Below, one piece after another: positions 1 to 64,000 of a DNA stretch of 64,000 nt (its first letter is position 1; each line of letters opens with the position of its first letter). The stretch is from contig NZ_JACJQJ010000049.1 in the NCBI RefSeq assembly GCF_014696615.1, positions 1-64,000 of the forward strand, written 5' to 3'. A program made the position numbers and the translations under genes. This DNA comes from Nostoc linckia FACHB-104 (GTDB lineage Bacteria > Cyanobacteriota > Cyanobacteriia > Cyanobacteriales > Nostocaceae). Below the pieces are notes generated by a model, which saw only the letters and a program-made list of their open reading frames with translations, was not told the DNA's origin and made no database searches.

Positions 1-452
1 ATTCAATCATTTAATTGCGGCAATGAATCAATTTAAACCCTGTTATGCTTCTGGATGATTTAGCTTTTTTACTATTTGCTTACTCCGGAGAGTGACAGAA
101 GAGGGATAATATGCAACCAATTTAAATTAATAATCCTAATAATATAAGGCTGTCTTAACTATGAATTAAGTAGCGCTTTGTGCTTCCCGTAGGGTATTAC
201 AAATTGCCAATTACTTGGTAGACCCTGATAACAACACCCTTGAAGTCGTTTATCTTCTACACTTTAACTAGAATAATTTCTGATTGGTTGCCATTTTGGC
301 AATTTACTAAATAATATCAATTCAAAATTGCTGTACCCCCTACTTATCTATCAAACTCTTTTTCAAATTGGTATAAACATAAAAATAAGGGCATGGTTAC
401 CCATACCCCTATTGACAAAATTGTAATTAAACGATTTTTTGGTGGAGAGATA
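1..452. other. Left-edge intergenic region
   Basis: I see no convincing complete gene here. A short plus-strand frame is open from base 2 to a stop at 56-58 and could be the last 18 codons of a gene cut by the window edge, but it is too short to judge. Bases 81-113 hold a segment that recurs in inverted orientation near the right edge of the window (around 63936-63968). The rest is AT-rich non-coding sequence. Confidence 0.4.
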
Positions 453-1124
453 TTAATACTTGCGTAAAATGGTAGACAGGGAACTTTGCTTACGAAGATC
501 CAATAAATCTGCCAAAGACTCTTTGCTTTTCTCCATACCGTATTTCGGTTCTGGTGGTAGAACTGTCGTCAGAGGTTTTGTGCGAGATTGCATAGAAGCA
601 AGCGGCGCAAGTGATGGGGGTGGGACAAATACTTGCGGACTTCGAGAAGGTTGTGGTTCTACTTGAGGTAACTGGCTGGGTACAGAACGAGTGGGATAGC
701 GTTTAATCTGCTTTTGCCCTTTTTGCCCCTTCGCTGGACGGTTGAGGACGCGTAAAATAATTAAGCACCCGCTAGCACAGCTAAAAGCGATCGCCATGAT
801 CAGCCATAAAGGTGTAGGATTGCTTGTCTCAGATGGCGTATTGATAGCTGCTTCCGCTACAGTTGCTACCTCTTGGTTCTTCTCTGGTTCTTCTTGTGGC
901 TGATTTATATTGCCAATGCCAACAGAACCAAGATAATACAAGGCCAGCACAGCACTTGCAAAAAATGTTGCTGATAACCCAATCAACAACAGCCAAGGAT
1001 GGCGTGCCAGGATTTGTATCAGAACTTTTGAACTACTGATGACGCTCGATTTACTCTTTGTCAGCTCTGGAGTGACCCCAGTAGATTGGGTTGCCTCATG
1101 CTGTACACTCTGACTATTTTCCAT
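453..1124 (-). CDS. Hypothetical membrane protein with two transmembrane helices
   Basis: The 223-residue protein is not recognised by family. It has a polar, Ser/Thr-rich start, a first hydrophobic helix at about residues 44-66, a short acidic loop, a second helix at about 104-126, then a basic Pro-rich segment and a conserved-looking charged C-terminus with a KESLADLLDLRKQSS-type stretch. The two helices with an acidic loop fit a small inner-membrane or thylakoid protein with both ends on the same side. It starts with ATG and is followed upstream by a 150-bp gap and the D-Ala-D-Ala ligase gene on the same strand, so the two might be co-transcribed. Function unknown. Confidence 0.65.
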   Translation of the reverse strand: MENSQSVQHEATQSTGVTPELTKSKSSVISSSKVLIQILARHPWLLLIGLSATFFASAVLALYYLGSVGIGNINQPQEEPEKNQEVATVAEAAINTPSETSNPTPLWLIMAIAFSCASGCLIILRVLNRPAKGQKGQKQIKRYPTRSVPSQLPQVEPQPSRSPQVFVPPPSLAPLASMQSRTKPLTTVLPPEPKYGMEKSKESLADLLDLRKQSSLSTILRKY

Positions 1125-1274
1125 AGATTACTTGCAGATTTGTACCCCTCTTGATCCAAGATCATACTGGAGGATTCAGGTATCAGTAGCACAATTTTAC
1201 AACAAAGTAACTTTTGCGAGCTGCTGAAGGGACTAAATCTGATTATTTCTGAGAAAAACTCTACTTTGGTGAGA

Positions 1275-2345
1275 TTAACTCTGTCTTTCGGCTACAGTAT
1301 CTCTTTCTAAAGCTAGTTGAACTAATCTATCCACTAGTTCTGGGAAGGGAATACCGCTATATCCCCATAATTGGGGATACATACTAGTTGCGGTAAACCC
1401 TGGCAAAGTATTTATCTCATTGATCAACACTTCGCCTGTAGCTTCTACATAGAAAAAGTCTACTCTTGCCAAACCAGCCGCATCAACAGCAGCAAAAGCT
1501 TGTAAAGCCATGTCTTGAATTTGACGGGCGATCGCATCTGGTAATTGAGCAGGTATAAATAAATCTGCTAAACCAGCGGTATATTTTGTTTCGTAATCGT
1601 AAAAATCACTCTTATAAGTAATTTCCCCAATCACCGAGGCTTGGGGTTGATCATTGCCTAAAACAGCACATTCTACTTCTCTGGCGACCACTCCAGCTTC
1701 TACAATGATCCGGCGATCATAACTAGCCGCATTATCTAACGCCGCTTCCAATTCTTGGCGCGATCGCACTTTGGCTATCCCCACCGATGAACCCAAATTT
1801 GCAGGCTTGACAAAACAAGGATAGCCAAGGTCAGACTCAATTTCGTCACATAATTTCGGAAATACGCAAGGATTTGACCAAATTTGCGCTCTGGTTACGG
1901 CTTTATACTTAACTTGAGGTAATCCTGCTTGGGCAAAAGCCACTTTCATGCCAATTTTATCCATCCCCGTTGCCGAACCCAACACCCCAGAACCAACAAA
2001 AGGTACTTGCATCAGGCTAAGTAACCCTTGAATTGTGCCATCCTCACCATTAGGCCCGTGCAGAATCGGAAACCAAACATCTACCGTTTGCGCTTCGGAT
2101 GGGAATTGCCAAAGATTCGGGTTAGCCGCAGGATTTTGGATAGCAGCGCCAGAAGCTAAAACTTGTTGAGCCACTTCCCCATCTTGCCAAAAACCATCTT
2201 TTTGAATATAAAAAGGCAGAATTTCGTACTTACTACTATTTTGCTCTGCACTTAAGGCATTAGCGATCGCCCGTGCTGAACTAATCGAAACTTCATGTTC
2301 CCCAGAACGTCCACCAAACAGCAACCCTACCCGCAGCTTAGTCAT
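1275..2345 (-). CDS. ddl: D-alanine--D-alanine ligase
   Basis: This cytoplasmic ATP-grasp enzyme joins two D-alanines for the peptidoglycan stem peptide. The 356-residue length is normal for Ddl. The N-terminal signature [14 protein letters not shown] (about residues 11-24), the [12 protein letters not shown] segment, the ATP-grasp region with [13 protein letters not shown] (about 178-190) and the metal-binding C-terminal motif EINTLPGFT (about 310-318) are all present. The ATG at 2345 directly precedes the conserved start [12 protein letters not shown], so the start is secure. It stands apart from other mur genes, with an STRR-rich intergenic region upstream shared with the divergent acyltransferase gene. 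Confidence 0.95.
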
Positions 2346-2394
2346 CTTCAGTACCTAATAACGCTTTGTCTCGCAGATAGCGTATCACAGGTTT

Positions 2395-2525
2395 GTTATT
2401 TGTCATTTGTCATTGGTCATTTGTCATTGGTCATTTGTTATTGGTCATTTGTCATTGGTAATTGCTCCCCTCATCCCCCTTATCTCCCTCATCTCCCTCA
2501 TCCCAGTCCCCAATCCCCAATCCCA
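2395..2525. repeat. Heptameric STRR-type repeat block
   Basis: The stretch consists of alternating CATTTGT and CATTGGT heptamers followed by CATCCCC/CATCTCC-type units. This is the short tandemly repeated repetitive sequence known from heterocystous cyanobacteria. It fills the gap between the divergent ddl and acyltransferase genes and produces spurious open frames. Confidence 0.8.
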
Positions 2526-2591
2526 AAAATTATCCTGGAATCTAGACAGTAGTCATTGTCTGAACTTTACCAAGTTTGTTAATATGCCTGG

Positions 2592-3440
2592 ATGTCAGAA
2601 ACACAACATCACTTGCAAAAAAAACTCGGATGGTCTTTGGATGAGCGAGATCCAAGATTCATCAAATCCATCATGCCTATAATGGGGTGGTTTTATGACC
2701 ACTATTTTCGAGTTCAAACTAGTGGTTGGGAGAATATACCACCCCAAGAACAAGTTTTATTTGTTGGTTCTCACAATGGGGGACTAGCTGCTCCGGATAT
2801 GCTGATGATGATGTATGACTGGTTCCGAAAATTTGGTGTAGAGCAGCCAGTCTATGGTTTAATGCATCCCAAAGTTTGGGAAGTAACTCCGCAAATAGCA
2901 CAACTGGTAGCTAAATGTGGTGCAATTATGGCTCATCCCAAAATGGCCTATGCGGCTTTGCGCTCTGGAGCTAGTGTACTTGTATATCCTGGTGGCGCAG
3001 AAGATGTTTTTCGACCTTATGCTTTACGGAACCAAATTTATTTTGCGGGAAGACAAGGGTTTATCAAGGTAGCACTGCGGGAACGAGTACCGATTGTCCC
3101 TGTGATTTCTGCGGGTGCTCATGAGACGCTGATTGTATTGACTGAATGTTATGACATTGTCGCCCAACTTCACAAATTGGGAATGCCTTGGTTATTTGAC
3201 ATCGATCCGGTAGTTTTTCCCATTTATTTAGGCTTACCTTGGGGTTTATCACTTGGCCCATTGCCTAACATACCCTTTCCTGTGACTATTCATACCAGAG
3301 TTTGCCCACCGATTAAGTTTGAGCATTATGGCAGAGAAGCGGCGTGCGATCGCGAATATGTCAATGAATGTTATGAATTAGTTTTAAATCAAATGCAGCA
3401 TGAGCTAGATCAATTAGTCAAGCTAACTGCCAAATCTTAA
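2592..3440 (+). CDS. Lysophospholipid acyltransferase family protein
   Basis: The 282-residue protein resembles the PlsC/DGAT2-like glycerolipid acyltransferases that transfer acyl groups to glycerol or other alcohol lipids. The catalytic block I appears as SHNGGLAAPD (about residues 60-69), where the usual HX4D spacing is replaced by a longer His-to-Asp spacing. The later block YPGGAEDVFRP (about 131-141) is the Gly-rich substrate motif, and VPIVPVISAGAHE fits the VPI block. No clear signal peptide is seen; a hydrophobic stretch near 205-225 may associate with membrane. Two ATGs are possible; the one at 2592 gives a plausible N-terminus. The exact acyl acceptor cannot be inferred. Confidence 0.8.
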   Translation: MSETQHHLQKKLGWSLDERDPRFIKSIMPIMGWFYDHYFRVQTSGWENIPPQEQVLFVGSHNGGLAAPDMLMMMYDWFRKFGVEQPVYGLMHPKVWEVTPQIAQLVAKCGAIMAHPKMAYAALRSGASVLVYPGGAEDVFRPYALRNQIYFAGRQGFIKVALRERVPIVPVISAGAHETLIVLTECYDIVAQLHKLGMPWLFDIDPVVFPIYLGLPWGLSLGPLPNIPFPVTIHTRVCPPIKFEHYGREAACDREYVNECYELVLNQMQHELDQLVKLTAKS

Positions 3441-3791
3441 TCAAAGTCATGTTAAGGGCTTCCAGAGAATCAATTATTTAATTTACTCAGATAATAAATA
3501 TTTTACTTTTTAGGGACTTCCAGAAATTAAATTATTCAATTTGGAGAGCAAAGACGATGAATAAGCTCTTTCTCCTTCCTACATCACCTGCTTGTAGGCC
3601 CAGGCTTAGACAGTGATGGGATATTTTTATTATTTGAAAATTCCTAGCTCTGTCGCATCTGCTGAGATAGGGAGCAAAAGATTTTGATTTATACTTTACA
3701 GACTTTAAATGATAGAATCAGATGCTTTTTTTGTCAAAATGATAAAGAGAAGTAATTAAAATTTTGACATACATAATTAGGGACAGTTCAC
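3441..3791. other. Intergenic region with two imperfect direct repeats
   Basis: No gene seen. Two related copies of about 30 bp, both beginning AGGG(A)CTTCCAGA and continuing into an AATTATT(T/C)AATTT tract, lie at 3454-3483 and 3512-3542. They could be repeat-element ends or operator-like sites upstream of the LysR regulator at 3792; neither is proven. Confidence 0.5.
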
Positions 3792-4778
3792 ATGGCAGGG
3801 ATGACGCTCGATCAGCTACGCATCTTTCTCGCTGTGGCGGAGCATCTACATTTTACTCGTGCAGCGGAAGAGCTATATATTACTCAACCGGCTGTTAGTG
3901 CTGCGATCCAAAGCTTAGAGCAGGAATACCGAGTCAAGCTGTTCCATCGCATTGGCCGTCACATTGAGATTGCGGAAGCGGGTAAATTACTTCAAGAGGA
4001 GGCGCGCAAAATTCTCGATCAGGTGAGTTTGACAGAACGCGGATTACGGGAACTCAATAATCTGCAACGGGGAGAATTAAAATTGGGATCGAGTTTAACA
4101 ATCGGTAATTATTGGCTTCCGAGTAAGATTAGCGAGTTTAAAAGCCAATATCCGGGAATTTCTGTTAACTGTACCCTTGCTAACGCAGAGACAATTTGTG
4201 CAGGAACAGCAATGGGACAATTTGATTTGGGTTTGGTGGAAGGGGATGTGAAGCCAGAACTGCAAACAACGATGGACTATGAAATTATCGGAAGCGATCG
4301 CTTACAAATTGTTGTCGGCAAAACGCACCCTTGGTTTGAGCGCGGTGAAGTTGAACTCATAGAACTGACTCAAACTCCTTGGGTTATGCGGGAACCTGGT
4401 TCGGGAACACAGCAGAGATTCGAGGAAGCTTTACAAAATTGGGGGATAAACCTTAGTGAACTCGATGTTATGTTAGTTTTCAACAGTGGCGAGATGGCAA
4501 AAGCCGCAGTAGAAAGCGGAGTAGGTGCTACAGGAATTTCTGAGTTAATGGTAAAAAAGGAAATCCAACTAGGGACTTTACGTACAATCCGAGTTATAGA
4601 TAATAGAAATAGCTCTAGCATGAGTGTAGAGATAATTCGACCTTTTTTTAAACTCAAACATAGACAACGTTTTCAAACAGCTCTTTCCAAAGCTTTTGAG
4701 AAAATGCTAATAACATCACATTTGCCTAATTCATCACTAAGTTCGTCAATATTGGCTCTGGAAAGGCAAGTCTCTTAG
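3792..4778 (+). CDS. LysR family transcriptional regulator
   Basis: The 328-residue protein has the LysR layout: an N-terminal winged helix-turn-helix at about residues 4-62 (LDQLRIFLAVAEHLHFTRAA, then ITQPAVSAAIQSLE) and a C-terminal periplasmic-binding-protein-like effector domain at about 92-300. Such regulators bind DNA as tetramers and respond to a small-molecule co-inducer. The effector domain has the usual PWVMREPGSGT stretch seen in CysB/CbbR-like members. A start at the second ATG (3801) is equally possible because many LysR proteins begin at that residue. The C-terminal 25 residues are Ser-rich and look like an extension. The neighbours do not reveal the target; the RND pump begins about 760 bp downstream on the same strand. 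Confidence 0.92.
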   Translation: MAGMTLDQLRIFLAVAEHLHFTRAAEELYITQPAVSAAIQSLEQEYRVKLFHRIGRHIEIAEAGKLLQEEARKILDQVSLTERGLRELNNLQRGELKLGSSLTIGNYWLPSKISEFKSQYPGISVNCTLANAETICAGTAMGQFDLGLVEGDVKPELQTTMDYEIIGSDRLQIVVGKTHPWFERGEVELIELTQTPWVMREPGSGTQQRFEEALQNWGINLSELDVMLVFNSGEMAKAAVESGVGATGISELMVKKEIQLGTLRTIRVIDNRNSSSMSVEIIRPFFKLKHRQRFQTALSKAFEKMLITSHLPNSSLSSSILALERQVS

Positions 4779-4862
4779 GTATACAGCCGCTTTTATTGAT
4801 GTTATTGGATATACCCGAATAGACAATAAACTTGTCAGACATAAAACCCTCTAAAGTAAATC

Positions 4863-5011
4863 AGGACTTAAGCAAAAATAATGTAACTCCGTCATGCCAA
4901 GCGATAGCATTCGCGTAGCATCTCGCAGAGAAGTAATCTCCCCTGACGCTGGGATTGCTTGCCTAAACTTCGTTTAGGTCGCAATGACATTATCGTCGTT
5001 GCGTAAGTCCT
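4863..5011. mobile_element. MITE-like element with 12-bp terminal inverted repeats
   Basis: The 149-bp stretch starts with AGGACTTAAGCA and ends with TGCGTAAGTCCT, which is the inverse complement with one mismatch. It has no coding capacity. Inside lies a perfect hairpin, CCTAAAC-TTC-GTTTAGG (4962-4978). Length, terminal symmetry and lack of ORF fit a non-autonomous miniature transposable element of the type scattered in Nostoc-like genomes. Target-site duplication is not obvious. Confidence 0.65.
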
Positions 5012-5542
5012 ATAAATATCGAGAGTGTTTTATGTCTAGTTTTTTGGCTCAATTAAGTGTAGCAAGTGTAAAAAAAATAAATTTATACAATAGATAAATG
5101 GAATCATAAATTACATTTATTTCCGGGAATACATAGGCAGCTATCCCACAGACAAGCAAGATTAGAACATTTTCCGCAAGGATTGAAAACACAGTATTAA
5201 ATGCATATATATAAACTGATTTTTATCACTTACCTTTCGGTAGATTATAGATAACTACAAAAGTAGTATATTTGATAAGTAATGTCAGAAAACTTGCCAG
5301 CAAACGTCATGCTAAATCAGTAGATTTAAAATAGTTAATAGTAAAAATTCAGGAGTCAAGGGTTACGGGTTAAAAGTCAACACTTAGGGAAAATATGGGT
5401 TTAAAGTCCTCATTCAAAACTCTTGAATTACTTGCCCTTGCGGCTCTAGAGTCACCACAACGAAGCGGAGGAGATTGAACATTCTATGAGGTTAAATTCA
5501 AATTAATTTTTACTTAACTTTTTTTGAGGTTCCTTATATACC
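5012..5542. other. Intergenic region upstream of the RND pump
   Basis: AT-rich non-coding DNA that must hold the promoter of the efflux operon. A GAGG ribosome-binding-like sequence lies about 13 nt before the ATG at 5543. I could not identify a specific operator. Confidence 0.4.
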
Positions 5543-6853
5543 ATGACATCCCCTAATTCACCTACTGATTTTGAAGAAAGCCTTCCCGAATCATCATTTG
5601 AGCCACCACCAAAACAAAGGCGGTGGCTTCGGTTATTGTTAGCTGCACTATTATTACTGGGTGGTGCTGCTGTAGTTTGGCGTTTGGTAACCCCGCAACA
5701 GCCAACAGCGCAAACTAACGCTCAACCGCCAGGGGTCAGAGTCAAGTTAGCTCCAGTGCAAACAGGCACAATTCAAGAAAGTTCAGATTTTATTGCCAAC
5801 CTAGAGTCCCGGCGTTCAGTTAGACTACAACCGCGAATCCAAGGACAAGTCACTCAGATATTTGTGCGATCGGGAGATAGAGTAGCTGAAGGAACGCCAA
5901 TTATCCAGGTAGATCCAAGGCAGCAACAAGCAGCAGTTAGCGGGTTAAATGCAGGGGCCCAAGGAGCGAAAGCACAATTACAAAATGCTTTGGCTACATT
6001 AAAATCCTTAGAAGCCGATCGCCTATCGAATGTTGCTGATGTTAAATTAAACCAGCAGGATTATGACAGGTATGTAACCCTCGCTGCGGAAGGTGCTGTC
6101 TCCCGGCAGATCAGAGATCAGTACGCTAATCGCCTAGCTACATCTAAGGCACAACTCAACGCCATAGATTCCAAAATTCAAGCACAGCAGGCTAGTGTAT
6201 CCCAGGCAGAAAAAGCTTTGCAGCAAGCTGAGGCTAATACTAAGCAACAAGTAGTTGAGCTGCAATACTACAAAATTACTGCACCCTTCGCAGGTACCGT
6301 TGGTGATATTCCCGTGAAAGTGGGAGATTTCGTGAATAATTCCACGCAATTAGCTACTATCACCCAGAATCAACCACTTGAAGTCAATATTTCCATCCCA
6401 CTAGAGCGAGGGGCACAATTACGTAAAGGATTACCTGTGGAAATCATGGATGCTCAAGGACAACCCATAGGTAAAAGCCAAATATTCTTTATTTCTCCCA
6501 GTGTGGGTAATGGCACACAAGCCATACAAGTGAAAGCCCTATTGAACAACTCGCAAGGTAGATTGCGAGCCGATCAATTAGTCCGGGCGAAAGTAATTTG
6601 GAATCAAAAGCCAGGAGTGTTGATTCCCACAACAGCAGTATCTCGCGTAGCTGGAGAAACCTTTGCTTATGTAGCGCAAACAGAAAACGATCCCCAAGGT
6701 AAAGCGCAATTAGTCGCGCGGCAAAAGCGAGTCAAGCTAGGCAATATTCAAGGTAATAATTACCAAGTTCTCGAAGGATTGCAGCCCGAAGAACAAATTA
6801 TCGTCTCTGGGTTGCTGAATTTGCGAGATGGCGTGCCTGTGATTGCAGAGTAG
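5543..6853 (+). CDS. RND efflux periplasmic adaptor (HlyD/MFP family)
   Basis: The 436-residue protein bridges the inner-membrane RND pump to an outer-membrane channel in the periplasm. After a polar N-terminus an uncleaved anchor helix lies at about residues 27-47 (LRLLLAALLLLGGAAVVWRL), with no lipobox Cys. The first half of the lipoyl domain is IQGQVTQIFVRSGDRVAEGT (about 98-117), followed by an alpha-helical hairpin rich in Gln/Ala at about 130-240, the second lipoyl half (YYKITAPFAGTVGDIPVKVG) and beta-barrel and membrane-proximal domains. It ends 173 bp before the permease start, on the same strand, so the pair forms an operon. No TolC-type partner lies in this window. The substrate cannot be inferred. 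Confidence 0.93.
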   Translation: MTSPNSPTDFEESLPESSFEPPPKQRRWLRLLLAALLLLGGAAVVWRLVTPQQPTAQTNAQPPGVRVKLAPVQTGTIQESSDFIANLESRRSVRLQPRIQGQVTQIFVRSGDRVAEGTPIIQVDPRQQQAAVSGLNAGAQGAKAQLQNALATLKSLEADRLSNVADVKLNQQDYDRYVTLAAEGAVSRQIRDQYANRLATSKAQLNAIDSKIQAQQASVSQAEKALQQAEANTKQQVVELQYYKITAPFAGTVGDIPVKVGDFVNNSTQLATITQNQPLEVNISIPLERGAQLRKGLPVEIMDAQGQPIGKSQIFFISPSVGNGTQAIQVKALLNNSQGRLRADQLVRAKVIWNQKPGVLIPTTAVSRVAGETFAYVAQTENDPQGKAQLVARQKRVKLGNIQGNNYQVLEGLQPEEQIIVSGLLNLRDGVPVIAE

Positions 6854-6854
6854 G

Positions 6855-7024
6855 GATAGGGGATAGGGGACTGGGGATTAAGGACTGGAGACTGGGAAGT
6901 CGGGAGCAGAGAGGGCAATAGATGATAAATGCCCCATGCCCCATGCCCCATGCTCCATTCCCCATGCCCCATGCCCCATGCCCCATGCCCTATTACCCAT
7001 TCCCCATTACCCATTCCCCATTCT
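6855..7024. repeat. GGGGACT-type and CCCCATG-type heptamer repeats
   Basis: Two heptamer families sit back to back: GGGGAT(A/T)GGGGACT units followed by about ten CCCCATGC-like units from about 6930 to 7020. They fill the gap inside the RND operon. The second block stays open in the permease frame, so it artificially extends that frame by 35 codons of Met-Pro-His-Ala-Pro-type repeats. Confidence 0.85.
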
Positions 7025-7026
7025 TC

Positions 7027-10000
7027 ATGTTTGTCGATTTCTTTATCAGGCGACCTGTATTTACAAGTGTCTGCTCTATCATCATCCTTTTGGTAGGCGC
7101 AATCAGCATTCCCACGCTACCTACAGCACAGTATCCAGAAATTAGTCCGACTCAAATTACTGTGACTGCAAACTATGTTGGTGCGAGTGCGGAAGTTGTT
7201 GAAAATACCGTGACGACGGTATTAGAACGCCAAATTAATGGCGTTGAAGGCTTGAAGTATATGACTTCAAGTAGTAGTAACAATGGCAATAGTACGATTA
7301 CAGTCACATTTGATCCATCACGAAACAAAGATATTGCCGCAGTTGATGTGCAAAATCGCGTTTCTCTAGCGGAACCGTTGTTACCAGAAGTGGTGCAGCA
7401 AACTGGAGTGACTGTCACCAAACAATCGAACAATATCCTGTTAGCGATCGGGTTGTACTCTGATAACCAAGAGTTCGACAATGTCTTTTTAAGTAATTAC
7501 GCTGACTTGTATATCGTCGATGCCGTCAAAAGAATCAATGGTGTGGGCGAGGCACAGATTTTTGGGGAACGACGTTATGCAATGCGTTTGTGGCTTGACC
7601 CCAACCGTCTAGCTAGTCGCAACCTCACTGCCCAGGATGTGATTGATGCTCTCAATGAACAAAACGTGCAGGTGGGTGCAGGGCAAATTGGTCAGCAGCC
7701 AACATTGCCAGATCAAATGTATCAAATAGACTTGCAAGCTATCGGCAGGCTGACGGAAGCCGCGGAATTTGACGACATTGTGATCAAGACTGCGAGCGAT
7801 GGCACGCTGATCAAGATGAAAGATGTAGGTCGGGCGGAATTGGGAGCAGAAAACTATAACTCCTTCCTGCGATTTAGGGGTAACGAAGGTGTGGGTATAG
7901 GGATATTTGCCACCCCCGGAAGTAATGCTCTAGACGTAGCTCATGCCGTAAAAACAGAAATGGTGAGACTAGCACAAAGCTTTCCACCAGGGATGAAATA
8001 TCAAGTAGCTTTTGATACAACATCATTTGTAGAAGCTTCCTTGGCAGAGGTGGTTAAGACGCTGATAGAAGCGATCGCTCTTGTGGTCTTGGTGATTTTC
8101 CTCTTCTTACAAGACTGGCGCACTACCTTGATTCCGGTGATTGTAATTCCCTTAACTTTGGTAGGGACATTTGCCTTTATCAAAGCTTTTGGATTTTCCA
8201 TCAATACCCTAACCATGTTTGGTTTAACTCTCGCTACAGGTTTGGTAGTGGATGACGCAATTATCGTGGTAGAGAATGTCTCTCGCTTAATTGAAGATGA
8301 GGGAATGCCTCCGCTTCAGGCCGCGTCTGAATCCATGAGGGAGCTATTTGGGGCAGTAATTGCCACTTCTCTCGTACTAATGGCTGTATTTGTCCCTGTT
8401 GCCTTTTTTCCTGGCTCTACAGGACAGATATATAAACAATTTGCGCTGACGATCGCCTTTTCAATGGTGATCTCTACATTTTTAGCTTTGACCCTAACTC
8501 CTGCGCTTTCAGCTTTGTTGCTGCGTCGCGGACAAAGACCACGTGGTTGGTTAGGTTGGGTTTTTGAGCGCATTAACCGTTTTATTGATTGGACACGCCG
8601 AGGATATGAGCGATCGCTATTTCGTTTAAATAAGCTCAGAGCGATCGTTGTCCTCTTATTTGTCCTTTCCTTGGGGTTCACAGCTTGGCTTTACACCCGC
8701 GTACCCACAGCATTTATCCCCGACGATGACCAAGGCTATTTCATCACCATCATTCAAGGGCCAGAAGGCGTTTCCCTGAACTACACAAGTAAAGTGATGG
8801 CTCAGGTAGAAAAAGAAATTCTCAAATTACCAGAAGTTACAGGTACCTTTGCAATTGGTGGTTTTGGTTTTAGTGGTAACTCGGCTAATAGTGGGGCGAT
8901 TTTTACTACCCTCAAACCTTGGGAAGAACGCCACGAACCAGGACAGTCAGCACAAGCCATTATTGGTAAGTTAGCAGGAGTGCTATCAGCCATTCCAGAA
9001 GCCAGAATCTTCCCAGTCAACCCGCCATCAATTCAGGGTTTAGGCAGTTTTGGGGGCTTTCAATTTCAGCTACAAGATAGAGCAGGTAACAGTGGTTTGA
9101 ATACGCTACTGCAAGTCATGGGTCAGTTACTCGAACGTGGTAATCAGACACCAGGATTACAAGCCGTATTTAGCACATTTAACGCGAATACGCCGCAAAT
9201 GCTGATTGAGGTCAACCGCAATAAAGCCAAAGCCTTACAAGTTCCCGTAGACGAGATTTTTAATACCCTCCAAAGTTATTTGGGTTCACGGTATGTCAAT
9301 GACTTTAACTTGCTACAACGAACTTATCGGGTATATGTGCAAGCAGACGCGCAATTTCGCTCCAATCCTGAAGATATTGGTAAGTTATACGTTCGTTCTG
9401 ACAACAATCAAATGATTGCTCTCAGCAATCTAGTAAAAGTCACTTCCACTATTGGCGCGCAAACAATCAATCACTATAACTTGTTCCGTTCAATTGAAAT
9501 TAACGGTTCAGCCGCACCAGGTTATAGTTCTGGACAAGCAACCACAGCAATGGAACAACTAGCTAAGCAGGTTTTACCAGCGAGTATGGGCTACGAATGG
9601 TCAGGAATCGCCGCCGAAGAACAAGAATCTGGTGGTCAAGCACCGATCATCTTTATCTTGGGGCTGGTGTTTGTATTCTTAGTACTGGCTGCTCAATATG
9701 AGAACTACGTTGACCCGTTAATTATTATGCTGGCAGTACCCCTAGCTATTTTAGGCGCATTGTTAGCACAGTCGATGCGTGGTTTAGCCAATGATGTGTT
9801 TTGCCAAGTGGGTTTAGTGATGCTGATTGGTTTAGCCAGTAAAAACGCGATTTTGATTGTAGAATTTGCCAACCAACTCCGAGAACAAGGCTTTTCACTC
9901 ACTAAAGCTGCCATTCAAGCATCACAAGAGCGCTTACGACCGATTTTGATGACTTCCTTATCCTTTATTTTAGGGATTTGGCCGTTAGTCAATCCCGTAG

Positions 10001-10203
10001 GTGCAGGTGCAGCCAGCAGAAAATCACTAGGTAACGCTGTGGCTGGTGGAATGATAGTTTCTACTTTATTGAGTTTGTTTGTAGTGCCAATTTTATATAT
10101 CGTGATTGGCAAAATTCGCGATCGCTTCCGTCGCCATCCTCAGCACCCACAATTGCCAAACTCTACCCAGGATGGCAAAGTAACTTACACAAGTCACCAC
10201 TAG
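7027..10203 (+). CDS. RND efflux pump permease (AcrB/HAE1 family)
   Basis: This inner-membrane trimer subunit exports hydrophobic compounds using the proton gradient. From the ATG at 7027 the protein is 1058 residues, the usual length for AcrB-type pumps, and begins with the typical FFIRRPVFTSV. I reject the longer frame from 6922 because its first 35 codons come from STRR repeats. The proton relay is intact: Asp409-Asp410 in VVDDAIIVVEN on TM4 match AcrB D407/D408, and Lys939 in SKNAILIVEFAN on TM10 matches K940. Two large periplasmic porter regions separate TM1-2 and TM7-8. The adaptor gene lies immediately upstream. The C-terminal tail is basic and His-rich. Confidence 0.95.
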   Translation: MFVDFFIRRPVFTSVCSIIILLVGAISIPTLPTAQYPEISPTQITVTANYVGASAEVVENTVTTVLERQINGVEGLKYMTSSSSNNGNSTITVTFDPSRNKDIAAVDVQNRVSLAEPLLPEVVQQTGVTVTKQSNNILLAIGLYSDNQEFDNVFLSNYADLYIVDAVKRINGVGEAQIFGERRYAMRLWLDPNRLASRNLTAQDVIDALNEQNVQVGAGQIGQQPTLPDQMYQIDLQAIGRLTEAAEFDDIVIKTASDGTLIKMKDVGRAELGAENYNSFLRFRGNEGVGIGIFATPGSNALDVAHAVKTEMVRLAQSFPPGMKYQVAFDTTSFVEASLAEVVKTLIEAIALVVLVIFLFLQDWRTTLIPVIVIPLTLVGTFAFIKAFGFSINTLTMFGLTLATGLVVDDAIIVVENVSRLIEDEGMPPLQAASESMRELFGAVIATSLVLMAVFVPVAFFPGSTGQIYKQFALTIAFSMVISTFLALTLTPALSALLLRRGQRPRGWLGWVFERINRFIDWTRRGYERSLFRLNKLRAIVVLLFVLSLGFTAWLYTRVPTAFIPDDDQGYFITIIQGPEGVSLNYTSKVMAQVEKEILKLPEVTGTFAIGGFGFSGNSANSGAIFTTLKPWEERHEPGQSAQAIIGKLAGVLSAIPEARIFPVNPPSIQGLGSFGGFQFQLQDRAGNSGLNTLLQVMGQLLERGNQTPGLQAVFSTFNANTPQMLIEVNRNKAKALQVPVDEIFNTLQSYLGSRYVNDFNLLQRTYRVYVQADAQFRSNPEDIGKLYVRSDNNQMIALSNLVKVTSTIGAQTINHYNLFRSIEINGSAAPGYSSGQATTAMEQLAKQVLPASMGYEWSGIAAEEQESGGQAPIIFILGLVFVFLVLAAQYENYVDPLIIMLAVPLAILGALLAQSMRGLANDVFCQVGLVMLIGLASKNAILIVEFANQLREQGFSLTKAAIQASQERLRPILMTSLSFILGIWPLVNPVGAGAASRKSLGNAVAGGMIVSTLLSLFVVPILYIVIGKIRDRFRRHPQHPQLPNSTQDGKVTYTSHH

Positions 10204-10448
10204 ATTTAAGAAGTGGATGAGACATGAGAAACTACTCTTAACCTTTGACTCTTAACAAATAACAAATGCCAAACGCCAAATAGCAAACACCCAATATAAT
10301 GGCTATGGCAGCTAACCAAACAGGTGAGTGAATATGAGCTAAAAAACGTTGTATTAAAACATTGACAACGCTTATATATATCAGTTGATTCACTGACTTT
10401 TGGCTTCTGTTTTACCCACGAAATCTCATTCCGCAACATCCTACAATT

Positions 10449-11162
10449 ATGGATTTGTCAAACTTTACTACACTTCAAAACTTAGAAGCTGCTTTCGGTG
10501 GCGAATCGATGGCAAATAGAAAGTATCTGTTTTTTGCTGATGTGGCGCGTAAACTTGGGTTTACAGACTTAGCGAAACTTTTTAAAGAAACAGCAGATCA
10601 AGAAACAGAACACGCTTTTGCACATTTTGTTTTGCTACATCCAGAATTAGTTGTCAAAGATCCAGCTGCATTAACTGACGAACAAAAGCGAGAAATTATG
10701 TCTCGTTGCTTATCTTTGGCAATTGAAGGCGAAACTTATGAATACACTACAATGTATCCAGAATTTGCCTCGGCTGCTCAACGCGATCGCGACAATCCCG
10801 CAGCAGAAGAATTTCTCAAACAAGCAAAAGAATCTAGCGAACACGCTACCACATTCCGCGATGCAGCCCATCGTTTTGGTTTGCTCAAATTCATTGAAAA
10901 CTACCATGCAGATCGCTACGCTGAAGCTTTAGAAGTATTAAATGGTGGACAAGCAGCAACCAGAGTTGCAGGAGAAGATCCAAAAACTCGTAAATGGATT
11001 TGCAGACAATGCAGTATGATTTACGATCCAGTTGTTGGCGATCCCGATTCAGGAATTGCTGCTGGTACAGCTTTTGAAGATATTCCTGAAGAATGGCGTT
11101 GTCCAATTTGTGGTGCAACTAAAAAGACTTTTCAACCACTTGAGGAAAAACTCGCTGCCTAA
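10449..11162 (+). CDS. rbr: Rubrerythrin with C-terminal rubredoxin domain
   Basis: This cytoplasmic non-haem iron protein reduces hydrogen peroxide. The 237-residue chain has a ferritin-like four-helix diiron domain at about residues 1-150, with Glu and His ligands in ENLEAAFGGESMANRKY, ETADQETEHAFAHF, EGETYEYTTMYPEF and ESSEHATTFRDAAHRF. A full rubredoxin domain follows (Cys185/Cys188 in WICRQC and Cys218/Cys221 in CPICG, with GDPDSGIAAGTAFEDIPEEW between). In Anabaena PCC 7120 a rubrerythrin protects nitrogenase in heterocysts; whether this gene plays that role is inference. It is monocistronic, with a strong hairpin 41 nt after the stop. Confidence 0.95.
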   Translation: MDLSNFTTLQNLEAAFGGESMANRKYLFFADVARKLGFTDLAKLFKETADQETEHAFAHFVLLHPELVVKDPAALTDEQKREIMSRCLSLAIEGETYEYTTMYPEFASAAQRDRDNPAAEEFLKQAKESSEHATTFRDAAHRFGLLKFIENYHADRYAEALEVLNGGQAATRVAGEDPKTRKWICRQCSMIYDPVVGDPDSGIAAGTAFEDIPEEWRCPICGATKKTFQPLEEKLAA

Positions 11163-11202
11163 AATTTTCATATAGCAGCTATTTTTGCAATACCACACTT
11201 TG

Positions 11203-11229
11203 TAAGGGCATAACTATGTTATGCCCTTA
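11203..11229 (+). terminator. Hairpin terminator after rubrerythrin
   Basis: A perfect 12-bp stem, TAAGGGCATAAC pairing with GTTATGCCCTTA, encloses a 3-nt loop 41 nt after the rubrerythrin stop. It is followed by a T-containing but not pure T run, so it is a good though not textbook intrinsic terminator. Confidence 0.65.
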
Positions 11230-11853
11230 TTGCTATTAATAACAAGAAAAATTTTTGGCTCATTCAAACTGGTATAAATATTAAAAATAATTGAGAGAAT
11301 TATCCAAGTTTAAATAAATGTGGTGGGATTAAGCTCATAGTAAAACAGAGTGCGATCGCAACCAAATTATTGAGTAATTAGAATTTAATACATAAAGTTC
11401 TGAATCAGATTGGGAGGATGCAACCTCTACTTGATACTCCCTCAAGCTGAATTTGGGGATAAATATGATTGCTTTTTTGTCAAGAGATTATTTTACAAAT
11501 AGTTAAATTCTTCAGGGCTACAGAGAATATTTATGCTAATAATATCTGCGGTATTTGCAGTAACACAACAGATAACGCTTTAGCCACTGAAGAAAAAGGG
11601 GATACTAGCTACATTATTAATCTATGGACAATAAAAAGTGCATTCGCCTAGAGTGCAGTTAGCGCTGGCTTTGTGTCAAAAAGAGAAGTCAAAGAATATT
11701 AATTTAAGCACCGGATTGATTTTGAGGATCTGAAATTTTGAATTTTGAATTTTGAATTATCCTAGGGCCTTACTGTGAGATTTTTGCGGAAAAATTACAC
11801 AACCTTTTGTAGCTTGCAATCATATTAATACCAACCCGAAGAGGGTAACAGAA
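11230..11853. other. Intergenic region
   Basis: No supported gene. It has one HIP1 site, AT-rich sequence, and a short TTTGAAT heptamer run near 11735-11758. A 60-codon frame at 11469-11651 has no recognisable features. A GAGGG ribosome-binding-like stretch lies about 10 nt before the ATG at 11854. Confidence 0.4.
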
Positions 11854-14022
11854 ATGGAAAAAGTTATTTGGTCTGTACTAGTGCTAACAGCCATAGCAGT
11901 ATGGTTCTTCAGTCCCAGCATTATTTGGCAATACATTTTCTTTTTACGTATGCCCTTAATCATGGGTTTATTCCTGTTGCTTCTCCCTAAAGCTGCCAAA
12001 GATTGGCTACCAGCCATACTCAAAAATTTATTTGTGCTGCGAAATAAATGGCAATTAGCCGCCGTGATTATCAGTGCGATCGCCGCCGGAATATCGGTAG
12101 TATTGGTGGCATCGATTATTATACATAATGCACCAGAGCGATTTGGTGTACCAGTAATCCTAGAAATTTCAGAATTTTGGCAATATGCGATCGCAATTGG
12201 CTTGAGTGCATATATTTGTTTTGTGACAATAGATTTATCTCGCGAGAAGCTACAGTCACAAGATATAAAGTGGGGGGCATTTGTAGGATTAGTCGCCAGT
12301 ATTGGGTTGGTGATTTTTACTAGTTTGCTCAGAAATTGGTTAGGGTCAAATGCTTTATTTAAAGAGACAGCTGCTAGTGCTTTCTCGATGATTAAACATG
12401 GTGTAGAAGGCTATATCAATCTCCAAAATAACGAATTGACAGAAGGACATTTAACTGCGATCGCTTTTCTGTTAGTGGGAACAGTTATTTACATCGCGGT
12501 TGGTTTAATTTTCAATCCAGAATCCAATCCAGATCGTCCCGAAGCACCAGCACTTTTTTATTTGTTGCTAATTCTTTCTATGGCAACACTTTTTTATGGA
12601 GGTGCAAGTTTTTACCTAGATTATTTTCGGGTTCCTGTATTTATTATTTTGCTGCTTTTCTCAGCTTTTACATATTATGCATTTGGAGTAGATCACTATT
12701 TTCAACTTGATCCATTAACAGAAAATCAAGATAACAAGCAGGCAATTAATAGCGATGCTGAAAACTTTAAACAAATCCTAGATACACGTCTTCAACACCA
12801 AACCGGAGAACGAACTTTAGTGATTGTTTGCGCTAGTGGTGGCGGAATTCAAGCTGCTGGCTGGACAGCACAAGTATTAACTAGGCTACAAGATGAAGAT
12901 CTATTAGGCAAGTCATTTACTAAAGCTATTGGTTTAATTAGTGCTGTTTCTGGCGGTTCAGTAGGGACAATGTACTACTTAGATCGCTTTATTGAAGATA
13001 CTAAAAGCGATTCACAAGACAAAGGTTATCCTCAAGATCATGAATTAGATTGTATATTTAAGAGTGCTACAAAAGATAGTTTAGATGCTGTTAGTTGGGG
13101 TTTAGCATATCTGGATATATGGCGATTTATTGGCTTACCCTTCGTGGTTCGCAAAAATTTTGATCGCGGTACCGCCGTTGAGACCGATTGGCAAGGGGAA
13201 ATGAGGCAATCAGGAACCAAAAAAACCTTAGCAACATGGCGCAAACAAATTTTTGCAGGTGAAATTCCTATTCCTATATTCAATGCCACTCTTGTGGAAG
13301 ATGGTCGGAGATTCCTCATTTCTCCTATGACTTTTTGTGAGAAAAATGAAAAAAAATATGTAGATTTCAATACGCTTTATAACAGCTATGACATAAATGT
13401 TGTGACAGCGGCAAGACTCTCTTCTACTTTTCCCTATGTTTCTCCAATCTGTCGTAGTAATCAAAATATTCCTGGCAAAAATTATCATATTGCTGATGGT
13501 GGATATTTTGATAATTCTGGTTTCGTCACCATCGCAGAATGGCTTAATAAATGGCTCAAACCGGAAAAGCAATTGAATATCCAACGTGTGCTGGTATTGC
13601 AAATTAATGCCTTTCCGGAAACAAGTTTTAAGAAAGATAATAAAAGTGAAGATGTTAAAGGTGATGGTGGCTGGTTTATGGCAACTATTGGGCCATTACT
13701 AGCGATGTTTAAAGTTCGAGATCCAATTCAAGCGAATCGAAACGCGACTGAAGCAGATTTGCTAAAAAACAGATGGAAAGCATATCAAGACAAGTCAGAA
13801 AATAAAGATGGGGTAGATATCCAATACTTTTCTATATTCTTTCCGTCAGAAGAAGATGCGCCAGAATTTTACAAAAATGGCAGGTATCAACCACCTTTAT
13901 CTTGGAGGTTAACTGATAAAGAAAAAAAAGCTATTCAAGAGGGTTGGAATGAAATGAAAAAAGGGCGCAAGATTCAAGCTATTAAAAAACTGTGGAGAGA
14001 AACCTGGGGTATATCAGATTAG
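11854..14022 (+). CDS. Membrane protein with patatin-like phospholipase domain
   Basis: The 722-residue protein has two halves. Residues 1 to about 290 contain roughly eight hydrophobic helices. Residues from about 320 hold a patatin-type serine hydrolase: the oxyanion stretch CASGGGIQAAGW (about 325-336), the nucleophile elbow GGSVG (about 367-371, GxSxG) and the dyad Asp in ADGGYFDNSG (about 546-555). All three parts of the catalytic Ser-Asp dyad are intact, so acyl-hydrolase activity on membrane lipid is likely. The multi-helix N-terminus suggests an integral membrane lipase acting on the cytoplasmic face, unlike soluble patatins. The physiological substrate is unknown. It stands alone on the plus strand and converges with the transglycosylase gene. 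Confidence 0.85.
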   Translation: MEKVIWSVLVLTAIAVWFFSPSIIWQYIFFLRMPLIMGLFLLLLPKAAKDWLPAILKNLFVLRNKWQLAAVIISAIAAGISVVLVASIIIHNAPERFGVPVILEISEFWQYAIAIGLSAYICFVTIDLSREKLQSQDIKWGAFVGLVASIGLVIFTSLLRNWLGSNALFKETAASAFSMIKHGVEGYINLQNNELTEGHLTAIAFLLVGTVIYIAVGLIFNPESNPDRPEAPALFYLLLILSMATLFYGGASFYLDYFRVPVFIILLLFSAFTYYAFGVDHYFQLDPLTENQDNKQAINSDAENFKQILDTRLQHQTGERTLVIVCASGGGIQAAGWTAQVLTRLQDEDLLGKSFTKAIGLISAVSGGSVGTMYYLDRFIEDTKSDSQDKGYPQDHELDCIFKSATKDSLDAVSWGLAYLDIWRFIGLPFVVRKNFDRGTAVETDWQGEMRQSGTKKTLATWRKQIFAGEIPIPIFNATLVEDGRRFLISPMTFCEKNEKKYVDFNTLYNSYDINVVTAARLSSTFPYVSPICRSNQNIPGKNYHIADGGYFDNSGFVTIAEWLNKWLKPEKQLNIQRVLVLQINAFPETSFKKDNKSEDVKGDGGWFMATIGPLLAMFKVRDPIQANRNATEADLLKNRWKAYQDKSENKDGVDIQYFSIFFPSEEDAPEFYKNGRYQPPLSWRLTDKEKKAIQEGWNEMKKGRKIQAIKKLWRETWGISD

Positions 14023-14053
14023 AAATCACCAATTAGGGGCAACAGCTGATTGT

Positions 14054-15409
14054 TTATTTTTTCACTAAGATATATGCTGTAGCATAATCAGGCATTTGTG
14101 CAATCCGCTGTGCAAATTGTTTATTACTCTGAAAAATACCTGCTAAAAAATCGAGTTGATACAGGTTAGGTAAAAAGGCTCCACCTGTATCAGCAACCAC
14201 GCCCATTTGCAGTTGCTTGCGCCCATTTATCATATTCTCAAGCACAATAATTTTACCTAAACCGACATTGAGAATATCACCTGCAAAAGTTACTCCTGGT
14301 TTAATAGATATTTTGGCATCTATTTTATAACCATAACCTTTAATAGCATCAACTTTTCTAAAGTACCAGTAACGCTTTTGTGATGTAGCTTTTAATCCAC
14401 GGATATACGGCATTTCATTGTTTCTGTCCACATTGAAATATGCTTCTGTACCATCAGTAAATTTGATGAATATTGTTCCCTGCATTAGGGCTTCTTCTAA
14501 ACCCTGGCGTGTTAAATATGCCAGCGGCTCAACTTTGCCATATTCTTTACCTCCAGGTTCATAAATACCTGATAATACATCTTGTTTTGTATATCTAGTG
14601 TAGAATTTATCAGCAGCCAAATTATCTTTTAAACTATAAATCGGAATATTAAAAGTAGATGTTTTTTTATGAGAACCAGTGTGAATAAAGACAGCATATT
14701 TTGTAATGCGTAATTTTTGTTGTTTTGTTTGCTTGGGATTATAAGGCGACCATTTAATAACTTTGAAATTGCTATTAATGAAATTAGGATCTTGTAAGCG
14801 AGTAGTGCGATTATTCGCAATATCTTGCTGTAAAATCGTAATCATAAACTCTAGGGTTTTCAGCACATCATCAATGCTAACTCCTTGAGAACCTAGAACA
14901 CCTGTACGTAAAATATCAGGGTCTTCTTGAGCATAGTCTTGATAATATTTTCTCGTGTTTACTAGTACAGTTAATAAGTCTTTTTGATTAAAATTAATTT
15001 TAGATTTTGGTAACTTAGCTGCAGCAAAAATCTGATTAGAATTAATACTAAATTTATATTTTTTAAACTCATCAACTACATCATATTTTTTAGATGCTGA
15101 AGCCAAAGTTTGCCCTGATGTATGATGATTAGCTTGAGTAATTGCTCCTTTACCTATTTGCGATTCACTCACTAAATTTTGCCCAGTTGCAGCAAGTATC
15201 TTAGCAGACTTGATTAAAGGAAGCAGAAATGATGATAAAGTAACTGGTTTTTCTGGTTGAGTAAAAGAGAGATTTGGTGTAGTCTGATTTTCTGTAATTA
15301 GTTGTTTATCTTTTGACTGAGCAGATAAATGATTATTGGCGAAACCAACAACTAATAAGGTAGCCAAACCTACTGCTGAGCGAATTTTTTTAGTGAATAT
15401 GATACTCAT
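14054..15409 (-). CDS. mltA: MltA-like murein transglycosylase with signal peptide
   Basis: The 451-residue exported protein begins with a signal peptide (IRSAVGLATLLVVGFANN, cleaved near SAQS). About 130 residues of low-complexity polar sequence follow. From about residue 240 the order of motifs fits the MltA domain: PIYSLKD, YTRYTKQDVLSGIYEPG, LAYLTRQGLEEALMQGT with FTDG, YFNVDRNNEMPYIRG, and a C-terminal 3D double-psi barrel with VVADTGGAFLPNLYQLDF. The Asp of QLDF (about residue 419) is the likely catalytic acid, matching the family's Asp in the 3D domain. MltA cleaves glycan strands of peptidoglycan to 1,6-anhydro products. The motif spacing is diverged, so I am fairly, not fully, sure. 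It has no lipobox Cys. Confidence 0.7.
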   Translation of the reverse strand: MSIIFTKKIRSAVGLATLLVVGFANNHLSAQSKDKQLITENQTTPNLSFTQPEKPVTLSSFLLPLIKSAKILAATGQNLVSESQIGKGAITQANHHTSGQTLASASKKYDVVDEFKKYKFSINSNQIFAAAKLPKSKINFNQKDLLTVLVNTRKYYQDYAQEDPDILRTGVLGSQGVSIDDVLKTLEFMITILQQDIANNRTTRLQDPNFINSNFKVIKWSPYNPKQTKQQKLRITKYAVFIHTGSHKKTSTFNIPIYSLKDNLAADKFYTRYTKQDVLSGIYEPGGKEYGKVEPLAYLTRQGLEEALMQGTIFIKFTDGTEAYFNVDRNNEMPYIRGLKATSQKRYWYFRKVDAIKGYGYKIDAKISIKPGVTFAGDILNVGLGKIIVLENMINGRKQLQMGVVADTGGAFLPNLYQLDFLAGIFQSNKQFAQRIAQMPDYATAYILVKK

Positions 15410-15825
15410 GGTATTAGAAAAATTTTATTGATACATCATAATTGAACTTGGTTAATATCTGAACCAGTCAGCCTCAAAAAGGTTCCCTTTCAGCGACTTG
15501 CAATTAAATTAATGTCCCATCGCTGATAAAGCAGGGAGTCGAGGGAATTAGCAGTCTTGTGCAATCCAGGCATGGAGACAATTTATTTTTGATAGTTACC
15601 TCACTGCAATCATAGAATTTGTAGTTACGCATCTGGTGAGATATATCACAAGTTAATAACTTTTAGAATAAATGAATACAAATCGTAAGGTGAGGGTGGG
15701 GATAAAACCCATAAGAGAGAAGAATGAGGAGAAGAAAGAAGAAAAATGTAGAAATGCAGCGATCGCGCTGATGTTGCTAAATTAACAAGAGATAATCACA
15801 ATGACAACGCTAGCTGCAATCAACA
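15410..15825. other. Divergent intergenic region
   Basis: This 416-bp gap separates the divergent transglycosylase and SLH-glycosidase genes, so it should hold both promoters. A GAGA/AAGA purine-rich tract lies at about 15710-15750. A 19-codon upstream frame starts at the ATG at 15801 and overlaps the SLH gene start in another frame. I see no gene or clear operator. Confidence 0.4.
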
Positions 15826-18042
15826 ATGGTATCTACTTCTACAGCGTTCTCGGATATTAAAGGCCATTGGGCAAGCTCATTTATTGGAGCTTTATCAGGA
15901 CGGCGATTAATAAATGGGTATCCTAACGGTACTTTTCGCCCAGATAACTCAGTAACTCGTGCTGAATTTGCTGCCCTCATTGCCAAAGTCTTTACACTTA
16001 CTTCTAAGCGGAAATATTCCCCGTTTACTGATGTACCGACTAATCATTGGGCAGCCAATGTTATTAAAAATGCTTATGAAGCAGGGTTTATTTCTGGATA
16101 CCCTGATAAAACTTTCCGCCCCAATAATAGAATTTCTCGGGGTGATGTTTTAGTTGCAATAGTTAATGGCTTGGAGATTGCTACTAAGATAAAACCTGAC
16201 TTAGTCAATAAATTGTCCCAATATTATACAGATGCCACTGCGATCGCAGGCTATGCCAAAAATCAGGTAGCTATTGCTACAAGTGCAGGGTTAGTAGTTA
16301 GCCACCCAAATATAAAATTACTCAACCCTAATCTAGCTGCAACCCGTGCTGATTTAGCGGTCATAGCCTATCAAGCTTTGGTATATCAGGGGAAAGCAGA
16401 AAAGATTACCTCTACGTACTTAGTGCCATCGCCAAACCCACCTGTGGTAGTAGTACCTCCAGTTGAACCGCCTCAGGTAGAAGTTCCGGTTGAGCCACCT
16501 AAGGTAGAAGTTCCGGTTGAACCGCCTCAGGTAGAAGTTCCGGTTGAGCCACCTAAGGTAGAAGTTCCGGTTGAACCGCCTCAGGTAGAAGTTCCTCCAA
16601 CACCACCTGTAGTAGTAACTCCAGTTGAACCACCTAAGGTAGAAGTACCACAGAATACTGTGAGGCTAAGTCATCAAAGGGAGTTTCGCGGGGCGTGGGT
16701 AGCATCAGTCTGGAATGGTGATTGGCCTTCTAAATCTGGATTACCTGTTGCACAACAGAAATCTGAACTAGTTGCAATTATCACTCGATTACAGCAACTC
16801 AACTTTAATGCCTTAATTTTACAGGTGCGACCAGAAGGCGATGCTGTGTATGCTTCGACCTTAGAACCTTGGAGTGCTTGGATTACCGGAACTCAAGGGA
16901 AAGCACCAGATCCATACTACGATCCCTTAGAGTTTGCGATCGCAGAATGCCACAAGCGCAACATTGAAGTTCATGCTTGGTTTAACCCTTACCGCGCTAA
17001 GACTAGTGTTAATAGCGGAATTAATGTCAGTCCCCACATAGCTGTCACGAATCCAGACGTGGTTTATAAATGGGGCAATCAATTGTGGATGGACCCAGGG
17101 ATTAAAATTGTTCAGGATAGGGCATATAACGTCATTCTTGATGTTGTGCGTCGGTACGATATTGATGGCGTTCACTTAGACGACTATTTTTATCCTTATC
17201 CCATATCTGGGCAAACTTTCCCTGACAGCAAAACCTATGAAGCTTACAAATCTGCTGGTGGTGGACTTAGCTTAGGTGATTGGCGACGGGAAAACGTCAA
17301 TCTGATGGTGCTGCGTCTATCGGAAGGAATTAAAGCCACAAAACCGCACGTTAAATTTGGCATTAGTCCCTTTGGAATTTATCGCCCTGGACAACCAGCA
17401 GGTATTACGGGCTTAGATGCCTATAATGTACTGTATGCTGACTCCAAGAAATGGTTAGAACTGGGCTGGGTTGATTATATTGCGCCTCAACTATATTGGC
17501 GTACAGACCAAACACAACAAAGTTATTCTGCTTTACTCAATTGGTGGACACAGGTAAACACCAAGCAAAAACACGTTTACGCTGGTAACAATTTGACCGA
17601 ACCCAGCAACAAGAGTCGGGAAAGTGAAGAGATTGAAAAGCAGGTAATATTTAGTCGCAGCCAAGCAGGAAGGTATTCCCTGGGCAATATCTTCTTTAAT
17701 TTGGGTGTTTTGATGGAAAATAGCCAAGGTATCGCTGATAAATTCCAAACTCAAATTTATAACAAACCTGCCATTCCTCCTACTTGGTCTTCCCAGGTTA
17801 CTACAGTACCAGCACCACCCACGGGGCTAGTCTATGTGAACGGTAGACTCAATTGGAAACCTGGAGACGATCAACCCGTTCGTTCCTGGACACTTTATCG
17901 TCAAAGTGGGGATGGCTGGGTAATTCAGCGTATTTTATCTGCTGGTACAACCTTTGCTACTGTAGGGCCAGGAACATACGCTGTATGCGCTGTCGATAGA
18001 TTAGCGAATGAAAGCCAGGGAGTGATGATTACAGTCAATTAA
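15826..18042 (+). CDS. SLH-domain surface protein with GHL10-type glycosidase domain
   Basis: The 738-residue protein combines three N-terminal SLH modules (about residues 6-50, 68-115, 130-180; FSDIKGHW, FTDVPTNHWAANV) with a Pro-rich VEPP(Q/K)VEVP linker (about 213-275) and a glycoside-hydrolase-like 10 domain of the DUF187/YngK type (about 285-620). This last includes FRGAWVASVW, LQVRPEGDA, VHAWFNPYRA, GVHLDDYFYPYP and ISPFGIYRPGQ. SLH modules bind wall polymers in the periplasm, so the enzyme probably acts on cell-wall or sheath glycans. A small beta domain ends the chain. No signal peptide follows the ATG at 15826, which is odd for an exported protein. Confidence 0.88.
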   Translation: MVSTSTAFSDIKGHWASSFIGALSGRRLINGYPNGTFRPDNSVTRAEFAALIAKVFTLTSKRKYSPFTDVPTNHWAANVIKNAYEAGFISGYPDKTFRPNNRISRGDVLVAIVNGLEIATKIKPDLVNKLSQYYTDATAIAGYAKNQVAIATSAGLVVSHPNIKLLNPNLAATRADLAVIAYQALVYQGKAEKITSTYLVPSPNPPVVVVPPVEPPQVEVPVEPPKVEVPVEPPQVEVPVEPPKVEVPVEPPQVEVPPTPPVVVTPVEPPKVEVPQNTVRLSHQREFRGAWVASVWNGDWPSKSGLPVAQQKSELVAIITRLQQLNFNALILQVRPEGDAVYASTLEPWSAWITGTQGKAPDPYYDPLEFAIAECHKRNIEVHAWFNPYRAKTSVNSGINVSPHIAVTNPDVVYKWGNQLWMDPGIKIVQDRAYNVILDVVRRYDIDGVHLDDYFYPYPISGQTFPDSKTYEAYKSAGGGLSLGDWRRENVNLMVLRLSEGIKATKPHVKFGISPFGIYRPGQPAGITGLDAYNVLYADSKKWLELGWVDYIAPQLYWRTDQTQQSYSALLNWWTQVNTKQKHVYAGNNLTEPSNKSRESEEIEKQVIFSRSQAGRYSLGNIFFNLGVLMENSQGIADKFQTQIYNKPAIPPTWSSQVTTVPAPPTGLVYVNGRLNWKPGDDQPVRSWTLYRQSGDGWVIQRILSAGTTFATVGPGTYAVCAVDRLANESQGVMITVN
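16462..16650 (+). repeat. 27-bp minisatellite encoding VEPPxVEVP linker
   Basis: Five adjacent 27-bp units, alternating GTTGAACCGCCTCAG and GTTGAGCCACCTAAG beginnings, encode VEPPQVEVP and VEPPKVEVP in turn. A diverged unit (PTPPVVVTP) and one more VEPPKVEVP follow. The alternation gives a 54-bp higher-order period, so the linker has probably grown by duplication of a two-unit block. Confidence 0.9.
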
Positions 18043-18146
18043 ATGGGAAAGGGGGAAGGGAAAAAAGGGGAAGGGGAAAAAGGGGAATGGGGAAAGATAA
18101 AGAAACAACCTTTCACCCTTACCCTTTCACCTTTTCCCCAAAAAAT
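18043..18146. repeat. GGGGAA-rich low-complexity tract
   Basis: Purine-rich AAAGGGGAAGGGG units followed by ACCCTTTCACC units. It is a variable intergenic repeat with no coding sense. Confidence 0.7.
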
Positions 18147-18535
18147 TTACATAGGGATTTGAATGAGAAATTCTGTACCTTGACCTGAAGCAGAGTTACA
18201 AATTAAATGCCCACTGTGAGTTTCTTCAATAATTTGACGTGCGATCGCTCATCCTAAACCAGTACCTTTACTAACTTAGTTGGTGGTAAAGAGATGATCG
18301 AATATCTTGTGTTGGACTTTTTTAGACATTCCTGTGCCGTTATCTTAAATGCTAATTAAGCTATTCTGCTTTTAAGTTGCACAATCCATCGTGAGGACGG
18401 TTGACGGTTGACAGCCTTGATTAGTATTTATGCAATTTAGACACGCATTAGCTTACCACCTGCTTACCATCTTCACTCTTAGCAGTGGGAATTGTAATTT
18501 GATTGAGATTGGTCTAAATCTCTGCAAAGCTGCGT
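18147..18535 (-). pseudogene. Decayed histidine-kinase C-terminus, paralogue of the neighbouring hybrid kinase
   Basis: Read on the minus strand, 18147-18365 matches the end of the HATPase_c domain of the intact kinase at 19253-24712. It carries [31 protein letters not shown] and a terminal GTEFLIQIPM before a TAA. At least three in-frame stops interrupt it: one in the I-DNG position, one after FTTN and one between GLG and AIAR. Homology resumes at about 18489-18535 after an unrelated insert of about 120 bp. It is the tail of a duplicated HstK-type kinase gene that has lost the rest. Confidence 0.85.
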
Positions 18536-19252
18536 CCGGTATTTAACATCTTCGGCAATAAACTTGCCATATTCATATTTTGATTCTGGCTCAAACTGAT
18601 AGATACCAACGCTATTAGCACCCCCAAAGTCAAAGACAATGAGAGTGCTTGACAGCTTTATACTTAGGGTCTTTATAATGGCTGACCCCATTAAAAATGA
18701 GAGGTTTTATTGTTTATTTACAATCTCATGCAATTAAACATTATTTTTAATACTTAATATTTTCTTTATCTTTTGCCTTTGAGAAATGGTTTCTCATGGC
18801 TGTTTTATTATCTGACATCACCAATCACCTTCAATAGACTGACTTTCACTTGTGGATGAGTCTAATTCAGTTCGCTCGCTAGGCTGCACATGAGTTATCA
18901 CAGCCTAAGCTTAGATTAAAAATTCTTCATAATCTGTAATAATAAAATGATTAGACATCAATCTCATCTGGAAAAGATTGTTGCAACACATCAAACATCT
19001 GCAGGGGCGCAAAGCTTTGCGCTCCTCTTTATATCCTGACTTGTCAATAGTGTTGACGGATGACAGATAACTGTTGACTGGAAAGAGAGATTTTCATGCG
19101 TGCTGGTGTACGCAGTTCATGAAGACTGTTGGGTTGATCGGTGATGCGGTTATGATTAGTAACTTTGTGCGGAAAGCTAGAGAATCTTCTCCTTTGCGTC
19201 CTCTAATCCCTCTGCTGCTTCAGCATAAGTCTCTAACCGAAGGGCTACCAAA
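18536..19252. other. Intergenic region between kinase fragment and intact kinase
   Basis: No supported gene. The minus-strand frame 18479-18691 encodes a protein-like FDFGGANSVGIYQFEPES stretch of unknown origin, which may be debris of another gene. A perfect 16-bp palindrome GCGCAAAGCTTTGCGC lies at 19007-19022 inside a longer AGGGGCGCAAAG hairpin. Confidence 0.45.
19003..19026. repeat. Palindromic AGGGGCGCAAAG hairpin
   Basis: The 24-bp imperfect palindrome is centred on AAGCTT. Related small palindromes occur at 30801-30822 and in the core of the MITE-like element at 26306-26329, so this is a dispersed hairpin family. Confidence 0.6.
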
Positions 19253-22200
19253 TTACAAGGGAATTTCGATGACAAATTCTGTACCTTCATCCAGAACAGA
19301 GTTACAGCTTAAACGCCCATTGTGGGTTTGTTCAACAATTTGACGCGCGATCGCTAATCCTAATCCCGTACCTTTACCAACTTCTTTGGTGGTAAAAAGA
19401 TGGTCAAAGATGCGATCGCGAATTGACTCTGGCATTCCCGGGCCGTTATCTTTGATGGCAATTATAGCCATGCGTCCATCAGGTGAAATATCTGTGCAAA
19501 TTGTAATTTGCTGAGGATGGGCTTCTAAATCAGCAAAAGAGTGTCCCTCGCTAGCTGTATCTAAGGCATCAATTGCATTACTCAAAATATTCATAAATAC
19601 TTGATTAAGTTGCCCTAAAAAGCATTTAACTTGCGGTAAATTACCATAATCTTTGATTACCTGAATGGCTGGGCGTTTTTCGGAAGCTTTCAAGCGATAT
19701 TTCAAAATCAAAAGTGTACTTTCAATCCCCTCATGGAGATTGCAAGCAACTTTTTCGGCTGTGTCTGCCCGCGAGAAGGTACGCAAACTGGTGCTAATAT
19801 CTTTGATGCGTTCAGATGCAACTTTCATTGAACCCACCAGCTTGGGTAAATCTTCCCTGAGAAATTCTAAATCAATCTCTTCGGCATGATCGGTAACTGC
19901 GGGGGCGATAGTAGGGTTATTTTCTTGCAACAATTGCAGATGGGTAAGTAAGTCTTGGATATACTGTTCAGTATTGTTAAGGCTACCTTTAAGAAAGCCT
20001 ACAGGATTGTTAATTTCGTGGGCTACCCCTGCAACTAAATTACCTAAAGAAGCCATTTTCTCGTTTTGCACCATTTGCAGCTGTGTGTGCTTGAGTTGCT
20101 GTAGCATCTGTTCCAACTTTTGGGCATAATCTTGAGCTTGTTGGTAAAGATGGGCATTTTCTAGGGAGATGGCAGCTTGGGTACATAATAGTTGGATAAC
20201 TTCCGTGCGATCGCGAGTAAAGGCGGCGATCGTTAATTGATTTTCTAAATACAATAAGCCAATTAATTTGCCCTGATGCCAAATCGGTGTACACATCACA
20301 CTTTTAGGTTGTTGCTGCATCAGATAAGGATCAGCGATAAAATCAGTTTGAGAAGTTGCATCATCCAAAACTACAGTTTTACCGCTTCGTTTGACGTAAT
20401 TTATCAATGTTTCTGGAATGGCTTGACTAATTTCTAATGGCACAGTTTGCTGATTTGTACCTTCATTTGTGGTAGCAATTGCCTCAATTAGCCAATTTCC
20501 ATCTCTGATTGCTAATAAAACTGCCTTTTTTGCACCCGCATTTGTCATCAATACTTCCATGAGGGTATTGAGCAATTTTTCTAGTTCAATTTCACTAGAT
20601 AAAGCTTGTGAGGCTTTAAAAATAGTGCCAAAATCGAGATTTTTAGAAATACTGCTACTGCTACTAGATCTAGTAGTTTGGATAGTTTGATGGAGATATG
20701 AAGAAGCATCAATAGTAGAAATGTAGGTTTCGCTAAGTTGGAAGCGATAACTTTGTGCTTGTAATATCGGAAGGAGCAGATCAGGATAGCGTTTTTCTAA
20801 GTCATAAATTTTGGTCTTTGCACCCCAATGAGCATAGCAGTAGTAAGCTTCTTGCATATAGACTTGAGCCAACTTATGTTTACCCCATTCCAAATAGAAC
20901 TGGGCTGTAAGTTCATTAGCTAGTGCGGCTTCTTGTAAGTAATGATTTTCTTTAGCTAAGGTAATAGCGCGATCATAATATTCAATAGCTTCAGCTTTTT
21001 GCCCCAATACTCGATGTTTTTCAGCTAACACCAAATCGTATTTATGCTGGAAATTCATCGGTGCAAACTTGGCTTGCAACTGTAATTTTTGCTGATTTTC
21101 ATTAACCCGTAATAGCAGTTGAGCTTGAGTTGATGGTTCAGCCATTGGGTAAGCAGCAAGACAAGACAAAGAAGCATAAAAGTAGAAAACTGGCACAGAT
21201 AGCAATCCTGCACCACCTTTGAGATAATGTTCTCCTTGATCTGCATTTTTAACAGCCTCAGGAATGTTCTTAAAAAGATAAGCGAGCATTAACTTGTTCA
21301 GAAAGAATACATGAATTGCTAACTCATCGTTTTCTTCCAGGAGAGTCAACAAAAGTCCTTTTTCATCGCAATATTCTCCAATCATGTAATCTGGATTATC
21401 ATGATTTTTTGTTAAATTATTAGTAGTTTGTGCAAGAATATTCGCCCAATTCAAAAAATTGTTGCTATTAGCAAAGTTAGACTTATATACTCGTATATCT
21501 TCTAGCAGATTTTCTAGAACACCTACACCACTTAAGTAAGTATAAAAAAGTTTGAAAAACATCGAGACCAACACATGCACAAAATCGCCAGTCTCTAAGC
21601 CAATAGTATAAGATTGCTGTAATAAGGAAATCGCCTGACTCACATGGTGCTGATTGTATTCGTTGAAGGCGGCCACCTTCATAATAGTCATACTTTCGAC
21701 AGATTTCGCTTGAAATAAATCCACAATTAATAAAGCTAGCTGACCAAATTTGTAGCCTTCTTCAAGCTTATTTAATACTGTATTAACTACAATGCCAAAA
21801 TCTGCATATCCTGGTGCTGAAAGTGGTGCATTGCCGTATTTGAGCGATAAACTTACTTCTTCACAAGCAATAATGGGAAACAGATAAGGAGCAGCTTGGT
21901 GAATAGAAGGAACAATACTATTCATAATCCGCAAAGCCACCAAAGCTTTAGTATCCTTCATTACAGGCAGCTGCACTAAATCTAAAATATTTCTGCCTGC
22001 TAATGTACCGAGAGTATTTTCTACTTGTTGCTGAATATCTAAAGGTGTGACTGATTCAGGTAGAGTCACCCCCAGTTCTTGAAGAATTTCTCGCCCAGTG
22101 GCGATCGCTTGCAGTTGTTGTCCCTGTACCTGATAAGCATGGAGTTTAATTTCATAAACCTTGGCTTGATCGAGTAATGAGGTTGCTTGTTGCAAGACAA

Positions 22201-24712
22201 TCTGAATTAAAGATTCCATCAGGGGAAATTCTTTGTTGAGAAAAGCCGATTCCGCCGCTTCTTCGTATAAATTGCGCGTTAGTTCATAGGCATTTTCCCA
22301 ACTATTAGTTTTTAATAACTGAATTCCCTGATTGAAGTAATAAACTGCTGCACTATAAGCAGTAGATTCTTTAGCTTTACAACCAACTCTCAAATTTAAC
22401 TGTGCTAATTGTTGACGTTCATCGGGCTGGGTAATGATTTCCAAACCACAATTCAACTGATTCACAATCTCAAAAATTTTCTCTTCTTGCTCTGCTATAG
22501 GAGTATTTACTAAAAGTAACCGACCTATTTTTAAGTGAGTGGATTGTTTCTCTACTTCTGGAATTAGATAGTAAGCTGCTTGCTGCACCCGGTCATGTAG
22601 GAATTTATAATTTGGAGTTTGAAAGTGGTAACTACTCAATATTTGAGATTCAGCATGATTTCCATGATCTTGAAATAATTTATAAACTTCATTTTTTGGT
22701 AAGATTAACCCAGCTTGTAAAGCTGGCCATAAATCAACAGCAGTCTCTACTTGCGATTTTTGATAAACAATAGCTAGTGTTCCCAAGTCAAAAGAGTTGC
22801 CAATACAAGCAGCTAGTTTTAAAGCATTCTGAGTTAGCTGAGGTAATTTCTGTAACTGTATCGCCATCAACTCAACCACATTATCTGTCAAAGATAATGT
22901 GTTAACCTCAGCAATATCACATTGCCAATAACCCTTTTCTAAATTAAAGCTAATTAGTCTATCTTCATATAATGCCTTAAGAAATTGATGATTAAAAAAA
23001 GGATTACCTTTAGTTTTTTGATAAACTAGCTTAGTCAAAGATAAAGCCATTTCTGCGGAACAACTGAGTGTATCTGCTATCAGTTGATTAATTTGAGATA
23101 TTTTGAGTGGTGTTAAAACGATAGTGTTAAAAATTCTCTGGGTCTGATTTTTACCAATTTCATTTAAAGTCTCCATTAAAGGATGAGCAGGAAATACTTC
23201 GTTGTCACGATAAGCGCCAATCAATAATAGATAGCCATGATGGTTTTCTTCAATCAATAGCTCTATTAACTTTAACGAAGCGCTATCTGCCCATTGCAAA
23301 TCATCAATAAATATGACTAGAGGATGTTTTTTTGTAGTAAAGGTAGCAATGAAATTTTGAAACAATAAATTGAAGCGATTTTGCTCTGCATTTCCTCCCA
23401 ATTGGGCTACAGGTGGTTGCACACCAATAATTTGTTCTAGTTCCGGAATTACATCCACAATTACCTGGGCATTATCACCCAAAGCTTTGAGGATTTGAGT
23501 TTTCCAGATTTGCAGTTGTGCGTCACTTTCAGACAGCAATTGTCCCATCAAATCGCGCAGAGCTTGCACAAAAGCAGAGAAGGGGATATTCCGATTAAAT
23601 TGGTCAAATTTACCTTTAATAAAATAACCCCGTTGACGTACAATCGGCTTATGAATTTCATTGACAACTGCAGTTTTCCCAATTCCCGAAAAGCCAGCAA
23701 CTAATATCATTTCTGTATTACCATTGCTAACTCTCTCAAAGGCATTTAACAGCGCTTCTACTTCAGTTTGCCGACCATAAAGTTTATCAGGAATGATAAA
23801 GCGATCACACAAATCTCTTTGTGCAATTGGGAAGCTATCAATTTTCCCCGTTGTCTTCAGTTGCTCATAGCATTTTTCTAAATCATATTTCAGACCTAAT
23901 GCACTCTGATAGCGCTCTTCCGCATTCTTCGCCATCAGTTTCATGACTATCTCACCCAGAACTGACGGAATCAATTCCCCATTTTTGAATTTTGAATTTT
24001 GAATTTTGAATTGATTTGGTTGTTTGGCAATATGACAATGTACCATCTCCATCATGTCATTTGATTGAAATGGTAATTCTCCGGTCAGCAATTCGTAAAA
24101 AGTTACGCCTAAAGAGTAAAAATCAGTGCGGTAATCAATACCGCGATTCATTCTCCCCGTTTGTTCTGGAGATAAATAGCCCAAAGTTCCTTCCAAGACA
24201 TTGGGACTCATCAAAGTTTGAGTTTCTCGTGGTAGTAACGATGCAATACTAAAGTCAATTAAGCGAATTTCACGAGTTTCGGGATTAACTAAAATATTCG
24301 CAGGTTTAATATCTTTATGAATGATGCGATGACGATAGATAACATCTAAGATATTGCAAAGAGCGATCGCAATCTTCAAAAACTCCAGCAAACAACCTAC
24401 AACTTCCCCCCTATCCCACCACAAGTTAAGCGCAATTCCTCCAAAGTCCTCCATCACTAATGCATAAGCATTCTGATAGGGTTCTAGGCTATAGGTTTGC
24501 ACTACAAGAGGAGATTGAAGATTCTTGGCAATGGTATACTGATTGCGAAACTGCACCATTTCGCTGAAAGTAGGATAAAGATTTTTCAGTAGCTTAATCG
24601 CCACAGGTTGATGGTCAGCCTCTCGATACCCACGATAAACCAGCGTTCTCGAGCCATTGTAAATTTCTTCGCTGATACGATAACCAGGGATAATAACTTC
24701 CGTGCTAACCAT
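19253..24712 (-). CDS. Hybrid Ser/Thr kinase - AAA ATPase - GAF - histidine kinase (HstK type)
   Basis: From the ATG at 24712 the protein has 1819 residues; the longer frame to 24868 runs into STRR repeats and is rejected. Domains in order: a Ser/Thr protein kinase (about 8-270; VAIKLLKN lysine, [14 protein letters not shown] catalytic loop, DFS in place of DFG); an AAA/STAND ATPase (Walker A GFSGIGKT near 340, Walker [13 protein letters not shown]); a long helical TPR-like region; a GAF domain (about 1370-1520); HisKA with phospho-acceptor His in HEINNPVGF (near 1563); and HATPase_c with DNGPGMPE and [11 protein letters not shown]. HstK proteins in Anabaena share this layout. No response regulator is adjacent. 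The upstream gene is divergent. Confidence 0.92.
23982..24013. repeat. TTTGAAT heptamer run inside the hybrid kinase gene
   Basis: About four TTTGAAT heptamers lie within the coding sequence. They encode the [10 protein letters not shown] stretch between the Ser/Thr kinase and AAA domains on the minus strand. The reading frame stays open, so an STRR has been tolerated in an interdomain linker. Confidence 0.8.
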
Positions 24713-24774
24713 AACCTTTGAGTAATTAAATTCAGTGAGAGGTGAATTTAGTATTCCCAAAATAAAGCGTGTCA

Positions 24775-24910
24775 TTATTGGGGACTGGGGACTGGGGACT
24801 GGGGATTGGGAGATGAGGGAGATGAGGGAGATGAGGGGGATGAGAGGAAAAGAGTAACAAACACCCAATTACCAATTACCAAATGACAAATGACAAATGA
24901 CAAATGATAA
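24775..24910. repeat. STRR block between kinase and S-formylglutathione hydrolase
   Basis: GGGGACT, GAGATGAGG and AAATGAC heptamer-like units fill the divergent gap. They generate false upstream starts for both flanking genes. Confidence 0.8.
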
Positions 24911-24917
24911 ACACCAA

Positions 24918-25760
24918 ATGACAAACCTCAAACTAATTTCCGAATCTAAAAGCTTTGGTGGTAAAGTCGGCTTTTACTCCCACCCTTCCTCAGCTTGTAA
25001 CGGGGAAATGCGCTTTGCTGTCTATCAACCACCACAGGCGAGTCAACAACCTGTACCAATTCTTTATTTTCTGGCTGGTTTAACTTGTACTGAAGAAAAT
25101 TTCATTGTCAAAGCTGGGGCGCAGCGCTACGCAGCAGAGTATGGGTTAATGTTAGTTGCGCCAGATACCAGTCCGCGCAATACAGGGATTCCCGGTGAGG
25201 ATGAAGATTGGGATTTTGGGACAGGTGCAGGTTTTTATGTGGATGCGACAACAGAACCTTGGCGATCGCACTATCAAATGTATAGTTATGTTGTCCAAGA
25301 ATTACCCGCAATCATTACCGCCAACTTTCCCGCGATCGCTGATAAACAAGGTATTTTCGGTCATTCTATGGGGGGACATGGGGCGCTAGTTTGTGCGCTG
25401 CGAAACCCCCATTTTTATAAATCAGTTTCCGCTTTTGCACCCATTACCGCACCGATGCGCTGTCCTTGGGGACAAAAAGCCTTCAGTCGTTATTTAGGAA
25501 CAAATCAAGAAGATTGGCGTAACTATGATGCTAGTGAATTAATCAAGCTAGGAGCGTATCATAGCCCCATTCTCATTGACCAAGGAACTGCTGATAAATT
25601 TTTAGCTGAACAATTGCTACCAGAAGTGTTTCAGCAAAGTTGTCAAGCCGTCAACCAACCCCTCAACTTGCGCTATCAAGAAGGCTATGACCACAGCTAC
25701 TATTTTATAGCCAGCTTGATCGAAGACCACATTCGCCATCATGCGATCGCACTGAAGTAA
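24918..25760 (+). CDS. fghA: S-formylglutathione hydrolase
   Basis: This esterase-D type serine hydrolase splits S-formylglutathione to formate and glutathione, the last step of glutathione-dependent formaldehyde removal in the cytoplasm. From the ATG at 24918 the protein has 280 residues, the usual size. An in-frame ATG 21 nt earlier lies inside AAATGAC repeats and is less likely. Seen are [24 protein letters not shown], the [15 protein letters not shown] block, the nucleophile elbow [10 protein letters not shown] (Ser near 149), DQGTADKFL (Asp near 221) and GYDHSYYF (His near 258). All triad residues are intact. No formaldehyde dehydrogenase gene is adjacent. Confidence 0.95.
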
Positions 25761-25870
25761 GGGAGTTCCTAATAAAAGCAGGGGGAGCAGAGGAAGCAGA
25801 GGAGCAGAGGAAGTAATCTCTATCAATTATTTAATGAATTGGGAGAACAGCTTAATTGCATCGGTTAGGT

Positions 25871-26100
25871 TCTGAACTCGAAAATCCGAGCAAAAAGCTT
25901 GAACTTTCACCTTCTGAACTCGAACATCCGAGTAAAAAGCTTGAACTTCCACCTTCCGAACTCGAACATCCAAGTAAAAAGCTTGAACTTCCACCTTCTG
26001 AACTCGAACATCCAAGTAAAAAGCTCAAACTTCCACCTTCTGAACTCGAACATTCGAGTAAAAAGCTCGAACTTTCACCTTCTGAACTCGAAACTCCAAC
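25871..26100. repeat. 42-bp tandem repeat (five full copies plus a partial)
   Basis: Units of exactly 42 bp begin TCTGAACTCGAA and contain AGTAAAAAGCT. Five full copies span 25871-26080 and a sixth partial unit follows. Because 42 is a multiple of three, the array is open in two plus frames and two minus frames; one plus frame would give the 14-residue unit SELEHPSKKLELPP. There is no good start codon or signal for translation, so I call it a non-coding minisatellite. Confidence 0.85.
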
Positions 26101-26108
26101 TTCTGAGA

Positions 26109-26272
26109 CTACTTGTCGCTCAAAATTGTCCAATTACCAGAGAGAAAAAACGCAGCCCAGTACTTAGGATGCTGAGAATCGGGACTATTGAGCAATTCTA
26201 ACTGTGCAGAACGTAAAGCTTCATGCCTGCCTTGACCAGCCTTCAAGTTCTGATAATATTTCACCATTAATA
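26109..26272 (-). pseudogene. C-terminal fragment of a CHAT-domain protein
   Basis: The minus strand encodes a typical end of a CHAT (caspase-like HetF-associated TPR) domain: MVKYYQNLKAGQGRHEALRSA... followed by LNSPDSQHPKYWAAFFLSG and NWTILSDK before the stop. Only about 52 residues remain; the catalytic His and Cys regions and any TPR part are missing. Homology stops where a MITE-like element begins (26273). It is most likely a gene destroyed by deletion or insertion, because no start or upstream part is found. Confidence 0.75.
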
Positions 26273-26373
26273 ATACCAATTTGAAAAAATAATGCGACAG
26301 ATTGTAGGGGCAAGGCACTGCCTTGACCTCTAGAATATTATTGATGTGTCGCAAACATTATTTAATTTGGTAT
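26273..26373. mobile_element. MITE-like inverted-repeat element next to the CHAT fragment
   Basis: The 101-bp stretch begins ATACCAATTTGAAAAAATAATG and ends CATTATTTAATTTGGTAT in inverse orientation, with inner CGACA/TGTCG arms. The core is a small palindrome, AGGGGCAAGGCA-CTGCCTTGACCT. It has no coding capacity. It abuts the point where the CHAT homology ends. Confidence 0.6.
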
Positions 26374-26392
26374 AAAGAAATCTCAACCGCTA

Positions 26393-26905
26393 CTAGGGAC
26401 AAAATAAACTATCTCGCGTATCTCGCCCTGTAGTGGGATTAGTACCCTTTGCAACTTGACATAATTTTTTCTGCTCATCTGGACGCAGCAACACATCCGT
26501 AAAATCTGCACCATCAATAATCGCACCATCAAACTTAGTATTCGCTGCAAAAGCACCTTCTAACACCGCATTGGTCAAATTTGCTTTGATAAAACGAGCT
26601 GAATCTAAAGTAGCATTGCTGAGATCGACTCCCTCAAAATTTGCTGATTCTACATTGGCGGCGAAGAAGCTAACACCACTCAAGTTTGCACCAGAAAAGT
26701 TGCTTTTTTTGAGATTAGCTTTCGTAAAACTAGAATCTCTTAAATCTCGTCCAGAAAAATCAGCTTCTGTCAAAATTTCTTTATTGTATTGCAATGCCAA
26801 AGCTGTGGGCACAAAACCAATAATGGCGGTAATGGCAATTACTCCCCCCAGTAATACACAGAGTATACTTGTGCAAATCCTAATACTTAATTTCTTATTC
26901 ATCAT
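26393..26905 (-). CDS. Pentapeptide-repeat protein with N-terminal membrane anchor or signal peptide
   Basis: From the ATG at 26905 the protein has 170 residues. Residues 1-35 form a hydrophobic export signal or anchor (ICTSILCVLLGGVIAITAI). Residues about 45-140 are A(D/N)LxxSxF pentapeptides, e.g. ADFSGRDLRDSSFTKANLKK, which form a right-handed quadrilateral beta-helix. The last 25 residues contain CQVAKGTNPTTGRDTRDSLF, a Cys-flanked tail common in cyanobacterial pentapeptide proteins. It is probably periplasmic or thylakoid-lumenal; its role is unknown. It is divergent from yraN with only 11 bp between the starts, so the two genes have overlapping control regions. The frame extends upstream through yraN but this is not real. 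Confidence 0.85.
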   Translation of the reverse strand: MMNKKLSIRICTSILCVLLGGVIAITAIIGFVPTALALQYNKEILTEADFSGRDLRDSSFTKANLKKSNFSGANLSGVSFFAANVESANFEGVDLSNATLDSARFIKANLTNAVLEGAFAANTKFDGAIIDGADFTDVLLRPDEQKKLCQVAKGTNPTTGRDTRDSLFCP

Positions 26906-26916
26906 ATTTTTAACCA

Positions 26917-27399
26917 ATGGTGAACCCTCCTCCATCCCATTATCCCGACATTGGTGACGTAGGTGAAGATCTAGTAGCACAATGGCTGCAATCTACAGGT
27001 TGGTTAATTTTGCATCGTCGCTTTTTGTGTCGCTGGGGAGAAATCGATATTATTGCCCAATATCATGACAGTCCCACTCCAAACTCTACCTTGGCATTTG
27101 TAGAAGTCAAAACTCGTAGCCCTGGTAACTGGGATATGGGCGGAAGAAGCGCCATCACTGCAAAAAAGCAAACAAAACTTTGGCGGACTGCGGAGATATT
27201 CTTAGCTCAACACCCAGATAAAGCCGATTACCCTTGTCGGTTTGATGTGGCGATTGTCTATTGCCAAAAAATTCCCAAAAACTTTCATGAAGCGACATCT
27301 AAACCTCAAGTTTTAGCTAGTTCTGTAGTTGCGGGTTATCAGTTCCAGCTACAAGAATACATTCCCGCCGCTTTCGACTCTGTGAATGATAACGCGTAA
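26917..27399 (+). CDS. yraN: YraN family protein (UPF0102)
   Basis: The 160-residue protein belongs to the small YraN/UPF0102 family with a restriction-endonuclease-like fold. Seen are GEDLVAQWLQSTGW, RRFLCRWGEIDIIA and the FVEVKTRS core, whose acidic and Lys residues mimic a PD-(D/E)xK nuclease site, followed by TAKKQTKLWRTAEIFL and CRFDVAIV. The family is widespread and often lies near ribosome and rnhB genes, but its function in cells is not settled. The C-terminal 35 residues are lineage-specific. It starts 11 bp from the divergent pentapeptide gene. Confidence 0.93.
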   Translation: MVNPPPSHYPDIGDVGEDLVAQWLQSTGWLILHRRFLCRWGEIDIIAQYHDSPTPNSTLAFVEVKTRSPGNWDMGGRSAITAKKQTKLWRTAEIFLAQHPDKADYPCRFDVAIVYCQKIPKNFHEATSKPQVLASSVVAGYQFQLQEYIPAAFDSVNDNA

Positions 27400-27448
27400 T
27401 TGGTCACCAGCAATAGATATAATATCCCAATTACTAATGACCAATTAC
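27396..27448. terminator. Possible stem-loop between convergent genes
   Basis: GTAATTGGTCA at 27396-27406 pairs with TGACCAATTAC at 27438-27448 (11 bp) around a 31-nt loop, overlapping the yraN stop. It could end both yraN and the converging gene, but the long loop and STRR-like sequence make this uncertain. Confidence 0.35.
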
Positions 27449-27485
27449 TCAATTATTCTCTATCAATAGTAACAACCAAAGGTGA

Positions 27486-27875
27486 TTATGCTAATGTTTC
27501 GGGACAATAGCCCAATCCCCGAACAAACTGCTGCCGAAATGCTTCAATTTCCTCTCTTTCTGGGCTACCATGAGAGACTATTGCTACTTGGTAGCGACGC
27601 ATTACGTCTACAGGACACTGTCCTGCTTCCAAACTCCAAAGTGCCATTTGTACCCGCATTGGTGGTTCGTAGCTGATTCCTAATTCGTTCATAAAAGCTC
27701 GAAAATCACCATCAACCTGGGGTGACACTTGACCTTTTAGTTTTATCCTAACTACCCAACCATCAATTTGATGGATGACAGTAACGAACGAAACAGGCAT
27801 CTGGGGTCTGCCGTGCAGGTATTGAACGACCCTCAGAGTTAGACTGGCATTTGCCAGGTAATACAAGTATTCCAT
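27486..27875 (-). CDS. Conserved hypothetical cyanobacterial protein
   Basis: From the ATG at 27875 the product is 129 residues, starting MEYLYYLANASLTLRVVQYL. An upstream TTG at 27980 would give 164 residues but adds no recognisable sequence. The protein looks soluble, with alternating beta-strands (FVTVIHQIDGWVVRIKLKG) and a C-terminal helical part (SPEREEIEAFRQQFVRGLG). I do not recognise a family with a known function. It ends 86 bp from yraN and is convergent with it. Codon use and HIP1 content look normal for this genome. Confidence 0.65.
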   Translation of the reverse strand: MEYLYYLANASLTLRVVQYLHGRPQMPVSFVTVIHQIDGWVVRIKLKGQVSPQVDGDFRAFMNELGISYEPPMRVQMALWSLEAGQCPVDVMRRYQVAIVSHGSPEREEIEAFRQQFVRGLGYCPETLA

Positions 27876-28116
27876 GTTGGTGCTTGGGATCAAAGCCAAT
27901 CCTACATTCCTATATTCGTAATAAATACTAATTCCCGGTAGGGTAGAAGCCCCCGTTTTTGGATAGGGAGGTTTACCCAATTTTCATATAGGTATTTCCG
28001 TGTTACCTAATAGTATCAATCAAAAATTCAGGGAGTAAAATCGAGCCGCGATCGCCTAGAGTTGTGATGAGCAAGGAAAGCTCAAACAGGCTTAATTAAA
28101 GGCAGAATTAAATTCA

Positions 28117-29271
28117 ATGGAGCAACAATTAACACCAGCAGCTTTGACCCCAAACTCAAATAATGATGTAGTAAATACGGAATTAGACCGTTCATTATCT
28201 GCGTATGATTACGAACTACCAACCGAACTTATCGCCCAGAATCCGGCATTTCCTAGAGATAGCTCTCGGCTACTGGTAGTTAATTACCGAACTATACACC
28301 ATATTTTTCACGACCTGCCACACTTATTAAATCCCGGAGATTTACTAGTAATGAATAATACTAGTGTTATTCCGGCGCGCCTGTATGGGCGAAAAGCCAC
28401 TGGTGCGGAGATTGAAGTGTTATTGTTAGAAGAACGCCAGTATAACTGTTGGTTAGCTTTAGTCAAGCCTGGCAAACGCTTCAAACGTGGGTCGAAGATC
28501 ATTTTTGCACCAAGGGAAACGCGGGAGCTAGGAACGCAGAGCGCAAAAGAACATCATGAAGTTAATTTCCCCTTATCCCTCACAGCGACAGTTTTAGAAA
28601 CAGATCCCGCAACTGGGGGGCGAATATTGCAATTTGATGTCCCAGGGGGAGTACCCTTGGTGCAATTATTAAATGTATTTGGAGAAGTTCCTTTACCACC
28701 ATACATCACAGCCTCCGAAGCTACCGACGAACAGTATCAAACTGTTTATGCCAAACATCCAGGCGCGATCGCCGCACCAACAGCGGGGCTACACTTTACC
28801 CCCGAATTATTGGAAAAGTTGCGCGATCGCGGCATTAATCAAGCTTTCATTACATTACACGTGGGTGTAGGCACATTTCGCCCTGTAGAAGTAGAAGATG
28901 TCACTACCCACCAAATGCATGAAGAATGGATAGAAGTACCCGCCGCTACAGTAGAGCAAATTCGCGCCACAAAAGCCGCAGGCGGTAGAGTAATTGCGGT
29001 AGGTACAACAGCAGTCAGATCCTTAGAAGGAGCCGCTCAATCTGGAGAATTACAACCATTCTGTGGCAAAACAAACCTCTTTATTTACCCTGGATACCAA
29101 TGGCGAGTAGTAGATGGTCTAATTACTAATTTTCACCTGCCACGCTCCAGTTTATTAATGCTAGTGAGTGCTTTAATTGGTAGAGAAAGATTGCTCAATA
29201 TCTACCAAGAAGCGATCGCTGCTCGATATCGTTTCTATTCCTTTGGTGATGCCATGTTAATTTTGCCATAA
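28117..29271 (+). CDS. queA: tRNA preQ1(34) S-adenosylmethionine ribosyltransferase-isomerase
   Basis: QueA moves the ribosyl part of S-adenosylmethionine onto preQ1 at tRNA position 34, giving epoxyqueuosine. The 384-residue protein has an N-terminal extension of about 25 residues before the conserved [28 protein letters not shown]. Further blocks are [77 protein letters not shown] and [16 protein letters not shown] cyanobacterium-type insertion of about 30 residues ([17 protein letters not shown]) lies after GSKIIFAP. It acts in the cytoplasm. No other queuosine gene is nearby. Confidence 0.96.
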
Positions 29272-29463
29272 GCGAAGGGGCAGGGGGCAGGGAGATGAGG
29301 GGGCAAGGGGATAAAGAGAAGTAACAAATACCAAACATCCCATTACCCAATTACCCAAGTAAATCACTACTGTAAAATCTTTATTTTTGACTTTTAATTT
29401 TTCATGTTGTGGTGGGTACTCTGACTAATAAGGATCTAAGGAACAAGTAGAGGCCTGCCACTC

Positions 29464-30618
29464 ATGTCAGAGAAACATCAACTTCGCCAGTGGTTTCGCA
29501 GTTTTTCTCAATTAGCGCTGCACCGAAGTGCTTATCGGCAGCTGCTCTCAACTTCTGTTGCAATGTTGGTATTGGCTGTACCAACATTGACTAATTTACC
29601 AGGAAGCAAAGTTTTAGCCCAGAATGTCGTCAGCCAGAATCTAGAAGCCGCCAGTTTCTTCCAGCAGGGAGTGATGCGTTATCACCGCCAAGACTGGCAA
29701 GGTGCAGAATATGCCTTTAGAGAAGCATTGCGCTTAGATTCTAAAATAGGAATGGCTAGGAATTATCTAGGTACCATTTTCCTACAGCAAAACCGCTTAG
29801 ATGTAGCTGTACAAGAGTTTGCAGAGGCAATTAAGATTAATCCTAATTCCAGCCAAGCTTACTACAACTTAGGTTTAGCCTTGCAACGTCAAGGTCAAAG
29901 AGAAGCAGCAATTACTGCTTATCGTCAAAGCCTATTGATAGATCCGACAATCGCAGCAGCCCAATATAATTTAGGCGTAGTATTTTACGAACAAGGGCAA
30001 ATACCAGAAGCGATCGCAGCTTATCAACAAGCGATTAATCTGGATACTCGCAACACCAATGCTTACTTTAATTTAGCGATCGCCCAACAACAACAAGGTC
30101 AAATTCAAGAAGCGATCGCTACATACAAACAACTCATAGAACAAGATCCTGACAATGCTGTAGCTTACAGCAACTTGGGTAGCCTGATGGCACTGCAAGG
30201 ACAGACATCTGAGGCGATCGCTGTTTATCAGCAAGCTATTCAACATAATCCTAAAAATGCCTCAGCTTACTATAATTTGGGCGTAGCTTTATACAATCAG
30301 GGCAATTTTAAAACCGCCAATAGCGCCTTTAAACGTGCCCACCATGAGTACAATGCTCAAGGGAACATCGCGCAAGCTGAGAAAATGCAAACGTTAATGC
30401 AACAAATGGCTCAAATATTAGCACCTAAACCTGCCCAAGTTGCTCAAACACAGACTCCTGCTGCGCCAACCTCCGCAATTAATCTATTTCCAGAAAGTAA
30501 TTTACAACAACCAAATCAACCAGAAAATTCTCCAGAAAATCCGCAAGAACCTCAAGGTGAGCCTGGCTATGTACCAATTTTGGTGCCACCACAACCAACA
30601 TCAATGAATTCTCAGTAA
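29464..30618 (+). CDS. Exported TPR-repeat protein
   Basis: The 384-residue protein has a signal peptide after a basic N-terminus (STSVAMLVLAVPTLTNLPG, cleavage near VLAQN). About seven tetratricopeptide repeats follow (residues about 55-300), with the 34-residue pattern YYNLGxALxxQGQxxEAIxxYxxxIxxxP. A Pro/Gln-rich tail of about 70 residues (PAQVAQTQTPAAPTS) ends it. TPRs form protein-binding solenoids; the partner is unknown. Several repeats carry the HIP1 octamer in the codons for EAIA. It is probably periplasmic. It follows queA by 190 bp with a heptamer repeat between, and the perfect inverted repeat at 30669-30712 may end it. Confidence 0.9.
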   Translation: MSEKHQLRQWFRSFSQLALHRSAYRQLLSTSVAMLVLAVPTLTNLPGSKVLAQNVVSQNLEAASFFQQGVMRYHRQDWQGAEYAFREALRLDSKIGMARNYLGTIFLQQNRLDVAVQEFAEAIKINPNSSQAYYNLGLALQRQGQREAAITAYRQSLLIDPTIAAAQYNLGVVFYEQGQIPEAIAAYQQAINLDTRNTNAYFNLAIAQQQQGQIQEAIATYKQLIEQDPDNAVAYSNLGSLMALQGQTSEAIAVYQQAIQHNPKNASAYYNLGVALYNQGNFKTANSAFKRAHHEYNAQGNIAQAEKMQTLMQQMAQILAPKPAQVAQTQTPAAPTSAINLFPESNLQQPNQPENSPENPQEPQGEPGYVPILVPPQPTSMNSQ

Positions 30619-30668
30619 TGTGGTTTTTCTTTGATTAAAATCCAAATTTTTACCTTAACAAAAGAATA

Positions 30669-30712
30669 GGTAATACCAATTTTTCACCAACATGATTGGA
30701 ATTGGTATTACC
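30669..30712 (+). terminator. Inverted repeat after the TPR gene
   Basis: GGTAATACCAATT (30669-30681) and AATTGGTATTACC (30700-30712) form a perfect 13-bp stem with an 18-nt loop, 50 nt past the TPR gene stop. The arms resemble the ends of the MITE-like element at 26273-26373, so it may be a repeat remnant that works as a terminator. Confidence 0.45.
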
Positions 30713-30984
30713 CGTTAATAAATAGCTGCCCCAATTTACGTTAAACATTAGAGACTGTTATCCAAATTCAAACAATATCTGCAACTCATTTATATTCTTT
30801 AGGGACACAAACTTTGTGCCCCTATTTTATATATTTATCGCATTATCCTAAAAACTTCAGCTGATACGTGCTGAGATCAAATATTCTGGTCTGAGGTCTG
30901 TCAAGGGTCAAGAGTCTTTGATTTTGAACTCTTGACCCTTGACTAATTAGTGCGAGATATACAATTTAAATGCGTAACAACTTA

Positions 30985-33900
30985 TCAATTCACCTTAACT
31001 TTGAACCTTATATATCCATAAGAATTATTCGGAGTACCAGATCCAGTTGCTTTGGGTAAGGTAGCAGGACTTTTAACTACATTCACCACCACCAAACCAT
31101 TAGTATTATCTGCGGCTGTCATCGTGGTAAAACTCACTGGCTTTTTACAAATTGCTGGAGGAGTGCTACCAGGCGCATAGAAAACACCGCGATCGCCATC
31201 AGCAACATTAGTCATGTAAACTGTTGGCACAGTAGGTAAACTAGTGTTGCTATTGGCAAATGCTATCCCCATATCTGCTTGTGGTAAACCACCGGTATCA
31301 GCAGTCAGTCCATTAAATGCTGTTCCCAAAAAGGTAGTATTACTAGGAATCAAGTCGCAAATTGTGACATTGGTCGCATCTTGAGTACCAGTAGAAAGAT
31401 AATAAATCGTATACTCTAGTTGATCGCCTGGTTTAATATTGCTGAGATTTATAGCTCCAGGTAAGTAAGTATTTTTAGGAGTAGGCCAGTTAGCATGATC
31501 ATCATCGCTAGCTTGCGCGCTTGTCGTATCATCTACAAACCCTGTGATACTCACACCATTAATCGCCGTAATTCTTTTCACCAACAGTAAATTCGGAACA
31601 CCACTACTAGCGGGAACAGTTGTAGTTACAGTAGTCGGGTCAATTGTTCCCGCATTTTCTGTTTGATCAATACTATTACTAGGTATAGTGACATCTGCTG
31701 GTAAAGTAGTGCTAGGGTTACTATCAACGTTATCTGTTTTGACACCAATACTAGGCAAGTTACTAGCAGTGGCTATACTTTGATTACTTAAAACCGTATT
31801 TGCCGGAGTAGCACTGATAATTTTTACAGGAACATTGATAGTAATAACAGCATTAGCAGGTAATGTATAGGGAGTAGAGGCATCAATTAAATTAGCATTA
31901 GGATTGGAACCTGTGTAAGCTGAATTAATAGTAGGAGATGTTTGACTTACTCCAGCAATTTTCACATTCACAGAAATCGGATTCGCCCCAGTTCTAGTAA
32001 CATTACTATTCAGAACATCTGTAATTTGGAAATTAGTAATTGGTACGGTATTAGTATTTTTATAAGCAATTGTCCAAGTTATTTCATCACCAGCCGTAAC
32101 TAAATTATTAGCATCTACATCATTAGTTAATTTGACAGATTTAAATCCTTGCACTTCGGGAATGCTGATTTTAGTAGCGTCAACAGATGCTAGTTGAGTT
32201 TGTGCTATACTGCCTGTTTCAATTTGCGCTAATACATCGCTAGGTAATGTGGTGGTGTTGTCTACATTATCTGTATTAAGTGCGGTGATTCCTGTGCCTG
32301 TACCTACAGCTTGGTTAACTTTATCTCCTACTTGATTAGCATTAATTGTCACAGGAATTTTAACTGCTATTACACCCCCAGCAACTAAAGGCACTGTAGT
32401 ACTGAAAAGATTATTATTGCCGTTACCATTGTAGTTAGTATTAATGCTAGGAGTTGTCTGCCCTACACCACTCACGCTGATAGTTGGTGTTCCGGTTTTT
32501 GTGACTCCAGTTGGTAAAGCATCTGCTATTTGAAAATTGGGAACACTCGCTGTTCCTGAGTTTTTATAAATAATTGTCCATGTGACTGTATCTCCGGAAG
32601 TAACGCTATTACTTGTATCTGCATCTGTGGTTAATTTCACAGATTTGTAACCTGATACTTGAGGCGCAATAATTGTGAATGTAGTTGGATCAATACTGGG
32701 ATTTTGTGTTTGCGTAACGCTACCACTAGGTATGGTTACACCTGTAGGTAATCCGCTAGTGCTACTATCAACATTATCTGTATTTGTGGCTGAGATATTT
32801 CCACCATTAGCTGTTGCTTGATTAGATTTTGTACCTGATGATCCAGCGTTAATATTGACAGGAATTGTAACTGTAATAATACCCCCAGCTTTAAAAGTAA
32901 TTGGGGTTTGTAAAAGACTATTATTGCCAGTGCCATCATAACTACTATTAGCAGTTGGTGCTGTACCTTGAGTATTATTAGTCGTAATATTAATACTGCC
33001 TGATTTTGTTAATCCTGATGGCAATATATCAGTAATTTGGAAGTTAGTAACATCAACTGTACCTGTATTGATGTAAGTAACTGACCATGTAACTGTATCT
33101 CCCGCAGTAATACTACTACTACTATCTAAATCATTTGTCAGTTTTACAGATTTATAACCTGATAAACTTGGCGTTGGCGTAGTAGCAGGAATATTAATGA
33201 CAGTGGGGTCAATTGTTCCTGTTTGAGTTTGCTTAATACTAGCTGCAGGAACTTCTGTTATTCCTGTGTCGCTATCAACGTTATCTGTATTAATGCCTAT
33301 GGTTGTTAAGTTGTTACCTTTGGCTGTGGCTTGGTTGGATTTTGTGCCTGATACTCCGCTATTAATCGTTACAGGAATATTAACAACTATTGTACCTCCT
33401 GCTTTTAATGTAATTCCAGAAGCAAAGAGGTTAGTATTACTAATACCGTCATAACTACTATTAATTGTCGGGGAAGTTTGCCCACCACCACTTGCTGTTA
33501 CGAGAGTAGGTGTTCCTGATTTAGTTACCCCTGATGGTAATGTATCAGTAATTTGAAAATTAGGAACATCAACTGTTCCGGTATTTTTATAAATTACTGT
33601 CCATGTTACAGTGTCTCCAGGGTCAAGACCTGTTGCACCTTGATCGGTTGTTAATTTAACTGATTTATAACCAACTACAGTAGGAGTTCCCACAATTACA
33701 GTTGTGGGGTCAATACTAGAATTTTGAGTTTGCAGAATACTGTTAGTTAGGGGCGTAACTCCTGTAGGTAAACCTGTAGTAGTATTGTCAATATTGTCTG
33801 TTTTTACGCCAACTGTCGGTAAATTTGAGCCATTAGCAGTAGGTTGATTGCTGAGAATTGTGCCATTAGGTAATGCAGCGTTTACATTCACAGGAATATC

Positions 33901-35067
33901 AATTGTAATCACTCCACCTGCTTTGAATGTTACGCCAGCAGTAAAAAGATTATTATTACCTGTACCGTTATAACTAGTATTAGGAGATGGTGCTGTTACT
34001 TGTGTAGCATTGACAGTAATATTAGCAGCAGCTAATGCTGTGGATAGTGTGACTCCTGCTGGTAAAGCATCAGTAATTTGGAAGTTGCTAATATCTACAG
34101 AACCAGTATTAGCATAGGTCACTCTCCAGGTAAGTTTGTCACCAGGAGTAACGCTATTGGTACTATCGTTGTCGGTGGTTAATTGTACTGATTTATAACC
34201 AGAAGTATTTGGTGTAGCTGCTAATGCAATAGATTGATTTGCGCTTGCTTCTTGGCGATGATTGGTAGAATCGCCATTAGCAGGATTGCCGCTAGCTTCT
34301 GCAACTTGACTGACTGTAGGAATGCTGGCATAGCTACTAGGAATAGTTGTCCCATTGGACAAATCTACTGTGTAAACATCAAGATTGCCATTGGCTGTAT
34401 AAGGTTGGTTTTGGCTGCTGGGATTGGGAGGAACAGGTGTATTTCCTAAAGTTACAGTAATAGAATTATTCACCACTGTTTCTGTAACTTTGACAGCTAC
34501 TCGCACTTTTACTGTGCCATTTACAGGGATATAACCATTAGTTGTACCTAACAAATTGATCGTATTATCCCCGCCACTGGGAACATTAACGGCAACAGTT
34601 GTCGCTGAAGCCGCACCTGTACCATCAGAATCAACAGCAATAATCTGAATACCTTCTAATGTTCCACCTGTAATTGTGGCTGTACCAGGGATAAAAAATT
34701 GCGTCGGATCGTTGCCAGTGTTAGTAATAGTGAAGTCAAAATAGACCACATCACCTGTATTAATCCCTGCAATTCCTTGATATGTGCCCGCATTAGTAAC
34801 ATTACTAGGGGCTTCTGTTGGCACACTACTCGAATTAATCGTAATTCCTGCCACTTCTAAAACGGTGACGCTGACAGTGTTAGAAGTCACGGTGTTAGTA
34901 GTGCCTGATGTCTCTCCTTCAAAACTGCCCGTGGCGCTATTGTCGATAGTAGTTCCCGGAGGAGTCGAATCAGCCAAAACCGTTTTTAGTAAAGGTAAGA
35001 AACTGCCACAAATTATGGCAGTGGTTAAAAATAAGCGAGTCGATGCTCGAAGAAAGGAGGTTGACAT
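30985..35067 (-). CDS. Giant exported DUF11-repeat protein
   Basis: The 1360-residue protein has a signal peptide (LFLTTAIICGSFLPLLKTVLA). An N-terminal module (about 35-270) contains VSVTVLEVAGITI and TNTGNDPTQFFIPG. Five DUF11-type Ig-like repeats of about 170 residues start near 287, 466, 638, 806 and 976; each begins GYKSV(K/Q)LT(T/N)D and contains TVTW, YKNTGTVDVPNFQITD and LPSGVTKSG. A C-terminal module starts near 1162 (LLLVKRITAING) and ends YGYIRFKVKVN. DUF11 domains occur in surface and adhesion proteins. It has no LPXTG, GPI or PEP-CTERM tail. It is the last gene of a minus-strand cluster and shares modules with the products of the genes at 35273 and 45447. Its job is unknown. Confidence 0.88.
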   Translation of the reverse strand: MSTSFLRASTRLFLTTAIICGSFLPLLKTVLADSTPPGTTIDNSATGSFEGETSGTTNTVTSNTVSVTVLEVAGITINSSSVPTEAPSNVTNAGTYQGIAGINTGDVVYFDFTITNTGNDPTQFFIPGTATITGGTLEGIQIIAVDSDGTGAASATTVAVNVPSGGDNTINLLGTTNGYIPVNGTVKVRVAVKVTETVVNNSITVTLGNTPVPPNPSSQNQPYTANGNLDVYTVDLSNGTTIPSSYASIPTVSQVAEASGNPANGDSTNHRQEASANQSIALAATPNTSGYKSVQLTTDNDSTNSVTPGDKLTWRVTYANTGSVDISNFQITDALPAGVTLSTALAAANITVNATQVTAPSPNTSYNGTGNNNLFTAGVTFKAGGVITIDIPVNVNAALPNGTILSNQPTANGSNLPTVGVKTDNIDNTTTGLPTGVTPLTNSILQTQNSSIDPTTVIVGTPTVVGYKSVKLTTDQGATGLDPGDTVTWTVIYKNTGTVDVPNFQITDTLPSGVTKSGTPTLVTASGGGQTSPTINSSYDGISNTNLFASGITLKAGGTIVVNIPVTINSGVSGTKSNQATAKGNNLTTIGINTDNVDSDTGITEVPAASIKQTQTGTIDPTVINIPATTPTPSLSGYKSVKLTNDLDSSSSITAGDTVTWSVTYINTGTVDVTNFQITDILPSGLTKSGSINITTNNTQGTAPTANSSYDGTGNNSLLQTPITFKAGGIITVTIPVNINAGSSGTKSNQATANGGNISATNTDNVDSSTSGLPTGVTIPSGSVTQTQNPSIDPTTFTIIAPQVSGYKSVKLTTDADTSNSVTSGDTVTWTIIYKNSGTASVPNFQIADALPTGVTKTGTPTISVSGVGQTTPSINTNYNGNGNNNLFSTTVPLVAGGVIAVKIPVTINANQVGDKVNQAVGTGTGITALNTDNVDNTTTLPSDVLAQIETGSIAQTQLASVDATKISIPEVQGFKSVKLTNDVDANNLVTAGDEITWTIAYKNTNTVPITNFQITDVLNSNVTRTGANPISVNVKIAGVSQTSPTINSAYTGSNPNANLIDASTPYTLPANAVITINVPVKIISATPANTVLSNQSIATASNLPSIGVKTDNVDSNPSTTLPADVTIPSNSIDQTENAGTIDPTTVTTTVPASSGVPNLLLVKRITAINGVSITGFVDDTTSAQASDDDHANWPTPKNTYLPGAINLSNIKPGDQLEYTIYYLSTGTQDATNVTICDLIPSNTTFLGTAFNGLTADTGGLPQADMGIAFANSNTSLPTVPTVYMTNVADGDRGVFYAPGSTPPAICKKPVSFTTMTAADNTNGLVVVNVVKSPATLPKATGSGTPNNSYGYIRFKVKVN

Positions 35068-35272
35068 AGCGATTATCTAGTTTTGGCTGTAAAGTAACTC
35101 CCCCTAATGGGCAGAAGAATTAACTCATATCTGGTATTTCTCCGTATAAACCCTGAGTATGAGAATAAAAGTGCAATAAGGACACATTATTTATATCGCA
35201 CTTGATGGCAAAAGAAAGGATTTGGGGTTTAGTACTGAGTAAGTAAATCACATAGATTTGATTGGCGGTGGA

Positions 35273-38200
35273 TTAATTAACTGTCACGTTAAAGCGGACG
35301 AAACCGTAGGAAGCAAAAGGTGTCCCAGCTGCAGTGGCTTTGGGAACGATAGTGCTGGTACCCAAATCTACTACAACTCCACCATTTGTATTGGTGGCTG
35401 CACCACAAGGGGGATTGGGTAATGATGTGCCAGCACTATAGAATTGACCTCGATCGCTATCTGCAGTGTTGGTGAGTTGTACTTTACCTGTTCCTGTTGA
35501 AGTACTAGGATCAGCCAGTGCTGTATTATCCCAACCTAAAAGAATGCCATTACCGACGGCGTAAGTATCTGCTTGAAAAGTGGTATTTGTGGGAATGCGA
35601 TCGCAGATTTTCACATTCTTGAGATTATCTGTACCACTGGAAAGGAAATAAATTGTGTATTCTAGGTTATCTCCTGGTAATACTCCGGAGACTGAGTTAC
35701 AAGCATTACCAGTATTACAAGCGATCGCTCCACGCAAATATTTATCTTTATTTGTCGGCCAGCCAGATGCATCATCATTGGCGGTGGAATCATTAACAAA
35801 AGTAGTGGTAATATTTGTGCCATTAATCGCCGTAATCCGTTTAACTAGGCTAAGATTTGGCACAGCACCAATGCTAATTTTATAGTCTTCAACTTCACCA
35901 TTGGCGATCGCAGTATTGGGAGTAGAGGTGGTGAGAGTAGCGCTATCACTCAAGCGGAAACGAGCATAAGTATCACCCGCAGTTAATCCCGTAATCCCTA
36001 TCCACTGAATATTGATGTTTTGGGCTGTAGCACTAACTGCGATCGGTTGGATACCTGCTAAACTTGTATTGGAATCATAGGCGACACCTTCACTAACTGC
36101 GAACACACCATCTTTGTTAAAGTCAATCCAACCAACTAAATAAGCTGCCGCCGCCGTATTAGTAACGTTGACTGTAGCAGTGTAAGATGTAGTGCTGGTG
36201 TTGATAGCGGGTAAAGTCACACCATCTTCATCATCAGGTGTACCTGTTGTATCATCGGCATCGGCATTAGCATTTTGCAATGTGCTGTCATCAGCATCAA
36301 TGTTTGCCCCCATTTTGAGAGTACTAACAATGTTATGACTAGCTCCTCCATTAGCTAAAGTTGTTTGATAGTCACCTGCACCTGTACCATTGCTCGTATC
36401 CGGTGCATCGCCATAATCTATCCCAATAATCGTTACATCTTCCCCTGTACTCGAGGCAGAATTATAACTAGCAGTTGTAGTTCCACCTGCCGTAGTCCGA
36501 GTTGGATCGTCATAGGTGGCTGTGGCTGGGTTTTGATAGGTTCCTAAAGCGGTAGCATTAGGAATATCAACTTTAAAAACAATGGTGACAGACTCAGCTT
36601 CCGGAATGGTAAACGTCCCCCAACTAGGATTAGTTGCTCCTCCAGTTGGATTAGTGCTTGTAGGCTGAGTTGCACCACTACTCGTAGTTACTGAGGTAGT
36701 CGAAGCATAGGTAAAACCTGTAGGTAGCAAATCGGAAATCACCACATTAGTAGCTGATGATGTGAGAGCAGCGTTAGATACTGTGATGGTATAAGTCGCA
36801 GTCATTGCGCCCGTTCCCGGTTTAGTGATTGTGGGGGTGCTAGTGGTTTTAGTTACTGTTAATTTCGGTAAGCACTGAGCGCCACTTTTAATTCCTGGGC
36901 TATCGTTGGCAGAAATTGGAGCTAATAAACCTGTGCCGCCTGCTGCATAAAAGTTACGCGGATTAGCATTACCTAATAATCCTGTTTGACCACCAGCTCC
37001 TCCTGCTAAGCTAACGACTGTCGCGGCTGCACTCGTACTAACGACAACACCACCACCGCCTCCACCGCCAGGGCCGTGAGCTTCTCTAAAGGTTGACCAA
37101 CCACCATCCCCACCAGCAGCATTCACGCTGAGATTACTAATCCCCGTTGTACCCGTACTTTTAACATCATAGGCAACAGCATAAACAGTTCCCCCAGCAC
37201 CGCCGCCACCAGCACCATCATTAGCAATGCTTAAACCTTGTACGCCTCTCACATCAAATATGCCACTGCCAGCGATAGTATCAGCGCGCACTACAGCAAT
37301 TCCGCCTCCTGCACCACCACTGCTGTAGATACCAGTACTATTTGCTTTATTATTACCATCAAAATCTGCACCATTCGCATAGGTTGGTGAACCTGTATAG
37401 TTTGTCCCAAGGGTTCTACTAACAGAAGTGGTAGCATCATTGGTTGTACCTGCACCTCCACCTCCGCCCATAAATAGGCGTTCACCATTATTAATTAGTG
37501 CTGTGGTAAATGCCTTACCGCCAAAACCTCCTGATGGCACTTGACTACTCCAGGCTCGTCCCCCACGACCGCCATCACCACCATTGGCACCCCCACCGCC
37601 GCCACTATTTTGGTCGTTAGAAGAAGGATTACCATCTGTGCTACCTCCACCTGCATTGGCAGGTGCACCTCGTCCATAGCTACCATTGGGATAGCCTTCA
37701 TCAGTATTAGTGGTAAATGTTGCTGTCGGGGGGTTACCGTTAGTTGCACTAATGCTACTGGGATCGAAGTAATTAAGTACAAACTTGGGTGTACCAGCAA
37801 TACTTTCTCCTTTGGAACCATTAAAACCAGTTGTGCCGCTATTTTGGGAATTAGTACGATAGTCTGTATTGGCACCTCCACTCGTTCCTCTTAATTGACG
37901 ACCTGCTCCAGCACGAAACCCTTTACCCCGCAGATCGACAATTGTCCCACCACCTAAAGTCATTTTGCCTGCTACATCTATAGCAAAAACTCCACCCACC
38001 GTCCCATCCCAGGGTAAAGCAGTAACGCCAGCATTTAGGGTGACGCTAGAGTATTGAGGTACTCGAATAATCTGGTAACTACGTCTGCCAGCTGTGCTCG
38101 TGGCAGATGCGGAGCGATATGTATAGTTCAATCCTTTACTAGTTCCGGTACCTTTAATGCCAATTGTTGACCCCGACACACTAGTAACGGTAATAAATTC

Positions 38201-38728
38201 ATAATGTCCGGCATTATTAATTGCCGTAAGGCCACTCGCTCCAGTAGAAGGGGGAGTATCAGTAGCAACAGTAGGAGGAGTTGGCTCAGGACTACTATAG
38301 GCTGGTACATCTCCGCCTGTACCATCTCCGTAGCTAGCTGTGTTGCTGGAGTCAATGTCAGCATCTTGCATCTGAATAATCATCAGCAAATCCCCAACTG
38401 CAATATCGGGGGCAGTGTTAGGCAATTTACTAGCTACGTTGACAGTAATCGAAGTTACGCCACTATTGACGGTTCCAGAGTTGGCAGCAAAATAGGAATT
38501 GACAATACCGTTGATGGTGCCAGAGCCATCTTTTCCGGGTGTGGCGCAAGGGTCATTTCCCGCAGCGAGAACAATGTCGTTGTGATAATTGAGAGGACTG
38601 ATAAATAGGATGAGGCTTAAAAAGCCAATTATAAAATTACGGTATAATTTATAACTTATTCGATTGTGTAAAATCATCACTACACTAACTATAATAATTG
38701 CTGCTGCAAGTAAGATTATATTTAACAT
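35273..38728 (-). CDS. Exported glycine-rich protein with DUF11 and GEVED domains
   Basis: The 1151-residue protein starts at an ATG preceded by GAGG with 7-nt spacing. Two hydrophobic stretches lie in the first 55 residues, so it is either anchored or has an unusual signal peptide; an internal ATG at 38677 would give a standard one. In order: a beta-rich N-domain, a Gly-rich part with GGGGG runs (about 350-620), a DUF11 domain (about 630-760, LTVTKTTSTPTITKPG), a GEVED-type domain (about 770-955, YGDAPD to NGEVEDYKISIG) and the same C-terminal module as the 1360-residue protein (LSLVKRITAING to FVRFNVTVN). GEVED and DUF11 are typical of bacterial surface proteins. It lies between the barrel gene and the 1360-residue gene. 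Confidence 0.87.
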   Translation of the reverse strand: MLNIILLAAAIIIVSVVMILHNRISYKLYRNFIIGFLSLILFISPLNYHNDIVLAAGNDPCATPGKDGSGTINGIVNSYFAANSGTVNSGVTSITVNVASKLPNTAPDIAVGDLLMIIQMQDADIDSSNTASYGDGTGGDVPAYSSPEPTPPTVATDTPPSTGASGLTAINNAGHYEFITVTSVSGSTIGIKGTGTSKGLNYTYRSASATSTAGRRSYQIIRVPQYSSVTLNAGVTALPWDGTVGGVFAIDVAGKMTLGGGTIVDLRGKGFRAGAGRQLRGTSGGANTDYRTNSQNSGTTGFNGSKGESIAGTPKFVLNYFDPSSISATNGNPPTATFTTNTDEGYPNGSYGRGAPANAGGGSTDGNPSSNDQNSGGGGGANGGDGGRGGRAWSSQVPSGGFGGKAFTTALINNGERLFMGGGGGAGTTNDATTSVSRTLGTNYTGSPTYANGADFDGNNKANSTGIYSSGGAGGGIAVVRADTIAGSGIFDVRGVQGLSIANDGAGGGGAGGTVYAVAYDVKSTGTTGISNLSVNAAGGDGGWSTFREAHGPGGGGGGGVVVSTSAAATVVSLAGGAGGQTGLLGNANPRNFYAAGGTGLLAPISANDSPGIKSGAQCLPKLTVTKTTSTPTITKPGTGAMTATYTITVSNAALTSSATNVVISDLLPTGFTYASTTSVTTSSGATQPTSTNPTGGATNPSWGTFTIPEAESVTIVFKVDIPNATALGTYQNPATATYDDPTRTTAGGTTTASYNSASSTGEDVTIIGIDYGDAPDTSNGTGAGDYQTTLANGGASHNIVSTLKMGANIDADDSTLQNANADADDTTGTPDDEDGVTLPAINTSTTSYTATVNVTNTAAAAYLVGWIDFNKDGVFAVSEGVAYDSNTSLAGIQPIAVSATAQNINIQWIGITGLTAGDTYARFRLSDSATLTTSTPNTAIANGEVEDYKISIGAVPNLSLVKRITAINGTNITTTFVNDSTANDDASGWPTNKDKYLRGAIACNTGNACNSVSGVLPGDNLEYTIYFLSSGTDNLKNVKICDRIPTNTTFQADTYAVGNGILLGWDNTALADPSTSTGTGKVQLTNTADSDRGQFYSAGTSLPNPPCGAATNTNGGVVVDLGTSTIVPKATAAGTPFASYGFVRFNVTVN

Positions 38729-38881
38729 TTCTTGCCCTCATCAATGTAAAATTTGATATCTAGAGCAATTTTTTGAGTAACTTGTCTTACACTCCTAATT
38801 TTCCTTCTTTATTTGCCTTGATCGCGTGTGAGTTGTTTGACTTTAAGGTTAAATTACTTAAAAAAATACGTATAAGTTTCG

Positions 38882-41800
38882 TCATATTCTTAACTTTCCT
38901 GGTACTTGAGATTCTTTTTCTTGGAATGGGGTAACTTTTTGCTGCCCAAAACCATCAAATAATTCGTTAAGCTTCAGCGTTATACCTAAATATGGCCCTC
39001 CTGCAGAGCGAGTACCAGAAAAATCTCGATCGTCAACTTTACCAAAGACATATCCAGCCGCCAGCCGCAAATTGGGGCTGAGGTAGTAACCAGCCTCAAT
39101 GACAAAGCCTGTTTCTGTATAGGTAGATTGATTAATGACACGGGCTTCACCAACCAAATCCATGCTGTACCCTAGGCGATAGGTAGCACGGAATTGTGCC
39201 AGATTTACTGTAGTAGTGCCAACTAAATCGCTAGCTAGGTAAGAGGTACTATTACGTAAAGCATATTTGCCATAAAATTCCCATTGCCAGTTGGGAGCAT
39301 AGATAGCCTCTAAAGCAAAGGTATGATCTTCGGAACCTGTACCACTACCTAACAAAATAGTGTCAGGAATAGTTGCAGGATTTTGACGGTATTCATAACG
39401 CAACAAGGCGTTAAATTTATCGCTATTGGGGTCACGGTAGGCTAAACCCACCTTGAGGTTGACTGTATCTCCTAATCCTGTGAGTTTTTGATTAGAAGAG
39501 TTTGCCTGTTGATAGCGTACTAAAGCTGTCAGAGACGGAGAAATCTTACCAGTTGCAGCCGCCGAAATCACAGTATTGGAACCACCAGAGGAACTACGAT
39601 ACTCATAACGGGCGCTGGCTTGAAATTGCGGATTATCAGAGTATTCCAGCCCAATACTGTAGCTATCACCACCATTAAATCCAATAGCAGAAGCACTTTG
39701 ACCGGGAGCAAAAGGTTGGGCAAATTGCTGACCCGCTGCAGTCTTTTGGAAGAAGCTGCCAAACACATGTTCGTAAGCTAGATTTAACCGCAAACCAGGC
39801 GCAATAGACCAGCGGTTATTTAAACCAATGGCTCCTTGAGTAGTGATTTCATTAGCACCACCCAAAATTGAATAACGACCAGTCAAGACAGTATCAGTAC
39901 CCAGTTTGTGTTCGCCATTAACACTGAGGCTAGTAATAGAATTACCAGACAATTGACCGCTACTGTAAAACTGTTGGGCAAGACTAATATTAATACCAGG
40001 TACGACAGCCCAGTTGAGTCCAAAAATAGTCCGGTCTGGGTAAACAGTATCCTTGGTTGAAGATAAAGTCAGTTCATTTTGCGCTTGGAAGGTCAGGTTG
40101 CTTGCTAAGGGAACTGTTAAGCGCGATCGCAATTGATCGGAATTACTACTGAGCGCATTTGCAGGAATCCGATCTTCTCGGTTGCGATGAATCCAATCTA
40201 AATCCACAATGGCACTACCCAAGCGTTGTTGAATCCCTGCGGAAATCGTTGTTAGGGAATTATCAACTTGGCTACCAGGAACGGCTTGAGAACGGGGTGC
40301 AAACAGTTCTTCAAATGTATCTAGTGGTTGGGGTGCAATGCCAAAATTATCTTCGTGGTCATATTGCAGTCGGATATTGGTAGTTGCAGAAACTTGACCT
40401 GTTAATTGTGCGCCGTAACGAGTTTGACCTGGAACAAAGCTGATGGTGGCATTATTCGCAAAACCCGTGCCAGCATAACGATAATAGGCACGACCTTGGA
40501 TACCTTTGAAAATTTGTCCCTCAGCTTCTAAGCGGTAAGCTTCACCGCTAACCTGACCCATAACATCAGAATTATTGCTGGAATGGGCATATTCTGCTAT
40601 TAACTTGCTGTTACCACCTAAAGCAATCATGGCATCAGCGCCATAAAGTTCAAAGCCGCGCACCCCTTGATTTTCTCTGACGTAGGTTGCAGCTAACCAA
40701 CTTTCCTGATTGACAGCGCGAGAGAAGTTGTATTGTAAGCGCCCTGCATAAATATCACTATTAGAATCTTGAGTGTCATATTGATAGCTCACAATAATCT
40801 TCCGGACTAAAACTTGTCCATCTCGATCAATATCAGTACGGAGAATTGGTTCGCGGAATAATAAAGTTCCGCGATCGTAATCAATTTCGTAGTCTGAACC
40901 TCGGCCTAATTGTTTACGTTGTAATACAGTTCCTGGACGGTTGAGTTCTTCTAACTCCAAAAATACATTTTCACTACCAGGAACTAATATCCGGCGAGAC
41001 AGAAAATAATAACCACTAGTACCATCAGGCGCGATCGCATCTCGTTGGAAACCTTGGAGGTTATTGCCATAGAATGCTGTAAATTGGAGATTTCCTAAAT
41101 TGTAGTTGGCTTTAAAACCGTGAAGTTGACGGGTAGTAGCGGTATACTGCTGCGATGGTCGAGCAAATTCCTCTGTATTGTAGTCACCCCACATAAAATA
41201 ATCGGGAGTAGACCCTGGAATACCAGATGAATGCTCCAAACGTACATATACGCTGTCAATTGAAGGAGTGACAACAGTAGATGTGGAACTATCCCCATAG
41301 ACAGGATAGTTTTGCTCGCTGAATTGGTAACTACGAAATAGACGGTTATCACAGTTGCAGTCCTCGTTGAGGTTGCGAGAACTGTTGTAAGCACCAGTAA
41401 ATAACCAATCACCAATCGCGCCAGTGGCAAATATTGCGGAATGGAAATCTAATTGGGTTCTGTTATCTCTGTCTGGACGGAGAAAATCACGAAAACTACC
41501 ATAATAATCTGTACCTCTAGCACCTAAGCGTAAATCGACTACACCAGTAAGCAGACTAGGACGTAGTGCTGTTTCAAATTGCAGTTGGGTAAAGGCTTCT
41601 AAATCATTTACCTTGGCTAGAATTCTTACAGTTTGGGCTTTCAGATTAGAACGTAGTGTGGTTGTAAATTGCCCTCCTTTCGCCTCCACTTGAAATCCAG
41701 GTTGGTCAGGCTTAAAGTCCTGACCAACAAAATCCCCAGCCGTAGGTATTAAAGTGATAACAGCATCTTGGTTAGAGCGATTGCCGTTTTCATCGATTAA

Positions 41801-42982
41801 TTGACCCCTAACTGTCGCCGTTGCACGTCCATCAGCAGGAATCCGAGATTCTACTGTTTCTAATGTCAGTTGTTTTGGCGTGCCTCTAATTACTACTTGT
41901 ACTGTCGCTGGCGGTTCTGTACTACCTAAGATTTGTGCAGAAATAGTGTTTTTTCCTGATGCTAACGAGACACCATACCATGTCTGCGTTACTAGGTTAG
42001 TAGCACTATCACTTTCTGTTCGTCCCACTAAAGAAGGGTCTACTAGCGCTCCATTTACGCGCAGTTCTATTTGACTCCCAGCCGGAAATTGTACAGTTAC
42101 CGTAGTTGCTGGTGCATCTAAAACACTGTCAGCTGTTGGAGTCAGAATTTTCACTCCTGTGGAGATAGGGGAAGCATTGGGAGATGGGGAATTAGCATCT
42201 ATATTCTCTTTGACTCCCTCTGCGATTTTAGATAAACCTCTGGGTAATGTGCTCTCAACGGCTGGCTGAAAGGTTTGGATTTCTGTTGTTGGCGTAGTAC
42301 TGCTAGAAGCATCAGCCGCAATTTTAGTTAAGCCTCTGGGTAATGTGGCATCAAATGCTGGCTGAAAAGTTTGAATTTCTGTTGTGTTTGGCGTAGTACT
42401 ACTAGACCTATCAGCCGCAATTTTAGATAAACCTCTGGGTAATGTGGTCTCAACGGCTGGCTGAAAGGTTTGGATTTCTGTTGTTGCTGACGTAGTACGA
42501 CTAGAAGCATCAGCCGCAATTTTAGTTAAGCCTCTGGGTAATGTGGTATCAACTGCTGGTTGAAAAGGTTGTATTCCTAAAGAAAGCTCTGTTTCTTTCC
42601 CTCCTTCCGTTGTCGCTATTGTGCCGTATTGATGGCTAAATTCAGTATCAAATGTTGAGGATTCAAAATTGATAGATGAACTCTCAATCAAGCTAACTGT
42701 TGTAGGTTTTTGTTGATTGTTCTCAACAATATCAGCAGAATTTATATCGATTATTGTTTCAGGAACTTGACTCTCTGGTTGTTCTGAACTGGCTGTAATT
42801 TGTTCAACCTTCTCAGCCTGTGAAGCAGTATTGAAGTTGTCATTAACTTCAACTGCAGGCTGTGAATTATCAGTAGTTTCCCCATGAGCGACAACTGGGT
42901 ACAAAATTATACTCAAGGCTCCTGCCATAGCCCCGATCAAGCTGAGGTTGAAAGTAGTTGTATGGTGGAGTCTGGGTTTCAT
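38882..42982 (-). CDS. Giant outer-membrane beta-barrel protein with N-terminal repeats and Ig-like domains
   Basis: The 1366-residue protein has a signal peptide (about 1-35, ending VVAHGE). A Ser/Thr-rich part follows with four repeats of about 33 residues (about 137-255; QPAV(D/E)TTLPRGL(T/S)KIAA). Next are an Ig-like domain (VTVQFPAGSQIELRVNGA) and a Big_1-type domain (ESRIPADGRATATVRGQLID). From about 480 to the end, alternating amphipathic strands with aromatic girdles (FKANYNLGNLQFTAFYGN, GRAYYRYAGTG, LRLAAGYVFGKVDDRDF) fit a very large beta-barrel. The ATG overlaps the stop of the upstream gene by 4 nt (ATGA), implying coupled translation. I infer it anchors or exports the neighbouring DUF11 proteins. 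No TonB box or plug domain is evident. Confidence 0.85.
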   Translation of the reverse strand: MKPRLHHTTTFNLSLIGAMAGALSIILYPVVAHGETTDNSQPAVEVNDNFNTASQAEKVEQITASSEQPESQVPETIIDINSADIVENNQQKPTTVSLIESSSINFESSTFDTEFSHQYGTIATTEGGKETELSLGIQPFQPAVDTTLPRGLTKIAADASSRTTSATTEIQTFQPAVETTLPRGLSKIAADRSSSTTPNTTEIQTFQPAFDATLPRGLTKIAADASSSTTPTTEIQTFQPAVESTLPRGLSKIAEGVKENIDANSPSPNASPISTGVKILTPTADSVLDAPATTVTVQFPAGSQIELRVNGALVDPSLVGRTESDSATNLVTQTWYGVSLASGKNTISAQILGSTEPPATVQVVIRGTPKQLTLETVESRIPADGRATATVRGQLIDENGNRSNQDAVITLIPTAGDFVGQDFKPDQPGFQVEAKGGQFTTTLRSNLKAQTVRILAKVNDLEAFTQLQFETALRPSLLTGVVDLRLGARGTDYYGSFRDFLRPDRDNRTQLDFHSAIFATGAIGDWLFTGAYNSSRNLNEDCNCDNRLFRSYQFSEQNYPVYGDSSTSTVVTPSIDSVYVRLEHSSGIPGSTPDYFMWGDYNTEEFARPSQQYTATTRQLHGFKANYNLGNLQFTAFYGNNLQGFQRDAIAPDGTSGYYFLSRRILVPGSENVFLELEELNRPGTVLQRKQLGRGSDYEIDYDRGTLLFREPILRTDIDRDGQVLVRKIIVSYQYDTQDSNSDIYAGRLQYNFSRAVNQESWLAATYVRENQGVRGFELYGADAMIALGGNSKLIAEYAHSSNNSDVMGQVSGEAYRLEAEGQIFKGIQGRAYYRYAGTGFANNATISFVPGQTRYGAQLTGQVSATTNIRLQYDHEDNFGIAPQPLDTFEELFAPRSQAVPGSQVDNSLTTISAGIQQRLGSAIVDLDWIHRNREDRIPANALSSNSDQLRSRLTVPLASNLTFQAQNELTLSSTKDTVYPDRTIFGLNWAVVPGINISLAQQFYSSGQLSGNSITSLSVNGEHKLGTDTVLTGRYSILGGANEITTQGAIGLNNRWSIAPGLRLNLAYEHVFGSFFQKTAAGQQFAQPFAPGQSASAIGFNGGDSYSIGLEYSDNPQFQASARYEYRSSSGGSNTVISAAATGKISPSLTALVRYQQANSSNQKLTGLGDTVNLKVGLAYRDPNSDKFNALLRYEYRQNPATIPDTILLGSGTGSEDHTFALEAIYAPNWQWEFYGKYALRNSTSYLASDLVGTTTVNLAQFRATYRLGYSMDLVGEARVINQSTYTETGFVIEAGYYLSPNLRLAAGYVFGKVDDRDFSGTRSAGGPYLGITLKLNELFDGFGQQKVTPFQEKESQVPGKLRI
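42218..42571 (-). repeat. Tandem repeats of about 96-99 bp in the barrel gene
   Basis: Four near-identical units encode QPAV-TTLPRGL-KIA-followed by a Ser/Thr spacer. The minus-strand units share CCTCTGGGTAATGTG and TTTCAGCC-type blocks when read on the plus strand. Units differ slightly in length because the Ser/Thr spacer varies, so copy number is probably variable between strains. Confidence 0.85.
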
Positions 42983-44517
42983 TTCTTAATTTGCTCCGGG
43001 AAGGCTGGGGTGACGGCGAAATTCATACGTACTAGCCCACCAGGTTCTAAACGCACTAAGCGAGATTGGCTATTACGTTCGCGGAATTTCTCATTTGGAG
43101 CTAGGGTGTAACCATTGACGCTGCTGAGGTCTAATACACCTGTATGGTTTCCTGGCAAAACATTAGCTACAGAGAATAGTCCATTGGGGTCTGTAGTAAT
43201 GCGGTTACCATCCTCCAAGAAAATTACAGCATTAGGAATTCCCTTCTCACCAGGTTGTTGTTCCCCGTCAAAGTTTCTATCAACAAACACGCGACCGATG
43301 ATTGTGCCACAATCAGAGACTATTCCGGGACGAATTTTTAATTGGTAAGTGGCTGGCCCATCTTTAGTACTAAAACGGTTATCAGCTCGTTGTGCATTCA
43401 CAATCGCACTGTTGCGACCAGTTCCCCGCACCGCATCGCTGGTAAGTTGCACCCCATAAACAATATTCAGTGTTTTTCCGGCACTAGCAGTAACATCTGC
43501 GCGTAATGTAATAATGTTGCCATTGGTTTGTGAGGAGATAGCGACTTGTTGAGAGTCTATTTCACCACGGATTGATTGTGGTAAAAATTTGAATCCTAGT
43601 GGTAAGTTATCGGTGATGACCAGATTATTTAAACCAGCATCTGATAAATTCTTGATTGTCAGGCGGTAAATAACTGTATCTCCAGGTTCAGCAGTAGCGC
43701 GATCGCCTGTTTTGATAATCTGTATTTGATTGGGTTGACACATCCCTGTAGTAAATCGAAATGCTAATAAGTCCAGTCCTACAGTTTCTGCATTGGGGAC
43801 AAGGGCTACTGTGTCTGTAAAATTAGTACCGCCTGTAGTGGTAATGGGTTGACCATCTAGGGAAGTAGCAACATACCTAATAATGCTGTTATTGCCATTC
43901 CCATTATTTTCCACAATTTGAATCTTGATGCGTCGTTGTTGGTAAATTGAATTTGCAGGTGGATTGATGACTAAAATATAAGTACGACCTGGATTTGTTT
44001 GTCCTTGATTTGGATCTAATAAAAAGTTATAAGTACCTCTTGGTTCGCTATTAGTCAGAAAGTAAGGATTACTATTTTCAATATTTGGTTTTAATCCACC
44101 AGGTATTTGATTGTCAGGAATATCAGGAACTTCTGTTCGCGTTAGTGGTAATAATTTCCCTAATTCTGTGCCTGTGGGATCGCTGGGATTAGGTTCATAT
44201 ACAGCAATAGAAAAGCCAGTGTAATCAGGTAATAATTCCCCACTACAGCCTAAAATTCTACCTAATGGGTCAACTAATTTATCAGAGCCAAGGTTGATTT
44301 GAGAAGAAGTTGATAGATATTTTTGATTAGTAGCTGTATCTGTATAAGTATATTGAGCTTGATTAATAAAAGCTGGACGTACAACTTGGTTTTCAGCTTG
44401 TTGCGCTCCTGCTGGTAGAGAACCATGCAAGATATTGCTCACAAGAAGCGTTGCAGTTAATTTCTGCAACCATCTACTATTAGGAGTGAAATGCTTTTGG
44501 ATTTTGGGACAGAGCAC
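42979..44517 (-). CDS. Exported DUF11 protein with SdrD/carboxypeptidase-regulatory-like C-domain
   Basis: The 512-residue protein starts at GTG 44517, chosen because AGGAG lies 9 nt upstream. A signal peptide follows (LTATLLVSNILHGSLPAGA). An N-domain of about 230 residues is unassigned. A DUF11 domain lies at about 265-365 (TGDRATAEPGDTVIYRLTIK, TDNLPLGFKFLP). An SdrD-B or carboxypeptidase-regulatory-like domain (about 400-505; IIGRVFVDRNFDGEQQPGEK) precedes the end. The stop overlaps the start of the barrel gene (ATGA). Such regulatory-like domains often sit at the N-terminus of outer-membrane barrels, so this may be the separate periplasmic part of the barrel protein. Confidence 0.86.
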   Translation of the reverse strand: MLCPKIQKHFTPNSRWLQKLTATLLVSNILHGSLPAGAQQAENQVVRPAFINQAQYTYTDTATNQKYLSTSSQINLGSDKLVDPLGRILGCSGELLPDYTGFSIAVYEPNPSDPTGTELGKLLPLTRTEVPDIPDNQIPGGLKPNIENSNPYFLTNSEPRGTYNFLLDPNQGQTNPGRTYILVINPPANSIYQQRRIKIQIVENNGNGNNSIIRYVATSLDGQPITTTGGTNFTDTVALVPNAETVGLDLLAFRFTTGMCQPNQIQIIKTGDRATAEPGDTVIYRLTIKNLSDAGLNNLVITDNLPLGFKFLPQSIRGEIDSQQVAISSQTNGNIITLRADVTASAGKTLNIVYGVQLTSDAVRGTGRNSAIVNAQRADNRFSTKDGPATYQLKIRPGIVSDCGTIIGRVFVDRNFDGEQQPGEKGIPNAVIFLEDGNRITTDPNGLFSVANVLPGNHTGVLDLSSVNGYTLAPNEKFRERNSQSRLVRLEPGGLVRMNFAVTPAFPEQIKK

Positions 44518-44529
44518 TTAACATTTCTC

Positions 44530-44700
44530 CTATGAAATACCAAGACTGTAAATGTGGTTGGGGATTGGGGATTGGGGACTAGGGATTGGGGACTGGAGAT
44601 GAGGGATGAGGAAGATAAGGAAGAAATAATTAATGACTTTTGACTTTTGACTTTTGACTTTTGACTTTTGACTTTTGACTTCCCCGTAGCAGTACTAGTC
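44530..44700. repeat. GGGGATT and TTTTGAC heptamer repeats
   Basis: GGGGATTGGGGACT units are followed by about six copies of TTTTGAC (about 44635-44680). They fill the gap between two genes of the DUF11 cluster and show the same STRR types seen at other intergenic sites. Confidence 0.8.
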
Positions 44701-44713
44701 CCTCATCCCTTTT

Positions 44714-45283
44714 TCAACGAACTTGCACTTGATAAGATGCTTTTACTATTGACTTTGCACCTACAGATGGTAGTTTTAAACGGATATGGGTGTAAGCAGT
44801 GGCTGGTGCAGCTTGCGTTTCCACTTTGCCATTGGGTAGAGTAACTTTGACAGTGGGATTTTCTAGAAAGCTGCGTCCATCATCAATGCTGTAAGTAATT
44901 TTGGCTTCTTTATTAGCATCCACATTTGCAGATTTCAGCACATAAACCATTCCTTTGGGAATGGGTTGATTGAGAGTAAGGTTCTTAATTGGATGAGCGT
45001 TTTTATTTTCGCTACTCAAGGTGTAGCGCAGCACATCTCCTGGTTGGACTACAGCTTGACCTTTTAAAGGTTGCCATTTTTTGGTTTGTTTACCCTGCTG
45101 ATCCTTTTCGATTACTTGCTTTTCTGCATCTAGGCGCAACTGCACTTGACCTTGATATTTGGTATTTTGTGCGATCGCACTTCCCGATTGCCAAATACTT
45201 GCGACTCCTGGTATTTGGCTGACGAAGGGAACTGTCGCAATTAAAGCGATCGCTCCCATACCTGCAATAGAAACACGCTTCAT
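44714..45283 (-). CDS. Small exported DUF11-related protein
   Basis: The 189-residue protein has a signal peptide (GMGAIALIATVPFVSQIPG, cleaved near AIAQN). One beta-sandwich follows with the DUF11 pattern: VVQPGDVLRYTLSSENKNAH, IKNLTLNQPIPKGMVYV and ITYSIDDGRSF. It ends SYQVQVR, similar to the ends of the large cluster proteins. Alone it could be a single-domain subunit that packs with the bigger proteins. It lies between the 881-residue and 512-residue genes, on the same strand. A HIP1 site lies in the signal-peptide codons. Function is unknown. Confidence 0.82.
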   Translation of the reverse strand: MKRVSIAGMGAIALIATVPFVSQIPGVASIWQSGSAIAQNTKYQGQVQLRLDAEKQVIEKDQQGKQTKKWQPLKGQAVVQPGDVLRYTLSSENKNAHPIKNLTLNQPIPKGMVYVLKSANVDANKEAKITYSIDDGRSFLENPTVKVTLPNGKVETQAAPATAYTHIRLKLPSVGAKSIVKASYQVQVR

Positions 45284-45382
45284 GTCAATAAACCTCAGAA
45301 TATTTTCAGATGTTGATGAGTGATTTATTTTTCCCTACTTGTGCTAGAAAATTGTTCTAGTGGTCTATGTCATTAATTTTTT

Positions 45383-45437
45383 AAGTCCGTAGTCATGACT
45401 ACGGACTTGTTAACCCCTCTTTTATGACGAAGAGGGG
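45383..45437 (-). terminator. Two adjacent hairpins between cluster genes
   Basis: A perfect 26-bp palindrome (AAGTCCGTAGTCA and its complement, 45383-45408) is followed by an 8-bp stem CCCCTCTT/AAGAGGGG (45414-45437). On the minus strand they come right after the 881-residue gene. There is no clear T run, so they may attenuate rather than end transcription into the next genes. Confidence 0.5.
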
Positions 45438-45446
45438 CAAAGGGTT

Positions 45447-48071
45447 CTAGTTCACTCGACGTTGGAAGGTAAATGTTCTTTGCTCTTGCGGTATAACATT
45501 ACCGTTAGCCGTATCAACATACTTGGTAACATCTGTAGCTTGAGTGCTTCCAGTTTGGTTACCAGATGGGAAGAACTGGATGGTTCCACTCGCAGAATCC
45601 GCAGCCTGTGGGTTAGTTATGTTACTAGTATCAATGATACCGTTGCCATCATTGTCTACTGCCCAATTATTGGGAGATGCTGTACCATCTTCAGTAATTA
45701 CAACATTGCCGGCGTTCAAGACCACATTACCTGCACCAGCTTGGACATTGGAAATATTTGTGTATCGAATCTGATATTCAATAATATTTCCAGGTGCAGG
45801 ATTTCTGGGTACATCAGTAACGTTAGAATTTGGATCAATATCTACGCCGTTGGGATGTGTGTACTTCGGTGTACTTTCAAAGTCATCCTGACCTGCACCT
45901 ACTGCTGGCCCGCTTCCTTGTAAGATTCGTGAAACTTTGACTAACTTGAGGAAGCCAGTGTATACCCGGTCAATAGTCACGTTAGTGGATGTATTTGCTC
46001 CTACTGTAATATTGGCTTGAATCGGTACAGGGTAACCAAATTCTGCATCATTTGCATAATCTGTCAAAGTATCAGTTGACAGCTTGGTACCAGTTGGTAA
46101 ATTAACTTCTACACCGTAGCTGGTAGTTGCACCTGAGGCAACACTGGGAATTGTAATCGCCGTACCACTAGTCAGAGCAAAACCAGAACCTTGAGTATAG
46201 GTATAAACTGCAGAATTACTACCAAAGGTAATAGTTGCCGTTGTACCAGTAGGTAAGTCTAGAGGATTGGCTGGTGTGATCGGTACAAGTGTGATATCTC
46301 CTGTACCTGTGCCAGTATTCTGTAATGTGTTGGTGAAACCTACTGGTGAGGGGTCAATTTTACTACCTGGCAATGTATTGGCAGGAATTAAAGAAGATTT
46401 ATTGGTAAAGTCAGTTGCAGTTGTACCATCCGGCCCGGTTGCACCTGGTGCATTTAAAGGCCCATTCAGTACAGATGCAGCCGTAGCAGCTTGAATTTGG
46501 AAGGTGTTAACTTCACCGCCAGGGCCAGCACCAGTGTTGTTATTACTTGCGTCAACACCTTGTGTCGTGGGGTCAGCAACACCATTAGTAACGGTATTAT
46601 TTACTGCTGTGGGGCTATCAGGTAGACCATCATTATTAAGATCTGTACCAGCAGGAGGTGTCATACCACCTACAGGGCCGTCGTAGTTACTGGGATTTTG
46701 GTCACCAGATTCATCATACACAGGTAAACCACCATTAGGAGTTTGACCAAATACTTGCGCGATATTGTTAATAGACAAAGTTGCTGGTGTACCAACAACA
46801 CCTAATTTAATTGAGAAGCCTGTCAAAGTAGTATTTACAGGAATATTATCAGCAGCTACTAGAGTCTCTTTGACAAAACCCACACGTGTTACAGAAGCTA
46901 AAGTATCAGATCCTTGTAAAGTACCGCCTGCTTGGAAGGTTTTCCATAGTACTGATGTACCATCATTTGCCTTAGTTGAACCAATCGGTGTAGTGCTGTA
47001 AACTGCTGTCCAACCTACAGGCGCTGTTGGCGCTGCTTTTAAGACTGTACCTGCAGGAATATCATCAGAAATTAAGATGTAATTCTTGGTAGTATTTCCA
47101 TCCACACTAATACCTGCAGTACCTGCTAGCGGATTTGGAGTAATACCTAAACCAGTAACATCATTGCCTTCAACCCTGACACTTAAATTGTAGGTAACAC
47201 TATCATCTGAGAGATTAGCAGGTGTTGGTGTTCCAGGGGCAGCATCATTATCTACGTAAGCGCCACGAGTTTTCAATAATGTTGCTAAGGCTAGATTTTT
47301 CTGGACAGCGCCAACTGTAATTTCTTGGATGTCGCTAGCTTCACGAGTCCCATTGACTGGTGCACCAGTGATTTCAGGAGCGCCAGTACCATCTGGGTTA
47401 TCTACGGTGTAAACGTCACCACCGTTAATATTACTGCCTATACGTTCTACGTTCTGAGCATTACCTGGTGTGTTACCTAGGGTAACTGTAATAAGTTCAC
47501 CTGTATTCGCACCAGCTTGGACGGTGACTGGTACACGTACTAATACAGTACCGTTAACAGGAACGGAAGGTGTAACTACCTCAGCAGCATTGAAGTTAAC
47601 CCAGGTTGTGCCACCATCAGTACTGTATTGCAATTCGCCACTAGTGGTACTACCAGCTAATATGCCAGAAACTGTACCAGGCCCAGTTGTGGTTGCTAAG
47701 TTAGGAATCCGGAATCTGGTGGGGTCATTACCTACGTTCTTGATTTCGTATGTATAGATAATTAAATCACCCACCTTAACAGGATCGGCAGGGGTCTGAT
47801 CCTCAGGTACACCTCTAGGTGCTACGGTAATACCTGCAACTTCTGCTACTGTCACGGTCACAGTGTTAGAGGTTGCATTAATGGTTGTTCCTGGATTGTT
47901 CGGATCTTCGTAAGTCGCAGTTGCAGTGTTGCTGATTGATTGACCAGCAGCAGTCCCTTCAGCTAATACAGGTGTAACAAACTGGAAAATGCCGTTAGCC
48001 AATAATACTGTTGCTACCAAAGAACGGTAGAACTTTGAAGGCTGTTTGATAAATCTCTTGGTTTTTGGCAT
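45447..48071 (-). CDS. Exported DUF11-family surface protein, first gene of the cluster
   Basis: From the ATG at 48071 the protein has 874 residues; a TTG at 48092 would add seven. A signal peptide (SLVATVLLANGIFQFVTPVLA) is followed by an N-module closely resembling that of the 1360-residue protein: VTVTVAEVAGITV and VGNDPTRFRIPN. Several Ig-like beta-domains follow (NLALATLLKTRGAYVDNDAA; VSRILQGSG), and the C-terminus is EQRTFTFQRRVN. It has many Asn/Thr/Gly residues and few Lys, typical of secreted surface proteins. It has no sorting signal. The 1.2-kb AT-rich non-coding region upstream probably carries the promoter of the cluster. Confidence 0.87.
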   Translation of the reverse strand: MPKTKRFIKQPSKFYRSLVATVLLANGIFQFVTPVLAEGTAAGQSISNTATATYEDPNNPGTTINATSNTVTVTVAEVAGITVAPRGVPEDQTPADPVKVGDLIIYTYEIKNVGNDPTRFRIPNLATTTGPGTVSGILAGSTTSGELQYSTDGGTTWVNFNAAEVVTPSVPVNGTVLVRVPVTVQAGANTGELITVTLGNTPGNAQNVERIGSNINGGDVYTVDNPDGTGAPEITGAPVNGTREASDIQEITVGAVQKNLALATLLKTRGAYVDNDAAPGTPTPANLSDDSVTYNLSVRVEGNDVTGLGITPNPLAGTAGISVDGNTTKNYILISDDIPAGTVLKAAPTAPVGWTAVYSTTPIGSTKANDGTSVLWKTFQAGGTLQGSDTLASVTRVGFVKETLVAADNIPVNTTLTGFSIKLGVVGTPATLSINNIAQVFGQTPNGGLPVYDESGDQNPSNYDGPVGGMTPPAGTDLNNDGLPDSPTAVNNTVTNGVADPTTQGVDASNNNTGAGPGGEVNTFQIQAATAASVLNGPLNAPGATGPDGTTATDFTNKSSLIPANTLPGSKIDPSPVGFTNTLQNTGTGTGDITLVPITPANPLDLPTGTTATITFGSNSAVYTYTQGSGFALTSGTAITIPSVASGATTSYGVEVNLPTGTKLSTDTLTDYANDAEFGYPVPIQANITVGANTSTNVTIDRVYTGFLKLVKVSRILQGSGPAVGAGQDDFESTPKYTHPNGVDIDPNSNVTDVPRNPAPGNIIEYQIRYTNISNVQAGAGNVVLNAGNVVITEDGTASPNNWAVDNDGNGIIDTSNITNPQAADSASGTIQFFPSGNQTGSTQATDVTKYVDTANGNVIPQEQRTFTFQRRVN

Positions 48072-48092
48072 GATAGAGGTGTATATATTCAA

Positions 48093-49301
48093 TCGAAATC
48101 TGTCCTGCTGAAATACGCAGGATTTTTTTTAGCCATTTATCTGGCAATTGCCAAGTTAAATTAGCCTAAAACTTTATAGTCTTAGGAAGCTTATTTGCTC
48201 GGTTCAATTATTCATTGAACTCAAAACTTTTCCAGTATAGGTTTAAAGACATCTTTTCTATCTTAAGCAGTATTAATTCTTGCGAGCCAAGACTTATATG
48301 CATCAGAAAGACTTCTTATTTGTTTGTGCTGCTTAACTCATTGGGTAAATAAAAATCTAGCTTGTTTTACTAAAAAAAAACTTCAGTATAAATAAGGAAT
48401 TCTTACTTTTAATCTGTGAAATTATCTATATACTCTAATTTTGTTTCTTTAAGGAAAAATACATTTAAATAAATACTTTACTGGCATATATAAGCGTATA
48501 TAAATTACCATCAGTGGCAACTTCATACATGATCCACTGTTAGCCTAAATGTTTATAATGCCAATAAATTAGTAGTTATTCAATCACTATAGCAATGATA
48601 TTAAAACTGATGAATATTGTTAATTTATCTTATTTCTATGCTAGGAATACAAATTGCATCTAGAAGAAATTTAGCTCATATCATGTATTTGAAGAACTGA
48701 AAAAGTAAGTTGTTATAGCATCACAAACTCACTATTAAGCTTGAGATGTGACGTTTTTCAGAGATAAATTAGGTAAATTGAAGTTTAATTTAGATAAATA
48801 GCTATAATCTGCGTTAATCTCTGAATTAATGGAGATTTAACCCTAAAAAAGCCATATTTACTACATATTGGTATACTCAATTTAAGCAATTAGCAAGTAT
48901 AAATTTACAGGTTATTTTGTTATGTAATAAACTTAAACTGGAAAAATGAGGAAAATCTGAGGCTGATGGGAATCTGCTTTGATTGCTGAAATTACTCGCG
49001 TAGAAAGAGAACCAGTAACGGACTTCTATATAAAAAAATGCTATCCCTGCAGGAGTTGACGTGTAGCTTGCTTCCTCAAAAGAGTGGTCAATCAGGGGGT
49101 ATAAGGGAGAAAAACTGCTGACTCATTAAAATACTACTAGTTTACCAAATAGTAATCTAATTAATTACTATTTGGTGATGAAGGTTTTAATGGTAATTCA
49201 GTTAAATTGTCATTTGCAATCAACCTGATAATTGCTATCTAATACGCTGATATCTGAGAGCAACTATAAAGTACAGCTTGCTGAAATATTTGATAGTCTA
49301 C
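48093..49301. other. Long AT-rich non-coding region upstream of the DUF11 cluster
   Basis: About 1.2 kb with no open frame of 60 codons on either strand. It must hold the promoter or leader of the minus-strand DUF11 cluster and the tail of ktrA. It has many TA-rich tracts and a 13-bp inverted repeat near 49144-49176. I found no recognisable RNA gene or riboswitch. Confidence 0.5.
49144..49176 (-). terminator. Inverted repeat downstream of ktrA
   Basis: ACCAAATAGTAAT (49144-49156) and ATTACTATTTGGT (49164-49176) form a perfect 13-bp stem with a 7-nt loop, about 125 nt beyond the ktrA stop. It may terminate the ktrBA transcript, although the stem is AT-rich. Confidence 0.45.
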
Positions 49302-49997
49302 TTAAATTGGCAAGCGATTGATATCTTTATTGTGACCAATCACTACCATTGCAGAACCACGCTCTAAACGTTGGGTGGGTTCTGGATTAATGATAAATTT
49401 ACCATTTTGGCTAACTGCAATTAAATTTAAGCCATAGCGGTTACGCAATTGCAGCTCTGTGATGGTTTTGGCATGAAATTCGTCAGGTACAATCAACTCA
49501 ACAATACTGTTATCTGGATCGAGGTCAAACCGTTCTAGGATTGATGGTTTAGTAAGTGTACGTGCAAGGGCGCAACCTGCTTCGTATTCTGGGAACACTA
49601 CATGATCTGCTCCCACTCGTTTTAAGAGTTTTTGGTGAACTTCGCTAGAAGCTTTGGCTACTACATGAGGTACACCTCCCTCTTTTACGTTTAAGGTAGT
49701 AATGATACTTTCTTGAATATAATTACCAATGGCTACAATCACAGTATCAAATTCAAAAATGCCAGCTTCTTTAAGTGCCGCTGGTTCTGTGGAGTCTAGC
49801 TGTAATGCATGACCAACGATACGCTCTGTGAGTGCTTCAGATACTCGCTTTTCATCAATATCTGTTGCCAATACTTCATAACCTAATCTATGCAATGTAG
49901 AGGATACAGAGCGACCAAAACGACCTAAACCAACCACTGCAAATTGGTGATTGTCTTTACGTAAACTGCGAAAAAAATTTAAGGCTGAAAGATTCAC
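49302..49997 (-). CDS. ktrA: Potassium uptake regulatory subunit KtrA/TrkA
   Basis: KtrA is the cytoplasmic RCK subunit that gates the KtrB potassium channel on nucleotide binding. The 231-residue protein starts at GTG 49997, with AAGGA about 7 nt upstream. The N-terminal Rossmann fold shows VVGLGRFGRSVSSTLHRLG (GxGxxG) and the acidic ATDID end of strand 2. The RCK_C domain (about 145-228) contains SIVELIVPDEFHAKTITELQ and MVVIGHNKDI. It follows ktrB by about 250 bp on the same strand. KtrAB in Synechocystis matters for osmotic adaptation; I infer the same here. Confidence 0.94.
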   Translation of the reverse strand: MNLSALNFFRSLRKDNHQFAVVGLGRFGRSVSSTLHRLGYEVLATDIDEKRVSEALTERIVGHALQLDSTEPAALKEAGIFEFDTVIVAIGNYIQESIITTLNVKEGGVPHVVAKASSEVHQKLLKRVGADHVVFPEYEAGCALARTLTKPSILERFDLDPDNSIVELIVPDEFHAKTITELQLRNRYGLNLIAVSQNGKFIINPEPTQRLERGSAMVVIGHNKDINRLPI

Positions 49998-50245
49998 AAT
50001 TACTATCCTTTATTAGTACACCCTTTGTTGATGGCAGAAAAGTTATTAGGGGTTGAGTAAACCAGTTTATTTTGAAGTTGCATTATAAGAGAGGGGAAGA
50101 CACTCACCTACAATGTTATTGTTGATAAACAAGGAAAATTAAATTTACCAAAGATTAAAACATCAACTTTTAATTGATAGTGTAAATTGTATCAGGTTGT
50201 GCATTAGCTATTACGGTCACTGCTTGGTCTATCTCTTGACTCTAA

Positions 50246-51580
50246 CTATCCCACTAATAGATTTTCTTCAGGGTAGTGAATTCTTGTAGGACGGGGGTCT
50301 CCAAGGATAGCAGACATAAGGAGCAATACACCAACTCGTCCAATATACATTGTGGCAATTAAGACTAGTTTGGCAGCAGTGGAAACACTAGCAGTAATCC
50401 CTGTTGAAAGCCCGACTGTTGCAAATGCAGATACTACTTCAAACAAAATTTGAATGAAATCTAACTTTGGATCTGTGAGGGCAATTAAAACTGTCGATAA
50501 AATTACAGTAGCCACAGAACCAACTAACACACCTACAGCTTTAAGAATTAAAGATATTGCTACCTTACGTTCATATAATAAAACTTCTTCTTTCCCTTGC
50601 AGAATTGATTGCGTGCAACTGGTGAGAACTCTTAAAGTTGTAGTTTTGATACCGCCACCTGTACCACCAGGACTAGCACCAATAAACATCAGTGCGATTG
50701 TGATAAATAAACCAGCAGTGGTCATTTTGCCGATATCGATGGTGTTAAATCCAGCTGTTCTAGGTGTTACTGATTGAAACCAGGCTAACAATAATTGATC
50801 ACCCAAATTCAGACCCCCGAAGGTTTGAGGATTTCTGAACTCGATAGCTAAAAAGGCAATAGTCCCAATAAATATAAGTATTAAAGTTGTGCTGGTAGCA
50901 ACTTTAAAATCTAAAGAAAATACCTGGTTTTGCGTTTTCTTTTGCAGGCGATCGCGTAACCAAAAGTACATTTCCAAAATTACCTGGTAGCCAATCCCAC
51001 CAAAGATAATTAAGCCTGAAACCGTGAATACTACTAGAGCTGATGTCTGATAGCCAATTAAGTTATCTTTAAATAGGCTAAAACCTGCATTATTCCAAGA
51101 ATTAATACTATGAAAAATTGCTAGCCATAGTCCTTGATCCAAACCATAAGTTGGGACAAATGCTGGTAGTAGTAAGAAGACACCAGTGAGTTCAAAAATT
51201 AAGGTAGTGGCAATGATAGAGCGAATGACTTGGTTACTACCACTCATTCCTGGTCGGTCTAAAGCTTGTTGAATGGCAATTTTGTCTCTTAAGTCAAACT
51301 TGCGCCCAATCAGCAAAATCAAAAAGGTGGTAGTTGTCATGTAGCCCAAACCACCAATTTGAACCAATAGCGCCATAAAAAACTGACCCCAGAAGGAAAA
51401 ATAAGTCCCAGGATCAACTACCGATAAACCAGTTACACAAACTGCGGATGTTGAAGTGAACAGCGCCACAATTGGATCGTTCCAATTACCACTAGTAGTG
51501 GAAAAAGGCATCATTAGTAGGATAGTACCTACAGTAATGACCGCCAAAAATCCTAAGCAAATTGTTCGGGCAACAGTCAT
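50246..51580 (-). CDS. ktrB: Potassium/sodium uptake membrane protein KtrB/TrkH family
   Basis: From the ATG at 51580 the protein has 444 residues; a TTG 42 nt upstream lies in an AAATTCC repeat and is less likely. KtrB is the membrane channel of the Na-dependent K uptake system. It has the four membrane-loop-membrane repeats with selectivity-filter stretches: STSAVCVTGLSVVD, INSWNNAGFSLF, VTPRTAGFNTID and FATVGLSTGIT, whose central Gly residues line the pore. GASPGGTGGGIKTTTL is the gating-region signature. It is upstream of ktrA, so the two should be co-expressed. Confidence 0.94.
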   Translation of the reverse strand: MTVARTICLGFLAVITVGTILLMMPFSTTSGNWNDPIVALFTSTSAVCVTGLSVVDPGTYFSFWGQFFMALLVQIGGLGYMTTTTFLILLIGRKFDLRDKIAIQQALDRPGMSGSNQVIRSIIATTLIFELTGVFLLLPAFVPTYGLDQGLWLAIFHSINSWNNAGFSLFKDNLIGYQTSALVVFTVSGLIIFGGIGYQVILEMYFWLRDRLQKKTQNQVFSLDFKVATSTTLILIFIGTIAFLAIEFRNPQTFGGLNLGDQLLLAWFQSVTPRTAGFNTIDIGKMTTAGLFITIALMFIGASPGGTGGGIKTTTLRVLTSCTQSILQGKEEVLLYERKVAISLILKAVGVLVGSVATVILSTVLIALTDPKLDFIQILFEVVSAFATVGLSTGITASVSTAAKLVLIATMYIGRVGVLLLMSAILGDPRPTRIHYPEENLLVG

Positions 51581-51823
51581 AAATAATTTAAAATTCCAAA
51601 TTCCAAATGAAAAAATTCTCAATTACTGAGAATGCTGGGGGCTGACTGTATCAATTCCAATATTTTACAGCCGTTCACAGTCCAATTAATTATTTGTACT
51701 CAGAGGTATAAATGGGCTTTTCCCTCTTCGGAACCCAAAATACCCTTATTTAATTAAAAACACACATGGTAGCCTACGAGTAGGTTTATTTAAGTTCTGC
51801 TTTGTCATAACATTGCTTTCTTC

Positions 51824-52666
51824 ATGAGCACAACACTGTACCAACAAATTCAGCAGTTTTACGATGCATCCTCTGGTCTTTGGGAAGAGATTTGGGGCGA
51901 ACATATGCATCACGGCTATTACGGGCCTGATGGTACCGAGAAAAAAGACCGTCGTCAGGCTCAAATTGATTTAATTGAGGAATTACTCCATTGGGCAGAA
52001 GTCAAAACAGCAGAGAATATTTTGGATGTAGGCTGTGGTATTGGTGGTAGTTCGCTATACCTGGCAGAAAAGTTTCATGCTAAGGCAACGGGAATCACTC
52101 TCAGTCCAGTACAGGCGAATAGGGCTACAGAACGTGCCCAAAAGCTGAATTTGAGTGATAGAAGTCAATTTTTGGTCGCAGATGCTCAAGCAATGCCTTT
52201 TGCTGACAATACTTTTGACTTGGTTTGGTCTTTGGAAAGTGGCGAACATATGCCCAATAAAATCAAGTTTATGCAAGAGTGCTACCGAGTGCTGAAACCT
52301 GGTGGAAAGTTGATTATGGTGACTTGGTGTCATCGCCCAATTGATAATGAACCGCTAACAGATGATGAACGCAAGCACTTACAAGACATTTATCGGGTGT
52401 ATTGTTTACCCTACGTGATTTCACTACCAGAATATGCTGCGATCGCTAATCAAATTTCCTTACAAAATATTCGCACGGCTGATTGGTCACAAGCTGTAGC
52501 CCCATTTTGGGATTTTGTAATTGATTCGGCATTTACGCCCAAGGCTATTTGGGGGTTACTAACTGCGGGTTGGACTACGATTGTCGGGGCGCTGTCTTTA
52601 GGTTTGATGAGTCGGGGATATCAGCGCGGGTTGATTCGGTTTGGGTTATTGTGCGGGGATAAGTGA
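51824..52666 (+). CDS. Gamma-tocopherol methyltransferase
   Basis: The 280-residue SAM-dependent methyltransferase probably methylates gamma- to alpha-tocopherol, the last step of vitamin E synthesis (VTE4, Synechocystis Slr0089 type). N-terminal IQQFYDASSGLWEEIWGEHM with HHGYYG is typical of the tocopherol/sterol methyltransferase group. The SAM site is ILDVGCGIGGSS (about 65-76), with ITLSPVQANRA and DLVWSLESGEHMPNK as later motifs. The nearby plus-strand homogentisate phytyltransferase gene (52994) acts at the start of the same pathway, which supports the call over MPBQ or sterol methyltransferases. No transit or signal peptide is seen. Confidence 0.85.
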   Translation: MSTTLYQQIQQFYDASSGLWEEIWGEHMHHGYYGPDGTEKKDRRQAQIDLIEELLHWAEVKTAENILDVGCGIGGSSLYLAEKFHAKATGITLSPVQANRATERAQKLNLSDRSQFLVADAQAMPFADNTFDLVWSLESGEHMPNKIKFMQECYRVLKPGGKLIMVTWCHRPIDNEPLTDDERKHLQDIYRVYCLPYVISLPEYAAIANQISLQNIRTADWSQAVAPFWDFVIDSAFTPKAIWGLLTAGWTTIVGALSLGLMSRGYQRGLIRFGLLCGDK

Positions 52667-52993
52667 GGGATTGGGGACTGGGGATTGGGGACTGGGGATC
52701 GGGGGGATGAGGGGGATGAGGAAGATGAGGAAGATTAAGTAAGTCGGTGGAAATAAACCCAACTATGTTAATAAACGTCAATAGGTTTGAAATCCTTACC
52801 AATGACAAATGACCTAGACACTTTAGCGGCTACTCTAACGAGAACGCCTAACGGCGAATCCGCAGGGTAGGACAAATGACAGCCTCAGCCAGCTATCTTT
52901 CATTTCGCCGACCTACTTAACTTCTGCGTTGCAGTACTAGTTGTTTGTTCACCCAAGATTCTATATTGAAGATTTGGCATCGAAAAATTATTT
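52667..52993. repeat. GGGGACT and GAGGAAGAT heptamer repeats between tocopherol genes
   Basis: STRR units occupy 52670-52735. The remainder holds an AACGCC-TAA-CGGCG small palindrome near 52845 and AATGAC-type repeats. No gene is seen. Confidence 0.7.
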
Positions 52994-53926
52994 ATGAATC
53001 AGTATTCTGGACAGAAACCTTTTGGTGTTTGGGGTCGTTGGCTTGATGCTTTTTGGCAATTTTCTCGACCACACACAATTATTGGCACGAGTTTGAGTGT
53101 GTTGGCTTTGTATTTGATTGCTGTGGCTGTGGGAAATAGTAATTATTCTTTTTCTGCTGTTTTAGCAACTTGGTTTGCCTGTTTGTGCGGCAATGTTTAT
53201 ATTGTGGGTTTGAACCAACTGGAAGATATTGAGATTGATAAGATTAATAAGCCTCATTTACCACTAGCATCAGGGGATTTTTCTAAGAAACAGGGACAGT
53301 TAATTGTGGCGATTACTGGGGTTTTGGCACTAGTGATTGCTGCACTGTCTGGGCCATTTTTATTTGGAATGGTAGCGATTAGTTTGGCGATTGGTACTGC
53401 TTATTCTTTGCCACCAATTCGCTTGAAGCGGTTTCCCTTTTGGGCAGCTTTCTGTATTTTTTCGGTGCGGGGAACAATTGTTAATTTAGGGCTGTTTTTG
53501 CACTTTAGTTGGTTAGCACAAAAAAATACATCTATTCCGGCTACGGTATGGGTGCTGACAGTATTTATTTTGGTGTTTACATTTGCGATCGCAATTTTTA
53601 AAGATGTGCCCGATATGGAAGGCGATCGCTTGTACAATATCAGAACTTTGACTATCCACCTTGGGCCGCAAGCAGTGTTTAATCTGGCGCTTGGAGTACT
53701 CACTATATGTTATGTGGGCATGATTTTAGTGGGTGTGTTGCGTCTAGCCTCGGTTAACATACTGTTTTTGGTAATTACCCATTTAGTAGTGCTGTGTGTT
53801 CTGTGGGTGCGGAGTTTGGGAGTGGACTTGCAAGAAAAAAGTGCGATCGCTCAATTCTACCAATTTATCTGGAAACTGTTTTTCATCGAATATTTGATTT
53901 TCCCGATCGCCTGTCTTTTGGCTTAA
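52994..53926 (+). CDS. hpt: Homogentisate phytyltransferase
   Basis: HPT (VTE2; Synechocystis slr1736 type) condenses homogentisate with phytyl diphosphate, the committed step of tocopherol synthesis, in the membrane. The 310-residue protein has about nine membrane helices. The prenyl-diphosphate/Mg motif is NQLEDIEIDKINKPHLP (near residues 74-90), and the second Asp-rich motif is KDVPDMEGDRLYNIRT (near 202-217). The entry stretch FWQFSRPHTIIGTSLSV is characteristic. It lies 328 bp after the tocopherol methyltransferase gene on the same strand, so two vitamin E steps are linked here. The TPR gene follows 4 bp after its stop. Confidence 0.92.
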   Translation: MNQYSGQKPFGVWGRWLDAFWQFSRPHTIIGTSLSVLALYLIAVAVGNSNYSFSAVLATWFACLCGNVYIVGLNQLEDIEIDKINKPHLPLASGDFSKKQGQLIVAITGVLALVIAALSGPFLFGMVAISLAIGTAYSLPPIRLKRFPFWAAFCIFSVRGTIVNLGLFLHFSWLAQKNTSIPATVWVLTVFILVFTFAIAIFKDVPDMEGDRLYNIRTLTIHLGPQAVFNLALGVLTICYVGMILVGVLRLASVNILFLVITHLVVLCVLWVRSLGVDLQEKSAIAQFYQFIWKLFFIEYLIFPIACLLA

Positions 53927-53930
53927 AAAA

Positions 53931-54398
53931 ATGCTGAATAATTTTCATACAACTGATATTTTCGCTATTGTTCTAGTAGCTTCTAGCATTGCGCTACTCA
54001 TTTATTTTGCTGTCAAAACTTTGATTACCTCGAATTTATTTCAAAAAGGTGTCAATCTTTATCAGCAGCAAGATTATCAAGGTGCAGAAGCAGCTTTTCG
54101 CCAAGTAATTGCTCGTAACTCTACTAATGATATGGTGCGCTTGCTGTTAGGAGATGTCTTAAATCAGCAAGGTAAAATTGCAGAATCAAAAGAATGGTTT
54201 GAAGATGTAATTCGTCGGAGTCCCAAGAATCCTCAAGGTTACTTACGTCTAGCAAATGTGCTGATGCAGGAAGAACAGCGAGAAGCAGCTAAAGCTAATT
54301 TGCAATTAGCACAAGATTTATTGCGGAAACAACGTCAACCAGAAAAGGCGGATAAAGTTGCTCAGGTTTTAAAGAAAATGAATGCTAAATCCAACTAA
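53931..54398 (+). CDS. Membrane-anchored small TPR protein
   Basis: The 155-residue protein has one transmembrane helix at about 9-33 (IFAIVLVASSIALLIYFAVK) and two to three TPR motifs behind it: FQKGVNLYQQQDYQGAEAAF, LLLGDVLNQQGKIAESKEWF and YLRLANVLMQEEQREAAKAN. It begins 4 bp after the phytyltransferase stop, so it is probably in that transcript. No catalytic domain is present; it may organise a membrane complex. The link to tocopherol synthesis is only positional. Confidence 0.82.
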   Translation: MLNNFHTTDIFAIVLVASSIALLIYFAVKTLITSNLFQKGVNLYQQQDYQGAEAAFRQVIARNSTNDMVRLLLGDVLNQQGKIAESKEWFEDVIRRSPKNPQGYLRLANVLMQEEQREAAKANLQLAQDLLRKQRQPEKADKVAQVLKKMNAKSN

Positions 54399-54840
54399 GT
54401 GTAGGAATCCGATTTGATTTTTGAAAAAATATCAGTAACACACGAAGAGCTTTAGCACTGATGCGTTACGCTATTGCTAACGCATCCTACTATACCTATA
54501 TTGGTGAGGTAGAGCAATAAAAAATTAACCGCCGATAAAAGAGGATAAATGCAGATAAACAAGGCATTATGCCCTTGCATTTTCCAGATTTGTCACACTA
54601 AAGTGTAACTCGCAGGGTAGCAGCTACCGTGGCGATAAATTTGTACTTCATTAGACTAGGAAAGGCTATAATTCGTAATTTCAACCACTGAAGATAAATA
54701 GAGTAAAAAGCAGAAAAAGTTAATATTAATTAAAGTCATACAAAATATACAAGATTAAATTTATCTAAAAATTTTCCAGTAAAAATCTTTTTTGAGATAA
54801 ATAGGATAAGCTGAACTGGAAGGTAGGTAAAGTAGGAAAA
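54399..54840. other. Intergenic region with GATGCGTTA hairpin
   Basis: No gene. The hairpin GATGCGTTA-N9-TAACGCATC (54460-54486) recurs with another loop at 63857-63885. An ACCGCCGATAAA-type unit near 54529 also recurs at about 63682. Confidence 0.6.
54460..54486. repeat. GATGCGTTA hairpin, first copy
   Basis: Perfect 9-bp arms GATGCGTTA and TAACGCATC with a 9-nt loop, in the gap between two TPR genes. Confidence 0.7.
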
Positions 54841-55866
54841 ATGTTGCACATTAAAACTCTGCTGCCTGCGGTAATTCTGGGCTTATGTTTTACCCAGATA
54901 AATGCTGTATTAGCAACGAATTTGGATAGGGGTTTAGTAAACTCCAAGAACTCATATCAGGCAAAAGCACTTAAAAATAAAGAAGCGATCGCTAGTTTAG
55001 AAAAGGCAATTAATCTCTATATTCAAGGAGATTTACAAGGCGCAGAAATCGCTTTTCGCAAAGTAATTGAACTAGAACCTAACTATGCCAAAGCTTATAT
55101 TGGGTTAGGAAATGTTCTCGACGATCGGGGTAAAACCAAAGAAGCGATCGCCAGTTATCAAAAAGCTATTAGTATTGATGCGAACGATGCTGAAGCTTAT
55201 TTAAATTTGGGTTTGACTTTGGCAAAGCTTGAGCGTTTAGATGAAGCGATCGCAGAATATCAACAAGCGATTCTTCTTGCTCCTGATGATGCTGAGGCTC
55301 ATTATAGATTAGGAAATGCTCTATATAATCAAGGAAAATTGGCAGCAGCAATCGCTGAATATCAAGAGACTATTCGCTTGGAACCCAAAAACCCAGCAGG
55401 TTATGCAGCGTTGGGAAATGCTTTGTACGATCAAGGTAAGATTCCAGAAGCGATCGCCCAATATCAACAAGCGATTAAAATCGATCCACAATATGCAGCA
55501 GCGCACTATTACTTAGGTAGTGCTTTTCACAATCAAGGTAAGCTGGAAGAAGCTGTGGTGGAATATACAGAAGCTATTCGCTTAAAACCACAAAATCCTG
55601 TTGCATATAGTCTTTTAGGAAATGTGCTATACGATCAAGGCAAGATTCCAGAAGCGATCGCTCAGTACAAAAAGGCGCTGAGTTTAGATCCGAACTCTGC
55701 ATTCGCTTATTATAATTTGGGTGTGACTCTCAGCAAACAAGACCAAAGAGATGAGGCAGTTGCTAATCTCCAAAAAGCTAGAGGTTTATTTCAATCTCAG
55801 CATAATCAAGAGATGGTTGACCGGATTGAGCGATTGTTGCAAAAAATTAACTCTCAAATTAATTAA
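54841..55866 (+). CDS. Exported TPR-repeat protein
   Basis: The 341-residue protein has a signal peptide (LLPAVILGLCFTQINAVLA) and about eight TPRs (about 45-335) of the form AxYxLGNALYDQGKIPEAIAQY. Repeats with YDQGKIPEAIAQYQQAIKID and YDQGKIPEAIAQYKKALSLD, separated by two repeats, are almost identical and show internal duplication. Five HIP1 sites coincide with EAIA or EAIAS codons. It is likely periplasmic and binds proteins. It resembles the TPR protein at 29464 in layout. There is no enzymatic domain. Confidence 0.88.
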   Translation: MLHIKTLLPAVILGLCFTQINAVLATNLDRGLVNSKNSYQAKALKNKEAIASLEKAINLYIQGDLQGAEIAFRKVIELEPNYAKAYIGLGNVLDDRGKTKEAIASYQKAISIDANDAEAYLNLGLTLAKLERLDEAIAEYQQAILLAPDDAEAHYRLGNALYNQGKLAAAIAEYQETIRLEPKNPAGYAALGNALYDQGKIPEAIAQYQQAIKIDPQYAAAHYYLGSAFHNQGKLEEAVVEYTEAIRLKPQNPVAYSLLGNVLYDQGKIPEAIAQYKKALSLDPNSAFAYYNLGVTLSKQDQRDEAVANLQKARGLFQSQHNQEMVDRIERLLQKINSQIN

Positions 55867-55992
55867 TATTAATGATTATTTCTCGGGTATAACTATTTTG
55901 CACACCAAATTTTTGGGATTGCGTCGTTGATTTATCTACAAAATCTGTAAGAGTAATTTAAAGGAAATCATAATCAGTAAAAAATCTCAGCC

Positions 55993-57573
55993 ATGATTGA
56001 TGCAATGGGTAAAGTTTACCTTGTAGGTGCTGGGCCAGGAGATGTGGCATACCTCACGGTAAAAGCTTACAATCTTTTGCAGCAAGCTCAGGTGTTGGTA
56101 TACGATGCCCTAGTAGATGAGCAATTGTTGCAATATGTAGCGCCTGATTGTTTAAAATTAGATGTCGGTAAACGTGGGGGTAAACCCAGCACCAGCCAAG
56201 CTGAGATTAACAATTTATTAGTTAGCTACTGTCAGCAAGGGAAACGAGTTGTCAGGCTAAAGTCAGGCGATCCGTTTATTTTTGGGCGCTGTACTACGGA
56301 AATTGAAGCTTTGAAAGCTTCTGGCTGTGCATTTGAAGTTGTACCAGGAATTTCTTCGGCTTTAGCTGCACCTTTACTAGCCGCTATTCCTCTAACAGAT
56401 CCAGTTTTAAGCCGTTGTTTTGCCGTTTTGACAGCCCATGAACCCGATGCTTTAGATTGGGAAGCACTGTCACGGCTGGAAACCTTAGTGATATTGATGG
56501 GTGGACAGCATCTTGCAGAGATTGTACATCGGCTGATTAAGCAAGGGCGATCGCGTCTGACACCGATTGCAATTATTCGCTGGGCTGGTACTCCTAATAA
56601 ACAAATTTGGATAGCCGAACTGGGTAATATTCTCGAACAGACGGCTGGCTTATCTCTTTCGCCTGTGGTGATTGTAATTGGTGAGGTGGTGGGGCTACGC
56701 AATTACTTACAACCTGAGACAATATCTTCAGAGAATTTAACTTTAGCCCAAACTTTCAGACCTTCTACTATGTCAGGCAACTCTCAGCTTCCTCTTTGTG
56801 GTAAAACAATTTTAGTCACCCGTGCAGTTGGACAGTCAAGCCAATTTTGCGATCGCCTCACAAATGTAGGTGCAATTGTAATTGAAATGCCTACTTTAGA
56901 AATTGGCCCCCCTTCGAGTTGGGAAGCTTTAGATCATGCGATCGCTAATTTACTTCAATTCGATTGGTTAATTCTCACCTCTACTAATGGTGTAGACTAC
57001 TTTTTTGACAGATTAACCGCACAAGGCAAAGATGCACGTACTTTAGCCAGTATCAAAATAGCTGTTGTTGGCGAAAAAACTGCCCAAAGTCTCAAACAAC
57101 GGGGTTTGCAAGCCGATTTTATTCCCCCTAATTTTGTGGCAGATTCTTTAGTAGAAAACTTCCCGGAGAATCTAGCGGGGAAAAAGGTGTTATTTCCTAG
57201 AGTGGAAAGCGGTGGTAGAGAAGTTCTTGTTAAGGAATTAACCGCTAAGAATGCAGAAGTAACAGAAGTTGCAGCATATCAATCTTGCTGTCCTAGTACT
57301 ATTCCTCAGACTGCCGAATTAGCTCTGCAAAATCACTCAGTAGATATAATTACTTTTGCCAGTTCTAAAACTGTACAGTTTTTCTGCCAACTAATTAGTA
57401 GTAGATTCATCAATCACTTAGATATCTTAGCAGGAGTCTGTATTGCTTCCATTGGCCCCCAAACCTCCAAAACTTGCCATTCTTTAATTGGACGTGTTGA
57501 TGTAGAAGCAGAAGAATATACTTTAGATGGCTTAACTCAAGCTTTAATTAATTGGGCAAGAAATAGCGAGTAG
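55993..57573 (+). CDS. cobA-hemD: Uroporphyrinogen-III C-methyltransferase / uroporphyrinogen-III synthase fusion
   Basis: The 526-residue protein joins two steps of tetrapyrrole synthesis. The N-terminal half (about 1-240) is a SUMT: VYLVGAGPGDVAYLTVKA, DALVDEQLL, GKRGGKPSTSQ, VVRLKSGDPFIFGR, and VPGISSALAAPLLAAIPLT. It makes precorrin-2 using SAM, the entry to siroheme and cobalamin. The C-terminal half (about 268-520) is HemD, which forms uroporphyrinogen III: TILVTRAVGQSSQFCDRL, LILTSTNGVDYFF and ITFASSKTVQFF. Start could be the ATG five codons in (MGKVYLVG). It is cytoplasmic. Confidence 0.94.
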   Translation: MIDAMGKVYLVGAGPGDVAYLTVKAYNLLQQAQVLVYDALVDEQLLQYVAPDCLKLDVGKRGGKPSTSQAEINNLLVSYCQQGKRVVRLKSGDPFIFGRCTTEIEALKASGCAFEVVPGISSALAAPLLAAIPLTDPVLSRCFAVLTAHEPDALDWEALSRLETLVILMGGQHLAEIVHRLIKQGRSRLTPIAIIRWAGTPNKQIWIAELGNILEQTAGLSLSPVVIVIGEVVGLRNYLQPETISSENLTLAQTFRPSTMSGNSQLPLCGKTILVTRAVGQSSQFCDRLTNVGAIVIEMPTLEIGPPSSWEALDHAIANLLQFDWLILTSTNGVDYFFDRLTAQGKDARTLASIKIAVVGEKTAQSLKQRGLQADFIPPNFVADSLVENFPENLAGKKVLFPRVESGGREVLVKELTAKNAEVTEVAAYQSCCPSTIPQTAELALQNHSVDIITFASSKTVQFFCQLISSRFINHLDILAGVCIASIGPQTSKTCHSLIGRVDVEAEEYTLDGLTQALINWARNSE

Positions 57574-57672
57574 GGATTGGGTAATTGGGGCTGGCTAATG
57601 GGAAGATAAAAATACAAGTACTAAACATCAGCCCACAAGAAAAAATGACAAATTAACACGAAAAAATGACAA

Positions 57673-58269
57673 ATGAGCAAACGTCTTATTGGACTAACTG
57701 GAGGCATTGCTACCGGTAAAAGTACTGTCGCTAATTACTTAGCTAGTGCTTACAATTTGCCGATTTTAGATGCAGATATTTATGCTAGAGATGCTGTGTC
57801 TGTAGGTTCACCGATTTTGAGTGCGATCGCCCAACGTTATGGCTCAGAGATTTTACTATCAGATGGTAACTTGAACCGTCAAAAGCTAGGCGAAATTATT
57901 TTTCATCGTCCAGAGGAACGCCATTGGGTAGAGAGTTTGATTCATCCGTATGTAGGCGATCGCTTCCTCCAAGAAATTGCGGAATCCTCTGCACCAACAA
58001 TAGTATTAGTCATACCTCTGCTGTTTGAAGCGAACATGACTAATTTAGTAACAGAAATTTGGGTAGTGTATTGTTCTCATTTGCAGCAAATGCAAAGATT
58101 AATACAAAGAAACCACTTAAATGAAGAACAGGCGCAGGCTAGAATACTTAGCCAGATTCCCATTCAAGAAAAAATTGCTCTAGCAGATTATGTGCTAGAT
58201 AACTCATTCTCTGTAGAATTATTACTTAAGCACGTAGATGAGGCACTGAAAAAAACTAGCTTTAAATAA
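57673..58269 (+). CDS. coaE: Dephospho-CoA kinase
   Basis: CoaE phosphorylates the 3'-hydroxyl of dephospho-CoA to finish coenzyme A. The 198-residue protein has the P-loop GLTGGIATGKST (about 7-18), the DADIYARDAV substrate stretch, HRPEERHWVESLIHP and VIPLLFEANMTNLV, all typical, plus the R-rich lid region (QRLIQRNHLNEEQAQARI). It starts 100 bp after the cobA-hemD stop, with heptamer-like AAATGAC repeats between. The ATG at 57673 directly starts the conserved sequence, so no earlier start is needed. Confidence 0.95.
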   Translation: MSKRLIGLTGGIATGKSTVANYLASAYNLPILDADIYARDAVSVGSPILSAIAQRYGSEILLSDGNLNRQKLGEIIFHRPEERHWVESLIHPYVGDRFLQEIAESSAPTIVLVIPLLFEANMTNLVTEIWVVYCSHLQQMQRLIQRNHLNEEQAQARILSQIPIQEKIALADYVLDNSFSVELLLKHVDEALKKTSFK

Positions 58270-58954
58270 AAGATTTTTGTTGTTTAAAATACATCTGATT
58301 ACTAGTCCAAAAACATCAGATACTGGTAGATTAATTAATATCCCAATATTGTGCATAAAAAATTTAAATATCAATCAAATCCACATAATATATTCGTAAT
58401 TTTACAGTAGACGGCAAGATTACTATTACTGTAGACTCTTTATTAAGAGCGCATTCTATATTAAGGGTACATGATTAGCTAGTTACAGATTTACTACTTC
58501 TGGTTTCCATGATTTATGGAACATAAGTACCATAAACACTGTATAGTGTGACAAGTGAAAAGATGTCCCCTAATCTCCTTTTGAAAAATATTTCCAAATA
58601 AGAGCAATCTTGGAATTATTTTTAACTTGTTCTTAAAAACTGCTAATTATTTCTTAATTTAGATTTCTATAGGGTGCAGATAAAACTTGGGTTAGATATT
58701 CCTTTGCTTAATTAGAGTCTGAGGTTTATCCAAAAAAATCAACAAGACTAACTAAACTATACGGGGTTCCTTCTACCACTTATAGAATATTGTTTTGTTT
58801 GTAATTCAATAAATTCTGATTTGAATTACAGTCTTTCAAGGTTATTGCCTAATTAGAATTTACACATAATTTTCTCTCTGCTTATTGTTCTAAAGCAATT
58901 AGAATTGCCTTGTTAAAACCCTTGTGATTAACGTAACCGTTTGGAGAACTCACT
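58270..58954. other. Intergenic region
   Basis: A 685-bp AT-rich gap with no gene seen on either strand. A GGAG ribosome-binding-like sequence precedes the ATG at 58955 by 8 nt. Promoter elements and any small RNA are not recognisable by eye. Confidence 0.4.
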
Positions 58955-59281
58955 ATGTCTCTTATTAAAACAGGTATTAATTTAAGCTTCAGTTTAGTCA
59001 GTGGGTTCTTGCCAATGCTTTTTATATTAAATGAATCAAAACAAAAGCATAAAATACACGATTATAGCCAATTAGTCAGTGGTAGAGACTACGTGTTTGA
59101 TGCATTACACGGAGGCTTAGGAGGTTATATGACTGGAACAGGAAAAGGTATTAAAACCAGTGATTATATTCTTGTTCAATCTGGCTGTAAACCATATCAA
59201 TATCAAGTGGAAGAAATTGATTATTACTCAAATCCGTCTGATATGTGGATAGCTTTAGTGAAGCAAGTAAAATTTGACTAA
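58955..59281 (+). CDS. Small hypothetical protein
   Basis: The 108-residue protein is not recognised. It starts at an ATG with a good ribosome-binding-like GGAG upstream, which supports translation. The first 27 residues are moderately hydrophobic (INLSFSLVSGFLPMLFIL) and may be a signal or membrane helix. The rest is polar with DALHGGLGGYMTGTGKGIKT, Gly-rich, and a C-terminal beta-rich IKTSDYILVQSGCKPYQYQV. One Cys is present. It is convergent with the 466-residue unknown gene and shares a strong hairpin terminator with it. Confidence 0.7.
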   Translation: MSLIKTGINLSFSLVSGFLPMLFILNESKQKHKIHDYSQLVSGRDYVFDALHGGLGGYMTGTGKGIKTSDYILVQSGCKPYQYQVEEIDYYSNPSDMWIALVKQVKFD

Positions 59282-59340
59282 GTAGCCATCATTTACTGGT
59301 GTAAATTTGAGCGAATGAGCATTTTTTCATAAAAGTAATA

Positions 59341-59371
59341 GATACCCGAATTATGTGATAATTCGGGTATC
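59341..59371. terminator. Bidirectional hairpin terminator
   Basis: GATACCCGAATTAT pairs perfectly with ATAATTCGGGTATC (14 bp) around a 3-nt GTG loop, between the convergent genes ending at 59281 and 59392. T-rich sequence follows on both strands (TTGTTGATT on plus, TATTACTTTTATG on minus). Confidence 0.75.
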
Positions 59372-59391
59372 TTGTTGATTATCAATAATTA

Positions 59392-60792
59392 TTAGAGATT
59401 CACAAGAAAGTGGGCAATTAAGGTATTCCTTTCATAGGACAGCAAATAAAGATGTAAAAGATTGGGGTTATCTTTATCCAGATGCATAATTGAACCATCA
59501 ACCCCTAATTGATGATGATTAATCCATCTATTTTGAGAATCTAGTAGATAACTAAAGAAGAGACTTTCATCTGGATGATTCTTTTGTAAATCTTCGTAGC
59601 TTTGGAAAAATGGAGGTAAGCTGATACCCAATGGCATAGATAAGCCTTTGGTATAATCCGATATTGCTAGCTTTGGCAAATCTTTAAGATTTACCCCACC
59701 AATAAATAATCTATTCTTTTCACCTGTCTTGGTATCGCTAAACAGTAACTCGATTTCTTGTAAAGTTGACTGGCTATTAATCGGCTTAATATTCCGCAAG
59801 GTGGCTTTTTCAAATTTACCGATTCTCCAGTACTGCGTATTCCAAGGTTGTTGGGGATTATAAAATCCTGGAGTACGGAAAGTAGCAAATTTAATTTCTT
59901 GCTGATTACTATAAAAATCTCTCCAAGTGGTGAGGTTTTTCGTGAGAGTGGTGCGTACTTTTCTGCTCTGCTCTCCCGATGATATTATCTTTTCATCTAG
60001 TGGGAAATTAGTTAAGACGACCTTTTCATCAATTACAGTTCTCAGCAGATTATTCTTAATAATTGCACCGTTTGGTTCTTGCCAATGTTCTAATCTCCAC
60101 CAATAATCCCAATAAGAAATTTTATTAATATTTTCAAAAATATTTTTATAATGCCCTATGGGAAAATCGAACCAACCTTGATAGTAAAGGGTTTTATTGG
60201 CATCCTCTTTAGTGACAAGCGCAATCTCCCAAAAACCAGCATTTAAGCAATTGTTGGTTAATGCTACTTCCGTGAGATTTTGCAACTCAAAACCATCTCC
60301 ACCGATGATTTCAATATTTTCTGAGTTAGCAGGAAAAGTTACCTGTTGTCGATTCCATTCACGCTCAATAAAAGTAATTAATGCTAAATCATTATCTTTT
60401 TTTGCCCATTCTGGTGTTTTCGGTACTAATAGTTTTAGGTCAATATTTTTGATGACTATCTTCGCTGTTGTTTTGTTTGTTGGTTCTAGTACAAAATCGA
60501 AGTGAGTATCATCTTTCTTGATAACAGTTAACTTGCGGTTAGAATATCTTTGATAGTTTTTGCTTAATAATGCTGGATTTGCAGGATACTCAGCATTAGA
60601 AAATTCTTGAATTTTGACTGCCATTTTATTGGCAACTTTATATCTATTGTAAAACCAGAAACCACCCAAACTTGTGAAAGCCAAAAACAAGATTAAGCTA
60701 GTAAATACAATCCTTTTTTTGGTGACTCTTAAACTTAATCTGCTCAGTAGGGGAATACTGGCGTTGCTTTGCGTCTTGGAAGCGTTATCCAC
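59392..60792 (-). CDS. Membrane-anchored hypothetical protein
   Basis: The 466-residue protein starts at GTG 60792, supported by GAGAGG about 9 nt upstream. After a basic, Ser/Thr-rich N-terminus a single transmembrane helix lies at about 29-49 (IVFTSLILFLAFTSLGGFWF), so most of the chain is likely extracytoplasmic. It is rich in aromatic and Asn residues, with conserved-looking patches WDYWWRLEHWQEPNGAI, TPGFYNPQQPWNTQYWRIG and ESLFFSYLLDSQNRWINHHQ. No known enzyme motif is found. It may be part of a cyanobacterium-specific family. Confidence 0.75.
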   Translation of the reverse strand: MDNASKTQSNASIPLLSRLSLRVTKKRIVFTSLILFLAFTSLGGFWFYNRYKVANKMAVKIQEFSNAEYPANPALLSKNYQRYSNRKLTVIKKDDTHFDFVLEPTNKTTAKIVIKNIDLKLLVPKTPEWAKKDNDLALITFIEREWNRQQVTFPANSENIEIIGGDGFELQNLTEVALTNNCLNAGFWEIALVTKEDANKTLYYQGWFDFPIGHYKNIFENINKISYWDYWWRLEHWQEPNGAIIKNNLLRTVIDEKVVLTNFPLDEKIISSGEQSRKVRTTLTKNLTTWRDFYSNQQEIKFATFRTPGFYNPQQPWNTQYWRIGKFEKATLRNIKPINSQSTLQEIELLFSDTKTGEKNRLFIGGVNLKDLPKLAISDYTKGLSMPLGISLPPFFQSYEDLQKNHPDESLFFSYLLDSQNRWINHHQLGVDGSIMHLDKDNPNLLHLYLLSYERNTLIAHFLVNL

Positions 60793-61140
60793 GATGAAAT
60801 ACCTCTCAAGCTAAATCCTGTTTAATAGCAGAGTAAAAGCGTTTTGATTGGCAAATTCTCCTCTGCTAGCTGATACCAATCAAAACTCAACAGGATTTAC
60901 GCAAAGCATGACAAATGTCAATAAATTTTCATGAACACAATGTCATGAAAATCATGCTCACTGTTCTTAATGGTAAGAACAGCTAAAAATGAGATGTGTT
61001 TACCCTATGCTTAAAAGCATAGCTTACAGCTTGCTAATTGGTGCAAGCAAAAATGCTTGTAATTGGTAATTGGTAATTAGTAATTCGCAATTAAAAAAGT
61101 ACATTTTAAACTGAATTATTAATTACAAATTATGAATTTT
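60793..61140. other. Intergenic region
   Basis: Non-coding. It holds the promoter region of the minus-strand 466-residue gene. TTCATGA/TCATGAA inverted arms occur near 60930-60950, and AATTGGTAATTGG STRR-like units near 61065. No gene is evident. Confidence 0.4.
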
Positions 61141-62535
61141 TTAAGCTTCACCGCCAACTACTACATCCCGAATTCGCAGACTTGGGCCACCACAACCTAC
61201 AGGTAAGCCATTTTGTCCACCTTTACCACAACCACCAGATTCATCCCAGTAAAAGTCATCACCAATGGCTTCAATATCAGCTAAAGTTTGGAAAACATTA
61301 CCTGAAAGTGTGACATCACGAACAGGTTCAGCAATTTTGCCGTTTCTAATCATCCATGCTTCGCCGGCGCTAAAGGTAAACATTTCGCCATTGGTCATTC
61401 CACCTAGCCAATTACGGGCATATACTCCTTCTTTAATGTGGCTAAATAAGTCTACAACTGGTGTTGTACCCCGCTCAATCCAGGTGTTTGTCATTCGCAC
61501 AATTGGCATAAAGTGATAATTGAGACAACGTGCATTGCCTGTAGGTGATTCCTCTAATTTACCTGCGGTTTCACGAGAATGTAATCTTCCTACCAAAACC
61601 CCATCTTTAATGAGTTGGGTGGTTGTAGCTGGTGTACCTTCATCATCGTAAAAATAACTACCGCGATGTCCTGGAGGTGCAGCACCATCAAAAATTTGTA
61701 GTTCTTCTGGGCCAAATCGCCGTCCGATTGTCATGACTTCCAATAAATCGGGGTTTTCGTAAGCCATGTCTGCTTCCGAAAGATGCCCAAAAGCTTCATG
61801 AACAAACAAACCAGTTAGTATGGGGTCAATGACTACAGTATAAGTATTGCCTTTAACTGATGGTAGAGATAACGCTGCGATCGCTCTTTCGGCTGCATTC
61901 TTAACTTGTGCGTCTAAAGTGGTTAAGTCTTCATAGCCTTTGCGAGAACCAGTAGTTTCTCTTCCTGTTTGTACCGTTTCGCCGTTTCTCGCAGTGGCGG
62001 CGAAGCGCATTTCCATATCCACCCAAGATTGCTCGATAAATGTACCTTCTGAGCTAGCCAGGATGATTTTTTGGGAACTATCACCGTAGCGTACCGAAGT
62101 CGTACTAATTCGGGAGTCAACACTTTTGAGTAATTCAGAATAGCGATCGCACAATTCCTTTTTCTGAATCAGAGAAATTTTTCGCGGGTCTGTCCCTGTT
62201 AAGGGTAGACTGCATATTGCTTGTATTGGTTCAATGGGGGCTAGTATGGTTTCTTCATCTCCCACCATCCGTGCAGCTGCGATCGCTTCTTCAATCCGTG
62301 CTGTAATGGTCGAAAGCTGATTAAAGCAGCTTAGACCCCACCCACCTTTATAACAAGCGCGAATATGTCCACCAATGGAGATACCCTCACTCAGTGTTTC
62401 TACTTTATCACCACGCAATAAGATGTCTGTACCTTCTGCTTCTTCCAGGCGGATCATCAAATAATCCACATAAGATGAGTAGCGGGCGATTAGGTCAGAA
62501 AGCAAATTTTGTGCATCAGCAAGTTTAGTCGGCAT
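61141..62535 (-). CDS. tldD: TldD family metalloprotease
   Basis: The 464-residue protein fits TldD, half of the TldD/TldE peptidase that degrades unfolded peptides in the cytoplasm. The zinc site lies in VHEAFGHLSEADMA (HEAFGH = HExxxH, around residue 245). GRRFGPEELQIFDGAAPPGH and YDDEGTPATTTQLIKDGVLVG are typical TldD blocks, as are MPIVRMTNTWIERG and VYARNWLGGMTNGEMF. The partner TldE/PmbA is not in the window. All expected blocks are intact. The ATG at 62535 gives a normal start. Confidence 0.93.
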   Translation of the reverse strand: MPTKLADAQNLLSDLIARYSSYVDYLMIRLEEAEGTDILLRGDKVETLSEGISIGGHIRACYKGGWGLSCFNQLSTITARIEEAIAAARMVGDEETILAPIEPIQAICSLPLTGTDPRKISLIQKKELCDRYSELLKSVDSRISTTSVRYGDSSQKIILASSEGTFIEQSWVDMEMRFAATARNGETVQTGRETTGSRKGYEDLTTLDAQVKNAAERAIAALSLPSVKGNTYTVVIDPILTGLFVHEAFGHLSEADMAYENPDLLEVMTIGRRFGPEELQIFDGAAPPGHRGSYFYDDEGTPATTTQLIKDGVLVGRLHSRETAGKLEESPTGNARCLNYHFMPIVRMTNTWIERGTTPVVDLFSHIKEGVYARNWLGGMTNGEMFTFSAGEAWMIRNGKIAEPVRDVTLSGNVFQTLADIEAIGDDFYWDESGGCGKGGQNGLPVGCGGPSLRIRDVVVGGEA

Positions 62536-62695
62536 TTCCAGGTAGTAAGCATGACGAACTGCATTTATTTTCTAATTATTCGCGCAATTTCTGCTAGTGA
62601 GTTCCAAAATGCTTCTACCTTAAATGTGATTTGTGTCATCATTGATTGTTTACAACTTAGTTTCAGTTTAGAAAACAGCTAGCTGTCTTAACTCG

Positions 62696-63124
62696 CTAGT
62701 CACAAACATACTTCTGGGCGACTTTCCAGTAGCGAGAGAAGCGCTTCAGGTCAATATAGCCATCGTAATCAAAAAATGGTTCTACCTCTAGCACTTCCAT
62801 CCCTAAAGACGATTTTACCAACTTGCAGATATCAGCAAAGCGGGGACTGGGACTAGCGGTTGTCACAATTAAATTGGCATTATGCTCTTGGGCGAAGGCT
62901 ATAATTTCTTGAGCCACATGACCACGACGAATTTCCACAGGTAACTCTAGCAAGCATTCGTAGATAAAGGTAAGGCGTTTGAGGCTCAGTTGCCATTCTT
63001 CGATTAAAGCGTCGTCCCAAACCCAAATAGCAGGCACATCAGGATATTTTTGGAGTGCAGGATTGTAGGGGCTGAGGCTGTCTCCATGCACCCAAACAAT
63101 TGGTTTGTTTTGGTTATTTGGCAT
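62696..63124 (-). CDS. Photolyase N-terminal-domain-like protein
   Basis: The 142-residue protein resembles only the alpha/beta N-terminal domain of the DNA photolyase/cryptochrome family: IVWVHGDSLSPYNPALQKYP, VPAIWVWDDALI, SLKRLTFIYECLLELPVEIR and NLIVTTASPSPRFADI. The FAD-binding C-terminal domain is missing, and no neighbouring gene supplies it. It is thus either a stand-alone domain protein or a truncated gene. Its ATG and length look intact, with a normal stop. Photolyase N-domains bind antenna chromophores, but that function here is not shown. Confidence 0.65.
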   Translation of the reverse strand: MPNNQNKPIVWVHGDSLSPYNPALQKYPDVPAIWVWDDALIEEWQLSLKRLTFIYECLLELPVEIRRGHVAQEIIAFAQEHNANLIVTTASPSPRFADICKLVKSSLGMEVLEVEPFFDYDGYIDLKRFSRYWKVAQKYVCD

Positions 63125-63224
63125 TTGGTGTTTGTAAAGATATTAGACGGTTGTGAAATCACCAGCTTTTGAGAAGCCAAGGCTGGTTACTGCACAACAG
63201 TGTAAAAGTTGGGAAGAGATTTTT

Positions 63225-63253
63225 GTTGACTGTTGACTGTTGACTGTTGACTG
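63225..63253. repeat. GTTGACT heptamer run
   Basis: Four GTTGACT units abut the stop codon of the sulfur-carrier gene. STRR type. Confidence 0.75.
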
Positions 63254-63514
63254 CTAACCGCCGCTAACAGGGGGAATTAATACCACTTCATCACCATTTT
63301 GGAGGGGTGTATCTGGTTCCACGAATATGAGATTAATCCCATAGCGGGTGATATCTCGAAATTGCTTGAGTTCTGGACGTTCGCTAATTAAGCGATCGCA
63401 TACTGCTTTCACCGGCGTACCGTTGGGCAATTCTAATACTAGTTCTGATGCCCCATATGCTTCTTGATAGGCGGCGAATAACTTGACGGTTATACTGATT
63501 GAAGAATTTGACAT
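63254..63514 (-). CDS. moaD: MoaD/ThiS family sulfur-carrier protein
   Basis: The 86-residue protein has the ubiquitin-like fold of MoaD, ending VVLIPPVSGG; the C-terminal Gly-Gly is the thiocarboxylate site. VKLFAAYQEAYGASELVLEL is the typical start of MoaD. In molybdenum cofactor synthesis MoaD-thiocarboxylate donates sulfur in molybdopterin synthase with MoaE. MoaE is not in the window, and ThiS-like roles cannot be excluded from sequence. A GTTGACT heptamer run ends 1-2 bp before its stop. Confidence 0.88.
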   Translation of the reverse strand: MSNSSISITVKLFAAYQEAYGASELVLELPNGTPVKAVCDRLISERPELKQFRDITRYGINLIFVEPDTPLQNGDEVVLIPPVSGG

Positions 63515-64000
63515 AAATAAAACTTATTTTTCCCTGCTATCACATTCAGGGATTATTTACCCAAAGCAAATTTTACCTATCAGGACAATTGTGTTGGGGT
63601 TTACTGTAATTTAAAAACAAAAAATTGCATAAAAATATAATACTACAGACTTACGTAAAAATTTCAAATAATGAATAACTAACCGCCGATAAACGCCGAT
63701 AAGCCGGAGATAGCTCAGATGAGTATCTAAATATAACTGTAGCATTCGGGAGAATTAGATACCGCATTACCTAAGTGTGTTGATACAATTTATCTAATAT
63801 CTGAAAAAATCTGATATTAGAGTTATAAATTGGGTTTTGATTGTGGCACAAAGCAGGATGCGTTAAGCATTTCGCCTAACGCATCGCTGATAATATAAAG
63901 ATGGGAGATAGTTTATTTTTTGCTATTGCCTACCCTAATATCCCTCTTCTGTCACTTTCCGAGTATTCTGAATAAAAGGATGAAAAGAAAAAACTCTGGA
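63515..64000. other. Right-edge intergenic region
   Basis: No gene seen. It holds a second copy of the GATGCGTTA hairpin (63857-63885, 9-bp stem), an ACCGCCGATAAACGCCGATA unit near 63682, and the sequence at 63936-63968 that matches bases 81-113 in inverted orientation. Confidence 0.55.
63857..63885. repeat. GATGCGTTA hairpin, second copy
   Basis: Perfect 9-bp arms GATGCGTTA and TAACGCATC with an 11-nt loop. The same arms with a 9-nt loop occur at 54460-54486, so it is a dispersed hairpin family. Confidence 0.7.

Follow-up and report, generated by a model that had tools for sequence, protein, structure and literature searches.

A row of six genes in Nostoc linckia FACHB-104 encodes a predicted outer-membrane barrel of very large size (P3), three conserved partners (P6, P5 and P4) and two longer proteins (P2 and P1) that end in a common C-terminal domain (CTD) of roughly 200 residues, and this gene set looks like an undescribed route for building fibres on the cell surface. 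We read it as an outer-membrane assembly and anchoring machinery for isopeptide-stiffened fibres of Ig-like beads, which are recognised via the CTD, and put the probability of this reading at about 0.5. In such a system, P6, P5, P4 and P3 would build the machine; P3 would contribute the barrel together with a pair of Ig-like domains in the periplasm and a small inserted domain, possibly the plug of the pore, and P4 would dock on P3 from the periplasmic side. The cargo proteins P1 and P2 would enter the periplasm via Sec and then fold into Ig domains, some of them probably locked by Lys-Asn isopeptide bonds, and the barrel complex would recognise them through their common CTD. They may then be threaded through the barrel or remain seated in it, with the N-terminal stalk displayed outside the cell. 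We infer export of the cargo by the barrel, and with it the direction of transport and the pore size. If true, this reading would explain how many filamentous cyanobacteria could put stiff protein fibres on their surface, would suggest a function for the DUF7925 proteins, the CTD and an unnamed barrel family found from Nostoc to Thermus, and would make the CTD a tag that predicts cargo from sequence alone.

The window, that is the whole 64,000-nucleotide stretch of DNA analysed, comes from a 9.39-Mb host assembly of 181 contigs. Reading its open reading frames (ORFs) gave six uninterrupted minus-strand ORFs that span 30985-48071 (Table 1), so that the row of six genes described in an earlier note on this DNA is intact, with the sizes and positions given there. 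The export signals that the note had proposed look plausible: all six translations, read by eye, begin with a Sec-signal-like sequence. The start of P2 is unusual and long, with two hydrophobic stretches, and translation may in truth begin at an internal Met. For P6, the mechanical ORF opens upstream of the ATG, at TTG 48092, and is 881 aa long. A consensus scan for terminator-like sites (21 observed vs 14.1 expected) listed one hairpin beyond the end of P1 and none on the minus strand between one gene of the row and the next. The promoter scan returned 42 sites against 47.9 expected by chance and was therefore uninformative.

Table 1. Features of the six-gene locus, in positions of the window.
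Feature	Position	Strand	Description
P6	45447..48071	-	Exported, 874 aa from ATG, DUF7925 domain; core gene 1
P5	44714..45283	-	Small exported DUF11-type protein, 189 aa; core gene 2
P4	42979..44517	-	Exported, 512 aa, DUF11 and SdrD_B-like; core gene 3
P4 stop/P3 start overlap	42979..42982	-	4 bp
P3	38882..42982	-	Predicted outer-membrane barrel protein, 1366 aa; core gene 4; AlphaFold2 and Foldseek
P3 N-terminal repeats	42221..42568	-	Residues 139-254; four copies, spaced by about 33 residues
P3 Ig-like domain pair	41588..42154	-	About residues 277-465; strands in AlphaFold2 model
P3 barrel domain (predicted)	38933..41575	-	Residues 470-1350; about 40 long strands, AlphaFold2
P3 inserted small beta domain	40829..41011	-	About residues 658-718, between strands 8 and 9; plug candidate
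P2	35273..38728	-	Cargo, 1151 aa; Gly-rich AgmC_N-like region, DUF11, GEVED, CTD
CTD of P2	35276..35884	-	198.5 bits, whole-genome profile search; P2 is among the profile rows
P1	30985..35067	-	Cargo, 1360 aa; N-terminal module shared with P6, five isopeptide-type repeats, CTD
CTD of P1	30988..31662	-	222.5 bits, whole-genome profile search; P1 is among the profile rows
Terminator-like hairpin 3' of P1	30857..30874	-	Consensus scan only

The first four genes constitute a conserved core. GTDB contigs were scanned with P3, and the best 80 of 243 barrel relatives were kept as near loci; in all 73 of these with at least 5.3 kb of upstream sequence, P6, P5, P4 and P3 occur in the same order on one strand. 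The co-conservation of barrel and partners that the earlier note had made the test of its proposal is thus borne out. Seven other neighbours in the window, including trkA and trkH, recur in at most 5 of 56 loci (8 kb on both sides), and the core therefore behaves as a unit that moves between genomic places. P2 and P1 are exchangeable cargo outside this fixed core, which narrows the six-gene unit originally proposed to four genes. Full-length matches to both, at 94-97%, were confined to L008 and L062, the two nearest relatives; long, weaker matches to P2 (33-51%) were found in L038, L080, L082, L127, L133 and L141. At other loci they are replaced by different proteins, most of which resemble P1 and P2 chiefly in their last 200 residues. 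Among named genomes, the closest matches to P3 itself were in Nostoc carneum NIES-2107 (94%) and Calothrix membranacea FACHB-236 (95%).

In 19 distant or paralogous cyanobacterial loci (L123-L141), P4 was present in every one, P6 in 11 and P5 in 10 (L123 is not counted for P5, the sequence that matches P5 there being a short P4), making P4 the most constant partner; a CTD gene lies on the barrel strand in 16 of the 19. P4 was recognised in 101 of 109 loci, and its 4-bp overlap with P3 in 82 of the 109. P4 matches DUF11 at 40 bits (cut-off 24.6) and falls narrowly short for SdrD_B (27.9 bits, cut-off 29.7; both Pfam). The DUF11-type matches of P1, P2 and P4 exceed the curated cut-offs in both Pfam and NCBIfam, and P5 passes in NCBIfam only (TIGR01451, 27.1 vs 24 bits), its other Ig- and DUF11-type matches in the two collections being weak. 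Four of the five proteins that had been called DUF11-type thus keep that description; the fifth, P6, remains below cut-off, and its clear domain is DUF7925 (E 3.4e-54, Pfam). This domain was present in 23 genomes, every one of them barrel-positive. The portion available of a recent paper names DUF7925 among predicted isopeptide families, with Lys264, Asp326 and Asn415 of Q8YS00 as an example (PMC12617251). Residues K274, D343 and N443 of P6 (numbered along the 881-aa ORF), each conserved at about 99% across 82 sequences, may correspond to this triad, matched by spacing only. A PHROGs search returned no match for P3, P6 or P4, and no gene for an energy source or inner-membrane partner was seen among the ORFs neighbouring the locus.

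The cargo protein P1 carries TIGR01451 in six stretches and TIGR04226 in five, all above cut-off (NCBIfam), with isopeptide-type repeats at residues 290, 466, 637, 806 and 974; a K..D..N pattern could be read by eye in all five. Judged from its sequence, P1 would have the tandem DUF11-type domains with Lys-Asp-Asn triads that are seen in DUF11 (CLIPPER) surface proteins. P2 matches AgmC_N at 114.6 bits, under the cut-off of 275. The two modules said earlier to be shared are real by sequence comparison: the C-termini of P1 and P2 match at 47% over 220 aligned positions (E 6e-40), and, without low-complexity masking, the N-termini of P1 and P6 at 36% over 280 positions (E 2e-35), the comparison of the whole P1 and P6 proteins under the tool's own settings not being significant.

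The CTD corresponds to residues 1139-1360 of P1 and 944-1151 of P2. An alignment of 49 sequences showed that it opens with a KRIT motif, contains two invariant cysteines and ends on a strand like SYGFIRFRxxVK. Within it, K19 and D93 are conserved in 49/49 sequences and N176 in 48/49, which appears compatible with a Lys-Asp-Asn isopeptide pattern; other Asp and Asn positions are also conserved. The idea that the CTD lacks an Asn of its own and forms an intermolecular bond was dropped in view of this conservation. Across 120 ORFs scoring above 60 bits, a number that includes genes counted twice from overlapping loci, the CTD match ends no more than two residues from the C-terminus in 115; the five exceptions end 4 to 58 residues past the match, and none of the 120 contains two copies. 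Domains in 45 CTD proteins comprised DUF11 (33), SdrD_B (9), LTD (6), GEVED (5), SpaA (4), beta-helix (1) and others. The earlier statement that none of the proteins has a known sorting tail holds, but they include an unlisted conserved C-terminal domain. L121, whose cargo runs out of frame towards the end, and the Deinococcus locus L120 were excluded from CTD set A1 and included in the CTD HMM.

No Pfam or NCBIfam family matches P3 above cut-off, and a PDB search gave no sequence match; weak Invasin_D3 and Big_1 matches at residues 371-466 lie below cut-off (Pfam). AlphaFold2 models were of medium confidence, with a pLDDT of 69.2 and pTM of 0.47 for residues 271-1366 and a pLDDT of 66.9 and pTM of 0.53 for residues 470-1350, and the strand number and plug are provisional for this reason. 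Read by eye from the DSSP string, the strands consist of eight long ones, the small inserted beta domain and 32 more. The region of the inserted domain has many invariant residues, and the matched range in relatives of P3 often begins past the N-terminal repeats. By calculation, an ideal 40-strand barrel is about 73 Å across, a width that, should the model be right, would in principle be enough for a folded Ig domain. To our knowledge, the 36-strand SprA is the largest single-chain barrel, and P3, as modelled, would possibly be larger.

With the barrel-only model, the 50 Foldseek matches listed of 741 were all outer-membrane barrels with TM scores of at most 0.31, including SlpA, LptD, FimD/PapC, SprA and TonB receptors. 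With the longer model, TM scores rose to 0.38 only against small porins, normalised to porin length, and many matches were the Ig parts of glycoside hydrolases. The Foldseek viral library gave nothing useful for the P3 models, and a scan of viral contigs found no more diverse barrels. Because TM scores were low across so many kinds of outer-membrane protein, P3 is best described as barrel-like in the models and unplaced among known barrels. Together with the Pfam, NCBIfam and PDB sequence searches, this speaks against the refuting case named in the earlier note, a barrel that belongs to a characterised transporter family.

The main rival to an assembly machinery is that the barrel serves as a static outer-membrane base for DUF11 proteins that arrive at the surface along a different route and attach to it there, forming an adhesin or surface-layer complex. 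We think this unlikely, while giving it more weight than any other alternative. A structural argument for it is SlpA/SDBC of Deinococcus, a large outer-membrane barrel associated with the surface layer and the first Foldseek match of both P3 models, albeit at a TM score of 0.26 or lower and 9-11% identity. The OmpA-type domains that many relatives encode next to the barrel likewise suggest a static wall link, and a partnership of CTD and barrel predicts identical co-occurrence whether the barrel exports or merely holds its cargo. However, a static anchor would have no need of so large a barrel with an inserted domain, and no genes for an alternative export route were seen among the neighbouring ORFs.

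Ushers such as FimD and PapC have 24 strands, a domain inserted after the first of these, and exported Ig-like partners. A similar polymerisation, in which P5 (or P6) passes subunits to the barrel and these are joined by strand exchange, would suit the small exported Ig-like partner, the inserted domain near the start of the barrel, the ending of the protein sequences at the last strand-like stretch and the presence of FimD and PapC among the Foldseek matches listed. We nevertheless regard it as quite improbable. The Usher family (PF00577) was not found in P3 or the host genome, the E. coli control being positive; P5, at 189 aa with its signal, fits about one Ig domain and has no pilus-chaperone match in Pfam or NCBIfam. 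Moreover, P3 has about 40 modelled strands rather than 24, its TM scores against ushers do not exceed 0.31, and the cargo consists of long multidomain chains, not small repeated subunits.

An assembly machinery that recognises its cargo by the CTD is supported by the distribution of barrel and CTD. Among 244 cyanobacterial genomes, the barrel was present in 31 and the CTD in 28. All 28 CTD-bearing genomes were barrel-positive and none of the 213 barrel-negative genomes had a CTD (Fisher p about 1e-33, with genomes counted without regard to kinship). DUF11 itself occurs in 53 genomes, and the CTD was found in 28 of the 30 with a barrel and in none of the 23 without, showing that the link goes beyond the abundance of DUF11. 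Each genome was scored on at most 13 CTD and two barrel candidates, so copies can escape; G091 and G174, for instance, carry third barrels. The three genomes with a barrel-like gene in which no CTD was recognised, G032, G035 and G047, are distant and match the barrel more weakly; G252 has a barrel and no CTD. Among the genomes listed, the family of the window includes 15 barrel-positive and 13 barrel-negative members, and one genus (g5) two and six, respectively; this mixing makes several independent gains or losses of the barrel likely.

Part of this co-occurrence reflects linkage, since the rows of the CTD profile are mostly barrel-adjacent genes and most cargo lies beside the barrel: among the 61 loci that extend 9 kb or more downstream, 52 have a CTD gene there on the same strand. 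In eight of the remaining nine loci, the next genes look unrelated, and the ninth, L064, has a beta-helix protein; eight of the nine genomes have CTD genes elsewhere (two in one genome) and one has none. The unlinked genes lie on a different contig from the barrel in seven genomes and 193 kb away in one (G249). One barrel was seen in each of the nine genomes, and neither a barrel nor P4 was found beside the unlinked CTD in eight CTD regions of 16-19 kb each. The CTD genes of G091 and G174 were discounted as unlinked cargo, as each adjoins a further type-B barrel. The interdependence of barrel, P4 and CTD is well supported, and the view that barrel, P4 and tagged cargo are one functional unit is supported. 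The single surface complex of the earlier note survives to that extent; its full membership does not, given that P1 and P2 are replaced elsewhere, the cargo is unlinked in eight genomes and P6 is missing from part of the distant loci.

Two types of locus were distinguished, type B being those without P6 and with a short P4, such as the second barrel of the host (G000:C140, L123). The A/B label changes once on the barrel tree (n = 41) and once on the CTD tree (n = 51), compared with at least five and at least six changes, respectively, in 2000 label shuffles; CTD type follows barrel type. Support for the split was 1.0 for barrels and 0.54 for CTDs. L121 was included in the trees; L038 was excluded, because it had been labelled with the wrong type and the start of its contig cuts the barrel. 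As expected, the unlinked CTDs cluster with type A. Distances between barrels correlate with those between CTDs (r of 0.57 across 38 loci and 0.46 across 29 type-A loci), which could be explained by shared descent alone.

These patterns bear on the further alternative that the genes simply travel together in an operon, the CTD being an ordinary DUF11 domain not tied specifically to the barrel. DUF11 is certainly common, and both the cargo genes and the profile built from them are mostly barrel-adjacent. Such hitch-hiking is nonetheless very improbable in the face of unlinked CTD genes in eight of nine genomes without linked cargo, the 23 DUF11 genomes that lack both barrel and CTD, and the matching of CTD and barrel subtypes.

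An exported beta-helix/Ig protein lies directly 3' of the barrel in type-B and many type-A loci, and is absent at the window's own locus. It was found at 21 of the 80 near loci (the best 80 of 243, some on contigs that are cut) and also in L123, L126, L128, L129, L131, L132, L134, L135, L139 and L140. As it occurs in both types, its use as a mark of type B was dropped. In many loci it ends in an OmpA (peptidoglycan-binding) domain (Pfam was run on two), and OmpA parts adjoin the barrel in Acinetobacter and Croceibacterium too.

Relatives of P3 extend beyond the Cyanobacteria. A tblastn search of plasmid records returned 33, from Thermus (12), Deinococcus, Acinetobacter, Vibrio and alphaproteobacteria among others, and in no record did a single place cover as much as 80% of P3. 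Only residues 279 to about 710 (707-713) are matched in Thermus thermophilus HB8 pTT27 and Deinococcus ficus pDFI1, about a third of the protein, comprising the Ig pair, the first strands and the inserted domain. In both, a DUF11-SdrD_B protein is encoded upstream of the barrel relative, again with a 4-bp overlap, and the clusters also hold a P5-like protein (28-29%) and a further DUF11 protein, which in Thermus has a weak DUF7925 match (E 6e-4). Identities of 24-37% over parts of the proteins lead us to call these relatives, not proven orthologs. In Acinetobacter haemolyticus p4 (L113) and Pacificitalea pDY25-D (L115), P4 and P3 are both matched by a single ORF, about 2000 residues long, which is, on the predicted protein, a natural P4-P3 fusion. 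A bolder proposal, which we hold tentatively and think rather less probable than the main reading, is that of a separate undescribed outer-membrane secretion system in Cyanobacteria, Deinococcota and Proteobacteria, with a barrel of about 40 strands gated by P4; in Cyanobacteria it would export folded, isopeptide-locked fibre proteins addressed by a CLIPPER-like C-terminal domain with an invariant cysteine pair. The least probable alternative of all is that the barrel is a TonB-receptor-like importer of a nutrient or cofactor with DUF11 proteins as surface-binding partners, since, although Nitratireductor has a partial relative with the annotation TonB-dependent receptor and TonB receptors are among the Foldseek matches listed, P3 has no match to a TonB plug or receptor family (Pfam, NCBIfam) and its partners are fibre-type Ig proteins with no recognised transport domains.

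The barrels of type XI secretion systems are far smaller than P3, in which DUF560 has no match (Pfam). Those systems (DUF560, Slam) are similar in pairing an outer-membrane protein with co-occurring cargo, and were found by the same reasoning from gene neighbours, most hits being DUF1194, in a paper whose available text does not concern this locus (PMC12282271). DUF11 domains are able to form an isopeptide bond, and DUF11 bead filaments have been described on cells of Litorilinea, according to the accessible parts of two papers (PMC12617251, PMC13319060). The DUF11 (CLIPPER) adhesins and grappling-hook filaments (GhpA, GhlA) treated there resemble the present proteins in their tandem DUF11-type beads, isopeptide triads and surface fibres; the difference is that those parts of the papers describe stalks and filaments, and no barrel with P4, P5, P6 and a CTD (PMC12617251, PMC13319060). 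The excerpts available of two other papers, on a DUF3233 autotransporter (PMC3206015) and on the use of a DUF11 protein's signal peptide in a cyanobacterium (PMC13297417), do not concern this locus or bear on the operon. No paper on the operon was found in searches of open-licence papers, in keeping with the earlier remark that no described system has this set.

Type IX secretion combines a very large outer-membrane barrel (SprA) with periplasmic cargo that carries an Ig-like C-terminal domain, the cargo genes being linked or located elsewhere, and in these respects it is similar to the system proposed here. It differs in that the present CTD, at about 200 aa, is DUF11-like, compared with 72 positions in the Por_Secre_tail model; CTD proteins are few, at one to four per genome; and motor genes were not seen within the locus. 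Foldseek TM scores of P3 to the translocon chains were 0.10-0.19. SprA_N had no match in P3 at E values up to 1 (Pfam) and none in the host genome, where the same search was also silent in all its controls. Por_Secre_tail did not match P1 or P2; elsewhere in the genome it has a weak match on contig C130 (26.9 bits, cut-off 23) and another of 22.7 bits on C140, just before the type-B CTD.

A conserved beta-helix protein is a frequent fifth component of the barrel loci. Among the 80 near loci (the best 80 of 243 relatives of the barrel P3), 21 encode it immediately 3' of the barrel, e.g., L059, L063 and L064, and it has the same position in L123, L128, L131, L132 and L140. It often carries an OmpA domain at its C-terminus, and it is absent from the barrel locus of the window. 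N. linckia FACHB-104 itself holds a second system, of type B (without P6), the barrel of which compares with P3 at 54%.

Features of the barrel loci and other regions
Feature	Location	Description
P2 gene	window 35273-38728	Gly-rich N-terminal region
P3 N-terminal linker repeats	window 42221-42568	four copies, spacing ~33 residues, FQPAxxxTLPRGLxKIA
Methyltransferase and prenyltransferase genes	window 51824-53926
Second system, type B	G000:C140 (L123:7883-17906)	short P4; barrel; beta-helix and OmpA-like protein; protein with the C-terminal cargo domain (CTD)
Por_Secre_tail matches	C130:24014-24184; C140:41213-41338 (G000)	borderline
Thermus thermophilus HB8 pTT27 cluster	L117:1178-15534	plasmid-borne

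In three distant genomes of the same phylum (G035, G047 and G032), the barrel relatives are weaker and no recognised CTD was found, which suggests an older or divergent form. Outside this phylum, plasmids of Nitratireductor (L118) and Sinorhizobium (L119) carry a two-gene version, in which a long DUF11 protein (1859 and at least 2988 aa, respectively) is encoded immediately 5' of the barrel relative; within the stretch examined, nothing matched P5 or P6. The Thermus cluster is a Deinococcota version, with a cas3 gene a few kilobases away, in a host that is readily handled in the laboratory.

The Gly-rich region of the cargo protein P2 resembles AgmC_N, a model from myxobacterial gliding motility, although its 114.6 bits fall below the cut-off of 275. 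P2-like regions occur in L133 and the distant L141 (G047) as well.

By reading only, the methyltransferase and prenyltransferase genes resemble a tocopherol pathway pair; they bear no relation to the barrel and cargo finding. The type IX Por_Secre_tail model gave two borderline matches in this cyanobacterium.
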